Source: Mycolicibacter hiberniae
GTDB taxonomy: Bacteria > Actinomycetota > Actinomycetes > Mycobacteriales > Mycobacteriaceae
DNA length: 64,000 bases
Assembly (NCBI RefSeq): GCF_010729485.1
Contig: NZ_AP022609.1
Span: forward strand, 496,001-560,000
Direction: 5' to 3'
Below are positions 1 through 64,000 of this stretch, one piece after another (position 1 is the first letter of the stretch; every line of letters starts with the position of its first letter). The notes under the pieces were generated by a model. The model had not been told where the DNA came from. It searched no databases and saw only the letters and a list, made by a program, of their open reading frames with translations. Position numbers and translations under genes: made by a program.

Positions 1-77
1 ACGGGCGAATGAGAGACATGGTGGGCTCCCTTCAACAGATGCGTGGCACTGTAACAAGACCTGAACGCCGATGCGGC

Positions 78-737
78 TCACTTGGCGGCGACGGTGAACC
101 CGGTCATGATCGCTTCGACGTCGGTGGCGTGTTTGGGTGCCTCGTCGGCCGGTGCGGTGACCGCCAGCTGCACCAGATAGCGCTGGTCTGCCGGTGCCGA
201 ACCGGTGGCGATCACCATCCGAAACCAGCTGTGCAGGCGCTGGCCGTCCATGTCGTAGGTGCCCTGCACCATCGAGGACGGGAAACCCTGGTAGTCCTCG
301 TTGGAGGCGTCCAGCAACCGGAAATTCGGTGAGAGCTGGGCGTCGACCACCCCGTGCCGGATGGCCTCCTTCGAGTCGAAGTTGCCGTCGAGCTTGACCA
401 CGGTCAAGATCGCCCGCGGGAACTTCTCGCCCTTGCCGAGGACCAAAGTGGTCGACGGCAGCATCGGGCTTTCCTTCCTGGTCCAGCCCGGTGGTGTCGG
501 GATCGACACGGTCAGGTCGGTGGGGGCGTTGGGGGCCACCGCCTCGGCGACCACCCCCTGGTCTTCGAGGTACCGCCCCACGGTCACCGGGGGTTCCGGT
601 TCCGAGGAGGTGGTGGTCGCGGTGCCGTTTCCCCAAATCGAGTGGTAATCAGGGCTTTTGCTACCGCAGCCGGAGGTCGTGCCGGCCAGGACCGCGCACG
701 CCGCCAGCGTCGCGGCCGCCGACCGAAGCGATCTCAC
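78..737 (-). CDS. lpqT: LpqT-like lipoprotein
   Basis: Predicted exported lipoprotein of about 219 residues, matching mycobacterial LpqT (Rv1016c) in size and in gene order beside prsA. I place the start at the GTG whose bases overlap the TGA of the upstream ArsC-like gene (GTGA), because the following residues form a signal peptide (VRSLRSAAATLAACAVLAG) ending in a lipobox TSGC. The mature protein has a Ser/Thr/Pro linker and then the LpqT-type domain running to GFTVAAK. Its molecular function is not known; the family is tied to the cell envelope. The four-base overlap implies translational coupling to the gene before it. Confidence 0.88.
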   Translation of the reverse strand: MRSLRSAAATLAACAVLAGTTSGCGSKSPDYHSIWGNGTATTTSSEPEPPVTVGRYLEDQGVVAEAVAPNAPTDLTVSIPTPPGWTRKESPMLPSTTLVLGKGEKFPRAILTVVKLDGNFDSKEAIRHGVVDAQLSPNFRLLDASNEDYQGFPSSMVQGTYDMDGQRLHSWFRMVIATGSAPADQRYLVQLAVTAPADEAPKHATDVEAIMTGFTVAAK

Positions 738-1078
738 AGGATCTCGCGGACCGCGTCCATCGGACGGGCCAGCCGGGTGCCTTTGCCGGTGACGACGAAC
801 GGCCGCTGGATCAGGATGGGGTTGGCGGCCATCGCGTCGAGCAGATCGTCGTCGGACGCTTCGGCCAGGCCCAGCTCGGCGTAGACCGCCTCGCCGGTGC
901 GCACCGCGCCGCGTACGCCCACCCCGGCGGCGCTGATCAGCTCCGCCAGCTCCGCACGCGACGGCGGCGTCTTCAGGTACTCCACGACCGTCGGGTCGAC
1001 ACCGTGCTCGCGCAGCAGTTCCAGCGTTTTGCGGGAGGTCGAGCAACGCGGGTTGTGATAGATCACCGCGTCGGTCAT
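734..1078 (-). CDS. ArsC/Spx-family thioredoxin-fold protein
   Basis: A 114-residue ArsC-family protein. The N-terminal motif IYHNPRCSTSRKTL places the reactive cysteine at residue 12, as in glutaredoxin-linked arsenate reductases. A later QRPFVVTGKGTRLARP segment supplies the conserved arginines of the family. It could reduce arsenate, but many actinobacterial members are not in arsenic operons, and no ArsR or ArsB is nearby. It lies one base after prsA and overlaps lpqT by four bases, so it is cotranscribed with core genes. In M. tuberculosis prsA and lpqT are adjacent with no such gene between them, so this is an insertion or retention difference. Confidence 0.85.
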   Translation of the reverse strand: MTDAVIYHNPRCSTSRKTLELLREHGVDPTVVEYLKTPPSRAELAELISAAGVGVRGAVRTGEAVYAELGLAEASDDDLLDAMAANPILIQRPFVVTGKGTRLARPMDAVREIL

Positions 1079-1079
1079 A

Positions 1080-2060
1080 TCAGGCGTCTCCGTCGAAAAG
1101 CCCGGTGACCGAGCCGTTTTCGAACACCGCCCGGATGGTGCTGGCCAGCAGCGGGGCGATCGACAGCACGGTCAGCTGCGGGAACCGCTTGTCCTCGGGG
1201 ATCGGCAGCGTGTTGGTGACGATCACCTCGCTGGCGCCGCAGGCCGCCAGCCGCTCGGCGGCTGGGTCGCTCAGCACCCCGTGCGTGGCGGCGATGATCA
1301 CGTTGCGCGCGCCGTCCTCGCGCAGCAGGTTGACGGCCGCGGCAATGGTGCCGCCGGTGTCGATCATGTCGTCGATCAGCACACAGGTCTTGCCGGCCAC
1401 CTCACCGACGACGCGGTTGGATTTGACCTGGTTGGGCACCAGCGGGTCGCGGGTCTTGTGAATGAACGCCAGCGGAACGCCGCCCAGCGAGTCCGCCCAC
1501 TTCTCGGCGATGCGCACCCGGCCGGAGTCGGGGGAGACCACCACGACATCGGAGTTGCCGTAGTTCTCCTTGATGTAGCCGATCAGCAGCGGCTGCGCCC
1601 GCATGTGGTCCACCGGGCCGTCGAAGAAGCCCTGGATCTGGTCGGTGTGCAGGTCCACCGTGACGATCCGGTCGGCGCCGGCGGTCTTGAGCAGGTCGGC
1701 CACCAGGCGCGCCGAGATCGGCTCGCGGCCGCGGTGCTTCTTGTCCTGCCGGGCGTAGGGGTAGAACGGCAGGATCGCGGTGATCCGCTTGGCGCTGCCG
1801 CGCTTGAGCGCGTCGATCATGAGCAGCTGTTCCATCAGCCACTGGTTCAGCGGCGCCGGGTGCGACTGCAGCACGAAGGCGTCGCAGCCGCGCACCGACT
1901 CGTCGAAACGCACGAAGATCTCGCCGTTGGCAAAGTCACGGGCGGTCTGGGCCGTCACCGGGACGTCCAGTTCCTTGGCGACCTGATCGGCCAGTTCCGG
2001 GTGCGCGCGACCGGCGAAAAGCATCAGGTTCTTGCGATTGTCTGTCCAGTCGTGGCTCAC
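1080..2060 (-). CDS. prsA: Ribose-phosphate pyrophosphokinase
   Basis: PrsA makes phosphoribosyl pyrophosphate (PRPP) from ribose-5-phosphate and ATP, feeding purine, pyrimidine, histidine and tryptophan synthesis and, in mycobacteria, the decaprenylphosphoryl-arabinose donor for arabinan. The 326-residue length and the N-terminus MSHDWTDNRKNLMLFAGRAH match the M. tuberculosis enzyme (Rv1017c). Visible motifs are the flexible loop around FYPYARQDKKHRGREP and the PRPP-binding loop VLIDDMIDTGGTI. Translation starts at GTG with a G-rich stretch (GGGGG) just upstream. It follows glmU on the same strand with a 109-base gap. Confidence 0.97.
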   Translation of the reverse strand: MSHDWTDNRKNLMLFAGRAHPELADQVAKELDVPVTAQTARDFANGEIFVRFDESVRGCDAFVLQSHPAPLNQWLMEQLLMIDALKRGSAKRITAILPFYPYARQDKKHRGREPISARLVADLLKTAGADRIVTVDLHTDQIQGFFDGPVDHMRAQPLLIGYIKENYGNSDVVVVSPDSGRVRIAEKWADSLGGVPLAFIHKTRDPLVPNQVKSNRVVGEVAGKTCVLIDDMIDTGGTIAAAVNLLREDGARNVIIAATHGVLSDPAAERLAACGASEVIVTNTLPIPEDKRFPQLTVLSIAPLLASTIRAVFENGSVTGLFDGDA

Positions 2061-2096
2061 GTGCTGCCCCCGCCGTAGGAGATTTGGGAATTAGGA

Positions 2097-2108
2097 CGAG
2101 TTAACTCG
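2097..2108. promoter_or_regulatory. Perfect 12-bp palindrome upstream of prsA
   Basis: CGAGTTAACTCG is a perfect palindrome 37 bases upstream of the prsA start codon, in the gap between glmU and prsA. It could be an operator or part of a promoter. A palindrome this short can arise by chance, so the regulatory reading is a suggestion only. Confidence 0.25.
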
Positions 2109-2169
2109 GGCCTTATGGTACGTAGCCGGCCGCGCAATTTCGCCTCGGGTCGCCTGAACGCGATCAACC

Positions 2170-3648
2170 TCACGGTGCGGGGTCGGGTTCGGTGCGGCCC
2201 GGCTCGCCGGCGGCGTTCGCCGCGTCGGCCGCCGCGGCGGCCGGGCTGCCGGGCCGTTTGCGCTGCACCCAGTTCTCGATGTTGCGCTGCGGTCCGGCCG
2301 ACACCGCCAGCGCGCCCGGTGGAACATCGTGGCGGACCACCGTCCCGGCGCCGGTGTAGGCCCCGTCGCCGACGCTGACCGGGGCCACGAACATGGTGTC
2401 AGAGCCGGTGCGCACATGCGAGCCGATGCTGGTGCGCCGTTTGGTCTGGCCGTCATAGTTGACGAACACGCTGGAGGCGCCGATGTTGGAGTGGTCGCCG
2501 ATGTCGGCGTCGCCCACGTAGGTCAGGTGCGGCACCTTGGTCCCGGTCCCGATGGTGGAGTTCTTGGTCTCGACGAACGCTCCCAGCTTGGCGTCGGCGC
2601 CCAGCACGGTGCCGGGGCGCAGGTAGGCGAACGGTCCGACCGTGGCACCGGCGCCGATCGACGACGAGGCGGCGTGGCTGCGGATCACCGACGCACCGTC
2701 GCCCACCGTGACATCGGTCAGGGTGGTGTCGGGCCCCACCGCACAGTGCGCGCCGATCCGGGTGCGGCCGAGCAGCTGCGTTCCGGGTGCCACCGTGGTG
2801 TCGCGCCCGATGGTCACGTCCACGTCGATCCAGGTGCTGGCCGGGTCGACGATGGTGACCCCGGCCCGCTGGTGCGCGGCCACCAGGCGCCGGTTGAGCT
2901 CGGCGGACAGCTCCGACAGTTGGACACGGTCGTTGACCCCGGCCACGCAGGCGGCATCGTCGACGTGGCGGGCGTGTACCACCTGGCCGTCGCCGCGGAC
3001 GATGCCGATCACGTCGGTCAGGTACAGCTCGTGCTGGGCGTTGTCCGAGCCGAGCCGGCCCAGCGCGGAGCGCAGCGGCGCGATGTCGAAGGCGTAGATC
3101 CCGGCGTTGACCTCGCGGATCTCCCGCTGGGACTCGGTGGCGTCGGCCTGTTCGACGATCGCGGTCACCTCGCCGTCCTGGGTGTGCAGGATGCGGCCGT
3201 ACCCGGTGGGGTCGGCCAGGGTGGTGGTCAGCACGGTGACGGCGGCCGGGGCGGTGCGGTGGGTGTCGATCAGGGCCTGCAGGGTGGCGGTGTCCAGCAG
3301 CGGGATGTCGGCGGAGGTCACCACCACGGTGCCGGTGAAGTCGTCCGGCAGGGCCGACAGGCCGCACAGCACCGCATGCCCGGTGCCCAGCTGCTGTTCC
3401 TGCAGGGCGATGTCGATGCGGCAGTCCAGGGCTTGCGCCAGCTTGGCGACCGGCCCGGCGATGCGCTCGTGGGCGTGGCCCAGCACCACCACCAGGTGAC
3501 GGGGGGCCACGCCGGCGGCCGCCCGCAGGCAATGCGCGAGCATGCTGCGCCCGCCCAGCTCATGCAGCACTTTGGGGGTGTCGGAGACCATGCGGGTGCC
3601 GGATCCGGCCGCCAAGACCAGGATCACGGTGTCGTCGTGTGAAATCAT
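2170..3648 (-). CDS. glmU: Bifunctional GlmU (UDP-GlcNAc synthesis)
   Basis: GlmU acetylates glucosamine-1-phosphate and then uridylylates it, giving UDP-GlcNAc for peptidoglycan and other cell-wall polymers. The 492-residue protein has the N-terminal pyrophosphorylase signature [20 protein letters not shown]. From about residue 250 onward come hexapeptide repeats of a left-handed beta helix (for example [13 protein letters not shown] and [16 protein letters not shown]), the acetyltransferase half. Length and order match Rv1018c. The start is the ATG giving [15 protein letters not shown]. Its C-terminal tail is rich in Pro and Ala, as in other mycobacterial GlmU proteins. Confidence 0.97.
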
Positions 3649-4119
3649 CGAGCCCCACTTCTTCGCCGCGACTGTGCATGCCTGCGGTCCGCGTTGGTAC
3701 GCCGCCGCCTCGCTCAGCCTTTCATCGCCCGCACCGTCGCGGCAAAGTCATCGCGCCTGTCGTACGCAGCGACAGCAGTGGCGGGCTGACTGGCCCGAGT
3801 GTTGTTACCGCTTTGGCCGAGTACCGGTACGGACTTTTTTAGGGTAACCGAGTACTCTAGCGCCCCGGCGCGGCCGGGTCTAAGAATTACCCATGGCACG
3901 TCCGCTGGATTCACGGATCCGGCGACGTTGCGGGGAAACTTCCCCCGCTTGTCTGGGCCGCTGCAGATGCTCGAGGCGGTCCGTTTGGGCCCCGTTCGCG
4001 TTCCCGCCCGCTCATTGAACGGGCTCGTCGAGACTTTTGTCCTGCGTAACTCTGTCCTGCGTAATCCCAAGGTGCGCAAGGCAGTACCCTTGCGCACTGC
4101 TGTAAGGGGGAGAGCACAC
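3649..4119. other. Divergent intergenic region glmU / PE
   Basis: These 471 bases lie between the divergent glmU and PE genes and hold no convincing gene. They contain a T-rich run near 3834-3842, two direct repeats of TGTCCTGCGTAA at 4038-4049 and 4053-4064, and the inverted repeat annotated separately at 4072-4097. Promoters for both neighbours must lie here. No copy of the tRNA-Gln 3' end was seen, so this side shows no attachment-site scar. Confidence 0.6.
4072..4097. promoter_or_regulatory. Perfect 10-bp inverted repeat before PE gene
   Basis: GTGCGCAAGG and its exact reverse complement CCTTGCGCAC are separated by a six-base spacer. The element ends 22 bases before the PE start codon and just upstream of the ribosome binding site (AAGGGGG). 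It could be an operator for a dimeric repressor, or a 5'-UTR hairpin that affects translation of the PE-PPE-Esx operon. Two copies of a 12-base direct repeat lie immediately upstream. Confidence 0.5.
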
Positions 4120-4419
4120 ATGTCGTATGTGACCACACACCCGGAGGTGCTGGCCGAGGTGGCCGGCAGCTTGCAGAAGGTCGGCTCGGTGATGACGGCC
4201 GAGAATGCGGCCGCCGCGGCCCCCACGACCGGAGTGCTGCCCGCGGCCGCCGACGAAGTATCGGCCCTGACCGCGGCCCAGTTCGCCGCACACGGCGAGA
4301 TGTACCAGGCCGTCAGTGCCCAGGCTGCAGTGATCCACGAAATGATGGTGAACGCCCTAGGTATGAGCGCCAATTCGTACGCCCTCACCGAGGCGGCCAA
4401 CGCGGTCGCGTCGGGCTAG
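4120..4419 (+). CDS. PE family protein (short)
   Basis: A 99-residue protein consisting almost only of a PE domain: it begins [21 protein letters not shown] and ends [17 protein letters not shown] proteins pair with PPE proteins as helical heterodimers that are exported by type VII secretion. The start is the ATG behind AAGGGGGAGAG. The PPE gene follows after 19 bases and an Esx pair after that, reproducing the PE-PPE-EsxM-EsxN cassette linked to ESX-5. It resembles the short PE18/PE19 type rather than PE8, which in M. tuberculosis is longer. The YxxxD/E export signal could correspond to YALTE near the C-terminus. Confidence 0.93.
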
Positions 4420-4438
4420 ACATCGCAGAGGCCCAGCC

Positions 4439-5914
4439 ATGGACTACGGGGCGCTCCCGCCAGAGGTCAACTCCGGACGAATGTATGCGGGGCCGGGGAC
4501 GGGATCGATGCTGGCCGCCGCGTCGGCTTGGGATGGTCTGGCAGCCGAATTGGAGTCCGCGGGTTCGACTTACCGATCGATGATCTCGGGGTTGATCGAC
4601 GGGCAGTGGTTGGGGCCGTCATCGATGGCCATGGCGGCGGCCACCACTCCGTATGTGGAATGGATGACCACCACCGCCTTGCAGGCCGAAGAGGCGGCGT
4701 TTCAGGCGAAGGCGGCTGCAGCCGCGCACGCGGCGGCCTTCGCGATGACGGTGCCGCCTCCAGTGGTCGCGGCAAACCGGGCTCTGCTGATGGTGTTGGT
4801 CGCAACCAATTTCTTCGGGCAGAACACCCCGGCGATCGCCGCCAATGAAGCGGAATACGTCGAAATGTGGGCCCAGGACGCGACGGCGATGTACGGCTAC
4901 GCCGGAAGCTCGGCCGCCGCTTCGAGGTTGACGCCCTTCGCGCCGCCGCCGTCGCCCGCCAACCCGGGCGGGCCGGCGCTGCAGAGCGCCTCGGTGGCCC
5001 AGGCTGCCGGCACCTCTGCCGGTACCGCGCAGCAGACGTTGTCGCAGATGATCTCCACTACGCTGCAAAGCCTGGCATCCCCCGCGACGTCGACTTCGTC
5101 GCCGGCTGGTCCGGGGCTCGTGGGCCAGCTGGTGAATGCGCTGGATACGGGCGGCCCCACTGTCCCCACCCCCACCCCGACCCCGACCGTGACATCGCCC
5201 TTCGGCACCATCGACGCCGGCAGCATCGTGAGCACGTTGTTCTCCCAGTATGCTTACCTGCCCGGCTTTTTCGGCATCTTTATGGCGTCCCAGGCGTTGG
5301 GTCCCCTGATGAATCCGGCCGCCGTCGCGTCCCTCACGAGCGCTGGGGGCGCTACAGCCCTGCCGCCGCTGGCCGCATTGGCCGATGCGGCGACCGCAGC
5401 GGGAACATCGGCGGGCGCGTCGGCAGGCGCGGCGATGGGCGCCGCGGCCGCCGGAGGCGTCATCGGATCAGGGTTGAGTTCGAGCCTGGGCAGTCTGGCG
5501 GGTGCCGGTCAAGCGGCATCTGTCGGGGCGTTGTCGGTGCCGCAGACTTGGGGATGGGCTGCGATGCCGCAGGTGGCGACACTCGCTTCCGCGAGTGCGC
5601 CGCTGGCGCTGTCGGCCGGCGAGGTCGCCGGCGGCATGGGTGGTGCGCCGCTCATGTTCGGTGCGTTGCCGGCGGCCGGAGCCATGGGCGCCGGGGCCAT
5701 GGGCGCCGCCAAGGGGCCCGAGGGGGCCGTGCCTGCCAAATACATGCCACGCATGAAGGTGCTCGGTGGTTCACCGGCTGCCGGATACCCTGCCGAGCCG
5801 GTACCCGCGTCGCTCCCCGAGAACGCGATACCGCCCGGATTCGCGCCGCCGCCCCCCGGGTTCCGGTGTGCGCTGGTGTACCTGCCGGTCAGCGGACAGG
5901 AGCCACCGGTATGA
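4439..5914 (+). CDS. PPE family protein, SVP subfamily
   Basis: A 491-residue PPE protein. The N-terminal ~180 residues are the conserved PPE domain (start [20 protein letters not shown], WxG-type turn in GQWLGPSS, and [25 protein letters not shown]). The middle is Ala/Ser/Thr-rich with a short Pro-Thr repeat. The C-terminal region has GALSVPQTW, the GxxSVPxxW signature of the SVP subfamily. It is the likely heterodimer partner of the PE protein immediately upstream and would be secreted or surface-attached through ESX-5. No frameshift or truncation was seen. Confidence 0.94.
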
Positions 5915-5983
5915 CGGCCCAACGTATTTGGATCGATTCGCCAGCAGCAGAAGCTTAACCCTATTTGAGATGGAGATCAGGAA

Positions 5984-6280
5984 ATGCCCAGTCGCTTTAT
6001 GACGGACCCGGACGCCATGCGGAGTATGGCGGGTCGATTTGATGTGCACGCTGCCACTGTGGAGGACGAGGCCCGGCGAATGTGGGCGTCATCGAGCAAC
6101 ATTTCCGGCGCGGGGTGGTCAGGGCTCGCCGAGCGCACGTCCTACGACACCATGGGGCAGATGCAGAGCGCGTTTCGCAACATCGTGACCATGCTGCACG
6201 GCGTGCGCGACGGCTTGGTTCGCGACGCCAACCACTACGAGACGCAAGAAGCTGCGTCCCAACAGATCTTGAGCAGCTAG
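5984..6280 (+). CDS. WXG100 protein, EsxM/EsxJ-type
   Basis: A 98-residue type VII secreted protein of the QILSS subfamily. It starts [19 protein letters not shown], has a central W-S-G turn in [17 protein letters not shown], and ends ASQQILSS. It closely resembles M. tuberculosis EsxJ/K/M/P/W. It should form a four-helix dimer with the Esx protein encoded 17 bases downstream. Its position behind PE and PPE is that of the ESX-5-associated duplicated cassettes. I cannot tell from the sequence which named paralogue is the closest orthologue. Confidence 0.95.
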
Positions 6281-6297
6281 GAAGGGGAGGTCGGGCT

Positions 6298-6582
6298 ATG
6301 TCTATCAACTACCAGTTCGGTGACGTCGATGCCCATGGGGCGTTGATCCGTGCGCAGGCAGCATCGTTGGAGGCCGAACATCAAGCGATCATCCGTGATG
6401 TGTTGGCTGCCGGGGATTTCTGGGGCGGCGCCGGCTCGGTGGCCTGCCAGGAGTTCATCACCCAGCTGGGCCGGAACTTCCAGGTCATCTATGAGCAGGC
6501 CAACGTCCACGGGCAGAAGGTGCAGACGGCTGGCAACAACATGGCCAACACCGACGCCTCAGTCGGATCCAGCTGGGCCTGA
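6298..6582 (+). CDS. WXG100 protein, EsxN/EsxI-type (Mtb9.9 family)
   Basis: A 94-residue partner of the preceding Esx protein, nearly identical over long stretches to EsxN/I/L/O/V of M. tuberculosis. It begins MSINYQFGDVDAHGALIRAQ, carries DFWGGAGSVACQEF at the helix turn, and ends MANTDASVGSSWA. The ATG at 6298 is preceded by GGAAGGGGAGG. It is predicted to be exported with its partner as a heterodimer. The sugar-transferase gene of the glycan locus starts only 29 bases later, so the cassette may be cotranscribed with it. Confidence 0.95.
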   Translation: MSINYQFGDVDAHGALIRAQAASLEAEHQAIIRDVLAAGDFWGGAGSVACQEFITQLGRNFQVIYEQANVHGQKVQTAGNNMANTDASVGSSWA

Positions 6583-6611
6583 GAACATCCCGGTGAGAGC
6601 GCAGGCCTGCC

Positions 6612-8255
6612 ATGACCACTCAGCAGACCGAGTTGCCGGTGGCTGGCAATACCTTGCTCGACGGCGGTACTGGCGTCGGCGCCGAGGATTCCCCTGATCC
6701 GACCGGCCCTTCGCGGCTGCAGTCCGCGGTCTCCCATGTCGCTGAGGTGACCGCGCTGCCCCCCTTGTCGGCGCCGGTCTCCGACACAGTTGCGTTGCTG
6801 CCTGCAGCTGAGAGGTCTCTTCATACACGGTGGCAACACCGTTACGGGAAATGCCTTATGGCAACCGATTTCGCCGTTCTGAGCGCCGTTGTGGCGGTGG
6901 CGCAGATCCTGCGATTCGGAACCGTGTCAAACGGCAGTCTGTGGGCGGGAGCCGGTTCCGTGGGTTACGCGGGGGTCTCGGTACTGATCGTCTGTGCGTG
7001 GTCCCTGGGCCTGGCGATCTATCACACCCGTGCGCCACAGGTGATCGGAGCAGGACCCGAGGAGTTCCGCCGGGTGTGGACGGCCACCTTCTCGGTCTTC
7101 GGGGCCCTCGCCGTCGTGTCCACCCTGTTGAAGCTCGACATCGCGCGAGGCTATCTCGCGATCGCGTTTCCGCTCGGTCTTGTCGCGTTGTCCGCCAATC
7201 GCCGCGTGGCGCGCGCCTATATCTCGGCGCAGCGGCGCCGCGGGCGCTTCCTTACTGCCGTGCTCGCGATCGGAGAGCTCCGATCGGTCGCCGCCCTCGC
7301 GCGGTCGCTGACCCGGCATCCCGCCGACGGCTACGCCGTGGTCGGGGTGTGCACCCCCGGCGGCCCGCAACGCGGAGAGCTGGTCGTCCCGGATCTCGGG
7401 CGGCTGCGTGTGTTCCCCTACCAGGACGATATTCGGTACGCGATAGCGGCCTCGCGGGCTGACACCGTGGCGTTGACCTCGACGGCCGAGCTGGGGCCCG
7501 AAGGCGTCCACGACCTGTCGTGGCAGTTGGAGGAGCTCGGAGTCGACCTTGTCGTCTCGCCGGGAATCGTCGACGTAGCCGGCCCGCGGTTGACCGTGCG
7601 CCCGGTGGCCGACCTACCGCTGATCCAGGTTGACAAGCCGCAATATCAGGGAGCCAAGCAGTTTCAAAAGCGCGCATTCGACGTGTGCTTTTCCCTGCTG
7701 GCGCTGTTGGCTGCCGGCCCGATCATGATCGTCGCCGCCGTGGCCGTGAAAGCGACCGGCCCGGGCCCGGTCTTCTATCGTTCGGAACGCATCGGTCTGG
7801 ACGGCCTGCCATTTCGGATGATCAAGTTCCGCACCATGGTTGTCGATGCTGACCGCCAACTGGCGCATCTGGTCGACCTCAACGACAGCGTCGGCGGTGT
7901 GCTGTTCAAAATCCGCAAGGACCCCAGAGTCACTCGGGTGGGCAGGCTGCTGCGCCGCTACAGCATCGACGAACTCCCGCAGTTCATCAACGTGCTGCGG
8001 GGAGAGATGAGCGTAGTCGGGCCCCGGCCACCACTGCCGGGCGAAGTCGAAGCCTATGACCACCGGGTCCGTCGCCGGCTTCTGGTCCGTCCCGGCATCA
8101 CCGGACTGTGGCAGATAAGCGGCCGCTCCGACCTGTCTTGGGAGGACTCGGTGCGGTTGGACCTCTCCTACGTGGAGAACTGGTCGATGCTCAGCGATTT
8201 GGCGATCGCCGCGAAAACCGTCGGCGCGATCGGGGGTGGGAAAGGCGCGTACTGA
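6612..8255 (+). CDS. Initiating polyprenyl-phosphate sugar-phosphate transferase
   Basis: A 547-residue membrane enzyme that should start glycan assembly by moving a sugar-1-phosphate from a nucleotide sugar to a polyprenyl phosphate. The N-terminal half has several transmembrane segments (from about residue 77, DFAVLSAVVAVAQILRF) and a CoA-binding-like middle domain. The C-terminal ~200 residues are the bacterial sugar transferase (WbaP/CpsE/WcaJ) domain, with KRAFDVCFSLLALLAAGP, FRMIKFRTM, YSIDELPQFINVLRGEMSVV, GPRPPLPGE and RPGITGLWQISGRS. It heads the plus-strand run of heptose and PKS genes. The transferred sugar cannot be told from sequence. Genes of this type usually mark exopolysaccharide or O-antigen loci. 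Confidence 0.93.
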   Translation: MTTQQTELPVAGNTLLDGGTGVGAEDSPDPTGPSRLQSAVSHVAEVTALPPLSAPVSDTVALLPAAERSLHTRWQHRYGKCLMATDFAVLSAVVAVAQILRFGTVSNGSLWAGAGSVGYAGVSVLIVCAWSLGLAIYHTRAPQVIGAGPEEFRRVWTATFSVFGALAVVSTLLKLDIARGYLAIAFPLGLVALSANRRVARAYISAQRRRGRFLTAVLAIGELRSVAALARSLTRHPADGYAVVGVCTPGGPQRGELVVPDLGRLRVFPYQDDIRYAIAASRADTVALTSTAELGPEGVHDLSWQLEELGVDLVVSPGIVDVAGPRLTVRPVADLPLIQVDKPQYQGAKQFQKRAFDVCFSLLALLAAGPIMIVAAVAVKATGPGPVFYRSERIGLDGLPFRMIKFRTMVVDADRQLAHLVDLNDSVGGVLFKIRKDPRVTRVGRLLRRYSIDELPQFINVLRGEMSVVGPRPPLPGEVEAYDHRVRRRLLVRPGITGLWQISGRSDLSWEDSVRLDLSYVENWSMLSDLAIAAKTVGAIGGGKGAY

Positions 8256-8293
8256 GCTCCTGAATCGGAACACACAAAGAATCGAGGGGTGGG

Positions 8294-8374
8294 ATGGACC
8301 GGCGTATAGCGCACCAGGGAGTCGAACACGAATGTGACCGCGATCTTCGCGAGGTCAAGGCGCGTCCATCATGA
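8294..8374 (+). CDS. Possible 26-residue upstream peptide coupled to gmhA
   Basis: An ATG behind GAGGGGTGGG opens a 26-codon frame (MDRRIAHQGVEHECDRDLRE...) whose TGA overlaps the gmhA ATG as ATGA. That arrangement is typical of translational coupling and could be a leader peptide or a real small protein. No conserved family is recognised. It may be a chance frame in the 115-base gap between the sugar transferase and gmhA. Confidence 0.3.
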   Translation: MDRRIAHQGVEHECDRDLREVKARPS

Positions 8375-8982
8375 GCGCTGTGGCCACCGCTTACACCACC
8401 CAGTATCTGGAGGAGGTGAACAAGATTGCCGCACTGGTGGATCCGGCCACGATCGACCGGATGATCCAGCTGTTGTGCGGAATCCGGGAAAACGGGGGAC
8501 GGTTGTTCGTCCTGGGGGTAGGCGGCAGCGCCGGCAACGCCGGACACGCAGTCAATGACTTTCGCAAGATCTGCGGGATGGAAGCCTACGCGCCCACCGA
8601 TAACGTGTCGGAGCTGACCGCTCGGGTCAATGACGACGGCTGGGAGAGCTGCTTCATCAATTGGCTGAAGGGCAGCCGGCTTGGGTCCCGCGACGCGGTG
8701 CTGGTGTTCTCCGTCGGCGGCGGGAGTCTGGAACGAAACATCAGCGGCAACATCGTGCACGCGGTGCGGCACGCCAAGACTATCGGTGCGACCGTCTTGG
8801 GCATCGTGGGCCGCGACGGTGGCTACACCGCGCAGCAGGCCGACGCCTGCCTCGTCATCCCCACCTTGAGCCCCGAGACCGTTACGCCTCATGCCGAGTC
8901 CTGGCAGGCGGTGGTGTGGCACCTGATCGTCTCCCACCCCGACATGAAGGAACACGAGATGAAGTGGGAGTCGACCCGGTGA
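8371..8982 (+). CDS. gmhA: Sedoheptulose-7-phosphate isomerase
   Basis: GmhA converts sedoheptulose-7-phosphate to D-glycero-D-manno-heptose-7-phosphate, the first committed step of heptose synthesis. The 203-residue protein is a single SIS domain with the phosphate-binding signature RLFVLGVGGSAGNAGHAVNDF and a second serine-rich loop VFSVGGGSLERN. The C-terminal helix TPHAESWQAVVWHLIVSHP matches the GmhA active-site helix. M. tuberculosis has a homologue (Rv0113) in a different locus. Its stop overlaps the start of gmhB, so the two are translationally coupled. Confidence 0.93.
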   Translation: MSAVATAYTTQYLEEVNKIAALVDPATIDRMIQLLCGIRENGGRLFVLGVGGSAGNAGHAVNDFRKICGMEAYAPTDNVSELTARVNDDGWESCFINWLKGSRLGSRDAVLVFSVGGGSLERNISGNIVHAVRHAKTIGATVLGIVGRDGGYTAQQADACLVIPTLSPETVTPHAESWQAVVWHLIVSHPDMKEHEMKWESTR

Positions 8983-9584
8983 CCGCGGCGGTGTTTCTGG
9001 ATCGAGACGGAGTGCTAAATGAGTTGATCTTCAATCCGGCGACGGGCCAGTACGAGTCACCCCACAGGCCCGAGGATCTGGTCGTGATCGACGGCGTCAT
9101 ACCGGCACTGCGGCGTTTGGCCCGAGCTGGGTTCGCGCTCTTCGTGGTGTCCAACCAGCCCAGCTACGCCAAGGGCAAGACCACGTTCGAGAACATCCAG
9201 GGCATCCACCGTCGGCTGGAGGGTTCCTTGAGCGCCAATGGGATCGCCTTTGGCGACTATTTCTACTGTTATCACCACCCGGACGGGATCGTGCCGGGGT
9301 ATTCGCAGAAGTGCCGGTGTCGCAAGCCGATGCCGTACTTCCTGTTGAAGGCGGCCAGCGAGCGCGGTGTCGATCTGGCCACGTCGTGGATGGTGGGCGA
9401 CCAGGACACCGACGTGGAATGCGGTCAGCGCGTGGGCTGCAGGACGGCGCTGGTCACGAACGCGCATTCGGCTGCGAAGAGGGGTTGTTCGCGGCCCGAC
9501 GTCACCGCGACGGCGTTGTCGCACGTTGTAGACCTGATTGTCCGTTGGAAGGGAGGTGGGGACAATGGCCCCGCTGAAGATTGA
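8979..9584 (+). CDS. gmhB: D,D-heptose bisphosphate phosphatase
   Basis: A 201-residue HAD-superfamily phosphatase that should remove the 7-phosphate from D-glycero-D-manno-heptose-1,7-bisphosphate. Motif I is FLDRDGVLNE (Asp8 and Asp10), motif II is VVSNQ, and motif IV is GDQDTD. A Cys-x-His...Cys-x-Cys set (Cys97, His99, Cys112, Cys114) has the spacing of the GmhB structural zinc site. I chose the GTG at 8979 because it overlaps the gmhA stop (GTGA) and puts motif I right at the N-terminus, as usual for the family. The end overlaps the transaldolase gene by 20 bases. Confidence 0.92.
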   Translation: MTAAVFLDRDGVLNELIFNPATGQYESPHRPEDLVVIDGVIPALRRLARAGFALFVVSNQPSYAKGKTTFENIQGIHRRLEGSLSANGIAFGDYFYCYHHPDGIVPGYSQKCRCRKPMPYFLLKAASERGVDLATSWMVGDQDTDVECGQRVGCRTALVTNAHSAAKRGCSRPDVTATALSHVVDLIVRWKGGGDNGPAED

Positions 9585-10296
9585 CATCTACGCCGACGGC
9601 GCTGATGTGGATGAGATGCTGGCAGCGCTCAAGCAGCCTTACATCAGAGGCTTTACGACGAACCCGACGTTGATGCGTAAGGCCGGTGTGACCGACTACG
9701 AGGCCTTCGCCTCCCAGGTGCTGGGCCATATCAAAAGCCTGCCCATCTCCTTCGAGGTGTTTTCCGACGATTTCGACGAGATGGACCGGCAAGCGCGTTT
9801 CATCGACTCGTGGGGCTCGAACGTCTACGTCAAGATTCCGGTGACCAATACCGCGGGCGCGTCGGCGGCAGGACTCATCCGAACTTTGGCGTCGGATCGC
9901 ATCAAGTTGAACGTGACGGCGTTGTTGACCGTCGATCAGGTCTGGGAAGTCGCCGGCGAGCTGAATCCGGACGTGCCGGCGATCGTGTCCGTCTTCGCCG
10001 GGCGCATCGCGGACACCGGCGTGGACCCTGTCCCGATCATGAAGGAGTCGTTGAAGATCCTGCAGTACCGGCCTAAAGCGAAGTTGTTGTGGGCCAGTCC
10101 ACGTGAGCTGCTGAATCTGGTTCAGGCCGATCAGGTGGGTTGCCACGTCATCACGGTGACGCCCGACATCCTCAAGAAGCTGCCGATGCTCGGCCGCGAC
10201 CTGGCGCAGCTTTCCCTGGACACCGTGAAGATGTTTCACAACGATGCGCACACGGCTGGATTCTCGCTCCGGACGCGTACCGATGCCTACATCTGA
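9565..10296 (+). CDS. Transaldolase-like protein
   Basis: A 243-residue member of the transaldolase/fructose-6-phosphate aldolase superfamily. The beta strand [10 protein letters not shown] places the Schiff-base lysine at residue 90. An early Asp (DIYADGAD) and [12 protein letters not shown] match the family N-terminus. It is much shorter than the housekeeping mycobacterial Tal (about 370 residues), so it is a second, pathway-linked copy. Wedged between gmhB and gmdA, it may supply sedoheptulose-7-phosphate to GmhA; this is inferred from context. The ATG at 9565 follows GGGAGGTGGGG and lies inside the end of gmhB. Confidence 0.87.
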
Positions 10297-10309
10297 GGTG
10301 GAAGTTCCC

Positions 10310-11332
10310 GTGAAGCGAGCCCTGATCACCGGAATCACCGGGCAAGACGGCTCCTATCTCGCCGAATTGCTGTTGAGCAAGGGTTACGAAGTCCATGGGC
10401 TCGTGCGCCGGTCCTCGACGCTCAACACATCGCGGATCGACCACCTCTACGTCGATCCACACGAGCCCGCCGCACGACTGTTCTTGCACTACAGCGATCT
10501 GACCGACGGTGCCCGCCTGGTGACATTGCTGAGCACCATCGAACCGGACGAGGTCTATAACCTTGCGGCACAGTCGCATGTGCGCGTCAGCTTCGACGAG
10601 CCGGTGCACACCGGTGACACCACGGGTATGGGATCCATGCGGCTGCTGGAAGCCGTCCGGATCGCCAAGGTGGGATGCCGCTTCTACCAGGCGTCTTCCT
10701 CGGAGATGTTCGGGGCGTCACCACCACCGCAGAGCGAGGAGACCGCCTTCTATCCGCGGTCACCGTATGGCGCGGCAAAGGTCTACTCGTACTGGGTGAC
10801 GCGTAACTACCGGGAGGCGTACGGCATGTTCGCCGTCAACGGCATCTTGTTCAATCACGAGTCACCCCGGCGCGGTGAGACTTTCGTGACCCGAAAGATC
10901 ACCCGCGCCGCCGCCAGCATCAAAGCCGGCATGCAGTCCCATCTCTATGTGGGCAATCTGGCTGCTGTTCGCGACTGGGGGTATGCCCCGGAGTATGTCG
11001 AAGGCATGTGGCGGATGCTGCAGGCTCCCGTACCGGACGACTTCGTTCTTGCGACCGGCTTCGGCTACAGCGTGCAGGATTTTGCCCAGGCAGCATTCGA
11101 TCATGCCGGCCTCGATTGGGAGAAGCACGTCAGATTCGACGAACGCTATCTGCGACCGAGCGAGGTCGATTCGCTGATCGGCGACGCCACCAAGGCAGCG
11201 AGAACGCTCGGCTGGACGGCATCCACACACACAGCCGAGCTGGCACGAATCATGGTGGACGCCGACATTGCCGCCCTGGAATGCGCGGGCCGGCCATGGA
11301 TCGACAATCCGATGCTTGCTCTCCGGAGATGA
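10310..11332 (+). CDS. gmdA: GDP-mannose 4,6-dehydratase (GmdA orthologue)
   Basis: A 340-residue extended SDR enzyme, the same length as M. tuberculosis GmdA (Rv1511) and very close in sequence. It has [16 protein letters not shown] at the NAD(P) site, [18 protein letters not shown], a catalytic YGAAK, and [16 protein letters not shown]. It converts GDP-mannose, or possibly GDP-manno-heptose, to the 4-keto-6-deoxy sugar. The GTG start at 10310 lies six bases after GAGGTGGAA. Because heptose genes surround it, a heptose substrate is a real alternative; the sequence does not settle this. EpiA follows with an ATGA overlap. Confidence 0.93.
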
Positions 11333-12303
11333 GCGGCCCGATGGGCACGCCACCGTGCCCCCTCGATCGTGATTCCCCGGTATACATTGCCGGGCACCTC
11401 GGTCTGGTCGGCTCAGCCCTGTTGCGGAGGTTCCGAACAGAGGGATTCACCAACATTGCGCTGCGGTCGCGCGGTGAGCTCGACCTGACCGACCGGGCCG
11501 CGACGTTGGACTTCATCATGGAGTCAGCGCCGCAGGTCATTGTCGTCGCTGCCGCCAAAGTCGGCGGGATCTTGGCCAATAACACCTATCCGGCCGAATT
11601 TCTGTCGGAAAACCTGCAGATCCAGCTCAACCTGCTCGACGCAGCGGCTGCTGCGCGGGTGCCGCGCCTGCTTTTTCTCGGCTCTTCGTGCATCTATCCG
11701 AAGTACAGCCTGCAGCCCATCAATGAGAGCGCACTGCTCACCGGCCGCCTGGAGCCGACAAACGACGCATACGCGATCGCGAAGATCGCCGGAATCCTGC
11801 AGGTTCAGGCAGTCCGGCGTCAGTTCGGCCTTTCGTGGATCTCTGCGATGCCGACCAATCTCTATGGTCCCGGTGACAACTTCGCGCGATTCGGCTCGCA
11901 TCTGCTGCCGGCCCTGATCCGCCGGTATGAAGAAGCCAGAGCGCAAGGCGCCCTGGAGGTGACCAACTGGGGCAGCGGAACCCCGCGGCGGGAGCTGCTG
12001 CATGTCGACGACCTTGCGAGTGCGTGTCTTTACATTCTGGAGCACTTCGACAGCCCCACTCACGTCAATGTGGGCACTGGCGTGGACCACACCATCGCCG
12101 AGATCGCCCGGATCGTTGCCGACGCAGTCGGTTACCGAGGTGAAACCCGCTGGGATACCGGCAAGCCGGATGGAATGCCGCGCAAACTGCTGGACGTCTC
12201 TGTTTTGGCGGATGCGGGGTGGCGGTCGGAGATCGGGCTGCGTGACGGTATCGAGTCGACGGTGGCGTGGTACCGCGACAACGCCGAGATGGCGAGGAGA
12301 TGA
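11329..12303 (+). CDS. epiA: GDP-4-keto-6-deoxy-sugar epimerase/reductase (EpiA orthologue)
   Basis: A 324-residue extended SDR of the GDP-fucose synthetase type, matching M. tuberculosis EpiA (Rv1512). Visible features are [18 protein letters not shown] at the N-terminus, [10 protein letters not shown], catalytic YAIAKIAG and [14 protein letters not shown]. It should epimerise and/or reduce the 4-keto-6-deoxy product of GmdA. The start ATG overlaps the gmdA stop. A second in-frame ATG lies at 11341. The gmdA-epiA pair is known from the M. tuberculosis Rv1511-Rv1512 glycolipid region; here it is embedded in heptose genes. Confidence 0.93.
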
Positions 12304-12305
12304 TC

Positions 12306-13640
12306 ATGCGCATCTGCATCGTCAGTCTCAACTATGAGCCGGAGGAGTCCGGTATCGCTCCGTATACCACCGGCATGGCGGTAGGCCTGGCCGAGCGAGG
12401 GCACGACGTCGAGATTCTCACCGGCCTGCCGCATTACCCGCAGTGGCGCGTCAACCCGGCATACCGTGGCCTGTCCGGAACCCTCAAAGCGATAAACGGG
12501 GTTGTCGTACGACGTTTCGCGCACTACGTGCCCGCGGAATCTACGCTGCGCAACCGGCTGAAGTTGGAAGCCAGCTTCGGTGCCCGGGTGGTGTCGGCGG
12601 GTTGGAGCAAGCCGGAACTTGTGCTCACCGTCAGCCCGGCACTGGTCGCCAGCGCGATGGTCATCGCCCGGGCGAGGGCTGCCGGCATTCCGGTGGGCCT
12701 GATCGTTCAGGACCTGTACGGCAAGGGAGTGGTCGAGACTGCTTCCATGCCTGCGCGGATGGCGGCGCTGGCAGTGCGGTTTGAAGGTGCTGTCCTGAGT
12801 AGCGCGACGGGAACAGCCGTCGTGCACGACCATTTCGCAGACGCGGCGATCAAGATGGGCGTGGGTCGCAAGCGAATCGTCGTCATCCGGAACTGGACGC
12901 ACATCGAACCGCCCCAGGCGGTGAACACGTCGGAAGTGCGCCGCAGGCATGGATGGCGGTCGCGGGAACGCATCGTTTTGCACAGCGGGAACATGGGTTT
13001 GAAGCAGGGCCTGGAAAATGTTGTCGCTGCGGCCCGATTGGCCGACGAACGTGGTGTCGACATCCGGTTCGTGCTGTTGGGTGACGGCAACCAGCGCAAG
13101 TGCCTGCAACAGTTGGCCAAAGATGTGCAGCGGCTGGAATTCAAGGATCCGTTACCGGCCGACGAGTATCGCCAGGTGCTGGCGTGCGCTGATGTTCTCC
13201 TGGTCAACGAACGGCCCGGTGTGGGGCAGATGGCGGTACCGAGCAAGTTGACGTCCTACTTCTCCGCGGGCCGGCCGGTCCTGGCCGCTACCGACGCCAA
13301 CGGTGTGACCGCTGCGGAGGTCCGGGACTCGGGGGCCGGGCTCGTGATCCCCGCCGGCGATCCCGCGGCTCTGCTGGGGACGGCCGTTGGTCTGGCTGAC
13401 AGCGCGGAATTCGGAGTGGGGCTTGGTCGTTCCGGCCAGCGCTACGCGCAGCGCCTGCTGAGTCGGGAACGGGCGCTGGACGCATACGAAGCCTGGTGCC
13501 ACGGGTTGACCCGCACTCCGCCGGTTGCAACGCAGTATCGCGGCAACGGTTCGGCTGCCCGGGCTACCCGGCACCGACCGTTTCGCCGCCTGCCGGTAAT
13601 GCCGGCGCGCGGGGATCTCAAACCGGCGTCCGGCACCTGA
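12306..13640 (+). CDS. GT4-family glycosyltransferase (WcaI-like)
   Basis: A 444-residue GT-B glycosyltransferase. The N-terminus MRICIVSLNYEPEESGIAPYT is typical of WcaI-type colanic-acid fucosyltransferase relatives. The C-terminal donor domain has LHSGNMGLKQGLENV, FVLLGDGNQR and VPSKLTSYFSAGRPVLA. It probably adds a sugar from the GDP-sugar route encoded just upstream; donor and acceptor are unknown. The ATG at 12306 sits six bases after GAGGAG, which favours it over the ATG at 12300. The last ~40 residues are basic and low in complexity. Confidence 0.9.
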   Translation: MRICIVSLNYEPEESGIAPYTTGMAVGLAERGHDVEILTGLPHYPQWRVNPAYRGLSGTLKAINGVVVRRFAHYVPAESTLRNRLKLEASFGARVVSAGWSKPELVLTVSPALVASAMVIARARAAGIPVGLIVQDLYGKGVVETASMPARMAALAVRFEGAVLSSATGTAVVHDHFADAAIKMGVGRKRIVVIRNWTHIEPPQAVNTSEVRRRHGWRSRERIVLHSGNMGLKQGLENVVAAARLADERGVDIRFVLLGDGNQRKCLQQLAKDVQRLEFKDPLPADEYRQVLACADVLLVNERPGVGQMAVPSKLTSYFSAGRPVLAATDANGVTAAEVRDSGAGLVIPAGDPAALLGTAVGLADSAEFGVGLGRSGQRYAQRLLSRERALDAYEAWCHGLTRTPPVATQYRGNGSAARATRHRPFRRLPVMPARGDLKPASGT

Positions 13641-13700
13641 CAGCGATGCCGACCGAGGGCATCCGAGCGTGAACCCCTTTCATCAGAGAGAGGAATCGAC

Positions 13701-16700
13701 ATGATTGATGTCGCTATCGTGGGGATCGGTTGCCGGTTGCCGGGCAAGGTGAGCGATCCCAACCAGCTGTGGGAGTTCCTGCTCTCCCGGGGAAGCGGGA
13801 TTGTCGAGGTGCCTGCGGACCGTTGGAAACTGGACCGCTACTACGACCCCGAGCCGGACATGCCCGGCCGGATGTACGTTCGCAGCGGCGGGTTTTTGCA
13901 GGAATCGTTGTGGGACTTCGATCCCGAATTCTTTGGGATTGCGCCGGTAGAAGCCTCGATCATGGACCCTCAGCAGCGGCTGCTGCTGGAGGTCAGCCAG
14001 GAAGCGATGGACGACGCCGGGGTTTCCGGCCGGGTAGCCGGCCGGCCGGTCGGCGTTTACGTGGGCGCCTTCACCGCCGACAACATGACGATCCGCCGCC
14101 AGCCGCTCAGCCGGACCGCGATAAATTCCCACACTGCCACCGCGGGCTCGTTCACCATGCTGTCCAACCGGATCTCCTACGTCTATGACCTGCGTGGACC
14201 GAGTATGACCATCGACACGGCCTGCTCGTCTTCGCTGGTCGCCTTGCATGAAGCCACCCAGGCGATCGCTCGTGGCGAGATCGAGTTGGCTCTGGTCGGC
14301 GGGGTGAACGCGATGCTCACCCCGGAGACCTTCATCGAGATGTGCAAGGGCCGGTTTCTCTCCGCGGACGGACACTGCAAAACCTTTGATGCCGCCGCCG
14401 ACGGTTATGCACGAGGCGAAGGAGCCGGAATCATCGTGCTCAAGCCGCTTGCGGACGCGACCCGCGATCAGGACCGCGTCTATGCGGTCATCCGGGCCAC
14501 CGGTGTCAATCAGGACGGACGCACATCGGGCATCACGGTGCCCAATCCCCAGGCGCAGGCAGACCTCATCCGGCGGGTGACCGCGGAGGCGGGTCTTCGG
14601 CCCGAGCAGATCGGTTACCTCGAGGCGCACGGCACCGGTACCGCCGTCGGCGATCCGCTGGAGATGGCCGCGCTGGGCCAGACCCTGGGGCACGTCGAAG
14701 GCCGCACCACCGACCTGGTCGTCGGATCGATCAAGAATTCGATCGGCCATCTCGAAGCCGCAGCCGGGGTTGCCGGCGTGATCAAGGCGGCACTCACCCT
14801 GCACCACCGCCAACTGGCGCCGCAGGCCAGCCTGAACCAGCTGAATCCGGCCATTCCGTTCGACGAGTACCGCCTGCGGGTGATCACCGAGGCCGAAGCA
14901 TTTCCGGCGGGGTACGCCACAGCGGCGGCGTCGGTGAACGGCTTTGGCTACGGCGGTACCAACGCGCACGCGGTGCTGGTGGAGGCGCCCAAGCCGCCCC
15001 GGGCGGCCGTTCGGAGGGCCCCCGCCCGGGTATTGCCGGTGTCCGGTCGCAACGCCGACGGCGCCCGTCGGCTGGCCGAGGAGTTGTTGCCGCTGGTCGC
15101 CGATCCCAGCGTGGATCCGGTTGCGTTGGCCGACACCATGTGGTCGCGTCGATCGCACCGCCATTACCGGTTCGCCGTGCCGTTCGGTGACCGCGACGAC
15201 CTGCTTGCCCGGCTGACCTCGGTGGCCGATGGCTCGGTGACCGGCGGCCGTACCGTCACCGAGGGCAGGGCCCCGGTGTTCGTCTTCAGCGGAATGGGTC
15301 CGCAGTGGTGGCGGATGGGTCGCGACCTGCTCACCGCAGGCGGGCCCTTCGCCTGTGCCGCAGCCGAGGTCGACGAGTTGTTCGCCGATCTGGCCGGCTG
15401 GTCGTTGATCGACGAACTGCGCCGGGATGAATCCGATTCCCGGGTGGCCAGCACAGCCGTCGCTCAATCGGCGAACTTTCTCGTACAGATCGGACTGACC
15501 GCAGAGCTGGCGCATTACGGGGTCGTTCCCCAGGCGGTCGTCGGGCACAGCGTCGGCGAGGTCAGCGCGGCCTATGTCAGCGGCATGCTCAGCCTGGACG
15601 ACGCGGTCAAGGTCAGCTACTACCGCTCCCGGCTGGCCACGCTGGCCGTCGGATCGGGAGGAATGCTCGCCGTGGGCCTCAGCGAGGCGGAGGTGCTGGA
15701 CTGGATTGCCGGCCGGGCCGACCTGTGCATCGCCGCGGTGAACAGTCCGTCGGGGGTGACGCTGGCCGGCACCTGCTCGGCGATCGCCGAATTGCGGGAG
15801 ACACTGAACAACGCAGGTGTCTTTGTCCGACAGCTCCGGGTGGACGTGCCGTACCACTCGCACCTCCTGGATCCGCTGCTTCCGCAGCTGAGCCGTGAGC
15901 TGGCCGGTCTGGAGCCGGAGACGCCGAGTGTCGCGCTGTATTCGACAGTGACCTCCGCCCCGGTGACGGGACCGGACTGGGGGGCCGAGTACTGGTGTGA
16001 GAATGTCCGTCGGCCAGTGCGATTCGCCGGCACTCTCGCTGCGATGATCGACGACGGTGCGCGCGTGTTTGTCGAGGTTGGCCCGCACCCGGTGCTGTCG
16101 GGCAACATCCGGGAGAGCCTGCTTGGCGCGGGTGTCACCGGAACCGCTGTCGGGACGCTCAAGCGAGACGCCGACGACGCCGTCAGCATTCGCACCGCCC
16201 TGGCCGATCTCTACGTCGCGGGTGCCCTGAACACCGAGCATGCCCCCGGTGCCTCCGACGGTCTGCCCGCCCACTGTGCGCTGCCGGTGCACCGGTTCCA
16301 GCGGCAGCGGCTGTGGTCGATGGACCAGCCGGTGGTCGACGGCTACCTGGGTACCGGCGACGCCCGGGTGCTGCCGGGAGATCTGATCGATGCGGGTCAG
16401 CCGGAATGGCGGACCGAGTTGGCCACCGCTCGACTGCTCTGGTTGCGTGACCATGTCGTCGCCGGCGCGGTGGTGCTGCCGGGAGCGGCCTACCTCGATG
16501 CCGCGCTCGCTGCGGCGGTCCACATCACGGGCCGGCCCGCCCCGGCGCTCGACGGTGTCCGGTTCATCGCGCCGCTGGTGGTGGAGGACACCGAGCTCGC
16601 CACCATGCGGCTGACCGTGGAGTCATCCAGCGGCCGGTTCACGGTCAGCTCACGAAACGGTTCGGCCACCGGCTGGACCCGGCACGCGTGTGGACGCATC

Positions 16701-19700
16701 GTGGACGGCCTGCTGCGGCCGACCCTTGGGGTTGCCCAGCTCACCGGCGCGACCGCCGTCACCGCCGACGAGGTGTACTCGCAGCTGGCCGACCGCGGCC
16801 TGAGCTACGGCCAGGAGTTCCGGCGAATCGTGGAAGCCCGGGTGAGCGCCACGCAGGTGGTGGCCCGTGTCGATGCCGCCGGAACCGGCGTCGCCGCCTC
16901 CAACCATCAGGCTCATCCGGTGGTGCTCGACGCCGCCCTGCAGTGCGTCGCGCTTTTGGTCGATGCCGGCCAGGCCGACGCCGGCGGGGCCGTTGTGCCC
17001 GCCGCGATACAGCACGTCCGGCAGTTCGCCGCCATCCCCGATCAGGTCATGGTCGGCGTCACCCGCGTGACGCCACAGCCGGGCGAGGCGGAACTGGTCG
17101 CCAATGTTGTGCTGACCGATCCGGAAGGTCACGTGGTCGTCGAGCTGCACCGGGCACAGTTCCGATCGATCAGCCCCGGTGCGCCCGCGCGTGGCGAACT
17201 CGAGCGGCTATGGATCGAGCCGGTGTTCGAGCCGCGCGAGGCCCGCGACACCGGTGGCCGAGACCAGACCGCGACCGGCGAGCGGGTGCTGGTGATTGCG
17301 GCCGGCCAGGAGTCGGCCGGGTGGGCCCTTCAGTACGCGTCCGCGCGGGGCACCCGGCAGGTACTCGTCGTCCGCGGCGGTGACCCGGAACGTATCTGCA
17401 CCGATGCCGAAGCCGAACTGCGCCACGTGCTGAGTGCCGACCCGGCCGACACCCGCCCGCTGGTGGTGGCCGTGGTCGCGGTGACGGCACCCGGCGACGG
17501 TGCACCGCCGCTCAACACAATGCTGCGGGTCGGCGAGTTGCCGGCAATGCTGGCGGGGGCGGCCCGGGCGATGCAGAACGTGCAGGACGAGGCGATGCGC
17601 GACGGCGGGCTCGTACCGATGCACGGTTTGGTGATCACCCGAGGGGCGTTGCCGGTGCCGGGTGACGGGCAGGCGCCGGATCTGGCGGCCTCAGCCCTCG
17701 TCGGCGCTCGCCGGGTGCTGCGCAACGAGCAGCCACTGCTGAATTGGCGACTGATCGACCTCGATCACGACACCGCGCTGCCCACCGTGGTCCTGGAGTC
17801 TTTGGTCAGCGGTGCCCACGCCGACGATGCGGTGGACGAGGTCGCGCTGCGCCGGGACCGACGGATGGTGATCGTCAACCAGGCCGGCCTTGCCGGTCGA
17901 CTCGAAGCGCTCGAAGCAGGCCGACCGTTGCACGACCCGGAGGCGAACTTCGAGATTGATGTGCCGCAGTCCGCGCAACTGGCCGATCTGGCGCTGCGGG
18001 AGATCCCGCGGCGAGCCCCGGGGCGGGGCGAGATCGAACTGCGCATCGACGGTATCGGGCTCAACTTCAAGGATCCGATGAAGGTGCTCGGCGTCCTCGG
18101 TGCCGACGAGCTGGCCGGCACCCACTTCGGGCTGGGTGTGGGAATGGAGGGCATCGGAGTCGTCACTCGGGTCGGTGCCGACGTCGATGAGGTCACCGTC
18201 GGCACGTCGATGTTGGTCTCGATCCCGGGGATGGCGAGCCGCTACGTCACCACCGCGGTGGACGCCGGGTCGATGGAACCCGCCGACGGCTTGCCCATGG
18301 CGGCCTGCGGCTCAGTGGTGGTGTTGATGACCGCGCACTACGCCCTGCAGCACGCCGCGCACGTTCAGCCCGACAACTGGGTGCTGGTCTCTGCCGGGGC
18401 GGGCGGCGTCGGGATGGCCGCGGTGCAGATCGCTGCCAAGGCGGGCGCTCGGGTGATCGCCACCGCATCCACCCCGGAGCGAGCCGAACTGCTGCGATCG
18501 CTGGGAGCCAAATACGTCGTCGACTCGCGCGCGCTCTCGGCGATCGACGAGGTACGCGCAATCACCGGCGGGCACGGAGCCGACATCGTGGTGAACTGCG
18601 CCCCGGGGGAGACGGTGGCGGCCAACTTGGAGGTGGCCGCCGAGTTCGGCCGGGTGGTCGAGATCGGTAAGACCGAGATCTTCGCCGGCCGGCTTGTCGA
18701 CCTGGCGGTCTTCAACAAGAACCTCTCGGTGACCTCCATCGATCTGGACCGGATGATGGCGCACCGGAGGGACCTGCTGCGACAGGTACACCGCGAAGTG
18801 CTCAGCGCGCTCCGCGTCGGGGACTACGAGCTGCTGCTCACCCGCGTCATGCCGGCGTCACAGGTTGCGGAAGCCTTCGACCAGGTGGCCCGATCCACCC
18901 ACCTCGGCAGGATCGTGTTGGACTTCACCGAGCCGGCGCCGCCGGTCAAACCGGCGCGGCCGGCCACCAGCATCCGGCCCGACGCGACCTACCTGGTTAC
19001 CGGTGGTCTCGGGGCCCTCGGCCTGTGCACCGCGAGGTGGCTGGCCGCCAAAGACGCCGGCCGGGTCGTGTTGGCCGGCCGCCGCGGTGTGTCCGGCCCC
19101 GACCAGCAGGCCGCCCTGGACGCCCTGCGCGCCACCGGTTGCGACGTACGGGTCGAACAGGTCGACGTCGCAGACATGGCGAGCGTGCGGGGCCTGCTCG
19201 ACCGGCTCGCCGATGGCCCGCCGCTGCGGGGGGTGTTCCACGCGGCCGGCGTCCTGGCCGACGAACCGCTCGGCGCGCTCAGCCAGCACGGCCTGAACGC
19301 CGTACTGCGCCCGAAGGCGCGGGGCGCGTTGATCCTCGATGAAGCCCTGGCCGACATCGAACTCGACCACTTCGTCCTGTACAGCTCGGTCAGCAGCCAG
19401 GTGGGTCTGGTGCCGCAACTCAGCTACGCCGCGGCCAGTGCCGTGCTGGACACCTTGGCCCACCACCGTTCCCGCGTCGGACGGCCCGCGCTGTCGGTGA
19501 ACTGGGGAGCGCTCGCCGGCGGTATGGCCACCTCCAGCGAGTCGATTTCGGCCTCCTTGGCGCTGAACGGGCTGCGCCTGCTGCCGCTGGATGCCGCCAC
19601 CGAGTATCTGGACGTGGCGATCGGGCTGAATCCGATCCAGGTGAGTGTCGTCGACATCGACTGGGGGGCATGGGGATCGATGCACCCCGCATCGGCACAT

Positions 19701-20042
19701 ACCCCAAGGTTCGCCGGCCAGGTGAACGCAGCCCGGGACTCCACTGCCACCAGCGATTCGGTACGCGCCCAGTTTGCCGCGATGCCCGACGAGCAGCGTG
19801 TTGCGACGCTCGCCGACGTACTGGCCGACCAGGTGGGCAAGGTGCTCGGCATCCCGGCAGACTCGGTCGACCGGCAGTCGCCGTTGCCCGAACTGGGGCT
19901 GGACTCTTTGTCAGCTGTCGAGTTGCGCGCCCGGATCAACGCGACGTTGGAGCTGGCGATCTCGGCGATGGAACTGAGCCGCGGCGGTGGGATCTCCTCG
20001 CTGGCTGCCCGCCTCGGCGATTATCTGGCCGTTGCCCGATGA
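13701..20042 (+). CDS. Fully reducing type I polyketide synthase
   Basis: A 2113-residue single-module PKS with all reductive domains, the same layout and size as mycobacterial Mas/Pks5-type iterative enzymes. Domains in order: KS (DTACSSS, Cys175, with EAHGTGT and KNSIGHLEAAAG), AT (GHSVGE, Ser617), DH (HVVAGAVVLPGAAYLDA, His918), ER (SAGAGGVGMAAVQIAAK, near residue 1565), KR (VTGGLGALGLCTARWLA, near 1767) and ACP (ELGLDSLSAVE, Ser2069). There is no thioesterase. The AT motifs GHSVGE and YHSH are not the GHSQGE/YASH pair of methylmalonyl-specific modular ATs, so malonyl extension is plausible. It likely makes a saturated fatty acyl chain for the glycan. No FadD, PapA or MmpL gene accompanies it. 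Confidence 0.95.
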   Translation: MIDVAIVGIGCRLPGKVSDPNQLWEFLLSRGSGIVEVPADRWKLDRYYDPEPDMPGRMYVRSGGFLQESLWDFDPEFFGIAPVEASIMDPQQRLLLEVSQEAMDDAGVSGRVAGRPVGVYVGAFTADNMTIRRQPLSRTAINSHTATAGSFTMLSNRISYVYDLRGPSMTIDTACSSSLVALHEATQAIARGEIELALVGGVNAMLTPETFIEMCKGRFLSADGHCKTFDAAADGYARGEGAGIIVLKPLADATRDQDRVYAVIRATGVNQDGRTSGITVPNPQAQADLIRRVTAEAGLRPEQIGYLEAHGTGTAVGDPLEMAALGQTLGHVEGRTTDLVVGSIKNSIGHLEAAAGVAGVIKAALTLHHRQLAPQASLNQLNPAIPFDEYRLRVITEAEAFPAGYATAAASVNGFGYGGTNAHAVLVEAPKPPRAAVRRAPARVLPVSGRNADGARRLAEELLPLVADPSVDPVALADTMWSRRSHRHYRFAVPFGDRDDLLARLTSVADGSVTGGRTVTEGRAPVFVFSGMGPQWWRMGRDLLTAGGPFACAAAEVDELFADLAGWSLIDELRRDESDSRVASTAVAQSANFLVQIGLTAELAHYGVVPQAVVGHSVGEVSAAYVSGMLSLDDAVKVSYYRSRLATLAVGSGGMLAVGLSEAEVLDWIAGRADLCIAAVNSPSGVTLAGTCSAIAELRETLNNAGVFVRQLRVDVPYHSHLLDPLLPQLSRELAGLEPETPSVALYSTVTSAPVTGPDWGAEYWCENVRRPVRFAGTLAAMIDDGARVFVEVGPHPVLSGNIRESLLGAGVTGTAVGTLKRDADDAVSIRTALADLYVAGALNTEHAPGASDGLPAHCALPVHRFQRQRLWSMDQPVVDGYLGTGDARVLPGDLIDAGQPEWRTELATARLLWLRDHVVAGAVVLPGAAYLDAALAAAVHITGRPAPALDGVRFIAPLVVEDTELATMRLTVESSSGRFTVSSRNGSATGWTRHACGRIVDGLLRPTLGVAQLTGATAVTADEVYSQLADRGLSYGQEFRRIVEARVSATQVVARVDAAGTGVAASNHQAHPVVLDAALQCVALLVDAGQADAGGAVVPAAIQHVRQFAAIPDQVMVGVTRVTPQPGEAELVANVVLTDPEGHVVVELHRAQFRSISPGAPARGELERLWIEPVFEPREARDTGGRDQTATGERVLVIAAGQESAGWALQYASARGTRQVLVVRGGDPERICTDAEAELRHVLSADPADTRPLVVAVVAVTAPGDGAPPLNTMLRVGELPAMLAGAARAMQNVQDEAMRDGGLVPMHGLVITRGALPVPGDGQAPDLAASALVGARRVLRNEQPLLNWRLIDLDHDTALPTVVLESLVSGAHADDAVDEVALRRDRRMVIVNQAGLAGRLEALEAGRPLHDPEANFEIDVPQSAQLADLALREIPRRAPGRGEIELRIDGIGLNFKDPMKVLGVLGADELAGTHFGLGVGMEGIGVVTRVGADVDEVTVGTSMLVSIPGMASRYVTTAVDAGSMEPADGLPMAACGSVVVLMTAHYALQHAAHVQPDNWVLVSAGAGGVGMAAVQIAAKAGARVIATASTPERAELLRSLGAKYVVDSRALSAIDEVRAITGGHGADIVVNCAPGETVAANLEVAAEFGRVVEIGKTEIFAGRLVDLAVFNKNLSVTSIDLDRMMAHRRDLLRQVHREVLSALRVGDYELLLTRVMPASQVAEAFDQVARSTHLGRIVLDFTEPAPPVKPARPATSIRPDATYLVTGGLGALGLCTARWLAAKDAGRVVLAGRRGVSGPDQQAALDALRATGCDVRVEQVDVADMASVRGLLDRLADGPPLRGVFHAAGVLADEPLGALSQHGLNAVLRPKARGALILDEALADIELDHFVLYSSVSSQVGLVPQLSYAAASAVLDTLAHHRSRVGRPALSVNWGALAGGMATSSESISASLALNGLRLLPLDAATEYLDVAIGLNPIQVSVVDIDWGAWGSMHPASAHTPRFAGQVNAARDSTATSDSVRAQFAAMPDEQRVATLADVLADQVGKVLGIPADSVDRQSPLPELGLDSLSAVELRARINATLELAISAMELSRGGGISSLAARLGDYLAVAR

Positions 20043-20056
20043 ACCGAATTTCGCTG

Positions 20057-20767
20057 CTACTCAAGATGAAACTGGGCGTCGTCGAAGGGGACGATCGGTG
20101 TGTAGTTGCACGCGCGATGCCAGAACTCCATGTCCTTGATCTCTCGGAGAAAGCGCGCGGGCGCACCGCCGTAAAGACCGGAGACCATGCCATCGCGATC
20201 CTTTGCCCTCGAGAGAACCGAACCCGCCGCGAGAACCGATCGCTCCGGTAGGTACGAGTCCTTGAGCAGGATGCAACCCGTGCCGGTCATCGCGTTCCGG
20301 CCCAAGATAACCCGGCCTGGCTTCGATGTGTTTTCCGCTAGATCGGCCTCGTGACTCTGGATGGTGCTCTTGATACCGCCCACGACTGCATATGGTCGGA
20401 GGATGACTTGTCCGGAGCAATCGACATAGTGGCGGTTGGTGATGTAACCGAATTCTCCGACTATGAGCTTGCCCACCAATGGGCTGTATCGCTGATATTC
20501 GGGGGCCGCGGTGAATTGATTGAATCTGCCGATCACACTCTGCGGACCCAACTCGATGCTGGAGAGCTGTTTGAAGATGTTGAAGCTCATGATCGCTGCG
20601 CCGTCGGCAATCGAGAAGCGCCCGCAATTGAGTACCAGGTTGGGTCCGATGGCGACATCGCGTCCGATGTGGTTACCCAGCGATCTTAGGATCCGTAGTT
20701 TGAAGTCACTGCTCGGTAAGAGCCAGGCGATCAATGAGAGCCATTTGTTGGGCCGACTTTCGGGCAC
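20057..20767 (-). CDS. Left-handed beta-helix acyltransferase A
   Basis: A 236-residue acyltransferase of the hexapeptide-repeat (WbbJ/CysE-like) class. After a hydrophobic N-terminus (WLSLIAWLLP), repeats such as IGRDVAIGPNLVLN, FSIADGAAI and SVIGRFNQF run through the protein. It ends with the GLYGGAPARFLREI signature of sugar O-acetyltransferases. The GTG at 20767 follows GGAG and aligns with the start of its neighbour. It is roughly 70% identical by eye to the next gene upstream (21152-21865), so the two are a tandem duplication. It converges on the PKS with a 14-base gap. GC content is clearly below that of the core genes. It probably O-acetylates the glycan; the acyl donor is not known. 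Confidence 0.88.
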   Translation of the reverse strand: MPESRPNKWLSLIAWLLPSSDFKLRILRSLGNHIGRDVAIGPNLVLNCGRFSIADGAAIMSFNIFKQLSSIELGPQSVIGRFNQFTAAPEYQRYSPLVGKLIVGEFGYITNRHYVDCSGQVILRPYAVVGGIKSTIQSHEADLAENTSKPGRVILGRNAMTGTGCILLKDSYLPERSVLAAGSVLSRAKDRDGMVSGLYGGAPARFLREIKDMEFWHRACNYTPIVPFDDAQFHLE

Positions 20768-20843
20768 GGCGCCTCCAATTTTCCGAGTTTCGTCAGGGTG
20801 ACCAGCGGTGGGGTGCGAGTCGTGGAGGCCGCGCGGCAACATG

Positions 20844-20996
20844 TTATATCCCGCGGAAGTTGACGACGCCGAGGATGGCACCCGGACCCACCGCATTCGC
20901 CGATGTGTCGATAACGCCGTTGGACATCACCACAACTGCGACAGCACCCGGCAACGAAGCGGTACCCGGCGAACCCCGACGCAGAGCCGTCACCAC
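20844..20996 (-). pseudogene. Small coding-like remnant between the two acyltransferase genes
   Basis: Inside the 384-base gap between the tandem acyltransferase genes lies a minus-strand frame of 50 codons from a GTG (after GGGGGAGG) to TAA. It ends in GPGAILGVVNFRGI. The open frame extends 12 codons further upstream without a start (NYIIKPKSSGEV), which looks like the C-terminal piece of a decayed gene. It could also be a genuine short hydrophobic peptide or chance. No family is recognised. The rest of the gap shows nothing definable. Confidence 0.25.
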
Positions 20997-21151
20997 GACC
21001 TCCCCCGAAGACTTCGGCTTGATGATGTAATTTCAACCCTTCGTTGTAAGCAGATTTGGCGAATGGTTTCCTGAGAAAGCGCCCGTCGGGCCGCGTGGCG
21101 CCAGAAGGGGCGGCGATCGTGGAATCCCGATCGCTCGCAATCGCTCTCGCG

Positions 21152-21865
21152 CTACTCCGCGCGCAGCTTTTCATCGTCGAACGGGACTACCGGCGTATTG
21201 GTCTCTGCGCGATCCCACCATTGGAGTCCCTCGATCTCTCGAATGAAATGTGCGGGCGCGCCGCCGTAAAGACCGCAGGCCGGCATCTCGTGCCCGGGCT
21301 TCGCCTTGGTGAGCACCGAACCGGCCGCCAGCACCGACCGTTCGGGTAGGTACGAGTCCATGAGCAGGACGCTGGCGGTGAAAGCCCCTGACGATCGGCC
21401 CAAGACGACGCGGCCGGGTTTGGACGTGTTGTCGATGAGATCGATGGAGTGGCTCTGGATGATGCACTTGACCCCGCCTATGGCCGAGAACGGCCGGAAG
21501 ATGACCTGCCCGGAACAATCGACATAGTGGTGGTTGGTGATAATGCACGATTCGCCGAGCGAAAGCGTGCCCACAACTGGGCTGTACCGTTGATACTCCG
21601 GTGCCGCGGTGAGTTGATTGAATCTGCCGATGACGCTCCGCGGTCCCAGTTCGACGCTGGAGAGCTGTTTGAAGATATTGAAGTTCATGATCGCCGCACC
21701 GTCGCCGATCGAGAAGTTTCCGCAATTGAGTACAAGATTGGGGCCGAGGAAGACATCGTGTCCGATATGGTTGCCCAACGACCGCAAAGCCCACAGTTTG
21801 AAGCTGCCACTCGGTAAGAGCCAGGCGAATAACGAAAGCCACTTGTTGGGTCGATGAGCTGACAT
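21152..21865 (-). CDS. Left-handed beta-helix acyltransferase B
   Basis: A 237-residue paralogue of acyltransferase A with the same landmarks: RPNKWLSLFAWLLP, GPNLVLNCGNFSIGDGAAIM, RFNQLTAAPEYQRYSP, HYVDCSGQVI and SYLPERSVLAAGSVL, ending in GLYGGAPAHFIREIEG. The start ATG follows a strong GGAGGGG site. The two copies differ most around residues 100-110 and 165-175, so they may act on different positions or acyl groups. It is divergent from the FkbM methyltransferase gene, with a 228-base shared promoter region. Lower GC than flanking core genes suggests lateral acquisition. Confidence 0.88.
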   Translation of the reverse strand: MSAHRPNKWLSLFAWLLPSGSFKLWALRSLGNHIGHDVFLGPNLVLNCGNFSIGDGAAIMNFNIFKQLSSVELGPRSVIGRFNQLTAAPEYQRYSPVVGTLSLGESCIITNHHYVDCSGQVIFRPFSAIGGVKCIIQSHSIDLIDNTSKPGRVVLGRSSGAFTASVLLMDSYLPERSVLAAGSVLTKAKPGHEMPACGLYGGAPAHFIREIEGLQWWDRAETNTPVVPFDDEKLRAE

Positions 21866-22093
21866 GACCCCTCCTACACCGATTTACTGTGACGTCAGTT
21901 TTGAGCGCCTGTGGTGGTGATAGCGTCGCGCCGACTCAGCGAAAAATGTGTGCGTGACCTATTCGGTGTCTGCTGCTTAGAATACGCGCATACGGCGTGA
22001 CCGCCACCCCGTTAGTCGGGTCTTGGCAGGCCTCGCCGATCGGATTGACGTTAATCGGCTGCATAGCCGAGGCGATCGGAAAGGCGGCGCTGC

Positions 22094-22834
22094 ATGAGGC
22101 GCTCGGCGAAGCTGATTGCGATCCTGCGAGTGGCGGCTTATCGAGCCGCGCTGTTGCGGCATGGGGTGGCGGCGGCCGTTGAACATGCAGTGGTGCTGGG
22201 TGCGCTGAAGCCGCGCACGGTGGTCGATGTCGGTGCCAATCGCGGTCAGTTCTCGCTCTTCGCCCTGCACACCTTTCCGGCCGCGACAATCGTCGCGCTG
22301 GAGCCACTTGCGCTGCCGGCCGCCCGCTTTCGCCGGGTCTTTGCCCGGCAACAGCGGGTCACGCTGCACCATGCCGCCCTGGCGCCGGGCAGCGGACAGT
22401 GCACCATGCACGTGTCGGGCCACGACGATTCGTCCTCTCTGCTACCCATCACCGCCACGCAGGGCCGGCTTTTCCGGGGCACCGGCGAGGTGGGCACCGA
22501 GACGGTCCGGACCGGCCCGCTGCGTGAGTTCGTCGACGGCAGCTCCATCGAGGAACCGGCGTTACTGAAGCTCGACGTCCAGGGCTATGAGCTGGAGGCG
22601 TTGCGCGCGTGCGGAGAGCTGCTCGAGAAGTTCGAGTACATCTGTGCGGAGGGCTCATTCGTGGAGTTGTACGAAGGTCAGGTGCTGGCCGACGACCTGG
22701 TCGACTGGCTGGGCGAGCGCGGCTATCAGCTGGTCCGAAGCTATGGCTCTGTCCATGACAAGGGTGGCCGAACCATCCAGGCCGACATGTTGTTCATGCG
22801 ACGGCAGGACGGGCATCGTGGTGCACCCCAGTGA
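22094..22834 (+). CDS. FkbM-family methyltransferase
   Basis: A 246-residue S-adenosylmethionine-dependent methyltransferase of the FkbM type, a family common in polysaccharide and glycolipid loci where it O-methylates sugars. It has the SAM-binding motif VVDVGANRGQFSLFALHTFP, the LEP motif IVALEPLALP and the family signature LLKLDVQGYELEALRACGELL. The ATG follows GGAAAGG. In mycobacterial glycolipids, terminal O-methyl sugars are typical. The sugar methylated here is not known. It is followed 91 bases later by a second methyltransferase. Confidence 0.9.
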   Translation: MRRSAKLIAILRVAAYRAALLRHGVAAAVEHAVVLGALKPRTVVDVGANRGQFSLFALHTFPAATIVALEPLALPAARFRRVFARQQRVTLHHAALAPGSGQCTMHVSGHDDSSSLLPITATQGRLFRGTGEVGTETVRTGPLREFVDGSSIEEPALLKLDVQGYELEALRACGELLEKFEYICAEGSFVELYEGQVLADDLVDWLGERGYQLVRSYGSVHDKGGRTIQADMLFMRRQDGHRGAPQ

Positions 22835-22925
22835 TGTGGGTTCCCCACCGGGGCCGTATTTTGCTGCTGCGTAACAGCTTCGCCAAACGCGTGACCTCCG
22901 TTGTGCCCGGTCTTATGCTGATCCG

Positions 22926-23669
22926 GTGGCGACAACCGAGGAACTGTTGCAGCGCTTCTACCCGGAGTGCAAGGTCAGCGGTTTCAGCCACGTCGACGGC
23001 ACGGTCGTATTTTTCACGCAGGTCGCTGCGTTGCTTCGGCCCACGGATCACGTACTCGACTTCGGTGCTGGGCGCGGCGAGCCGATCCTGGATGATGAGG
23101 TGCCCTACCGGCGTGACCTGAGCAACCTGAGGGGAAGGTGCGCGCAACTGTACGGGTGCGACGTCGACGAGGTCGTCCTCGACAACCCGTACCTGGACCA
23201 CGCCGGGGTAATACAGCCAGAGGCCGAGTTGCCCTACGCCGACGACCAGTTCGATCTGATCGTGGCCCGGCACGTGTTCGAGCACATCGCCGATGCGGAC
23301 CTCGTCGCACGGGAGTTGTTGCGGATCGTCAAGCCGGGAGGCTGGATCACCGCTGTCACACCGAACAAGTTGGGATACATCGCCTTGGGGGCGCGCCTGG
23401 TGCCCAACCGGTTCCACGTACGCGCCCTGAGAAGGGTGCAACCCGAGCGAAAATCGCAGGATGTCTTTCCCACGCGCTATCGGATGAACACGCGGCGGGC
23501 ACTGCGGAAGGCGTTCGGCGGGGGCGCGGAGATTTTCACCGCCGGTTGGGCCTCCGAACCCGGCTACCATTTCGGGAACCCTTACCTGTACCGCCTGTTC
23601 AAGTGGGCGCATAAATTTTTACCGGCAGCGCTACAGCCGACACTTCTCATTTACATCAGAAAATGCTGA
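22926..23669 (+). CDS. Class I SAM-dependent methyltransferase
   Basis: A 247-residue methyltransferase starting at GTG. Motif I is VLDFGAGRGEPILDD, an acidic residue follows at YGCDVDEVVLDNPYLD, and the Methyltransf_11-type segment is DQFDLIVARHVFEHIAD, then LLRIVKPGGWITAVTPNKLGY. The C-terminal part is basic and aromatic (NPYLYRLFKWAHKFLP), which may contact the membrane or a lipid-linked glycan. It probably methylates a sugar or lipid-linked intermediate. It ends 30 bases before the convergent gene at 23700. Confidence 0.88.
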   Translation: MATTEELLQRFYPECKVSGFSHVDGTVVFFTQVAALLRPTDHVLDFGAGRGEPILDDEVPYRRDLSNLRGRCAQLYGCDVDEVVLDNPYLDHAGVIQPEAELPYADDQFDLIVARHVFEHIADADLVARELLRIVKPGGWITAVTPNKLGYIALGARLVPNRFHVRALRRVQPERKSQDVFPTRYRMNTRRALRKAFGGGAEIFTAGWASEPGYHFGNPYLYRLFKWAHKFLPAALQPTLLIYIRKC

Positions 23670-23699
23670 GTCGTTAGATTTATTAACTGATATCTGCGA

Positions 23700-24347
23700 T
23701 CATCGGGGCCGGCTCTCCGCCCAGATTTCAGTGAATCCAATCCGTGAATCCGTCAGGCCGTGCTTTAACGATATTTCGAATGTCGCGAACGGTCCTGCCC
23801 AGTCGGCGATGCGGTGATCCCTGACTATCTCCTGCCGGCCGTCTGGTAGATCGATGACTGCCCGCTCGCCCCGCAGTTCGACCTGGGTCTGGTGGACGTG
23901 CGTGCCGTCCTGTTCGAGCGGTACACCGAAGTCCTGCCATCGCAGCGTCTGCAGCCCGTCCGGTGCCGGCCGATCGGGTGGCCAGACACCGAAGGTCCAC
24001 AGGTTTGGTGCGATAACCAAATGCACTGGAAATCCTGGGTATAGCGGATGCTGCGAGACCAGCAGTGCCATCGCGCCGGGAGTTCCGCCCCGCGGGGTGA
24101 ACGTCCAGCGAGCGCCGATGGTCGTGATGGGCGCACCCAGGCTCGCCGACGTGTAGTAGCCGGCCGCGCAGCCGTCTACCGTGGACTCGTTCGTCAGCCT
24201 GCCGCCCACGACCTTCAGTTCTGTGGACGTGTCATCGGGCGGGTTGGTTGTCCGCAGGGCTGGGCCGGGGCCGAAGTTCTCCGGTGCCGGACCGTCCGGA
24301 AGGACTTCGAAGTTCAACCGCGCCGCGACGGCGTCACGGTCGCTCAT
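23700..24347 (-). CDS. Unrecognised protein of the glycan locus
   Basis: I do not recognise a family for this 215-residue protein. It is rich in Trp, Gly and Pro with alternating short hydrophobic strands (for example ARWTFTPRGGTPGAMALLVS, VHLVIAPNLWTFGVW and TQVELRGERAVIDL). That pattern suggests a beta-sandwich, perhaps a carbohydrate-binding or concanavalin-like fold. No signal peptide or membrane segment follows the chosen ATG (MSDRDAVAARLNF). An upstream in-frame ATG at 24452 would add a 35-residue extension without a typical leader, so the start is uncertain. It diverges from the glycosyltransferase gene at 24495 and lies in a lower-GC stretch. Confidence 0.7.
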   Translation of the reverse strand: MSDRDAVAARLNFEVLPDGPAPENFGPGPALRTTNPPDDTSTELKVVGGRLTNESTVDGCAAGYYTSASLGAPITTIGARWTFTPRGGTPGAMALLVSQHPLYPGFPVHLVIAPNLWTFGVWPPDRPAPDGLQTLRWQDFGVPLEQDGTHVHQTQVELRGERAVIDLPDGRQEIVRDHRIADWAGPFATFEISLKHGLTDSRIGFTEIWAESRPR

Positions 24348-24494
24348 TGGCGACCGTGTGTTCTCGTCGGGGGCGTGACAGCCTGAATTGCACGCATCAG
24401 CGGTCCTTTCCGCTCGATGATAATCACCGCGGCAACGAACCGCCATAAACAAGTGTGTTCCCTAAACTGTTGGCGACCGTTAGCATATATCGGG

Positions 24495-25634
24495 ATGAGA
24501 ATCGTCATCGACAATGTCTCACCGGGGGACTCCACGTCGGCCGGCGCTATCGGCGGGATGCGGACGTACCTCGAGAGCATGCTGACGGCTATGTTGAGGG
24601 TCGCCCCGCAGCATCGCTTCGTACTTCTGACGCCGGAGTGGAACGCCTCCTTCGACCTGCCGCCCGATCCGCACCTTGAGGTTGTGCGGTTGCGCTCGGT
24701 GCCGCGCACCCGACTGAGGCGGGTTCTCTACGAACGGACTGTCTACCCGTCGGCGATCCGTCGCACGGGCGGTGATGTCTACCTGGGTATCTGCAACACC
24801 CTGCCGCCACGCCTGCCGATGCCGTCGGCGGTGGTGATCCAGTCGACACAGTTCAAGTTCGTTCCGGAGTCCTATGGCTTCCTGCAGCGGAACTACCTGC
24901 GCTGGGGGGTGGCCAAGGCGGTGCGCCGGGCCGATGCCGTCATCACCGTATCGGAGCATTCCCGACAGGACGTGATCCGTTGGCTCGGTGTGGATCCCGA
25001 GAAAGTCCACGCGGTCCACCACGGCCTCATTTTCACTCCGAACGACAACAACCGTCCGGCGCCGAAGGCCGCACGGCCATACATCCTGTGCGTCGGGGCG
25101 TTCTACCCCTACAAGAACGTCTTTCGCCTCATCGAGGCATTCAGCATCCTGAGGCAGGACGGACTGCCCCACGACCTGGTGATCGTCGGCAGCGACACCC
25201 CGGGAATGTCGCGCGATGATCTGGCCCGCCACGCCATGGCCTTTGGGGTGGACGACGCGGTTCGGCTGCCGGGACGAGTGCCGCGGGACGACTTGGAGGA
25301 TCTCTACACCGGTGCCGATGTCTTCGTCATGCCGTCCCTCTACGAGACATTCGGACATCCGGTGCTCGAGGCCATGGCGCTGGGATGTCCGGTGGTGGCG
25401 GCCCGCGCCTCCAGCCTTCCAGAAGTCGTGGGTGACGCCGCCGAGCTGGTAGATCCCACGAGCGCGGAGTCCATCGCCCGTGGGCTGGTCGACGTCGTCA
25501 CCGTTCCCGATCGCCGAGCGCAGCTGGTGAGCTTGGGGAAAGCCCGCTTGAACGCGTTCTCGTGGACGACGACCGCCCAAAAGACAGTGGAAGTCCTGGA
25601 AACGATCGCGGCTCGGCGCAATGTCGAGTCTTGA
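24495..25634 (+). CDS. GT4-family glycosyltransferase
   Basis: A 379-residue retaining GT-B glycosyltransferase. The donor domain shows ILCVGAFYPYKNVFRLIEAF, LVIVGSDTPG and the EX7E motif in YETFGHPVLEAMALGCPVVA. The N-terminus MRIVIDNVSPGDSTSAGAIG continues into GGMRTYLESML, the glycine-rich acceptor-side loop of mannosyltransferase-like GT4 enzymes. Given the GDP-sugar genes around it, a GDP-linked manno-configured donor is a reasonable guess. It begins the plus-strand operon running to 30521. No good ribosome binding site precedes the ATG. Confidence 0.9.
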   Translation: MRIVIDNVSPGDSTSAGAIGGMRTYLESMLTAMLRVAPQHRFVLLTPEWNASFDLPPDPHLEVVRLRSVPRTRLRRVLYERTVYPSAIRRTGGDVYLGICNTLPPRLPMPSAVVIQSTQFKFVPESYGFLQRNYLRWGVAKAVRRADAVITVSEHSRQDVIRWLGVDPEKVHAVHHGLIFTPNDNNRPAPKAARPYILCVGAFYPYKNVFRLIEAFSILRQDGLPHDLVIVGSDTPGMSRDDLARHAMAFGVDDAVRLPGRVPRDDLEDLYTGADVFVMPSLYETFGHPVLEAMALGCPVVAARASSLPEVVGDAAELVDPTSAESIARGLVDVVTVPDRRAQLVSLGKARLNAFSWTTTAQKTVEVLETIAARRNVES

Positions 25635-25658
25635 GACGCGCCGGCAAAAGGCCGGCGG

Positions 25659-26618
25659 ATGAAAGCCTTCGTGACCGGCGGGGCGGGATTCATCGGCAGC
25701 AGCCTGGTGGACCGGTTACTGCAGCGCGGAGACGACGTCGTGGCTTACGACAACCTGTCTACCGGCATCGACGAGTTCCTGACTGAGGCCAGGAAGTCTG
25801 CGAGCTTCTCCTTCGTGCAGGGCGACGTGCTGGACGAGGAGACCCTGGCGCGGGCCATGAACGGTGTGGACATTGTCTTTCACCTGGCCGCCAACGCAGA
25901 TGTGCGCTTCGGCACCCGGCATCCCCGCAAGGACCTGGAGCAGAACACCATCGCGACCTACAACGTCCTGGAGGCCATGCGCGGCAACGGAATCCAGAAG
26001 ATCGTCTTCAGCTCCACCGGATCTGTCTACGGGGAGGCCACGGTGATCCCCACGCCCGAGACCTGTCCGTTTCCGGTGCAGACCTCGCTCTACGCCGCCT
26101 CCAAGCTCGCCGGCGAGGGCTTGATCTCGGCGTTTTGTGAAGGCTTCGGTTTCCAGGCCTGGATCTTCCGCTTTGTCTCGATCCTGGGCGAACGGTATAC
26201 CCACGGCCACGTGTTCGACTTCTACAAATGTCTGCTGGAAAACCCCGGTGAGCTGCCGGTCCTGGGCGACGGCAAGCAGCGGAAGTCCTACCTCTACATC
26301 CAAGACTGCATCTCGGCAATCTTCACGGCGCTGCAGAAGGCACGCGACAACGTCAACGTCTTCAACCTGGGCGCAGACGAGTACTGCGAGGTGGATGACT
26401 CCATCGGCTGGATCACGGAGTCCCTGGGTTTGTCGCCCAGGCGCCTGTACGCCGGCGGCGACAGAGGCTGGGTCGGCGACAATCCGTTCATCTTCCTGGA
26501 CACCAACAAAATTCGCTCATTGGGCTGGACCCCGGCGCTCACCATCCGGGACGCCGTCCTGCGCACCCTGACCTATCTGGAGGACAATCGCTGGCTGCTG
26601 GAAAGGCGCTCGTCGTGA
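25659..26618 (+). CDS. NAD-dependent nucleotide-sugar epimerase/dehydratase
   Basis: A 319-residue extended SDR with the GxxGxxG motif in FVTGGAGFIGSSLVDRLL, YDNLSTG, HLAANADV, an SSTGSVYGE strand and a catalytic YAASKLAGE. It most resembles UDP-glucose 4-epimerase-like enzymes. The substrate could be a UDP- or GDP-sugar; the sequence does not decide. With the SDR and the Gfo/Idh oxidoreductase that follow, it may create an unusual keto- or epimerised sugar for the polymer. Confidence 0.88.
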   Translation: MKAFVTGGAGFIGSSLVDRLLQRGDDVVAYDNLSTGIDEFLTEARKSASFSFVQGDVLDEETLARAMNGVDIVFHLAANADVRFGTRHPRKDLEQNTIATYNVLEAMRGNGIQKIVFSSTGSVYGEATVIPTPETCPFPVQTSLYAASKLAGEGLISAFCEGFGFQAWIFRFVSILGERYTHGHVFDFYKCLLENPGELPVLGDGKQRKSYLYIQDCISAIFTALQKARDNVNVFNLGADEYCEVDDSIGWITESLGLSPRRLYAGGDRGWVGDNPFIFLDTNKIRSLGWTPALTIRDAVLRTLTYLEDNRWLLERRSS

Positions 26619-26643
26619 CGACGGGCCGGCCGGGGATGCCGCG

Positions 26644-27501
26644 ATGAAGCTGGACGGCCGGGCGGCCGTGGTGACCGGCGGCAGCCAGGGGCTGGGGCTG
26701 GCGGTGGCGGGCGCCCTCGCGGCCGAGGGGGCCGACGTATTGATCTGCGGCCGTGGCGAAGAAGCCTTGGACAAGGCGCGTAGGCAACTGTCGGCCCGCA
26801 CCGGCGGCAGGGTGGTGGCTGCCGTGGCGGATGTGTCCCGGCCGGAGGATTCCGAGCGCTTGGTGAGCAGTGCCCTCGACGCTTTCGGAAGGCTGGATGT
26901 TCTGGTCAACAATGCGGGCGTGTATGGGCCGATGGGCCTGCTCGAAGATGTGGACTGGGGCGAATGGGCCCGGGCAGTCGAGATCAACCTGCTGGGCACC
27001 GTGCTGCCCTGCCGGGCTGCATTGCGGCACATGAAGAATGCTGGGCACGGCAAGATCATCAATCTGTCGGGCGGTGGCGCCACGGCGCCGATGCCGCGCA
27101 TCAGTGCCTACGCCGCCTCCAAGGCCGCGGTGGTCCGGTTCACCGAGACCCTGGCCGAGGAGGTCCGGCAGGACGGCATCGACGTGAACGCCGTGGCACC
27201 GGGGGCCCTCAACACGCGTCTGTTGGAGCAAGTCCTCTCCGCCGGGGCGGAACGGGTGGGAGCCGATTACTACGAGAAGTCGGTGAGGCAGAAACAGCAG
27301 GGTGGCGCGTCGATGGACTCGGCCGCGGCGCTGTGCGTCTTCCTGGCGTCCGCGCGCTCCGACGGACTGACCGGCAAGCTGATCAGCGCCGTGTGGGATC
27401 CGTGGGAGACCTTGCCCGCACATGCGACGGCGTTGGCCAAGAGCGACATCTACACGCTGCGGCGCATCGTGCCGAAAGACCGCGGCGAGGACTGGGGCTG
27501 A
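26644..27501 (+). CDS. Classical short-chain dehydrogenase/reductase
   Basis: A 285-residue SDR with the cofactor motif VVTGGSQGLGLAVAGALA, NNAGVYGP, and the catalytic Ser and YAASK in INLSGGGATAPMPRISAYAASK. The C-terminal extension (WDPWETLPAHA ... RRIVPKDRGEDWG) is longer than in simple FabG-like enzymes and resembles SDRs of sugar-nucleotide or glycan loci. It is followed one base later by a Gfo/Idh/MocA enzyme, which suggests the two act on successive oxidation states of the same sugar. The substrate is unknown. Confidence 0.87.
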   Translation: MKLDGRAAVVTGGSQGLGLAVAGALAAEGADVLICGRGEEALDKARRQLSARTGGRVVAAVADVSRPEDSERLVSSALDAFGRLDVLVNNAGVYGPMGLLEDVDWGEWARAVEINLLGTVLPCRAALRHMKNAGHGKIINLSGGGATAPMPRISAYAASKAAVVRFTETLAEEVRQDGIDVNAVAPGALNTRLLEQVLSAGAERVGADYYEKSVRQKQQGGASMDSAAALCVFLASARSDGLTGKLISAVWDPWETLPAHATALAKSDIYTLRRIVPKDRGEDWG

Positions 27502-27502
27502 G

Positions 27503-28480
27503 ATGGACGTCGCGGTCGTCGGCTGTGGACTGATCGGGCACAAGCGCGCGAAGCTGCTGGGTGCCCATCGACTGGCCGCCGCTGTGGACGCTGATCTCGG
27601 GAAGGCCCGGGCGCTGGCAGCGCTGCACCCCGGGGCCACCGCATCTACCGATTGGCGTGCCGCGGTCGCTCGCGCGGACGTCGACGCGGTGCTGGTGTCC
27701 ACGCCCCACCACCTCCTGGCGGCGGTCGCCACCGCCGCGGCGGAGGAAGGCAAGCACGTTCTGGTCGAGAAGCCGGGGGCGCGCAGCGCCGCCGAACTGG
27801 CGCCCCTGGTGGAGGCAGCCCAGCGCAACCGGGTCGTCGCCAAGGTCGGCTTCAATCACCGGTTCCACCCCGCATTCCGCAAGGCGCGGGAGTACGTCGA
27901 CGGTGGCGCCGTGGGGGATCTGATGTTCGTGCGCGGGCGCTACGGCCACGGCGGCCGGGTGGGCTACGACAGGGAATGGCGCGCGGATCCCTGCATTGCA
28001 GGCGGCGGTGAGCTGCTGGACCAGGGGATGCACCTGATCGACCTGTCGCGGTGGTTTCTGGGCGATTTCGCCCGGGTGGAGGGCTTCACACACACCTATT
28101 TCTGGGACATGCCCGTCGATGACAACAGCTTCATGGCGCTGCGCACGGCGGCGCAGCAGATGGCCTGGCTGCACGTCAGCTGGACGGAGTGGAAGAACAC
28201 CTTCTCGTTCGAGCTGTACGGCAAGACGGGCAAGCTGCACGTGGAGGGCCTGGGCGGCAGCTACGGCACCGAGCGGCTGTCCTATTACCGGATGTCGCCG
28301 GAGATGGGGCCGCCCGAGACTGTCATCCATGAGTACCCGGGTCCCGATGAGTCCTGGGCGCTGGAATTCGCAGCTTTTACCCGCTCCATCACGATGGGCG
28401 AGGCCCCATGCGGGGGATTGGACGACGCCGTGAAGGCATTGGACGTGGTCGACACCATTTACCGAGCGAGCAAGCCGTGA
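27503..28480 (+). CDS. Gfo/Idh/MocA-family sugar oxidoreductase
   Basis: A 325-residue NAD(P)-dependent oxidoreductase with an N-terminal Rossmann motif AVVGCGLIGHKRAKLLG, the family EKP motif in VLVEKPGA, and a C-terminal domain with GGGELLDQGMHLIDLSRWF holding the conserved Asp and His. Members act on sugars and inositols, often to install 3-keto or 4-keto groups. The ATG at 27503 comes directly after the SDR stop. The stop overlaps the start of the GHMP kinase gene (GTGA), so the genes are translationally coupled. Confidence 0.89.
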   Translation: MDVAVVGCGLIGHKRAKLLGAHRLAAAVDADLGKARALAALHPGATASTDWRAAVARADVDAVLVSTPHHLLAAVATAAAEEGKHVLVEKPGARSAAELAPLVEAAQRNRVVAKVGFNHRFHPAFRKAREYVDGGAVGDLMFVRGRYGHGGRVGYDREWRADPCIAGGGELLDQGMHLIDLSRWFLGDFARVEGFTHTYFWDMPVDDNSFMALRTAAQQMAWLHVSWTEWKNTFSFELYGKTGKLHVEGLGGSYGTERLSYYRMSPEMGPPETVIHEYPGPDESWALEFAAFTRSITMGEAPCGGLDDAVKALDVVDTIYRASKP

Positions 28481-29460
28481 TCATCAGCCGCAGTCCCTTG
28501 CGTATCTCCCTCGGCGGCGGTGGCACCGACCTGCCGTCGTATTACCGGGACCACGAAGGGTTTCTGGTGGCCGCGGCCATAGACAAGTACGTGTACCTGA
28601 CGCTGCACCAGACCTTCGGGCACGACATGATCATCAAATACTCCCAGATGGAGCTGGTGTCGTCGGCCGACGAGGTCCAGCATCCGATCATCCGCGAGGC
28701 GTTGAAGATGTTGGGAATCAATGAGACCAACCTGGAGCTGACCAGCATGGCCGACATACCGGCCGGCACCGGGTTGGGCTCGTCAGGCAGCTTCACGACG
28801 GCGCTGCTGAAGACGCTGCACACCTACCAGAAGAACCTGGTGCACCCCGAGGAGCTGGCGGAGCAGGCCTGCCATATCGAGTTGGACCTTTTGAAGGACC
28901 CCATCGGCAAACAGGACCAGTACATCGCGGCCTACGGAGGTCTGACCTGCTTCACCTTCCGCAACGACGGCAAGGTGGAGGCGGGCCCACTGAAGGTGTC
29001 GACGGAGACCTTGTACAACCTCGAGGACAATCTGCTGCTCTTCTTCACCGGCTACTCCCGCTCAGCGTCATCGATCCTGAAAGAGCAGGACGATCAGAGC
29101 AAGAAGAGGGCCGACGACATGCTCCAGAACCTGCACTTCGTCAAGGAGCTCGGTTTCAGGAGTCGGGACGCCCTGGAGAAGGGGGACCTCCATGAGTTCG
29201 GCCGCCTGATGAACACGCACTGGGAATTCAAGAAAAAGCGGTCCGGATCGATGTCGAACCCCAAAATAAACGACTGGTATGAACTGGCCCTCCGGAACGG
29301 CGCCGTGGGGGGGAAGCTGATCGGCGCCGGTGGCGGCGGATTCCTGATGTTCTACGCCGAGGACAAGGTTCGCCTGCGGCACGCCTTGATGGGCGCGGGC
29401 ATGACGGAGGTGCGGTTCCGCTTCGACTTCGAGGGCACGAAGATCGTCGTCGCATCGTGA
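28477..29460 (+). CDS. hddA: D-glycero-D-manno-heptose-7-phosphate kinase-like GHMP kinase
   Basis: A 327-residue GHMP-superfamily kinase close to HddA-type heptose-7-phosphate 1-kinases. The N-terminus IISRSPLRISLGGGGTDLPSYY and the ATP loop PAGTGLGSSGSFTTALL are characteristic, and the third motif is GGKLIGAGGGGFLMF. It would convert heptose-7-phosphate to the 1,7-bisphosphate that GmhB then dephosphorylates. The start is a GTG overlapping the previous stop. It is shorter than M. tuberculosis HddA (Rv0115), so this may be a distinct subfamily. Confidence 0.9.
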   Translation: MIISRSPLRISLGGGGTDLPSYYRDHEGFLVAAAIDKYVYLTLHQTFGHDMIIKYSQMELVSSADEVQHPIIREALKMLGINETNLELTSMADIPAGTGLGSSGSFTTALLKTLHTYQKNLVHPEELAEQACHIELDLLKDPIGKQDQYIAAYGGLTCFTFRNDGKVEAGPLKVSTETLYNLEDNLLLFFTGYSRSASSILKEQDDQSKKRADDMLQNLHFVKELGFRSRDALEKGDLHEFGRLMNTHWEFKKKRSGSMSNPKINDWYELALRNGAVGGKLIGAGGGGFLMFYAEDKVRLRHALMGAGMTEVRFRFDFEGTKIVVAS

Positions 29461-30173
29461 CCGGACTTCCCCCCGTCGCGGTCCTGGCCGGCGGCTTGGC
29501 CACCCGCATGCGGCCACTGACGGGGTCGGTGCCCAAGTCCATGCTGGAGGTGGCCGGCGAGCCCTTCATCGCCCACCAGCTTCGGCTCTTCAAGAGACAG
29601 GGGCTGACGCAGGTCGTGCTGTGCCTGGGGCATCTGGGCGGGGCGGTGCAGGAGTTCGTCGGGGACGGGTCGGCTTTCGGACTGTCGGTTTCGGTGTCAT
29701 TCGACGGGGACAGGCTGCTGGGCACCGCGGGCGCCCTGAAGAACGCCGGTGCACTGCTGGGAGAAGTCTTCTGGGTCGTCTACGGGGACTCCTACTTGGA
29801 TATCGATCTGCGTCCCATCTGGGCGTCGTTCCGGTCGGACCGACGGCCGGCACTGATGACGGTGTGCCGCAACGAGGACAAATGGGACAAGAGCAACGTG
29901 CTCTTGCGGGATGGCCGAATCGTGGCCTACGACAAGAAAAGCACCGACCCCGCCATGAAGCACATCGACTTCGGGTTGCTGCTGTTACGCCGGCAGGCAC
30001 TGGAGTCGGTACCGGCCGGACAGAACACGGATCTGGCCGACGTCTTGTTCTCCCTGGTCTGCCGGGACGCGGTGGCCGGCTTCGAGGTGTGCGAACGCTT
30101 CTATGAAATCGGCTCGCCTGCGGGCCTGCGTGAGACCGATGCGCGTCTGCGCCACCTCGGAAAAGAAAGATGA
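29457..30173 (+). CDS. hddC: Heptose/mannose-1-phosphate nucleotidyltransferase-like
   Basis: A 238-residue nucleotidyltransferase. The N-terminal signature VLAGGLATRMRPLTGSVPKSMLEV and the metal-binding VVYGDSYLDID are those of HddC/RmlA-type sugar-1-phosphate nucleotidyltransferases. Placed directly after the HddA-like kinase (GTGA overlap), it most likely adds GMP to D-glycero-alpha-D-manno-heptose-1-phosphate, giving GDP-heptose. A cytidylyl- or other nucleotidyl-transfer activity cannot be ruled out from sequence. It completes the set of four heptose enzymes within this locus. Confidence 0.85.
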   Translation: MTGLPPVAVLAGGLATRMRPLTGSVPKSMLEVAGEPFIAHQLRLFKRQGLTQVVLCLGHLGGAVQEFVGDGSAFGLSVSVSFDGDRLLGTAGALKNAGALLGEVFWVVYGDSYLDIDLRPIWASFRSDRRPALMTVCRNEDKWDKSNVLLRDGRIVAYDKKSTDPAMKHIDFGLLLLRRQALESVPAGQNTDLADVLFSLVCRDAVAGFEVCERFYEIGSPAGLRETDARLRHLGKER

Positions 30174-30176
30174 GCC

Positions 30177-30521
30177 ATGCCCGTTGACGCCACTTCGATA
30201 TTCTCCACCGACCAGCAGCTGTTCTACAGCATTGTGGCCATGAACGCGCTCTTCTCCTCGATGGCGTGGTGTGCTGCCAAGCCCAGCCGATGGTCGATAA
30301 CAGCGGTCGTGGTGTCCGCGTTGATCTGGCCGTTTGCCGACGGGGCACTGGAAGGTGACGTCCTGCTGGCGATCAACAGCACCACCGGCATCACCGTATC
30401 GAACGTGTTTTCCTGCGTGGCAGTGGTATTCGCGTTCATCCAGACGATGCGGATCCGCGGCGCGGCGCGGCGCGATCATGCCACCGAACCGACTGCGGTC
30501 CCGCCGCTACTCCCGCGATAG
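30177..30521 (+). CDS. Small three-helix membrane protein
   Basis: A 114-residue protein with three predicted membrane helices, around residues 14-34, 40-58 and 72-92, and a charged, Pro-rich C-terminal tail. It has the size and helix number of SemiSWEET sugar transporters but no PQ-loop motif, so I do not assign it to them. It is the last gene of the 24495-30521 operon, three bases after hddC. Its 3' end overlaps the convergent NHL-lipoprotein gene by 15 bases. Function unknown; a role in glycan export is possible. Confidence 0.75.
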   Translation: MPVDATSIFSTDQQLFYSIVAMNALFSSMAWCAAKPSRWSITAVVVSALIWPFADGALEGDVLLAINSTTGITVSNVFSCVAVVFAFIQTMRIRGAARRDHATEPTAVPPLLPR

Positions 30522-31826
30522 TTTGAGCACCCGATGGTTGTCGGAGACGTAGACGTTGCCGGCGCGATCCACCGCCACACCGCTTCGGGGATTGCCTGCG
30601 CCGGTGCCGAACGCCAACTCCACCTGGCGGGTCGACTGGGCGGGCAGCTCGACCACCCGTTGGTGAAGACCGTCGACGACGTAAACGTTCCCCTTGGTAT
30701 CCACCGCCACACCGTTGGGCGGATTCGGTCCGGTGAAACGGGTGAACGGGAGCTTCACCGGGGTGCTCGACCCGGCGAGCAGTTTCAGCACCTGGGCGTT
30801 GCCGTAACCGGTGAGGTACTTGTTGCCCGCCTGATCCACCGCAATCCCGGTGGGAGCTGTCAGCCCGACGAACGGCAGCTTCAGTTCGACCGGGGCCTTC
30901 GAACCGGCCATCAGGATCAGCGCCCGGTGGTTGCCGTAGTCGGTCACGTAGACGTTGCCGGCAACGTCGACTGCGGTCCCGGTGGGAGCTTTAAGGCCGG
31001 TGAACGGCAGCTTGGTCTGTTTTTTTGACTTACCTGACAGTTTCAGCACCGAGTTGCTTCCGTAGTCGGTGACATAGACGTTGCCGGCTTGGTCCACCGC
31101 CACGCTGTCTGGATTGAGCAAGCCGGTAAACGGCAGCATGGCCTGGCGATTCGATCCCACCGGCAGTTTCAGCACCCGCGCATTGCCGGTGTCGGCGACA
31201 TAGATGTTGCCGGCGCGGTCCACCGCCACACCGCCCGGCCTGTCCAGATCGGTGAACGGCAATTCCAGCTGCGTCGTCTGCAGGTCGGCTTGCGGGCCGG
31301 CCGCATCGGCGGCGACCGCAGTCGACGGCGTGGCGTCGGGCTGGGGCGTTGTCGATGGCATATCCCACGGCGGCCCGCACAACTTGAGCCCTTCGTTGAT
31401 CAAGTCGGTCATGGATGTTCGCGATACACCTGGGTTGCCCTCGTGTCCGCCCGCGGCGGCCAGCCAGATGTGCTCGGAATCCGGCTGCCAACTCTTATCC
31501 GTGGCCTTACTCGCCAGCGCGTTGAGCGCGTAGGTGTCGTTGGTGTCGGTGGAGGTGAAGGTGACAGCACCGCCATCGCACGCAAGGACTCCCGAGTCCA
31601 CCTTCAAGGGCCAGGTGCCCTTGAAGGTGGACTTGTCGATCTTCTCGGCGTGCACCGCGGTATGGCCGCAGGCAGTTCCGCAACAGGCCAATAGGACAAG
31701 GATCGCGGCGATGAGCCCGACAGGTGGTGTGGTGCTGGACCATCGACCCGTGTTGGCCCTTCTCGGAGGCTGCGCCGGCACCGACCAGCGCGACACAGGT
31801 GCGGCGTTCACGGGTGTGGGCATCAT
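30507..31826 (-). CDS. DUF2511-NHL beta-propeller lipoprotein
   Basis: A ~439-residue predicted lipoprotein. A hydrophobic leader (VGLIAAILVLLACCGTACG) ends in a lipobox cysteine. Next comes a DUF2511-like domain (STFKGTWPLKVDSGVLACDG, then TYALNALASKA). After a linker, six NHL repeats follow, each with the pattern LPF-x-GL-x-P-x-GVAVD-x-AGNVYVTD. That is a beta-propeller like the extracellular sensor of the mycobacterial kinase PknD, but here without a kinase. It may bind glycan or protein on the outer face. The start is uncertain: ATG at 31826 or GTG at 31859. It lies downstream of the O-antigen ligase gene, separated by 178 bases. Confidence 0.85.
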   Translation of the reverse strand: MMPTPVNAAPVSRWSVPAQPPRRANTGRWSSTTPPVGLIAAILVLLACCGTACGHTAVHAEKIDKSTFKGTWPLKVDSGVLACDGGAVTFTSTDTNDTYALNALASKATDKSWQPDSEHIWLAAAGGHEGNPGVSRTSMTDLINEGLKLCGPPWDMPSTTPQPDATPSTAVAADAAGPQADLQTTQLELPFTDLDRPGGVAVDRAGNIYVADTGNARVLKLPVGSNRQAMLPFTGLLNPDSVAVDQAGNVYVTDYGSNSVLKLSGKSKKQTKLPFTGLKAPTGTAVDVAGNVYVTDYGNHRALILMAGSKAPVELKLPFVGLTAPTGIAVDQAGNKYLTGYGNAQVLKLLAGSSTPVKLPFTRFTGPNPPNGVAVDTKGNVYVVDGLHQRVVELPAQSTRQVELAFGTGAGNPRSGVAVDRAGNVYVSDNHRVLKLSRE

Positions 31827-32004
31827 TCGGAGATTGTTGAGCGCAACCACGCCCGCCACAAGCGTGATCGACTACCCTAATTCGGCCCGCGGGCCGGTAA
31901 GGTAGTCCGGTAATACCGGGCGGGTATGTGCGCCGGCGATGCCCGGTGTCCGGAGGGCAGAATCCCCTGGTGGCCCTGCCGCGGCCACCCGAGCGTGTCC
32001 GCTG

Positions 32005-33267
32005 TCAGCGGGACGAGGCCGTCAGGTTGGACTCCAGTTCCGGATCGGCGGCCGACTTCGGTTCGTACAGCATCAGCGGCAGTAGGGCAGCTATCGGCAT
32101 AATGCCCAAAAAGTATGGTACGTAGACGGATTCGAAGACATTGATCGACAACACGCACGCGTAGTAGGTGAAGAGGTAGGGCAGTGCGGCACTCGCTGTC
32201 GTCGTCAGCTGCAGAATCACGCCGCCGACCACGACCAGCGCCCCCCAGGCGCCCACCGAGATCAATATGTCGTACCAACCGTTGTGGGGCGAGTAGTTGA
32301 CATCGAAAAGTGCGTTCTGGGCGACCAGCCACCAGTAGCTCGGCCCATGGCCGAAGACCGGCGCCTGTCCGATCGCGTCACGCCCCGCCTGCCAGACGTA
32401 GCCGCGTTCGGCGTATGACGAGCCGCTGAATTTCACGAAGAGCGGGAAGAACGACGCGCAGAACCCGACGGCCAGGGCGGTGGATGCCACCCGCAGCTGC
32501 CACCGCAGGCTCGTCCTCGCCTTGATGAGCAGTAGCGCGACCGAGACCGTCACCAGCGCGAAGATCGCAGTCCTGCTCATCGCCAGCAGTTGAAAGGCCC
32601 CGACGCCGGCCAGCAGCACCATGCAGCGCCGCAGCGTCAAGGTCGCGCAGGCGAAGGGGATAAGCAGCACCGTCGCTATGCCGAGCACATTGCCGTTCGC
32701 CGACAATGGCGAGGTCAGCACCTGCGTGACGGCTCCGCACTTGTCGAGGCGACAGTGGGTCAGGACCCGGCCGGGGTTGACGATCACGGCCAGCGTCACA
32801 GCGGCCGACATCGCGAGCAGCGATACTTGCGCGGCCACGCTCAGCGTACGCACCGGTGTCACGCCCTGCTTGAGGACAACACCCATGAACAGTGCTCCCG
32901 CCATGATGAAATTGAGCACCTGCACACGCCCGGAGAACCAGACCGAGACGGCCGCGAACAGCAGTGAGGTGCCGATCAGCGCGGCGGGCAGGCTGACCTG
33001 GGTCCGTGACTCCCGCAGACCACGCACCACCCCAACCGTCGAACAGATCGCCGCGGGCGTGTACTGCAGGGCAGGAAAGAATCTGCCGGCCTGGTCCGGC
33101 GACGCCCAGATCAGAGGGCCGACGACATAGACGGTGATGAAGGGCCAGGCGGCCACCAGGAACACCCACAGCACAGTGAACCGATCTGCGCCCTGCAACA
33201 GGATGCGTGGGTCGCCGACCGCCACCCAGATCGATGCTGTTGCCGCCAAAAGAATCAGGATTGCCAT
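32005..33267 (-). CDS. O-antigen polymerase/ligase-type membrane protein (Wzy/WaaL-like)
   Basis: A 420-residue polytopic membrane protein with about eleven predicted helices and a large outer loop near residues 285-330. The loop and following helix contain GHGPSYWWLV and SPHNGWYDILISVGAWGAL, which match the O-antigen ligase/polymerase (Wzy_C) pattern with its conserved His-Asn. It should polymerise lipid-linked repeat units or transfer the finished polymer to an acceptor. The two roles are not separable by sequence. It follows the Wzz-like gene by 36 bases. Such proteins are unusual in mycobacterial loci. Confidence 0.85.
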   Translation of the reverse strand: MAILILLAATASIWVAVGDPRILLQGADRFTVLWVFLVAAWPFITVYVVGPLIWASPDQAGRFFPALQYTPAAICSTVGVVRGLRESRTQVSLPAALIGTSLLFAAVSVWFSGRVQVLNFIMAGALFMGVVLKQGVTPVRTLSVAAQVSLLAMSAAVTLAVIVNPGRVLTHCRLDKCGAVTQVLTSPLSANGNVLGIATVLLIPFACATLTLRRCMVLLAGVGAFQLLAMSRTAIFALVTVSVALLLIKARTSLRWQLRVASTALAVGFCASFFPLFVKFSGSSYAERGYVWQAGRDAIGQAPVFGHGPSYWWLVAQNALFDVNYSPHNGWYDILISVGAWGALVVVGGVILQLTTTASAALPYLFTYYACVLSINVFESVYVPYFLGIMPIAALLPLMLYEPKSAADPELESNLTASSR

Positions 33268-33303
33268 CGCAGCGCAACGCCCCCTCGTCGTACCGCTCGT
33301 TCC

Positions 33304-34497
33304 CTACCCGATGCGTGCGCGCTCCACGCTGTCGCCGTCGGCGCTGGTGCGTTCGATCACCTTCGCGCTGTCGACAATCACCATCACCGCCAGCCGACCG
33401 TTCTCGTTGAGTTGGTCGGCGAAGCGCCGCAATTCGTCCCATCGCGAATCTGCCGAGATGATCCCGACGTGCATCGGCCGTGTCGCGGTGCCCACCGCAG
33501 CCAACGACATGGCCCGGCGTGCCGCGAGCCGGGACTCGGTGATGCGCAGCGCCAACAGGTCACTCATCAACACTTCCCAGCGGCTGTGCCGGCCATGTCC
33601 GTCGCTGTTGTGGGGCTTTCGGCTGGCGGCGACAATCAGCCAGCCCTCGGCATCGCCGAAGCAGGCTCGCAGGTACCGGAGCGCCGGACGTGGCGTCGCC
33701 GGGTGGGCGGCTTGGCGCTCCGGGGGGTCCAGCGAAATTGACGCGCCCGCTGCGACTAGCCGCTCGGCGATGCGATCCACCCCCTGGCTGAGCTGAGCCG
33801 TCTGTCGGTGCCTGGACCGCCGCCCCGCCAGGTGGGTGCGTCCGCCGACCTCGATCATGCCGATCACCGGCACGTCGCCGATGGTGCGCAGATCAGGCAG
33901 GTAACCCAGTTTTGGGTTGCGGCGTGCGCGGTAGCAGCTGGCCACCAGAGCTACCAACGCCAGCGCCAGTGCGGCGTTGACGATGTTGTTGGCTGTCCGC
34001 GGACGTGAGCGGTAGGGCGGGACGGCGGCGGGGTCGACGACTCGGACGTGAACGGCCCCTTGCTTTTCTAATTCCGACGCAGCGGTGACGAATTCCTGCG
34101 CGACGGTCACGACGTACTTGGTTGCCAGTTCACCGGTGGGTGCTGTGGCAGTGATATCGATCAGGGCCGTGTCCCGTGGCGACGTGATCGTCAGGTTGTT
34201 CCGAAGATCTTCGGCGGTGGTGGGCAGGCCGTAAACGACGACAGCTCGTTGTAGCAGCGCCGGACTGGTCAGCAGGGTCAGGAAGTCACGCGCCCGGCGT
34301 TGCGAAAGAAAGAGCGCGGCAAGGTCGGCGAACGGTCTTTGGTCGGGATCGGCGACAACGATGACGCGGGCGGTTGTGGTGTAGATGGGCTGCTGCCGCA
34401 GCGAATACGCCAGCCCCATCAGGGCACCGAGAAGGAGAGCGACGACGACTGCGCGGCGGCTGTCCAGCAGGACTCGGCCGAAGACGCTGAGCTGCAC
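33304..34497 (-). CDS. Wzz-like chain-length determinant with long cytoplasmic tail
   Basis: A ~397-residue polysaccharide co-polymerase-like protein. TM1 is near residues 12-30 (AVVVALLLGALMGLAYSL). An extracytoplasmic Wzz domain runs to about residue 170, with TM2 at NNIVNAALALALVALVASCY. A ~200-residue C-terminal region stands where a tyrosine autokinase would be in Wzc-type proteins, but I see no Walker A motif, so it is probably not an active kinase. The GTG at 34497 follows AGGTGGGG. It diverges from a second Wzz-like gene, with only 117 bases between the starts. Likely role: setting polymer length with the Wzy-like protein. Confidence 0.82.
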   Translation of the reverse strand: MQLSVFGRVLLDSRRAVVVALLLGALMGLAYSLRQQPIYTTTARVIVVADPDQRPFADLAALFLSQRRARDFLTLLTSPALLQRAVVVYGLPTTAEDLRNNLTITSPRDTALIDITATAPTGELATKYVVTVAQEFVTAASELEKQGAVHVRVVDPAAVPPYRSRPRTANNIVNAALALALVALVASCYRARRNPKLGYLPDLRTIGDVPVIGMIEVGGRTHLAGRRSRHRQTAQLSQGVDRIAERLVAAGASISLDPPERQAAHPATPRPALRYLRACFGDAEGWLIVAASRKPHNSDGHGRHSRWEVLMSDLLALRITESRLAARRAMSLAAVGTATRPMHVGIISADSRWDELRRFADQLNENGRLAVMVIVDSAKVIERTSADGDSVERARIG

Positions 34498-34614
34498 CCC
34501 CCACCTGCCTTCGACGAATTCAGTGGCGTTGGGACCATGCCATTGTGCGCCGCCAAAGCTTCCTCTGAACAGAAAACCGACCGATCGGCTCTGTGTTGGG
34601 TAGCATTGGGGGCT

Positions 34615-35238
34615 GTGCGCAGGCGTTATGTGGTCTGGCTGACTGCGGCAACGATTGTCGGTGCTTTCGTTGGCGCCCTGTGGAGCTGGGCGGGGGCCAA
34701 CGAATACCGCGCGAGCACCCGACTGTTCGTCACCACCAACGCCGTCGACGTCAGCGACGTGTACCAGGCGACGCTGGCAGGTCAGCAGCGTGTGCTGACC
34801 TACAAGGTGCTGGCGTCGGATCTGAAGGTGCTCTCCAACGCGGTTCGCCGGGCCGGGACGAACAGCAGTCCTCTCGATTTGGCGCAGCGTCTGCATGTCG
34901 ACGTGCCGCCGGCCACCATCATTTTGGACATCGGCGTCGATGACACCAATTCCGAGACGGCGGCCACCCTCGCTAACGCGGTGGCCGACGAGCTGATCGC
35001 CACAATCAACGAGCTGGAACGTCCCTTGGGCGGTGGCCCACCGCCGGTCGGCGCGACAGTGGTGCAGCGTGCGGCGCCGTCTGCTGCCACATTGCAGTCG
35101 ACGCTCAACCCGGTGCTGGTCGCCGCGGGAGCGTTCGCCGGATTGATCGTGGGGCTCGTCGTCGCGGTGGCTGTCAAACGCCGTCTGCTGCCTGAGCTTC
35201 GCGCCGCACGTGGAGAATTCAGCCAGGCGCAGAGCTGA
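34615..35238 (+). CDS. Second Wzz-like chain-length protein
   Basis: A ~207-residue Wzz-domain protein. TM1 is VVWLTAATIVGAFVGALWSW and the periplasmic-type domain begins YRASTRLFVTTNAVDVSDVY. A C-terminal TM (LVAAGAFAGLIVGLVVAVAV) precedes a short basic tail. It has no cytoplasmic domain, so it is of the classical short Wzz/YveK class. The start is uncertain: GTG at 34615, behind TAGCAT that could be a -10 box, or ATG at 34537. It overlaps the glycoside hydrolase gene by one base (TGATG), so the two are coupled. A second chain-length protein next to the first suggests a heteromeric co-polymerase. Confidence 0.8.
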   Translation: MRRRYVVWLTAATIVGAFVGALWSWAGANEYRASTRLFVTTNAVDVSDVYQATLAGQQRVLTYKVLASDLKVLSNAVRRAGTNSSPLDLAQRLHVDVPPATIILDIGVDDTNSETAATLANAVADELIATINELERPLGGGPPPVGATVVQRAAPSAATLQSTLNPVLVAAGAFAGLIVGLVVAVAVKRRLLPELRAARGEFSQAQS

Positions 35239-36287
35239 TGAACGCCAGGCGCCGGCTGCTCATCGCCGTCGCCGTGGTGGTCGTCTTGAACTTGACGCTG
35301 TTCACCTCGGCGTTGCCGCGTTGCCAGCAGGTGCGCGCGGCCGCAGCGCCTTTCGGGGTGGCCAGCGTGGCCACCATGTGGAGCGACTCTCCGCAAGGCT
35401 ACGCAGATGAGGCGCAATCGATCCGCGATGCCGGCGCCGGCTGGATCCGAATCATCGTGCAGTGGCACAAGATCGAACCCTCGATTGGCGCCTATGACTG
35501 GTCGACCGGCGACAACGCGGTGCAGGCCGCCAGCGCGGCCGGCCTCAGCATTTTGATGTGCATATCGGGTCCGGCGCCGGTATGGGCACAGGCTCCGGGC
35601 GCCGACCCCAACGCGGTCGGCAGCCCGCCGGCAGACCCGGTTGCGTTCGGGCAGATCGCCCGTGCCATCGCTGACCGCTACAAGACTGCGGTGGGAGCGT
35701 GGGAGATCTGGAACGAGCCCAACGCGCCGGAGTTTTTCACGCCCGTCGACGTCGGCCGCTACGCAGCACTGCTGCGGGAGGCCTACATGAACATCCATGC
35801 CGCCGCACCGCAGTCGATCGTGATGTCTGGGGGTTTGTCATCGTCGAACAGCGGCATCGACTCGGTGGACTTCATCCAGCAGCTCTACGCCGCCGGGGCG
35901 GGTGACGCATTGGATGCGATTGCTCTGCACCCTTATAGCTATCCGTACCCGATCACCGAGGACCCGCTGGGGCGAGGTGCTGCCGTGGCGCAGGTGCATC
36001 AGCTGATGGCCGCGCACGGCGAGGGCCGCAAGAAGATCTGGATCACCGAGTATGGCCAAGCCACCGGCACGTCGCCGTTTGCCGTTCCCGGTGAGCGACA
36101 GGCCGAGATCCTGGTGGCTTTCCTGCAATGGGCAAGCTCACTGGGCTACTTGGGGCCGCCCTTTCTGTTCACCAGTCGCGACCTGAGCCCGGATACATCT
36201 AACGCGGAATTCAATTTCGGGATCTACGGGGTCGACTACACGCCCAAGCCTGCCGTCGAGGCGATCAAAACCTTGGCTCGGTCCTGA
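35238..36287 (+). CDS. Secreted clan-A glycoside hydrolase, PslG-like
   Basis: A 349-residue exported TIM-barrel hydrolase. A signal or anchor peptide (RRLLIAVAVVVVLNLTLFTS) precedes the catalytic domain. The acid/base is Glu160 in EIWNEPN and the nucleophile is Glu271 in IWITEYG, the spacing expected of GH5/GH39-type enzymes. In Pseudomonas, the hydrolase PslG sits inside the Psl exopolysaccharide operon and trims the polymer. A similar editing or release role is likely here, inferred from context. It is translationally coupled to the short Wzz-like protein. Confidence 0.88.
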   Translation: MNARRRLLIAVAVVVVLNLTLFTSALPRCQQVRAAAAPFGVASVATMWSDSPQGYADEAQSIRDAGAGWIRIIVQWHKIEPSIGAYDWSTGDNAVQAASAAGLSILMCISGPAPVWAQAPGADPNAVGSPPADPVAFGQIARAIADRYKTAVGAWEIWNEPNAPEFFTPVDVGRYAALLREAYMNIHAAAPQSIVMSGGLSSSNSGIDSVDFIQQLYAAGAGDALDAIALHPYSYPYPITEDPLGRGAAVAQVHQLMAAHGEGRKKIWITEYGQATGTSPFAVPGERQAEILVAFLQWASSLGYLGPPFLFTSRDLSPDTSNAEFNFGIYGVDYTPKPAVEAIKTLARS

Positions 36288-36326
36288 TCGGCGAGCCGCT
36301 GCCGGATGTGCTGGGTGCGGCACGTC

Positions 36327-37070
36327 CTAGCGGGACCGGCCGGGCGCCGGATGTTGTTGACGCAGCGCGTGGATCACGGGCTGGGCAAGACGGTCGGCGA
36401 CCACCTGCTGGCCGGCGTGGCTGAGTTGCAGATGATCGGGCGACACGAGCTTGTCGTCCCCGGCGAACCAGTCTTCGGCGATCGGGTCGATGAACGGGGC
36501 GCCTGCTTCGGCGGCGGCGTCACGAATCATGTTGCGGGCGGCCAGGATCGCTTCGTCAGGGGGCTCGCGCCGATACCAGCTGGGCCCGACTATCAGCATG
36601 CCCGCCCGGGGCGCAGTGGACTTGACGTGGTCCAAGGTGGCGACGGCGGCATCGTGTAGGGCGGGCAGCGAGTTGACGTCGTTGGCCCCGCCCGCCAGCA
36701 GCACCAGATTGGTGTCGCGATTGACGCCCCGGGTCACCTGCTCGCCGAACGTGGGCGAGCTCGGAACGGTGACGGTGTATCCCGCACCGCCACGGCTGAA
36801 GTTGCGGAAATACGCATCGATTCCGGACTGCCCGGCCAGTCGTTGCAGGCTGGCAGGCCAGTTCTTGCTGCCGAAGCCGCCGGCCATGATGCCGGCCGCG
36901 AACTCGTCGCCGATCACCACAGCCTGCAGCGCTCCAGCCGGGGTTCGTGATGCCGTTTCGGTGGCCGGCGACAGCGCCCCGGTCGACGGTTTCGGCGGCG
37001 GGGTGCGGCCGGCGCACGCGGCGACCAGCACGGCAAGCGTGAGCAACAGCGCCCCCACCGAGCGCGTCAT
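36327..37070 (-). CDS. SGNH-fold lipoprotein with altered catalytic residues
   Basis: A 247-residue lipoprotein with a lipobox at Cys19 (LAVLVAAC). The fold is SGNH/GDSL-like: block I is VVIGDEFAAG, block III is LLAGGANDVN, and the last block is SPDHLQLSHAG. In normal enzymes block I reads GDS and the last block D-x-x-H. Here Glu56 takes the place of the catalytic serine, and Gln takes the place of the histidine. The protein is therefore likely not a normal esterase; it may bind glycan without cleaving it. Its start overlaps the flippase stop by four bases. Confidence 0.82.
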   Translation of the reverse strand: MTRSVGALLLTLAVLVAACAGRTPPPKPSTGALSPATETASRTPAGALQAVVIGDEFAAGIMAGGFGSKNWPASLQRLAGQSGIDAYFRNFSRGGAGYTVTVPSSPTFGEQVTRGVNRDTNLVLLAGGANDVNSLPALHDAAVATLDHVKSTAPRAGMLIVGPSWYRREPPDEAILAARNMIRDAAAEAGAPFIDPIAEDWFAGDDKLVSPDHLQLSHAGQQVVADRLAQPVIHALRQQHPAPGRSR

Positions 37071-38305
37071 GGCACCACATTAGCAGCGCGAAGGCGCCGT
37101 ACCGCAAGCATCAATCCGGGCAGCACGATCAGTTCGCCCAGCAGTTGCACCAGCGCCAGCGACGCGATCGGTCCGCGTGTCGCCAGGATTGCCAACAGGA
37201 CCAAAGCCACGCTGTTTCCCCCCGCGATGCAGGCGGTCGCCTGATTGGGGTAGCCCGCCGCCACCAGCATTGCCGCGAACGACTGTGAGTAGGCGGAAAG
37301 CCCGGCGGCGGCGACCATTCCGGCCACCAACGGAAGTGCCGCAGCGTAGGGCGGGCCGGCGATGCGCGTCACGAGGATGCCCGCCGGCCACGCGCACAGC
37401 AGGGCGACGCCCATGTAGTACAGGCACACGCGGGAGAACTGGTGGTAAAGGTCCCAGGCATGTCCGGTGTGCAGACGGCGCGCCAGTTCCGGAATGACCA
37501 CGGTCGCCATCGAGGCCGGCAGTAACAGGACTGGGCCGACCACCTTGGTGGCCACCCCGTACAGGCCGGCGACGGCAGTGCTGGCCAGGGCGGCCACGAC
37601 CGGTACCTGCAGCTGAAACAGCACGTTGGACAGCGAAAGGCCCCACCATCCCATCGCGCCGCGGGTGGCTCCGACCATGTCGCCCCGGGTACCGGCGACC
37701 GAGGTCATCGGCGTGACCGCCGCGATCACCAGGGGGATCGCGAACGCGACCGCGATCAACGAGTAATTTGCCGGCCGGCCCATCACGAGGTAGGCCACCA
37801 CGGCGGCGCACGGGACGATGCGCTGCGTGGCCACCAGCCAGCTCGAGTACCGATGACTGCCGATGCCGGCGAAGTGGTTCTGGGCGTAGGTCTGCAGGGT
37901 GTCCCCGGCACCCCAGACGATGCCGGCAGCCACCGTGGCGGGTAGGCGCAGCAGCGCCGCGCCGGACAGCAGCACCGTGACAAGCGCGAGATTGCTGCCG
38001 AGGTGCATGAGGTAGAGCGCACGGATCAGGCTGAGTGGCTGCCGGCCGGAGAGCTGTTGCATCGGAGAGTGTTCGGCTGCCACCCGCAGCACCCGCGCCG
38101 GTGCGCCGAAGCCGAACACGATCCCGGCCACCGTGGTCACCGCCCCGGCCGCAATGAATTCGCCGTAGGAGTGGACCGGCGAGATGCGCGCGAGCAGCAG
38201 CAGGGTCAACCCCAGTCCCACCGAGCTCACGATGCGCGAGGAAAAGCGCCACGCCACGCTCCGCGCCGTGTGCGGAGGCTGATGGTTGACCTGCCCGGTG
38301 TCCAT
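37067..38305 (-). CDS. Wzx-type polysaccharide flippase
   Basis: A 412-residue polytopic membrane protein with about twelve helices and the general layout of the MVF/polysaccharide transporter family. Examples are SSVGLGLTLLLLARI near the N-terminus, ALASTAVAGLYGVATKVVGP in the middle, and a second half of paired helices. It should flip lipid-linked repeat units across the plasma membrane for polymerisation. It lies between the GT2 gene (21 bases upstream) and the SGNH gene (overlapping). Substrate specificity cannot be read from the sequence. Confidence 0.85.
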   Translation of the reverse strand: MDTGQVNHQPPHTARSVAWRFSSRIVSSVGLGLTLLLLARISPVHSYGEFIAAGAVTTVAGIVFGFGAPARVLRVAAEHSPMQQLSGRQPLSLIRALYLMHLGSNLALVTVLLSGAALLRLPATVAAGIVWGAGDTLQTYAQNHFAGIGSHRYSSWLVATQRIVPCAAVVAYLVMGRPANYSLIAVAFAIPLVIAAVTPMTSVAGTRGDMVGATRGAMGWWGLSLSNVLFQLQVPVVAALASTAVAGLYGVATKVVGPVLLLPASMATVVIPELARRLHTGHAWDLYHQFSRVCLYYMGVALLCAWPAGILVTRIAGPPYAAALPLVAGMVAAAGLSAYSQSFAAMLVAAGYPNQATACIAGGNSVALVLLAILATRGPIASLALVQLLGELIVLPGLMLAVRRLRAANVVP

Positions 38306-38326
38306 CCGCGAACGAAGGATGCCCGA

Positions 38327-39175
38327 CTACTGCAGCCGGGCCGACAGCCACCGCCGCAGAGTCCGGTAGGTCGGGGTGAGTCGCAGTTTGAACACCGGTA
38401 TCTGGGCCAGATGAAACGCGGCGCCCCCCAACCCGTAGAGCTTTTCGACCGGGGTCCGCGAGTAACGCATTCGGACGTCGTAGGACTCCCTGACGAACGT
38501 CGGCCACATCTTGGCGGCTTTGGTTGCATCGTGGAAACGCAGCGCCCCGATCCCCACCGGCACGTAGGCCTGGCGCAAACCGGTCTGCGCGATACGTACC
38601 TGCAGGTCGTAGTCCATGGAGCAGTGCAGCCCCTCGGCGATGCCGCCCAGTTCGCGCAGCGTGCTGTCGCGCATCACGATCGACCCGGAGAACGCCGTGG
38701 GGCCTTGGAGCAGCAGTTTCTTCAGCTCCATCTGGCGCCCGGGGAACAAATCCACCGACGTGCCGTCCTCCCGGATCATGCGGCTGTCCCCGTAGAAGAG
38801 GTCGGCGTCGGGATGCTCGGCGATGGCCGTGCGCAGCCCGTCGAGCGCATCGGGCAGGAGCACGTCGTCGGAGTTCAGCCAGATCATCCACGACGGTTTT
38901 GCGCGGGCCAGGGCGCGGTTGAGGGCGTCGGACTGTCCGCGGTCGGGTTCGATCACCGGCTTGACCCGCTGATCGGCGCGCGCCAGCGCCGCTATGACGT
39001 CTTGCGTGCCGTCCGTGGATCCAGCGTCTTGAATCAGGAGTTCGTCGTCGGGACCCATCTGGTCCAGCGCACTGCGAAATGCAGTCTCGGCGAATCGCCC
39101 CGCATTATACGACGGTACGAGGATGCTGAAAACCGGTGTGGACCCGGGTTTGTCACCGCGCTGCTGGGTGCTCAC
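38327..39175 (-). CDS. GT2-family glycosyltransferase
   Basis: A 282-residue inverting GT-A glycosyltransferase. The nucleotide-binding N-terminus is FSILVPSYNAGRFAETAFRS, a DAGSTDGT segment follows, and the metal-binding motif is WLNSDD. The acceptor-side segment GLHCSMDYDLQVRIAQTG resembles WcaA-type enzymes of capsule and O-antigen loci. The start is a GTG. It is the first gene of the minus-strand operon GT2-flippase-SGNH and lies nearest the tRNA end of the locus. Donor and acceptor are unknown. Confidence 0.88.
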   Translation of the reverse strand: MSTQQRGDKPGSTPVFSILVPSYNAGRFAETAFRSALDQMGPDDELLIQDAGSTDGTQDVIAALARADQRVKPVIEPDRGQSDALNRALARAKPSWMIWLNSDDVLLPDALDGLRTAIAEHPDADLFYGDSRMIREDGTSVDLFPGRQMELKKLLLQGPTAFSGSIVMRDSTLRELGGIAEGLHCSMDYDLQVRIAQTGLRQAYVPVGIGALRFHDATKAAKMWPTFVRESYDVRMRYSRTPVEKLYGLGGAAFHLAQIPVFKLRLTPTYRTLRRWLSARLQ

Positions 39176-39479
39176 CCTTCGGTTCCTCTCATCGTGCTGG
39201 ATGAACCGCTTTGCCGTGGCGACGATCGCTCAACCGAGGCGAAAAAGCACTCGGGTCTCGTGAACCGTCGAATCCAAATCGCTGCGCGAACAGCCGAAAC
39301 GCACAGTCGTACGCTATCAGTTGTCGGCTTCTGACGCCGCAGTTCTTTGGCGCCGGTGGCAGCCCTGACCTGCTGGGTAAGAGCGGGTCCGCGCCGGTTG
39401 GGGGACCGGCGGCGGCGTGCACGCCCCAGGTCGTCCGGCAGCGAGTTTCTGGCCGAAAGCGCGGCATCTGCGCATCAAG
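39176..39479. other. Intergenic region between GT2 gene and tRNA-Gln
   Basis: About 304 bases without a convincing gene. They must contain the promoter of the minus-strand GT2-flippase-SGNH operon and the 3' flank of tRNA-Gln. I see no integrase remnant, IS end or clear terminator hairpin. This is the junction where the accessory glycan locus meets the conserved core. Confidence 0.5.
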
Positions 39480-39551
39480 CTCCGTCGCCAGGACTCGAAC
39501 CTGAACTATCTGAACCAAAATCAGAGGTGCTGCCGATTACACCACGACGGA
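39480..39551 (-). tRNA. tRNA-Gln (anticodon UUG)
   Basis: A 72-base cloverleaf on the minus strand. The acceptor arms TCCGTCG and CGACGGA pair over seven bases, with G as discriminator at 39480. The anticodon stem TCTGA/TCAGA encloses loop TTTTGGT, giving anticodon TTG. The T arm contains GGTTCGAGTCC. CCA is not encoded. Its 3' end faces the glycan locus, the orientation in which islands commonly integrate at tRNA genes. Confidence 0.95.
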
Positions 39552-39597
39552 TCGGTGCTCGCCCAGTGACTCTAGTGCAAGGGACTACCCTGGTCGC

Positions 39598-40242
39598 GTG
39601 GCTGGTCTGGATAAGGACGGCCGGGCGCCGCGAGCCCGGATGACAGGTAGCGAGCGTCGCCATCAACTGATTGACGTGGCCCGCTCGCTGTTCGCCGAAC
39701 GCGGGTTTGACGGCACGTCCATCGAGGAGATCGCGCAGCGCGCCAACGTGTCCAAACCCGTGGTCTATGAGCACTTCGGGGGCAAAGAGGGGCTCTACGC
39801 GGTGGTGGTCGACCGCGAGATGTCGGCATTGCTGGACGGCATCACCACGTCGCTGACCAAGGCGACCAACAATCAGTCCAGGCTGCGGGTGGAGCGCGTC
39901 GCGCTGGCATTGCTGACCTACGTCGACGAGCACACCGACGGATTCCGCATCCTGATCCGCGACTCGCCGGCGTCGATCAGTTCCGGCACCTACTCCACCC
40001 TGCTCAACGACGCGATCGGCCAGGTGTCGTCGATTCTGGCCGGCGACTTCGCCCGGCGCGGCCTGGACCCGGAGACCGCGCCGCTGTACGCCCAGGCGCT
40101 GGTCGGTTCGGTGTCGATGACGGCCCAGTGGTGGCTCGACGTGCGTGAGCCGAAGAAAGAAGTGGTGGCCGCGCACCTGGTCAACCTGTGCTGGAACGGG
40201 TTGACCCACCTGGAGCCCGATCCCACCCTGCACGACGAATAG
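39598..40242 (+). CDS. TetR-family regulator (Rv1019-like)
   Basis: A 214-residue TetR-type repressor. The helix-turn-helix lies near residues 30-65 ([20 protein letters not shown], then [12 protein letters not shown]). The ligand-binding half contains [20 protein letters not shown] and [20 protein letters not shown], closely matching Rv1019 of M. tuberculosis, which also lies next to mfd. The GTG start follows TACCCT, which could be a -10 box, so the message may be leaderless. An alternative start is the ATG at 39640. It probably regulates itself and the mfd-mazG unit 59 bases downstream. Confidence 0.93.
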
Positions 40243-40301
40243 AGCATGTACCGCAACGCAAGTCGGCGGCCTGCGCCGCACCGCCTAGAATTGCCCGCAT
40301 C

Positions 40302-43946
<3,645 letters not shown>

Positions 43947-43951
43947 CCACG

Positions 43952-44902
43952 ATGACCGTCGTGCTGGTGGACCCGCGCCGGCCCACGCTCGTGCCGGTGG
44001 AAGCTCTGGCGCTGCTGTCCGGGGAGGTCGCCTACACCGCGGAACTGCCGATCGCGGTGCCCTGGTCTCTGCCGGCCGCGCATTCGGTGCTGTCCGCCGC
44101 CGATGATCCGCAGGCCCCGGTGCTGCTGTCCTCGGACCGCGACCACCCCGCCGTGCTCGCGCGCCTGGCCGCCGGGGAAGCGCTGATCGCTGCGCCCGAT
44201 CCGGCGCCGGGGGAGCGGCTGATCGATGCCGTCGCGGTGATGGACCGGTTGCGCACATCCGGGCCCTGGGAGGGCGAGCAGACCCACGACTCGCTGCGCC
44301 GATTCCTGCTCGAGGAGACCTACGAGCTTTTCGACGCGGTCCGCAGCGGCGACGCCCAGGAGCTGTGCGCGGAGCTCGGCGACGTGCTGCTGCAGGTGCT
44401 GTTCCACGCCCGCATCGCCGAGGACGCCCCCGAGCATCCGTTCTCCATCGACGACGTGGCCGACTCGTTGCTGCGCAAGCTGCGCAACCGGGCGCCCGCG
44501 GTGCTGGCCGGCGAGGAGATCTCGCTGGCCGAGCAGATGGCGCAGTGGGAAGAGCGCAAGGCCTTGGAGAAGCTGGAGAACACGGCGAACGCCCCCGGCG
44601 GCGCCTCGATCCTCGGCAACGTGCCGACCGCACAGCCGGCCCTGGCGCTGGCCGGCAAGGTGCTGCAACGCCTGGCTCGCGCCGGTGTGCCCGCAGACCT
44701 GATTCCCGAGGCGGTCACCACCGTGACGGTGGCCGCCGGCGTGGATGCCGAAAACGACTTGCGCACCGCGGTTCTGGAGCTCATGGACGCGGTGCGTGTG
44801 GCCGAGAGGGCGATCATCGGCGAACCCACCGAGCAGCAGTGGCGCGCGCATTGGCCGGCGGAGCCGCCCGTGGAGCCTGAGCCGCGTTACGAGGGAAAGT
44901 AG
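43952..44902 (+). CDS. mazG: Nucleoside triphosphate pyrophosphohydrolase MazG
   Basis: A 316-residue MazG protein that hydrolyses NTPs, including damaged ones, to NMP and pyrophosphate, a house-cleaning role. The core signature is EGEQTHDSLRRFLLEETYEL followed by CAELGDVLLQVLFHA, giving the EExxE...ExxD metal site. A ~95-residue mycobacterial N-terminal extension (MTVVLVDPRRPTLVPVEALA) precedes it. It starts five bases after mfd, as in Rv1020-Rv1021. Its end overlaps the convergent LysM gene by 16 bases. Confidence 0.95.
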   Translation: MTVVLVDPRRPTLVPVEALALLSGEVAYTAELPIAVPWSLPAAHSVLSAADDPQAPVLLSSDRDHPAVLARLAAGEALIAAPDPAPGERLIDAVAVMDRLRTSGPWEGEQTHDSLRRFLLEETYELFDAVRSGDAQELCAELGDVLLQVLFHARIAEDAPEHPFSIDDVADSLLRKLRNRAPAVLAGEEISLAEQMAQWEERKALEKLENTANAPGGASILGNVPTAQPALALAGKVLQRLARAGVPADLIPEAVTTVTVAAGVDAENDLRTAVLELMDAVRVAERAIIGEPTEQQWRAHWPAEPPVEPEPRYEGK

Positions 44903-45534
44903 ATCACCTGGTTGGCGAAGAGCGCGGCCGGTTCACCGATGTGGTTGGCGGCCGCGACGACCGAGGCCCGGGTGTCCAGATCCGCGTCGCCGTATTCCTC
45001 GCGGCACAGTGATACCAGGGTGTCGCCGGCGATGTGCCGCCGCCGGTTGAGCCCGGGGACGATCAGCACCTGGCCCGGATCGGGTTCAGTGTTGGCGGGA
45101 AGGTCATTCGCCAGCGCGATCACGATCGCGAGGTGGTCGTCGCCGTACCACCGGGCGGCCAGCCCCTCGAGGCTCTCCCCGTCGACGACCGTGTGGTGTC
45201 CCACGGCGGTCAGATCGGGCAGGTGCAGCCAGGCGCCCTGGTGCATCTCGCGCTGCGCGACTCCGTTGACGATCTCCCAGATCAACTGCACATTGGTGTC
45301 GTCGGTGCCGTAAAACTGCTGGGTGATCTCTTTGCGCGCCGCACCGGAATCGGGCGTGGTCAGCCGTTGCCGATACGTCACGTACGGGATCAGCAGCTGT
45401 TGCCCCGCGACGATCAGATCCGGGTTGGCGAGGTGATTCTGCCGCGCGATCACCGGATACAGCGTGCCGTCGCCGTACTCGCGCCGGGCCAGGGCGAACA
45501 GGGTGTCGCCGGGCTGGACTTGGTAGGTCTTCAT
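44887..45534 (-). CDS. Multi-LysM protein
   Basis: A 215-residue protein made largely of LysM-like modules. A clear one is YQVQPGDTLFALARREYGDG ... NPDLIVAGQQLLIPY at residues 4-51. Others are HTVVDGESLEGLAARWYGDD ... DPGQVLIVPG and RRRHIAGDTLVSLCREEYGD ... LFANQVIYFP. LysM modules bind N-acetylglucosamine polymers such as peptidoglycan. No signal peptide or membrane segment is visible, so it may act inside the cell, be carried by a phage-tail-like system, or leave by a non-classical route. The ATG follows AAAGGAACAACC. It is cotranscribed with the Gmad2-LysM gene 23 bases upstream, behind the motif at 46125. Confidence 0.85.
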   Translation of the reverse strand: MKTYQVQPGDTLFALARREYGDGTLYPVIARQNHLANPDLIVAGQQLLIPYVTYRQRLTTPDSGAARKEITQQFYGTDDTNVQLIWEIVNGVAQREMHQGAWLHLPDLTAVGHHTVVDGESLEGLAARWYGDDHLAIVIALANDLPANTEPDPGQVLIVPGLNRRRHIAGDTLVSLCREEYGDADLDTRASVVAAANHIGEPAALFANQVIYFPS

Positions 45535-45557
45535 GGTTGTTCCTTTCTTTGTAAGGG

Positions 45558-46061
45558 CTAGGGAATCCGCAGGACCTGCCCGACGCGGATCACGTCGGGG
45601 TCGTCGATACGGTCTCGGTTGGCGACGAAGAGCCGATGCCACAGATTGCCGTCGCCGTAGCGGTCCTGCGCAATCTTGAACAACGTGTCGCCGGTGACCA
45701 CACGGTGCAGCGCGAAGCTGTAGAAGGGCTCGCCCAACAGCGGGCGCCCGAACGTCAGCGGCACCGAGACCGTGAAGTCGTTCTCGGGCAGCCCGCTGGG
45801 GTTGTCCGAGTGCACGGTCAGCATCCCTTCCGCGGTTGCCGGCACCGGGTAGCTGACCGTAAAGGCGAACAGCGTGTACCCGAATCCGGTGTTCGGCACG
45901 AACATCGGCGTCACCGTCGTCAGAACGGTGCCGTTGCGGTCGGTCAGGGTTGCCGAACCGACGACAGCCTCGACGGCTCCACCGAGCCCGCACAGGACGA
46001 AACTGTCGCCGACGATGTCGAACGGTTGCGGACTGCGAACCGTCAGTCGCGGTATCTGCAT
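45558..46061 (-). CDS. Gmad2-LysM two-domain protein
   Basis: A 167-residue protein. The N-terminal ~110 residues look like a Gmad2 immunoglobulin-like domain (LTVRSPQPFDIVGDSFVLCG, LTDRNGTVLTTVT, and GMLTVHSDNPSG). The C-terminal ~50 residues are a LysM module (HRVVTGDTLFKIAQDRYGDG ... IRVGQVLRIP). I use the ATG at 46061, which follows AAAGGA, because Gmad2 begins at once. An upstream ATG at 46094 adds only MGFRPAERIPA. No signal peptide is seen. A GTAG-N4-CTAC motif lies 64 bases upstream. It probably acts with the multi-LysM protein encoded downstream. Confidence 0.82.
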   Translation of the reverse strand: MQIPRLTVRSPQPFDIVGDSFVLCGLGGAVEAVVGSATLTDRNGTVLTTVTPMFVPNTGFGYTLFAFTVSYPVPATAEGMLTVHSDNPSGLPENDFTVSVPLTFGRPLLGEPFYSFALHRVVTGDTLFKIAQDRYGDGNLWHRLFVANRDRIDDPDVIRVGQVLRIP

Positions 46062-46124
46062 GGCAGGAATCCTTTCCGCAGGTCTGAAGCCCATCCTGGG
46101 TCAGGCTGCGCCGGCGGCACACGG

Positions 46125-46136
46125 GTAGTGGGCTAC
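46125..46136 (-). promoter_or_regulatory. GTAG-N4-CTAC motif, copy 1
   Basis: GTAGTGGGCTAC on the plus strand, which reads GTAGCCCACTAC toward the Gmad2-LysM gene 64 bases away. A 17-base stretch CACGGGTAGTGGGCTAC is identical at copy 4 (47601-47617). It is a candidate binding site for the LuxR-type regulator at 51272, or a promoter element. Confidence 0.6.
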
Positions 46137-46297
46137 TCGATTCCTGCGCCGGGCGGGCCCGCCCGGACCGGGATCGGACGCCGATGTTGGGCGGTGACGC
46201 GGCTGAATTCGGGTACGGCGCTACTCGTGCCGGCCGGCGACGATCAGGCAGATAGTGGGACACGGCCACCACGGGAAAGGGATGCGCCATGACCCGC

Positions 46298-46594
46298 TCA
46301 CCAGGCAACCGCGCGACCACCGATGCTGTCGTTCGCTGGATGGACACCGGCGCCGGCAGAACCGATCCGGAGCCGACGGCGCTGGCACCCATCACGCCGG
46401 CGAAGCGCAGACTGCACGCCGCCTGGCGAGAATCCGCGCAGAGCCGGATCGTCGATCTCGATGTCGAAATCGACTGTCTGATCGAGCAGTTGCGCAGCGA
46501 GATGTCCGCGGCGCAACGACGCATCGATGCTGGCGATCACCTCGTCGAGTGTCGTGGACGAGGGCAGATCCGGTGGGGGCGCAAAGGAGTTCAT
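46298..46594 (-). CDS. Hypothetical 98-residue protein with upstream motif
   Basis: A 98-residue frame beginning MNSFAPPPDLPSSTTLDEVI, with a probable helix (EVIASIDASLRRGHLAAQLL) followed by an acidic patch and a basic, glycine-rich tail. No family is recognised. I favour this strand because a GTAG-N4-CTAC motif in the matching orientation ends 39 bases upstream of its ATG, as for its neighbours. The ribosome binding site is weak (GGAAAG directly before ATG). The opposite strand carries a competing frame (46289-46636) with a good AAAGGG site, so this call is tentative. Confidence 0.5.
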   Translation of the reverse strand: MNSFAPPPDLPSSTTLDEVIASIDASLRRGHLAAQLLDQTVDFDIEIDDPALRGFSPGGVQSALRRRDGCQRRRLRIGSAGAGVHPANDSIGGRAVAW

Positions 46595-46632
46595 CTTTCC
46601 GAGGATCCACCGGTGGGGTCGCGGTCCCTGGC

Positions 46633-46644
46633 GTAGTCCGCTAC
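46633..46644 (-). promoter_or_regulatory. GTAG-N4-CTAC motif, copy 2
   Basis: GTAGTCCGCTAC on the plus strand, reading GTAGCGGACTAC toward the minus-strand gene starting at 46594. It is 39 bases from that start codon and back to back with copy 3, which serves the plus-strand amidase gene. Confidence 0.55.
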
Positions 46645-46681
46645 GTAACTTGCTGCGCCGCAGCCCTTGGCGCACAGGCGG

Positions 46682-46693
46682 GTAGCGCACTAC
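46682..46693 (+). promoter_or_regulatory. GTAG-N4-CTAC motif, copy 3
   Basis: GTAGCGCACTAC, 58 bases upstream of the amidase start at 46752 and oriented toward it. It is followed by TCGCGTG, similar to the CCGTG that follows copies 1 and 4 when each is read toward its gene. Confidence 0.55.
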
Positions 46694-46751
46694 TCGCGTG
46701 CGGGGAGTGCGAGCGGTCCTGGCGTCGTCATCGAGTACGGAAGGGGCGCAG

Positions 46752-46919
46752 ATGTCTTCGATCAATCCGTTCTGGCTGCCCGACGTGCTGCGCCGCGAAG
46801 GACTCGATGTCGTGGAGTTCCCCCGTTGGCGGATCCGCGGGCTCGGCGACTTCACCGACATCTGGGGCGTGATCTGCCACCACACCGGTGCCGACGAGGC
46901 GCCGCCGGAGCGCATCGCC
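46752..46919 (+). pseudogene. Truncated N-acetylmuramoyl-L-alanine amidase (5' part)
   Basis: Only the first ~56 codons of an amidase_2-type peptidoglycan hydrolase remain. The protein begins MSSINPFWLPDVLRREGLDV and reaches the first zinc-ligand motif DIWGVICHHTGADEAPPERI. The match to this family then stops abruptly. The frame stays open to 47240, but only because it reads antisense through the protease gene. The catalytic core after the first His is missing, so the product would be inactive. It keeps a ribosome binding site (AAGGGGCGCAG) and an upstream regulatory motif. The family is also known from mycobacteriophage lysins. Confidence 0.72.
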
Positions 46920-46943
46920 GGCGGCACAGCCGGGGCGACGGGC

Positions 46944-47522
46944 CCCCACCAGGATCGGGCCGTGCTGGCTCAGCCAGGCGCGCCAATTGTCCAGACTGAG
47001 CTGCAGGTTGAAATACGACGCGATCTTGTGCGTCGCGGCGGTGGCGTAGAAGGTGTTCTCGTTGCCGGAGTACATCGCGGTGTTGATCTTGAAGGGCAGC
47101 ATGGAGTCGGGCACGGCGCCGTAGTTGCGCAGAATGTCGGCCGCCGCCTTCAGCGTGGTACCTGCACCTTCGATCATCGTCTCCGGCCGCGAGGTGAACT
47201 GGTCGGTCTCCTTGGACGCCATCCAGGCGAACCGCGGTGACAGCCTCTCCGTCTTCGCCAGCCGGCCGGCTGTCACGAACATGTACCGCGCCACCCCGTC
47301 GGTCGACGCCCAGCCGACGCACGATCCGGTGTTGCCCTGATCGCCGATGCCCCACCATGAGCTGCGCAGGTCCACGTTGGCCGGCAGGGCGGCCGGGGCG
47401 CCGAGGACCCCCGCGGCCACCGCGTCGGTGAGCTTCCAGTCGGTTTGCATGCTCTTCGGCGGTGTGGGAACCAGATTGCAGATCCGCTTGCGTTCCCTGC
47501 GCCGTGTTGCGACCTTTGCCAT
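46944..47522 (-). pseudogene. Truncated papain-type (C1A) protease (5' part)
   Basis: A papain-family protease gene lacking its 3' end. The first ~193 codons are good: the start MAKVATRRRERKR follows AGGAGGT, and the catalytic cysteine lies in GDQGNTGSCVGWASTDGVA. Later comes YFNLQLSLDNWRAWLSQHGP. Family similarity ends after GPILVG, before the catalytic His and Asn. The frame then runs antisense through the amidase fragment to 46728. The break is only about 24 bases from the break in the amidase gene, so one rearrangement probably damaged both. There is no signal peptide; a basic N-terminus precedes the domain. Confidence 0.72.
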
Positions 47523-47605
47523 TTCAGTGACCTCCTGTGATCGGTCCGTGCGCGATGCCCGGGTAGGCCTCCAATGATCTGGAGCGCAAAGGGGATTCAG
47601 CACGG

Positions 47606-47617
47606 GTAGTGGGCTAC
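47606..47617 (-). promoter_or_regulatory. GTAG-N4-CTAC motif, copy 4
   Basis: GTAGTGGGCTAC on the plus strand, reading GTAGCCCACTAC toward the protease gene, whose start is 84 bases away. Together with its CACGG flank it is identical to copy 1. It shares a 68-base region with the 3' end of the small membrane-protein gene at 47685. Between the two lie interrupted inverted repeats (CTGAGGCG and CGCCTCAG) that could be a terminator. Confidence 0.58.
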
Positions 47618-47684
47618 CTCAAACTGAGGCGAGCGCGGGTCCCGTGGTAAGACCGCGCTCGACCCGGCCTGCGCATCTCGCGCC

Positions 47685-47801
47685 TCAGTCCTCGAAATGA
47701 CGGTCGTAGTCCCAGCGCTCAAGCCACAACTGCGCCTCATGCGCTCCGCTGGAAAGGAGCAGGATCAGCATGGCCGCGCAGCCGGCGACGATGACGCTCA
47801 T
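47685..47801 (-). CDS. 38-residue single-pass membrane protein
   Basis: A 38-codon frame whose ATG overlaps the stop of the preceding gene as ATGA. The peptide MSVIVAGCAAMLILLLSSGA is a membrane helix or signal-like segment. It is followed by a compact polar tail rich in Trp, Tyr and Asp (LWLERWDYDRHFED). The coupling, the clean hydrophobic-then-polar layout and the GC-rich third codon positions support a real gene. It may be a membrane partner of the peroxidase or of the 90-residue protein. No family is recognised. Confidence 0.6.
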   Translation of the reverse strand: MSVIVAGCAAMLILLLSSGAHEAQLWLERWDYDRHFED

Positions 47802-48070
47802 AGCCGGTACATCTCGCGCGCCATGCGCGAGGGCTCCAGGTAGTCGCGTGCGCGCGGGTACCGCGCCGGTGGGTCGGGCAGGCTGGGCAGCGACGGCAGT
47901 GCCCGTCGGGCGACGGCCATCAGCCGGTGGCCGGCGCGCAGACGCGGCAAAGCCGCCGGTACCGCCCCAGACAGCGTCGCCCCTGCGGGGACGAGAGCGG
48001 GGGCCGGCAGCGGTACGGAATTAACCGCTTCGACAATTGCGGCCGTTCGCGGTTGCGATAACACAGACAT
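47798..48070 (-). CDS. Hypothetical 90-residue protein
   Basis: A 90-residue protein beginning MSVLSQPRTAAIVEAVNSVP and ending DYLEPSRMAREMYRL. The N-terminal third is Ala/Pro/Val-rich. The C-terminal half is basic with repeated SLP-type turns. No signal, helix bundle or known domain is evident. I chose the ATG at 48070, which follows AGGAGA, over the one at 48088. A degenerate copy of the GTAG-N4-CTAC motif lies 72 bases upstream. The next gene is translationally coupled to it. Confidence 0.65.
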   Translation of the reverse strand: MSVLSQPRTAAIVEAVNSVPLPAPALVPAGATLSGAVPAALPRLRAGHRLMAVARRALPSLPSLPDPPARYPRARDYLEPSRMAREMYRL

Positions 48071-48141
48071 TTCAATTTCTCCTGACATCGTCGGACTTGT
48101 GATGCGAGAAAATTAGGTCCGGCGGGCTACCGGCGGCACGA

Positions 48142-48153
48142 GTGGCGCGCTAC
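48142..48153. promoter_or_regulatory. Degenerate GTAG-N4-CTAC motif, copy 5
   Basis: GTGGCGCGCTAC, one mismatch from the palindromic arms. Read on the minus strand it is GTAGCGCGCCAC followed by TCGTG, as for the other copies. It lies between the 90-residue gene (72 bases) and the divergent peroxidase gene (about 170 bases) and could serve either. Confidence 0.4.
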
Positions 48154-48321
48154 CTGACTTCCGCCACGGTTGACCACGAATCCACAGGTAAAGGGGTGTA
48201 CGCGCGCCCCGGAATCGCCGAAGATGAAGTATTCGAATACGCGTGTTCGCCGCGATGTGACGTTCCACGATCGATGAGGGCGGAATCGGTGCCGAAAAGA
48301 ACACAGAGAGGCGGTATCGAA

Positions 48322-51222
48322 GTGCGCGCAACAATGGCGCGGTGGATGTCGAGAGCCGCAGAAAAGGCCGATCGCACAATCGGGTGGTCGCGCCTGCCGA
48401 GACCGTTGGCCCTCGCCGTTCTGGTCGGGCTGCGCCATCAGCTGCGGGCATACAACCTTTACGACGCCGGGCGCGGCGCCGCCGACCAGCCGCCAGATGA
48501 CGGGCCGGTGTTCGGCAACCGCCTGGGTGCCCGCACTCTCAACGGCACCTATAACGACGTCGACGACCCGCTGATGGGTTCGCTGGGAAGCAGGTTCGGC
48601 CGCAACGTTCCCCCGGAATACACCTATCCGGAGGATCCCGAGGCGCTGCTCGAGCCCAATCCGCGGCTGATCAGCCGGCGGCTGCTCGGCCGCGACGACT
48701 TCCAGCCGGCGACCACGCTGAACCTGCTGGCCGCCGCGTGGATCCAATTCGAGGTCCACGACTGGTTCAGCCACGGCACCGTCGACACCCAGCCCTGGCA
48801 GATCCCGCTGCACGACCACGATCCCTGGCCACAGCGGCCGATGACCATCAAACGGGCGGCGCCCGACCCCAGCCCCGACCCGCAGGGTCCGCCCACCTTC
48901 GTCACCGGGGAGACCCACTGGTGGGACGCCTCGCAGATCTATGGCTCCACACCGGAATTCTGCGCGGCACTGCGCACCGGCGACCACGGCCGGCTCAAGC
49001 TCGACCAGCTGGGATTGCCGCCGGTCGAACTGGAGCGCCATCTCGACCTGACCGGCGCCGCCGGGAACTTCTGGGTCGGCCTGGCCATCTTGCACTCATT
49101 GTTCATGCGTGAGCACAACGCGATATGCGACCGGCTCGCGCAGTGCTACCCGCAGCTGGGCGATCAGGAACTGTACGACAAGGCCCGGCTGGTCAATTCC
49201 GCGCTGATCGCCAAGATCCACACCATCGACTGGACACCGGCCATCATCGCCCACCCCACCACGGTGCTTGCCATGCGGGCCAACTGGTTTGGCGTTCTGG
49301 GGGAGCGGTTCCGGCGCCGCTTCGGGCGCATCACCGACAGCGAGGTGCTGCAGGGCATACCCGGATCGCCCACCGACCACCACGGCGTTCCCTATTCGCT
49401 CACCGAGGAATTCGTGGCGGTGTACCGCATGCATCCGCTGATCCCCGACACCTTCCTGTTCCGCTCGTTGGCCGACGACTGTGTCGTGGCCGAACACGAG
49501 TTTTCCGATCTGACCCTGCGGCACGTGCGTGAGCGGCTCGACGAGATCCCGATGGCGCACCTGTTCTACTCATTCGGCCGAGCGCATCCCGGCGCCCTCA
49601 CGTTGCACAACTTTCCCCGGCAGCTGCAGCACTTCGAGCGCCCGGACGGATCGCTGATCGACCTGGCCGCCACCGACATACTGCGGGTGCGCGAGCGCGG
49701 CGTGCCCCGCTACAACGAGTTCCGGCGCCTGTTGCGCCTCAAACCGGTGTCATCGTTCGACGAGCTGACCGACAACCCGGTGTGGGCGCAGGAACTCCGC
49801 CAGGTCTACGCGGACGTGGAGCAGGTCGACCTGATGGTCGGGCTCTACGCCGAACCCAAGCCCCGGGGATTCGGCTTCAGCGACACCGCATTTCGGATCT
49901 TTGTGCTGATGGCATCGCGGCGGCTGGCCAGTGACCGCTTCTTCACCCGGGACTTCCGGCCCGAGGTCTACACCCAGGCGGGCCTGGACTGGGTCGCCGA
50001 CAACGACATGCGTAGCGTGCTGCTGCGGCACTTTCCGGCACTCGAGCCCGCCCTGGCCGGCGTCGCCAATCCCTTCGCGCCGTGGCACCCCGTCGGCGCT
50101 CCGCCGTCCACGGCACCGAAGGCGCCCGCCACCGGCGCCGCACCGAACTACGTGCGCTACCGGGAGGACCTCGAGCAGCCACGGCCCGACGAGAACGAGG
50201 TGATCGAGCGGATCACCGCCGCACTGCGCCACAACAACGAACGGGCCTACCGCAAGTTCAAGCATGGGCTGCGCGACGCGCACGCCAAGAGCCATGCGAT
50301 CCTGCGCGGCGAACTGTCCGTCTACCCCGATCTGCCCGAGGAACTGGCGCAGGGCCTGTTCGCCGCGCCCGCGACGTACCCGGTGATCGCGCGGATCTCC
50401 ACCACGTCCGGTGTGCTGCGCAGCGATCAGATCCGCGGTGTCCGCGGACTGGCGATCAAGGTCCTGGGCGTGCGCGGACCACGGGCCCTGGCCGACGACG
50501 ATGCCACGACGCAGGACTTCATCATGGTGACCCACCGCGAGTTCCTGTTCGCCGACGCGCACGCCTACCTCGCGCAGGGCATGCCGACCGCTCGCGTACT
50601 GGCGATGCTGCCCGACCGCGCGCTGTGGGCGGGCAGCGAGGTGCTGGCGGCGGCCACCAAGGTCGGCGTGCGGCTGCCCCCGAACCTCGCGGTCTTCATC
50701 GCGCCCAACACCCACATCCTGGGCGAGACCTTCTTTTCGTCGGCGCCGCTGCGCTACGGCGACTACGTCGCGAAGATGCTCTACGCGCCGTTGTCGGACT
50801 CGGTGAGAAACCTGCAAGGCCGGCGGGTGCCCCGCGACGCCGGCCCGGAGGCCCACCGGGACCTGATGATCGACTTCTTCGCAGACCAGGGCGCCGAATA
50901 CGAGCTGCGGGTGCAACTGTGCACCGACGCCGCCACGATGCCGATCGAAGACGCCACGGTGGCCTGGCCGGAAGAGGCGTCACCGCACCGGCCGGTGGCC
51001 AAGATAACCTTTCCGCCGCAGAATCCCTGCAGCCCGCAGCGCCGCGCCTTCGGCGACGATGTGCTGTCGTTCAACTCCTGGCGGGCACTGGCAGATCACC
51101 GGCCCCTGGGCTCGATCAACCGCCTCAAGCTGCAGGTCTACGAGGCCTCCAGCCAGTTCCGCCACCACGTCAACGCCGCGCCGCGCCTCGAACCGGTCGA
51201 TATCGGGCAGCTGCCGGATTGA
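48322..51222 (+). CDS. Animal-type heme peroxidase / catalase-like fusion protein
   Basis: A 966-residue two-domain redox protein. Residues ~30-590 are an animal-type heme peroxidase of the alpha-dioxygenase (PIOX)/prostaglandin-synthase clan. The distal heme His is His146 in WIQFEVHDWFSH and the proximal His is His371 in EEFVAVYRMHPLIPD. Residues ~640-960 resemble the catalase-like domain of y4iL-type proteins (AYRKFKHGLRDAHAKSHAIL, PVIARISTTSG, and RGLAIKVLGV). It may oxygenate fatty acids and channel the hydroperoxide to the second domain; this is inferred. I use the GTG at 48322 behind AGAGAGG; ATG at 48334 is an alternative. No signal peptide is seen. Confidence 0.88.
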   Translation: MRATMARWMSRAAEKADRTIGWSRLPRPLALAVLVGLRHQLRAYNLYDAGRGAADQPPDDGPVFGNRLGARTLNGTYNDVDDPLMGSLGSRFGRNVPPEYTYPEDPEALLEPNPRLISRRLLGRDDFQPATTLNLLAAAWIQFEVHDWFSHGTVDTQPWQIPLHDHDPWPQRPMTIKRAAPDPSPDPQGPPTFVTGETHWWDASQIYGSTPEFCAALRTGDHGRLKLDQLGLPPVELERHLDLTGAAGNFWVGLAILHSLFMREHNAICDRLAQCYPQLGDQELYDKARLVNSALIAKIHTIDWTPAIIAHPTTVLAMRANWFGVLGERFRRRFGRITDSEVLQGIPGSPTDHHGVPYSLTEEFVAVYRMHPLIPDTFLFRSLADDCVVAEHEFSDLTLRHVRERLDEIPMAHLFYSFGRAHPGALTLHNFPRQLQHFERPDGSLIDLAATDILRVRERGVPRYNEFRRLLRLKPVSSFDELTDNPVWAQELRQVYADVEQVDLMVGLYAEPKPRGFGFSDTAFRIFVLMASRRLASDRFFTRDFRPEVYTQAGLDWVADNDMRSVLLRHFPALEPALAGVANPFAPWHPVGAPPSTAPKAPATGAAPNYVRYREDLEQPRPDENEVIERITAALRHNNERAYRKFKHGLRDAHAKSHAILRGELSVYPDLPEELAQGLFAAPATYPVIARISTTSGVLRSDQIRGVRGLAIKVLGVRGPRALADDDATTQDFIMVTHREFLFADAHAYLAQGMPTARVLAMLPDRALWAGSEVLAAATKVGVRLPPNLAVFIAPNTHILGETFFSSAPLRYGDYVAKMLYAPLSDSVRNLQGRRVPRDAGPEAHRDLMIDFFADQGAEYELRVQLCTDAATMPIEDATVAWPEEASPHRPVAKITFPPQNPCSPQRRAFGDDVLSFNSWRALADHRPLGSINRLKLQVYEASSQFRHHVNAAPRLEPVDIGQLPD

Positions 51223-51271
51223 TCGGATTTCTGCTGGTGACGTGCCCGGGGCCGACTTAGACTATCTATCC

Positions 51272-53872
51272 ATGGCAGGCGGGTGGCGGCTGCTTGATCG
51301 CCCCGCGGAATGCGAGGCGATCCGGTCCTGTCTGACAGGTGAGGACTGTCGCGGTGTCGTGCTGGTGGGCTCCGCCGGAGTCGGCAAGACGACCTTGGCC
51401 CGCGCCGTCACCGCATCGCTGCCGTCCCAGGTGCACTGGGCGGCGTGCACGGAGTCTTCCCGCAGCATCCCGCTGGGGGCGTTCGCCCAGTGGGTGGAGG
51501 CGTCGGCGTCGCGCGACCCGATCGCGCTGCTGACATCGGCGCGGAAATCCCTTGTGGCTGAAGGCGACACCGTCATCGGCGTGGACGACGCGCACCTGCT
51601 GGACCAGCTGTCGGCCACCCTGCTGCACCAGCTTGTGGTGGAGGGCGCGGCGCGGGTGGTGTGCACGGTGCGCAGCGGCGAGCCGGTGTTGGACGCGGTG
51701 ACCGCCTTGTGGAAGGACGCGCACCTGCAGCGCCTCGAACTGCACGTGCTGAGCAAACAACAGTCTGTCGCGCTGGTCGAAACGGTCCTGGGCGGAACGC
51801 TCGAGGGGCTCAGCGCCGACGTCATGTGGGAATCGACGGGCGGCAATCCACTGTTTCTGCGGCACCTGGTCGAAGGGGCTGTCGACGCCGGAACCTTGAC
51901 CGAAGTCAACGGTGTGTGGCAGTTGCGTGGGCCGACCAAGGTGCCGTCCGGCCTGGCGGCGTTGCTCGACGAGCGTCTCGATCGCGCCGGCAAGGAGATT
52001 GTGGGCGCCTTGAAGCTGCTGGCGCTGTGCGAACCACTGGACATAGACGCGCTGTGCGAGCTGGCCGGGGAGGAGGCGGTGGACGCCGCCGAGGTGCAGG
52101 GGCTGATCCGCGTCACACAGGACGGCCGGCATCTCAGTGCCCGGTTCAGCCACCCGGTGTTCGGCGACGTCGTGCGCCGCCGGATCGGCACCGCCTCCGC
52201 GCGCAGCCTACGGGGCCGCATCGTGACGGTCCTTCGCGAACGCGATCTGGATTCGGCCGCCGACCGTATCCGGCTGGCGCACCTGTGCATCGACAGCGAC
52301 CAGCAGGTGGACATGGACTCGCTGATCAGCGCGGCCAAGGATGCGATCTTCTTGTCGAACCTGCCCCTGGGGGAGCGGTTGGCGCGCTCGGCTTTCGAGC
52401 GGGGCGGCGGCCTGCGTGCCGCCGAGCTGCTGTCGCGGGCGCTGTTGTGGCAGGGGCGTCCGGTGCAGGCCGACGAGATCCTCACCCGTTTCGATCCCGC
52501 CCACCTCGATGAGCTGCAGCTCGTGCAGTGGGGCATCCCCCGGTTGTCGATCCTGTTCTGGTCGATGGGCGATATCGCCCAGGCCACCGCGCTGCTGGAA
52601 CTGCTGCACAGCCGCGTCGAACACCCGGCCCTCAAACTCATCGTGGACGCCACCGGATCGGCGATGGCGATCCACCAGAACAAGATCGAGGAGGGGCTGG
52701 CCGCAGCCGAGCGGGTGCTGGCAGACCCGCGCGCCCCCAAACAAGCCGTCGACTTCGCCGCGTTCGGCGCGGGACTCGCCATGCCGCTGGCAGGCCGCGG
52801 CGGCGAGTTCGCGCCGATCGCCGCCAGGTGCCGCGCCGAGCAGAAGGCCACCGACGGCATGCTGCGCGGGATGGTGCGGTACGGCGACGTGCTCGCGCTG
52901 ACCTGTATCGGGGAACTCGACCAGGCCGATCAGCGGGTGGCCGAATACACGCAGTTCTCTTCGGCCGGCCAATTCGTCGGGTGGGCCATCGCCAAGATCA
53001 TGGCCGGCCTGGTCGCGATCTATCGGGGCCGATTCCGCGACGCCATCTCCTCGATGGAGCAGGCGATCGCGGCGTTGGCCGCCGAAGCCTCGCTGCCCTG
53101 GCAGCTGCCGGCGCGGGTGCTGCTGGTGCGCGCGTATGCCGCGCTGACCAACATCGACGAGGCGGAGCGGGTGCTCGACGCCACCCAGGAACACACCGGC
53201 CCGCATGAGGCGCTGTGGGAACCCCAGCTGATGATCGCCAAGGCGTGGCTCGCCGCCGGGAAGGGCGGCCAGCGCTCGGCGGTCGACTTGGCCCGTGCTG
53301 CTGCCGATCTGGCCCGCACCTCGGGTCAGTGTGCGGTCGAAGCCGAGGCGTTGCACCATGCCGCCCGGTTCGGCGACCGCACCGTAGCGGGCCGGCTGGC
53401 GACGTTGGCCACCCGCGTCGGGGGGACGGTCGCGGCCTGTTATGCCCAGCACGCGCGTGCGGTGGGCACCTCGGACGCTCCGGCGCTGGACGCGGTCAGT
53501 GTGGAATTGGAAGCCGCCGGCATGGTGTTGTCCGCCGCCGACGCCGCCGCGCAGGCGGTGCCTCTGTATGAGCGTGCGGGTCAGCGGCGCCGCAGCGCGG
53601 AGTCAGCGGCGCGGGCGCTGCGGCTGGCCACCCAATGCGACGGGGCGATGACGCCGGCCATCAGAGCTGCGGCGCGACCGCTGCCGGTGACGGCCCGCGA
53701 GCGTGAGATCGCGGCCCTGATCGCCCGTGGCCTGTCGAATCGGCAGATCGCCGAGCGGCTCACGGTGTCGGTTCGAACGGTCGAAGGGCATATCTACCGG
53801 GCCTGCATCAAACTCGACATCGCCGATCGCGACGAACTCGCCCAGATCGTCTGGCAGGAACCCGCCAGGTAG
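51272..53872 (+). CDS. LAL-type LuxR transcriptional regulator
   Basis: An 866-residue large ATP-binding LuxR-family regulator. The N-terminal ATPase has Walker A VLVGSAGVGKTTLARA and Walker B VIGVDDAHLLDQ. The middle is a long run of helical TPR-like repeats. The C-terminal 65 residues are a LuxR/GerE helix-turn-helix (PVTAREREIAALIARGLSNR, then TVSVRTVEGHIYRA). The ATG at 51272 comes soon after TAGACT, so the message may be nearly leaderless. The ligand is unknown. Its position at the end of the accessory block makes it the leading candidate to bind the GTAG-N4-CTAC motifs. Confidence 0.92.
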   Translation: MAGGWRLLDRPAECEAIRSCLTGEDCRGVVLVGSAGVGKTTLARAVTASLPSQVHWAACTESSRSIPLGAFAQWVEASASRDPIALLTSARKSLVAEGDTVIGVDDAHLLDQLSATLLHQLVVEGAARVVCTVRSGEPVLDAVTALWKDAHLQRLELHVLSKQQSVALVETVLGGTLEGLSADVMWESTGGNPLFLRHLVEGAVDAGTLTEVNGVWQLRGPTKVPSGLAALLDERLDRAGKEIVGALKLLALCEPLDIDALCELAGEEAVDAAEVQGLIRVTQDGRHLSARFSHPVFGDVVRRRIGTASARSLRGRIVTVLRERDLDSAADRIRLAHLCIDSDQQVDMDSLISAAKDAIFLSNLPLGERLARSAFERGGGLRAAELLSRALLWQGRPVQADEILTRFDPAHLDELQLVQWGIPRLSILFWSMGDIAQATALLELLHSRVEHPALKLIVDATGSAMAIHQNKIEEGLAAAERVLADPRAPKQAVDFAAFGAGLAMPLAGRGGEFAPIAARCRAEQKATDGMLRGMVRYGDVLALTCIGELDQADQRVAEYTQFSSAGQFVGWAIAKIMAGLVAIYRGRFRDAISSMEQAIAALAAEASLPWQLPARVLLVRAYAALTNIDEAERVLDATQEHTGPHEALWEPQLMIAKAWLAAGKGGQRSAVDLARAAADLARTSGQCAVEAEALHHAARFGDRTVAGRLATLATRVGGTVAACYAQHARAVGTSDAPALDAVSVELEAAGMVLSAADAAAQAVPLYERAGQRRRSAESAARALRLATQCDGAMTPAIRAAARPLPVTAREREIAALIARGLSNRQIAERLTVSVRTVEGHIYRACIKLDIADRDELAQIVWQEPAR

Positions 53873-53881
53873 CCACGGTGC

Positions 53882-55396
53882 TCAGGCCGGGTGCTCGTCC
53901 CAACTTCCCGGCAGCATCGGCACCCGCAGCTCGGTGTCGAGCCCGTCGCCGGTCAGCACCGCGATGCCCGCGGCCCGCCGGCGCCCGTCGGCGGCCGTCC
54001 CGGCGAAGCCCAACGGCCCGGCGCCGGAACCCGAGGCGCTCGCCGTCGCCGGCGCACCCCAGTCCGGGGTCACCGAGACGTTCATGTCCATGTACTCGTC
54101 GCCGAACCCGCGCTGTTTGACGCGCTGGCGCCGGCGGCGCTGCTGCGCCAGCGTCAGCGCCGCGGCGTCGGCGGGCGCGTCCTGGTCTTCGGCGGCGTCT
54201 TCCTCGGCACTGCGGGAACGCCGCGCACCGCTGGAGCGCCGCGCCGGCGACGCAACGCTGCTCACCAGATACAGGCAGGAGGTCGGCCCGAAACCGACAC
54301 CCGGACCGCCGCCGGCCGGCCCGCCCGCCGGCATCCCGGCGCTGACGTTGACCGGCGCGGGCTGACCGGCCGAGGAGATCGGCTCGGCGCAGGGGCAGGC
54401 CTCGGCACCCGCCGGCACCGGGGCGCCCGCGGCCACCGGCGTGGCAGTACCGGCCACCGGCAGCGGCGGAGTCGGCTCGGGCATGTGGTCGAGCGCGCCC
54501 ACCGCGCCGATAGCGCCGAGCGCACCCAGCCCGGCGGCGGCGGCCAGGGCGGGCGCGGCGGCCATGACGATGGGGATCGCCATCTGCACCGCGATCTGCC
54601 CCAGCGGCCACAGCAGCGTCAGCGTGTGGAAGGTGCTCCAGCCCAGGGCCCCGGCCAGAATCGGGGACATGCCCGGAATCTGCAGCAACATCTGGCTGAC
54701 CGAGCTGGCGAACGGAAAGGCCTCGATCGGATATCCGTCGACCCCCAGCAGCGACCACAGCCACTTGGCGATCGGGTCCGCGAAGCCCATGTTGTACTGC
54801 CGAAGCAGGTCGGCGACTTGTTGTTCCCAGCTCACGGGTGGGGCGGCTTCGGCGGCCGACGCCAGAATCGGCGGTGCGGGCGCGGCCAGCGGAACCGAGG
54901 CCAGTGCGGCCCCGGCGATGCCCTGGTAGAGCGTCATCATCTCCGCGGCCTGCACCCACATGCGGGCGTAGTCGGCTTCGTTGAGGGCGATCGGGATGGT
55001 GTTGATGCCGAAGAAGTTCGTGGCCACCAGCGTGGCGTGCACGGCGTGGTTGGCGGCGAGTTCGGCCAGCGTGGGCATGCCGGCCAGCGCGGTGGTGTAG
55101 GCCGCCGCCGCCGTACGGTGCAGGTTGGCCGCGGTTGTGCTGGTGACGGCGCTCTCGGCCAGCCAGCTCAGATACGGTTGGTGCGCGGCCGCGTACTCCA
55201 GGGCACTGGGTCCCTGCCATGCACTGGCCTGCACACCGGCCAGCACCGCGTCCAGCTCGGCGGCCACCTCGGCATACTCCGCGCTCATCGCCGTCCACGC
55301 CGACGCCGACTCCAGCAGCGGACCGGGCCCGGGCCCGGCGCTCAGCAGTGCCGAGTGCACCTCCGGCGGCGAGGCCAACCAGACGGGTGCGGTCAT
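53882..55396 (-). CDS. PPE family protein, PPW subfamily
   Basis: A 504-residue PPE protein without an adjacent PE gene. The N-terminal PPE domain starts MTAPVWLASPPEVHSALLSA and includes a WQGPSALEYAAAH turn and [20 protein letters not shown]. The C-terminal part has GFAGT and PMLPGSWDE, the GFxGT...PxxPxxW signature of the PPW subfamily. The ATG follows GAGGAGAGGTG. Between the two regions lie hydrophobic stretches (QMAIPIVMAAAPALAAAAGL) and a basic segment (QQRRRRQRVKQRG). It converges on the LuxR gene with a nine-base gap. Its PE partner must be encoded elsewhere. Confidence 0.93.
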   Translation of the reverse strand: MTAPVWLASPPEVHSALLSAGPGPGPLLESASAWTAMSAEYAEVAAELDAVLAGVQASAWQGPSALEYAAAHQPYLSWLAESAVTSTTAANLHRTAAAAYTTALAGMPTLAELAANHAVHATLVATNFFGINTIPIALNEADYARMWVQAAEMMTLYQGIAGAALASVPLAAPAPPILASAAEAAPPVSWEQQVADLLRQYNMGFADPIAKWLWSLLGVDGYPIEAFPFASSVSQMLLQIPGMSPILAGALGWSTFHTLTLLWPLGQIAVQMAIPIVMAAAPALAAAAGLGALGAIGAVGALDHMPEPTPPLPVAGTATPVAAGAPVPAGAEACPCAEPISSAGQPAPVNVSAGMPAGGPAGGGPGVGFGPTSCLYLVSSVASPARRSSGARRSRSAEEDAAEDQDAPADAAALTLAQQRRRRQRVKQRGFGDEYMDMNVSVTPDWGAPATASASGSGAGPLGFAGTAADGRRRAAGIAVLTGDGLDTELRVPMLPGSWDEHPA

Positions 55397-55518
55397 CGAA
55401 CACCTCTCCTCACATGTCTGCGATCCAGCTTGCTCTTTGAGTAGTCGCGGCGAAGTCCGGTTCGGTTCCGTTCGGATCAACCTTTGTGTCCGGGCGCCGA
55501 ATGAGCGACTATGTCGGC

Positions 55519-56883
55519 ATGCGGTGCGAGGTAGTGCGCGAAACTCTGTCGTCGCTGCTGGACGGCGAGCAGCAAGGCCTGCCCGCCCAGCAGGTGGATG
55601 CGCATCTGGCGTCGTGCCGCAGTTGCCGGCGCTGGCTGGTCGGGGCGGCCGCCCAGGCCCGGCGGCTCAGCGAGATCGACACCGGCACCGAAGCCGGCCC
55701 CGACCTGGCCGCACAGATCCTGGCGGCCGCCGGAGTGACGTCGGTCACCGGCATTTCCAGCCGGGACCGGTGGGCGCACTGGGGCGTGCGACGGCTGGCA
55801 CTGATCGCGGTGGGGGCGCTGCAGGTGGCGATGGCACTTGCCCAGATCGCGGGCGTGCACTTCGGCATGGTCTCGGCTCACGGCCACGGCGCAGCCACCG
55901 GCGCGCATTTGCTGCATGAGTCCACCGCATGGCTCTTGGCGCTCGGTGGCGCAATGATCGCCGCCGGCGTCTGGCCCACCCTGGCGGTCGGCGTTGCGGC
56001 AATCTCGGGAGTATATGCGCTGGCACTGGGCGGTTATGTGGCTATCGACGCCTACCACGGCCAGGTGACGGCAGCGCGTATCGCCAGCCACCTTCCGGTG
56101 CTGATCGGTTTGGTATTCGCTTTGCTGGTGACGCGGGAATGGGTCGGCGACTCGCGCCCCCGCCCGGCCCGCGAAGACGCCGGCGGCCCCGCCGCGGGGA
56201 CTGCCGCGGTGACGGCGGCCGGCCGCCCCCGGCGCCGTCATCTGCGATCGGTCAACCACGCGGCCGGCTCTACGACCACGCGTCGTAATCAGGTCACGTA
56301 CCCCGGTCTAAAGTTGTCGTCCATGGCGGGAGCTGAGCGAGTCGACGAGCACGCTGTCACCGCACTCGCCGTAGCTGCCGCGGCCGGCGACGCGCGTGCG
56401 CTGGAATCGTTCATCAAGGCCACCCAGAGCGACGTCTGGCGCTTTGTCGCCTACCTGTTCGACGGTGTCAGCGCGGACGACCTGACCCAGGAGACCTACC
56501 TGCGGGCGATCAGCGCGATCCCGCGGTTCGCCGGCCGTTCCAGTGCCCGGACCTGGCTGCTGGCCATTGCCCGGCGGGTGGTGGCCGACCACATCCGCTA
56601 CCTCAAGTCGCGTCCGCGCACCGCACCGGGAATCGACCCCGAACTGCTGCTCGACCGTGACCGGCCCACCCGCGGCTTCGAAGACGTCGTCGAGGTGACC
56701 GCGCTGATCGCCGGGCTCTCGACCGATCAGCGCGAGGCATTGCTGTTGACCCAGCTGTTCGGCCTGTCCTACCACGACGCCGCCGAGGTCTGTGGCTGCC
56801 CGGTGGGCACCATCAGATCCCGGGTCGCCCGCGCGCGTGACGCGCTGCTCGCCGACCCCGAGCACACCGAGCTGACTGGTTAG
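55519..56883 (+). CDS. Anti-sigma factor frame fused in frame to SigC-like sigma factor
   Basis: One uninterrupted frame of 454 codons. The first ~265 residues are a membrane anti-sigma factor: [20 protein letters not shown], a zinc-finger [10 protein letters not shown] (HxxxCxxC), then four membrane helices, and a basic tail. No stop codon separates this from the SigC-like sequence that begins with a good ATG at 56323. Either both are made as one membrane-tethered protein, or the anti-sigma gene lost its stop and SigC is made from the internal start. The start could also be 55501 or 55486. The anti-sigma part resembles mycobacterial zinc-finger membrane proteins such as Rv0093c. Confidence 0.7.
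56323..56883 (+). CDS. sigC: ECF sigma factor, SigC-like
   Basis: A 186-residue ECF sigma factor, the size of M. tuberculosis SigC and close to it throughout. Region 2 is [20 protein letters not shown] and [20 protein letters not shown]; region 4 is [20 protein letters not shown] followed by [16 protein letters not shown]. The ATG at 56323 follows TCTAAAG, which could be a -10 box for a leaderless message independent of the upstream anti-sigma frame. The upstream sequence is in the same reading frame without a stop, so a fused form is also possible. It may control the neighbouring accessory genes. Confidence 0.85.
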
Positions 56884-57005
56884 ACCGCCGGGTCCGCACA
56901 GGCGGGCCGAGATTCGGCCGGGCGTGTAGCCCGGTCAGAGCCGCCGTCGGCGGAGCAGTCATGGAACGATGGACGGGTAACCAGAGTTCGAGCTTGGGGA
57001 GATCG

Positions 57006-57740
57006 GTGTCGGCGCTACGTTGGCTGCGGACGGCTGCCGTGGTGGGCGGGACGGCTGTCCTGCTGGCATCCAGCTGCAGCTGGCAGCTCGGCAGCCCGAT
57101 CCCGCAGGGCGTTCCGCCGCCACCGGGTGACCCGGTCCCGCCGGTCAGCACCGATCTCGCGTCCGGCCGGCCCGCCGACCAGCTCTATCAGTGGGCCGCC
57201 GAGCGGGCCCCGCTGCTGGGCATCCCGATCACCGCGCTGGAGGCCTACGCCTACGCCGCGCGGGTCGCCGAGGTGGAGAACCCCGGCTGCCACCTGGGCT
57301 GGACCACACTGGCCGGTATCGGCCAGATCGAGAGTCACCACGGGCACTACAACAACGCCACGGTGGCACGCAACGGCGATGTGCGGCCCAAGATCCGTGG
57401 GGTCCGGCTCGACGGCTCCGGGGGCAATCTGCACATCGTCGAGGAGGCCCAGCCGGATCTGGCCGACGACGACGGCGTGGTCCGTGCGATGGGTCCGATG
57501 CAGTTCATCCCGGAGACCTGGCGGCTCTACGGCGTCGACGCCAACAACGACGGCATCATCAGCCCGGACAACATCGACGACGCCGCGCTGTCGGCGGCCG
57601 GTTACCTGTGCTGGCGCGGTAAAGATCTGGCCACCCCCAAGGGCTGGATGACGGCGCTGATGGCCTACAACCAGTCGGAGATCTACGCCCGCGCCGTCCG
57701 GGATTGGGCCGCGGCATACGCAGCCGGTCGCCCGCTGTGA
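57006..57740 (+). CDS. lpqU: LpqU, lytic-transglycosylase-like lipoprotein
   Basis: A 244-residue lipoprotein, the size of M. tuberculosis LpqU (Rv1022), in the same place before eno. A signal peptide (WLRTAAVVGGTAVLLAS) ends in lipobox SSC. The enzyme domain is a soluble lytic transglycosylase-like fold with the catalytic glutamate in LAGIGQIESHHGHYNN and GPMQFIPETW downstream. It should cleave peptidoglycan glycan strands. I use the GTG at 57006 because GGGGAGAT lies five bases upstream and the leader has normal length. A longer ATG start at 56961 is less likely. Confidence 0.92.
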   Translation: MSALRWLRTAAVVGGTAVLLASSCSWQLGSPIPQGVPPPPGDPVPPVSTDLASGRPADQLYQWAAERAPLLGIPITALEAYAYAARVAEVENPGCHLGWTTLAGIGQIESHHGHYNNATVARNGDVRPKIRGVRLDGSGGNLHIVEEAQPDLADDDGVVRAMGPMQFIPETWRLYGVDANNDGIISPDNIDDAALSAAGYLCWRGKDLATPKGWMTALMAYNQSEIYARAVRDWAAAYAAGRPL

Positions 57741-57781
57741 GGCGTCCGGTACGGGCTAGGCTCCCAGCAGGCCCTCACTAG

Positions 57782-59107
<1,326 letters not shown>

Positions 59108-59125
59108 CAGCCAGGGGCCGCTGCC

Positions 59126-59788
59126 ATGTCCGATCCGAAACGGCCCGACGCCAAGCGGCGCGCCGCGACATCGCGGCCGGGACGGGGCGGAGAAAACGGA
59201 CGGGCGCGCCCGCGCCGCGCGCCGGCGGTGCGCCGCGCCACCAGTAGCTCGCGAGCCCCGTCGCCGTCACCGGCCAGAGCGGTCAAACGCGCCATCGCGG
59301 CGGCGGCCGAGCAGAGCGCGGAACTGCGGGTGGGGTTCACCGCCCGGCGGGCGGTGATCCTGGCGGCGGTGATGTGCGTGCTCACCCTGACCCTCGCCGG
59401 GCCGGTCCGTACCTTCTTCGCCCAGCACGCGGAGATGAAACAGCAGTCCCAATTGGAGGACACCCTGCACCGCCAGATCAGCGACCTGCAGCAGCAGAAG
59501 GCCAACCTGGACGATCCCGCGCACATCCGGGCGCAGGCCCGCCAGCGCCTCGGCTTCGTCATGCCCGGCGAAATCCCCTACCAGGTGCAGCTGCCCGGCG
59601 CACCGGAGATGCCCGGCGAACCGGGCACCGACTCCCCGGCCTTGGCCAGCGACGATCCCTGGTACACCGCGCTGTGGCACACCATCGCCGACGCACCCCA
59701 CCCCGCGCCGGTGCCGCCGGGCCCCCCGGGGCCGCCCGGTCCGCCGGGGCTGCCCGCCCCGCCCGTACCGGTGGTGCCCCGTGGTTGA
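59126..59788 (+). CDS. FtsB/DivIC-family septum protein
   Basis: A 220-residue bitopic membrane protein of the FtsB/DivIC family, orthologous by position to Rv1024. A ~65-residue basic cytoplasmic N-terminus precedes one transmembrane helix (ARRAVILAAVMCVLTLTLAG). A coiled coil follows (HAEMKQQSQLEDTLHRQISD, then LQQQKANLDD), with the DivIC motif AQARQRLGFVMPGEIPY. The C-terminal tail is a Pro-Gly repeat. It is expected to help assemble the FtsQ-FtsL-FtsB complex at the division site. It overlaps the next gene by eight bases. Confidence 0.9.
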   Translation: MSDPKRPDAKRRAATSRPGRGGENGRARPRRAPAVRRATSSSRAPSPSPARAVKRAIAAAAEQSAELRVGFTARRAVILAAVMCVLTLTLAGPVRTFFAQHAEMKQQSQLEDTLHRQISDLQQQKANLDDPAHIRAQARQRLGFVMPGEIPYQVQLPGAPEMPGEPGTDSPALASDDPWYTALWHTIADAPHPAPVPPGPPGPPGPPGLPAPPVPVVPRG

Positions 59789-60272
59789 TCGCGCCGACCT
59801 GGACACGGTGAGCCGGCAACTGGGCCGCGAGGCCCGCGGCGTCCTGGAGATCTCCTACCGGTGCCCCAACGGCGAGCCCGCCGTGGTCAAGACCGCCCCG
59901 AAGCTGCCCGACGGAACACCGTTTCCCACCCTGTACTACCTGACGCACCCGGCGCTGACCGCCGCGGCCAGCCGGTTGGAGTCCTCGGGCCTGATGGCCG
60001 AGATGACCGAGCGGCTGCAGCACGACCCCGAGCTGGCCGCCGGTTACCGGGCCGCCCACGAGTCCTATCTCGCCGAACGGGATGCGATCGAGCCGCTGGG
60101 CACCACGTTCACCGGCGGCGGGATGCCCGACCGGGTGAAATGCCTGCACGTGCTGATGGCGCACGCGCTGGCCAAGGGCCGCGGGGTCAACCCGTTCGGT
60201 GACGAGGCGCTGGCGATATTGGCGGCCGAACCGGCGATGGTCGGCATCCTGGCCCCGCAGGACTGGCTATGA
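59781..60272 (+). CDS. DUF501 protein (Rv1025-like)
   Basis: A 163-residue DUF501 protein starting at GTG inside the end of the FtsB-like gene. Family features are LGREARGVLEISYRCPNGEP, FPTLYYLTHP, and a cysteine-containing GMPDRVKCLHVLMAHALAKG followed by GVNPFGDEAL. The function is unknown. The gene is always near eno and ppx in actinobacteria, and here it overlaps both neighbours, so the three are translationally coupled. Confidence 0.92.
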   Translation: MVDRADLDTVSRQLGREARGVLEISYRCPNGEPAVVKTAPKLPDGTPFPTLYYLTHPALTAAASRLESSGLMAEMTERLQHDPELAAGYRAAHESYLAERDAIEPLGTTFTGGGMPDRVKCLHVLMAHALAKGRGVNPFGDEALAILAAEPAMVGILAPQDWL

Positions 60273-61213
60273 CCCGGCTGGCCGGAATCGACTGTGGCAC
60301 CAACTCGATTCGGCTGCTGATCGCCGAGCCGGTGAACGGCGGGCTGCGCGACATCCATCGCGAGATGCGGGTCGTGCGGCTGGGAGAGGGCGTCGACGCG
60401 ACCGGGCGATTCGCCCCCGAGGCATTGGAACGCACCCGCGCGGCGCTGGCTGACTACGCTGATCTGCTGCTGGCCCACGGTGTTTCACGAGTGCGGATGG
60501 TGGCCACCTCGGCCACCCGGGACGCGGCCAACCGCGATGTGTTCTTCGCGATGACCGCGCAGGTCCTGGGTCGGGCGGTACCGGGTGCGGTGGCTGAGGT
60601 CATCACCGGAGCGCAGGAAGCGCAACTGTCCTTCCGCGGTGCGGTCGGCGAGTTGGACAGCGCCGACGGACCATTCGTGGTCGTGGACCTGGGGGGCGGG
60701 TCCACCGAGGTGGTGCTCGGGGATCCCGAGAATGGGGTCGCGGCGAGCTATTCGGCGAACGTGGGCTGTGTCCGGGTCACCGAGCGGTGCCTGCATTCCG
60801 ACCCGCCGACCGCCGCCGAGGTTTCGGCTGCCCGCGACATGGTCCGCCTACTGCTCGGCGAAGCGGTCGCCGCCGTGCCCGTCCAGCGCGCCCGGACCTG
60901 GGTGGGGGTGGCCGGCACCATGACGACGCTGGCGGCCTTGGCGCTCGGTCTCCAGAAGTACGACCCGGCGGTGATCCACCTGTCGCATACCGGCTTCGAC
61001 GAGCTCTCGGCGGTCTGCGACCGGCTGATCGGGATGAGCCGTGCCGAGCGGGCCGCGCTGGGCCCGATGCATCCCGGCCGTGTCGACGTGATCGGCGGCG
61101 GCGCGATCGTCGTCCAGGAACTGGCCCGGATCTTCGCCGAGCGCGCCGGTATCGGCGAGCTGGTGGTCAGCGAACACGACATCCTGGACGGGATCGTGTT
61201 GTCGATCGCCTAG
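60269..61213 (+). CDS. Ppx/GppA-type exopolyphosphatase
   Basis: A 314-residue Ppx/GppA protein orthologous by position and length to Rv1026 (319 residues; called Ppx2). It has the actin-like ATPase fold: phosphate loop GIDCGTNSIRLLIAE, second loop VVDLGGGSTEVVLGD, and RVDVIGGGAIVVQELA near the C-terminus. It should hydrolyse polyphosphate and/or (p)ppGpp-related pentaphosphate. It starts at an ATG overlapping the DUF501 stop (ATGA). Confidence 0.92.
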   Translation: MTRLAGIDCGTNSIRLLIAEPVNGGLRDIHREMRVVRLGEGVDATGRFAPEALERTRAALADYADLLLAHGVSRVRMVATSATRDAANRDVFFAMTAQVLGRAVPGAVAEVITGAQEAQLSFRGAVGELDSADGPFVVVDLGGGSTEVVLGDPENGVAASYSANVGCVRVTERCLHSDPPTAAEVSAARDMVRLLLGEAVAAVPVQRARTWVGVAGTMTTLAALALGLQKYDPAVIHLSHTGFDELSAVCDRLIGMSRAERAALGPMHPGRVDVIGGGAIVVQELARIFAERAGIGELVVSEHDILDGIVLSIA

Positions 61214-61359
61214 TGGCCCCACCCGGGCCGGGCGCGGGCGCAGCGTAATTGAGCCGTTAAGGACGCCGCGTCGAGCGTAAAGAAAGCGTCAACGGCCACC
61301 GCCGTGCCGGTTGAGCGGGTCTAGCTTCAGGGCAGTCGGGTTCCCGAGAAGGAGACCAC

Positions 61360-61443
61360 GTGGCTGTCGTTGCGTACCTGATCCTGACGGTGGTGCTCTT
61401 CGCCCTGCTCGGCGCGGTGCTGAGGTGGGTGGAGCGACTGTGA
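61360..61443 (+). CDS. 27-residue membrane peptide upstream of kdpF
   Basis: A 27-residue peptide starting at GTG behind AAGGAG. It is a single hydrophobic helix with a charged end (VAVVAYLILTVVLFALLGAV, then LRWVERL). Its stop overlaps the start of kdpF as GTGA, implying coupling. The strong ribosome binding site and overlap suggest it is a second accessory peptide of the Kdp potassium pump. M. tuberculosis annotation lists only kdpF here. The 146-base gap upstream, after ppx, must hold the kdp promoter. No kdpD or kdpE gene is in this window. Confidence 0.7.
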   Translation: MAVVAYLILTVVLFALLGAVLRWVERL

Positions 61444-61529
61444 GCATCGCCAACGCCGTCGGTCTGGCACTGACCGTTCTGGTGCTCGCGCTGCTGGTCG
61501 CGGCGCTGCTCTTCCCGGAAAGGTTCTAG
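61440..61529 (+). CDS. kdpF: KdpF
   Basis: A 29-residue single-helix subunit of the Kdp potassium-transporting ATPase (VSIANAVGLALTVLVLALLV, then AALLFPERF). It matches the C-terminal ALLFPE pattern of mycobacterial KdpF. In the complex it stabilises KdpA. The GTG start overlaps the stop of the preceding peptide, and the TTG start of kdpA follows directly after its TAG. Confidence 0.88.
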   Translation: MSIANAVGLALTVLVLALLVAALLFPERF

Positions 61530-63200
61530 TTGACTACGGCAGCCTCGCCGGCGGTGTTCCTGTCCTCGCTGGTGCTGGCGCTGGTTATCGTGCACGCCCC
61601 ACTGGGGGACTACATGTACCGGGTATACACCCGCGAAACGCATTCCCGCGGTGAACGATTCATTTACCGCATGGTGGGTGTCGACCCCGGGCGCGAGCAG
61701 ACCTGGGTCGGCTATGCGCGCAGCGTGCTGGCTTTCTCCGCGGTGTGCGTGGTGTTCGTGTTCGCGGCGCAGCTGGTGCAGGGCGCGCTGGTGCTGCATC
61801 GCCCCCATCCGGCGGGCGCGATGACTGCCGGGCTGGCGTGGAACACCGCGGTCAGCTTCGTCACCAACACCAACTGGCAGGCGTACGCCGGGGAATCGAC
61901 CCAGGGGCATCTGGTGCAGATGGCCGCCCTGGCGGTGCAGAACTTCGTGTCCGCAGCGGTCGGGATGGCGGTGGCCATCGCCTTGGTGCGCGGCTTCGCG
62001 CGACGGCGCAGCGCGGTGCTGGGCTCATTCTGGGTTGATCTGGTCCGCGGCACCCTGCGCATCCTGTTGCCCATCGCGGCTCTTGCCGCCATCGCGTTGA
62101 TCGCCGGCGGCGTCGTCCAGAACTTCCACGTCGAAGACCAGACTCTGGCCACGATCGCAAGCGCGCCGCAGACCCTTCCCGGCGGCCCGGCGGCCAGCCA
62201 GGAGTCCATAAAGCTGTTGGGCACCAACGGAGGTGGCTTCTACAATGCCAACTCCGCGCATCCCTTCGAAAACCCCACCGCGCTGACCAACTGGTTGGAG
62301 ATCTTCCTGCTGCTGGTCATCGCGTTCTCGCTGCCCCGCACGTTCGGGCGCCTGGTGGGCAGCGCCAAGCAGGGGCACGCCATCGTCGCCGTCATGACCG
62401 TGCTGGCCGTCATCGGCGTCGGCCTGCTCGGCTGGTCGCAACTGGCGCACCACGGCACCGTCCCCACCGCGGTCGGGGCCGCCGGCGAAGGGGTCGAGCA
62501 GCGCCTGGGGATCGCCGACTCCGCGGTCTTCGCCGCCGCCACCACGCTGACGTCCACCGGCGCGGTGAATTCCGCGCACGACTCCTACACCAGTCTGGGC
62601 GGCCTGATGACGATGGTCGACATGCAACTCGGGGAGGTGGCGCCCGGCGGCGCCGGTTCCGGGCTCTACGGACTCCTGATCCTCGCCGTGATCACCGTGT
62701 TCGTCGCCGGTCTGATGGTGGGGCGTACCCCGGAATACCTGGGAAAGAAGATCACGGCGCGCGAAATCAAGCTGGCGGCAAGCTATTTCCTGGTGATGCC
62801 GGTGGTCGTGCTGGCCGGCACAGCCATCTCGATCGCCCTGCCGGGACCGCGCTCGGCGATGAGCAACACCGGGCCGCACGGACTGTCCGAGGTGTTGTAT
62901 GCCTTCACCTCCGCGGCGAACAACAACGGTTCGGCGTTCGCCGGGCTGGCGGCCGACGGCACGTGGTACGAGACCGCACTGGGAATCGCCATGCTCATCG
63001 GCAGATTCGTGCCGATCATCATGGTTCTCGCGCTGGCCGGGGCGCTCGCCGCGCAGGGACGCACTCCGGAATCGCTCGGCACGCTGCCCACCCACAAACC
63101 GCAGTTCGTGGGCTTGGTGGTCGGCGTGACGGTCATCCTGGTCGCGCTCACCTTCCTGCCGTCGCTGGCGCTGGGGCCGCTGGCTGAAGGGCTGCACTGA
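61530..63200 (+). CDS. kdpA: KdpA, potassium-binding subunit
   Basis: A 556-residue channel-like subunit of the KdpFABC pump, related to Trk/Ktr channels, with about ten membrane helices and four pore-loop repeats. The selectivity-filter region includes [18 protein letters not shown] and [20 protein letters not shown]. Further loops are [18 protein letters not shown] and [16 protein letters not shown]. Translation starts at a TTG right after kdpF. It takes up potassium with high affinity under limitation. Confidence 0.96.
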
Positions 63201-63201
63201 C

Positions 63202-64000
63202 ATGCGTTCGGCCCTGGCCGCCTCCCCGCCACCGCAGACCGCGCACCGGCAGGTGCCGAGCGGCGTGATCGACCGCGCCCTGCTGGCCCGGTCGCTGCCC
63301 GCCGCGCTGCGCAAGCTCGATCCCCGCACCTTGTGGCGTAACCCGGTGATGCTCATCGTCGAGATCGGCGCGGTGTGGTCGACGGTGCTGGCGATGGGCG
63401 ATCCGAGCTGGTTCGGCTGGCTGACCGTGGGCTGGCTGTGGCTGACCGTGGTGATCGCCAACCTGGCTGAGGCGGTCGCCGAAGGCCGCGGCAAGGCGCA
63501 GGCCGACGCGCTGCGAAAGTCCAAGTCCGACGCGGTCGCGCGACGGCTCCGCGGCTGGACCCCCACCACACCCGGTATCGAAGAGGCCGTCGCGGCGCCG
63601 CTGCTGCAACGGGGAGACGTCGTGGTGGTCGAGGCGGGCGAGATCGTCCCCGGCGACGGCGACGTGGTGCAGGGCATCGCCTCGGTGGACGAATCCGCGA
63701 TCACCGGCGAATCGGCGCCGGTGATCCGGGAATCCGGCGGAGACCGCTCGGCGGTCACCGGCGGAACCCGGGTGCTCTCGGACCGCATCGTGGTCCGGAT
63801 CACCCAGCAGCCCGGACACAGCTTCGTCGACCGGATGATCGCGCTGGTCGAAGGCGCCAACCGGCAACGGACCCCGAACGAGATCGCGTTGAACATCCTG
63901 CTGGCCGCCCTCAGCATCATCCTGGTGATCGCCGTGGCCACCCTGCAGCCGCTGGCGATCTACTCCAAGGCCAACAATCCCGGTGTCGCCGACACCGCGG
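63202..64000 (+). CDS. kdpB: KdpB, P-type ATPase subunit (partial, runs off the edge)
   Basis: The first 266 codons of the Kdp ATPase subunit; the gene continues past the window. Visible are the N-terminal membrane segments (NPVMLIVEIGAVWSTVLAM, then LTVGWLWLTVVIANLAEAVA). The actuator-domain motif DESAITGESAPVIRESGGD contains TGES. FVDRMIALVEGANRQRTPNE follows, then the next helix. The phosphorylation motif DKTGT would lie beyond the end. The ATG follows the kdpA stop by one base. Confidence 0.95.
   Translation, partial: MRSALAASPPPQTAHRQVPSGVIDRALLARSLPAALRKLDPRTLWRNPVMLIVEIGAVWSTVLAMGDPSWFGWLTVGWLWLTVVIANLAEAVAEGRGKAQADALRKSKSDAVARRLRGWTPTTPGIEEAVAAPLLQRGDVVVVEAGEIVPGDGDVVQGIASVDESAITGESAPVIRESGGDRSAVTGGTRVLSDRIVVRITQQPGHSFVDRMIALVEGANRQRTPNEIALNILLAALSIILVIAVATLQPLAIYSKANNPGVADTA

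What the first reader, a model, noticed from the sequence alone, without database searches (positions are those of the whole stretch)
6612..39175. Wzx/Wzy-type polysaccharide locus in a mycobacterium
Within one continuous locus there is an initiating sugar-phosphate transferase (6612), a flippase (37067), an O-antigen polymerase/ligase-type protein (32005), two Wzz-like proteins (33304, 34615), GT4/GT2 glycosyltransferases and a PslG-like hydrolase (35238). This set is what a Wzx/Wzy-dependent polymer needs. Mycobacterial surface glycans such as LAM, arabinogalactan, alpha-glucan and lipooligosaccharides are not known to use this route. The sequence shows the gene set directly; that it makes a secreted polymer is inference.
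Basis: partly seen in the sequence, partly recalled or inferred. Interest (0 to 1): 0.9.

Follow-up and report, generated by a model that had tools for sequence, protein, structure and literature searches.

The report
Capsule-type sugar-polymer island in a mycobacterium
This non-tuberculous mycobacterium carries a 36-kb gene island that looks built to make and export a sugar polymer, probably with heptose, by a route (Wzx/Wzy) familiar from other bacteria's capsules; its key gene families are common in the mycobacterial genomes sampled, yet our open-access paper searches found no account of the route there.

Summary

The machinery reading holds; its rarity does not: PF02397 is in 231 and PF04932 in 219 of 297 sampled Mycobacterium genomes. 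Partial listings of four open-access searches showed no description of the route in mycobacteria. The polymer, its heptose, polymerase rather than ligase, and its route to the surface are inferred.

The parts
3634..39478 (.). genomic island, about 35.8 kb, between the glmU 5' end and the 3' end of tRNA-Gln; G+C 0.655 against 0.693 and 0.696 in the flanks
   Evidence: absent in 10 of 10 Mycolicibacter relatives; in the 8 of these aligned, homology ends at 3614-3633 and resumes at 39469-39479; G+C
4120..4419 (+). PE protein, 99 aa
   Evidence: NCBIfam LipY model hit over profile positions 3-86, E 7e-19, below that model's cut-off; reading this as a PE domain is recalled knowledge; a 64% match stands at the head of the G071 locus (under my wrong label 'tetR')
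4439..5914 (+). PPE protein (PPE-SVP type)
   Evidence: PF00823 230 bits; a PPE lies upstream of the initiating transferase in 24 of 24 testable PPE-rich loci
5999..6280 (+). WXG100 (Esx) protein, 93 aa
   Evidence: PF06013 62.5 bits; TIGR03930 over cut-off
6298..6582 (+). WXG100 (Esx) protein, 94 aa
   Evidence: PDB 3ogi 'ESAT-6-like protein 6', E 8e-54
6858..8255 (+). initiating polyprenyl sugar-phosphate transferase (CpsE/WcaJ type); ORF open from 6612
   Evidence: TIGR03025 407.6 bits, cut-off 295.55, matching residues 85-547 of the longer ORF
8371..8982 (+). GmhA-like sugar isomerase (SIS)
   Evidence: best PDB matches are phosphoheptose isomerases, E 5e-12; TIGR00441 51 bits, below its cut-off 209
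8976..9584 (+). GmhB-like HAD phosphatase
   Evidence: PRK08942 heptose bisphosphatase 115.7 bits, below its cut-off 178; histidinol-phosphatase domain over cut-off
9565..10296 (+). transaldolase (would supply sedoheptulose 7-phosphate)
   Evidence: TIGR02134 349 bits, cut-off 282
10298..11332 (+). GDP-mannose 4,6-dehydratase (Gmd)
   Evidence: TIGR01472 485 bits, cut-off 415; PDB 1n7g 433 bits against 117 for GDP-heptose dehydratase 7us5
11329..12303 (+). GDP-L-fucose synthase-like (Fcl)
   Evidence: NF047922 422 bits, below its cut-off 500
12300..13640 (+). GT4 glycosyltransferase, WcaI-like
   Evidence: PRK10307 239.8 bits, below its cut-off 276
13701..20042 (+). reducing type I polyketide synthase, MAS-like (KS-AT-DH-ER-KR-ACP)
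   Evidence: mycocerosic acid synthase 9d2z, 830 bits over residues 3-2110; domains
20057..20767 (-). left-handed beta-helix acyltransferase 1
   Evidence: weak Hexapep and WcaF-type hits, below cut-offs
21152..21778 (-). left-handed beta-helix acyltransferase 2
   Evidence: weak WcaF-type hit, below cut-off
22094..22834 (+). FkbM methyltransferase
   Evidence: PF05050 68.6 bits
22926..23669 (+). SAM methyltransferase
   Evidence: PF13489/PF08241
23700..24347 (-). unknown protein, conserved (81% in M. sinensis E1572)
24495..25634 (+). GT4 glycosyltransferase
25659..26618 (+). NDP-sugar epimerase/dehydratase
26644..27501 (+). short-chain dehydrogenase
27503..28480 (+). GFO/IDH/MocA oxidoreductase
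28489..29460 (+). HddA-like heptose kinase (GHMP)
   Evidence: PDB 3k85 heptose kinase E 1e-46; NF049969 160.8 bits, below its cut-off 600; 87% identical genes in G067 and G151
29457..30173 (+). sugar-1-phosphate nucleotidyltransferase, HddC by position
   Evidence: MurU model 109 bits, HddC model 68 bits, both below cut-off; next to HddA in four genomes: window, G297, G067, G151
30177..30521 (+). small predicted membrane protein, 114 aa, no family
   Evidence: 71% in M. sinensis E1572
30507..31655 (-). NHL-repeat beta-propeller protein
32005..33267 (-). Wzy_C protein: putative polymerase
33304..34497 (-). Wzz-like chain-length regulator 1
   Evidence: PF02706 26.4 bits, cut-off 25.5; two predicted TM segments
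34615..35238 (+). Wzz-like chain-length regulator 2
   Evidence: TIGR01006 E 6e-11, below its cut-off; hhalign 100% with regulator 1, profiles partly overlapping
35238..36287 (+). PslG-like glycoside hydrolase
   Evidence: PDB PslG E 2e-26; WNEP and WITEYG motifs
36327..37070 (-). SGNH/GDSL hydrolase
   Evidence: PF13472 51.5 bits
37067..38305 (-). Wzx-type flippase
38327..39175 (-). GT2 glycosyltransferase
39479..39551 (-). tRNA-Gln at the island's right edge

Best explanation
A horizontally acquired island makes a repeat-unit heteropolysaccharide by a Wzx/Wzy-dependent route. CpsE puts a sugar phosphate on polyprenyl phosphate; GT4/GT2 enzymes extend it with sugars that include a heptose (sedoheptulose 7-phosphate from the transaldolase, then GmhA, HddA, GmhB, HddC) and fucose (Gmd, Fcl); Wzx flips the unit; Wzy polymerises it under two Wzz-like proteins; the PslG-like hydrolase trims or releases it; acyl- and methyltransferases, and perhaps a MAS-type acyl chain, decorate it. 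Shown: the genes, their families or folds, conservation and island borders. Inferred: the order of reactions, the sugars, the polymer, the acquisition by transfer, and that PE/PPE/Esx proteins help at the surface.
Confidence: 0.75

Rival explanations
1. The island makes a species-specific lipooligosaccharide-like glycolipid: the oligosaccharide is built on polyprenyl phosphate, flipped, and moved once by the Wzy_C protein acting as a ligase to a methyl-branched acyl lipid made by the MAS-like PKS.
For: Full-length MAS-like PKS inside the island, two weakly matched acyltransferases, WaaL as best fold match of the Wzy_C protein and the WaaL-type motif.
Against: Among the predicted island proteins scanned with Pfam (the PE gene only with NCBIfam) there is no AMP-ligase, PapA-type acyltransferase or MmpL, which LOS loci need (recalled). 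Two Wzz-like proteins and a PslG-like endoglycosidase point to a polymer. Only one PF04932 protein in the genome, so a ligase reading leaves no polymerase of that family.
Confidence: 0.17
2. The island is a recently acquired, silent or decaying insertion with no product in this species.
For: Sporadic in Mycolicibacter: the site is empty in 10 of 10 relatives, 28.6 kb are deleted in M. engbaekii, lower G+C than the flanks.
Against: No stop codons in the aligned parts and dN/dS 0.05-0.40 for all 31 island genes compared with M. sinensis E1572; housekeeping prsA, glmU and mfd give 0.07, 0.18 and 0.15.
Confidence: 0.08

Closest known systems
Wzx/Wzy-dependent exopolysaccharide and capsule clusters, for example those proposed in Actinoplanes missouriensis (PMC13390465, passages)
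   Same: flippase, polymerase and Wzz proteins, glycosyltransferases and modifying enzymes in one locus; actinobacterial hosts
   Different: here with a putative heptose cassette, a MAS-like PKS and PE/PPE/Esx genes; mycobacterial outer membrane; no gene test yet
Pseudomonas Psl locus (PslG)
   Same: PslG-like hydrolase, E 2e-26, beside EPS machinery
   Different: only PslG was compared; the other Psl proteins were not tested
Mycobacterial LOS loci (recalled) and MAS-type lipid loci
   Same: MAS-like PKS plus glycosyltransferases
   Different: no AMP-ligase, PapA or MmpL in the island; polyprenyl-phosphate initiation and Wzy/Wzz instead
M. tuberculosis gca-gmhA-gmhB-hddA (Rv0112-Rv0115); called exclusive to tubercle bacilli in PMC10906988 (passages); Rv0113-Rv0115 listed as horizontally transferred in PMC3087520 (passages)
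   Same: a putative GDP-heptose gene set in a mycobacterium
   Different: here with a transaldolase, a nucleotidyltransferase and a Wzx/Wzy set; direct homology to Rv0112-Rv0115 was not tested

Membership tests
Wzx/Wzy-dependent polysaccharide locus | initiating polyprenyl sugar-phosphate transferase | tested here: met
   TIGR03025 407.6 bits against 295.55
Wzx/Wzy-dependent polysaccharide locus | Wzx flippase of the MOP superfamily | tested here: met
Wzx/Wzy-dependent polysaccharide locus | Wzy polymerase | tested here: inconclusive
   Wzy_C family and WaaL fold met; polymerase against ligase not decided
Wzx/Wzy-dependent polysaccharide locus | Wzz-type co-polymerase | tested here: met
   33304 just over the Pfam cut-off; 34615 by TIGR01006 (below its cut-off) and hhalign with partly shared profiles
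Wzx/Wzy-dependent polysaccharide locus | glycosyltransferases and sugar-nucleotide enzymes in the locus | tested here: met
   GT4 x2, GT2, Gmd, Fcl-like and others
Wzx/Wzy-dependent polysaccharide locus | Wza outer-membrane exporter (Gram-negative systems only) | tested here: not met
   no PF02563 match in the own genome; Gram-positive systems do without it (recalled)
Wzx/Wzy-dependent polysaccharide locus | a repeat-unit polymer that depends on wzy | not testable with these tools
   needs glycan analysis
GDP-heptose pathway | GmhA, HddA, GmhB and HddC activities | tested here: inconclusive
   GmhA and HddA have heptose enzymes as best PDB matches; all four are below the heptose models' NCBIfam cut-offs
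Mycobacterial LOS locus | AMP-ligase, PapA and MmpL partners of the PKS in the locus | tested here: not met
   none in the Pfam scans of the island's predicted proteins (PE gene by NCBIfam only)
PslG-type hydrolase | PslG homology with catalytic glutamates | tested here: met
   E 2e-26; WNEP and WITEYG motifs (which residues are catalytic is recalled)

The most novel reading that the evidence does not exclude
Mycobacteria have a widespread, unrecognised Wzx/Wzy polymer system whose loci, in PPE-rich species, carry their own PE/PPE (here also Esx) genes; these type VII secreted proteins would act as the outer-membrane conduit or anchor that takes the place of Wza. An independent link exists: ESX-5 and its substrate PPE10 are needed for capsule integrity in slow growers (PMC4900558, abstract and passages).
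Probability: 0.2. Interest if true: 0.85.

Novelty: new variant of a known kind. Interest (0 to 1): 0.62.

Why it matters
The mycobacterial capsule is described as alpha-glucan, LAM/arabinomannan, proteins and glycolipids (passages of PMC4900558 and PMC7261415). If these loci work, many mycobacteria make variable, capsule- or O-antigen-like polymers on their surface, with modular sugar cassettes. That would bear on serotypes, biofilms, phage receptors and diagnostics, and would pose a clear question: how a polymer made at the inner membrane crosses the mycomembrane. The natural deletion in M. engbaekii and ordinary gene removals make it testable.

Tried and rejected
Uniqueness was rejected: the families are common in the genus sample. 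A 6-deoxy-heptose route through the dehydratase at 10298 was considered and set aside: it is a GDP-mannose dehydratase by cut-off and by PDB score. A sequence link between the window's Wzx and the PF01943-type Wzx of other mycobacteria was not found. An att-like duplication of the tRNA 3' end at the left edge was looked for; only short matches of 28 bases or less, E 0.25 or worse, were seen. A first PPE check on 30 short loci found nothing; those loci reached too little upstream sequence, so regions of up to 20 kb were fetched and the test repeated. Foldseek alone found no Wzy match at E 0.001 or less; WaaL appeared only in the second look by VIA-align. The protein I first labelled 'tetR' (4120-4419, inside my 3799-4419 frame) is a PE protein; the TetR-like gene lies at 39640-40242 (my reading of the sequences). 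The idea that the locus of other PPE-rich genomes sits at the same point as this island was dropped: in G246 it is about 20 kb away on the prsA side of glmU. Paper searches on Wzx/Wzy, O-antigen polymerase or ligase and EPS in mycobacteria: (30 of 272, 5 of 5, 25 of 77 and 4 of 4 papers listed). Searches were searches on heptose and on Mycolicibacter, on ESX-5 and capsule. One listed paper on M. avium subsp. paratuberculosis with the words flippase and sugar transferase (PMC11026511) was not opened.
Full report
What was checked. The window lies at 496001-560000 of a complete 4.40-Mb genome. Its nearest named relatives by the flippase are Mycolicibacter engbaekii (96%) and M. sinensis E1572 (85%), so I take it for an M. 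terrae-group species, not a tubercle bacillus.

Borders. In 10 of 10 Mycolicibacter relatives in the genus sample (87-91% identity over prsA-glmU) glmU and mfd lie within about 0.9-1.5 kb of each other without the island; tRNA-Gln lies between them in the four of these scanned. In the eight of these ten aligned to the window, homology stops near the 5' end of glmU (window 3614-3633) and resumes at the 3' end of tRNA-Gln, window 39469-39479. The island is therefore about 3634-39478, with G+C 0.655 against 0.693 and 0.696 in the flanks. M. sinensis E1572 holds the same collinear island. M. engbaekii matches the window at 97% up to 5292 and at 96% from 33865, with the two points adjacent; 28.6 kb is missing, with the break inside the PPE gene and inside the first Wzz gene, which reads as a deletion. 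The initiating transferase is absent from its genome. No PF02397 match was reported for the ten relatives or for G225, which by contig number and coordinates is the M. engbaekii genome.

Sugars. The heptose reading rests on a GHMP kinase whose best PDB match is a heptose kinase (E 1e-46), a GmhA-like isomerase, a GmhB-like phosphatase and a nucleotidyltransferase. None reaches its heptose-pathway NCBIfam cut-off, so heptose is likely, not shown. A transaldolase, over its cut-off, would supply the precursor. In G067 and G151 the cassette GT4b-Epi-(UDP-sugar dehydrogenase-like)-SDR-GFO-HddA-HddC-GmhA-GmhB-Tal is collinear, with the shared genes at 65-87% identity, beside another Wzy_C gene. In the window the GmhA-GmhB-Tal part lies next to the initiating transferase instead. 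Gmd is a GDP-mannose dehydratase and suggests fucose. The PKS is MAS-like over its full length; no AMP-ligase, PapA or MmpL was found with it.

Selection. Against M. sinensis E1572, 34 of 34 genes compared (31 in the island plus prsA, glmU and mfd; the PE gene was not in the list) have dN/dS 0.05-0.40 and no stops in the aligned parts; prsA, glmU and mfd give 0.07, 0.18 and 0.15.

Distribution. Close relatives of this Wzy are rare: 3 of 297 genus genomes including its own, with protein-database relatives in Mycobacterium sp. JS623 and Mycolicibacterium novocastrense. The families are common: PF02397 in 231 of 297 and PF04932 in 219 of 297, 211 over the cut-off. Of the 76 genomes with a row in both truncated listings, 32 (own included) have the two within 35 kb; 30 of those 32, not the window's own and not G171, have a PF01943 match somewhere in the genome. 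HddA-like kinases at E 1e-20 or less are in 44 of 297, own included; 23 of the 44 lie within 50 kb of a listed PF02397 gene, 7 do not (6 on another contig, 1 at 68 kb) and 14 had no listed row.

PE/PPE/Esx. The island starts PE-PPE-Esx-Esx. Of the regions fetched around initiating transferases for this test, 25 are from genomes with 20 or more PPE matches. Two of these, G147 and G239, are cut by a contig end; the other 23 all have a same-strand PPE gene starting within 6 kb upstream and a Wzx match just downstream; in two of them (L070, L087) the Wzx frame looks interrupted. In the 18 regions from genomes with 8 or fewer PPE matches none has it; one of these (L102) is cut by a contig end and one (L057) holds under 5 kb upstream. 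The loci are related by descent, so these are not 24 independent events, and the regions were chosen from the listed top rows, not drawn at random. An independent paper links ESX-5 and PPE10 to capsule integrity (PMC4900558, abstract and passages); PPE10 itself was not compared here.

Literature. Four searches for Wzx/Wzy, O-antigen polymerase or ligase, or EPS clusters in mycobacteria (30 of 272, 5 of 5, 25 of 77 and 4 of 4 papers listed) showed no paper describing the route in this genus; titles and the starts of abstracts were seen, and passages of three papers (PMC7831098, PMC13390465 and, PMC7261415). The library is open-access only, so print elsewhere is not excluded. The envelope review PMC7261415 has no occurrence of Wzx or flippase in its main text. 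Automatic annotation already names such proteins 'O-antigen ligase' and 'polysaccharide biosynthesis', so the genes are catalogued, but I saw no functional account.

Verdict.

Noticed in passing
window 44816-53890: A 9-kb stretch is absent from M. sinensis E1572, and in 8 of 10 other relatives the mazG neighbour is followed at once by the gene at 53882: a second, independent insertion a few kb from the island.
   Followed up: partly
L006 14446/14447 (M. engbaekii): Clean 28.6-kb deletion of the island with about 2 bases of microhomology at the join; Wzx, GT2, the SGNH hydrolase, the PslG-like gene and the second Wzz-like gene remain, while the initiating transferase and the island's Wzy are gone.
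   Followed up: yes
L098 (G071) and L092 (G239): Two other PPE-rich genomes have a close (93% and 86%) Esx gene of the window's type upstream of an initiating transferase, so the PE-PPE-Esx head is not private to this island.
   Followed up: partly
G246, G264, G061, G232, G046, G282, G270, G273, G130, G276, G210, G006, G045, G109, G107, G223: In these 16 PPE-rich genomes the initiating transferase lies about 16-33 kb from prsA-glmU, on the prsA side, the other side from this island (read by eye); the neighbourhood may be a recurrent site.
   Followed up: no
window 36327-37070 and 30507-31655: The SGNH hydrolase and the NHL-repeat protein have the highest dN/dS of the island genes compared (0.40 and 0.36).
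   Followed up: no
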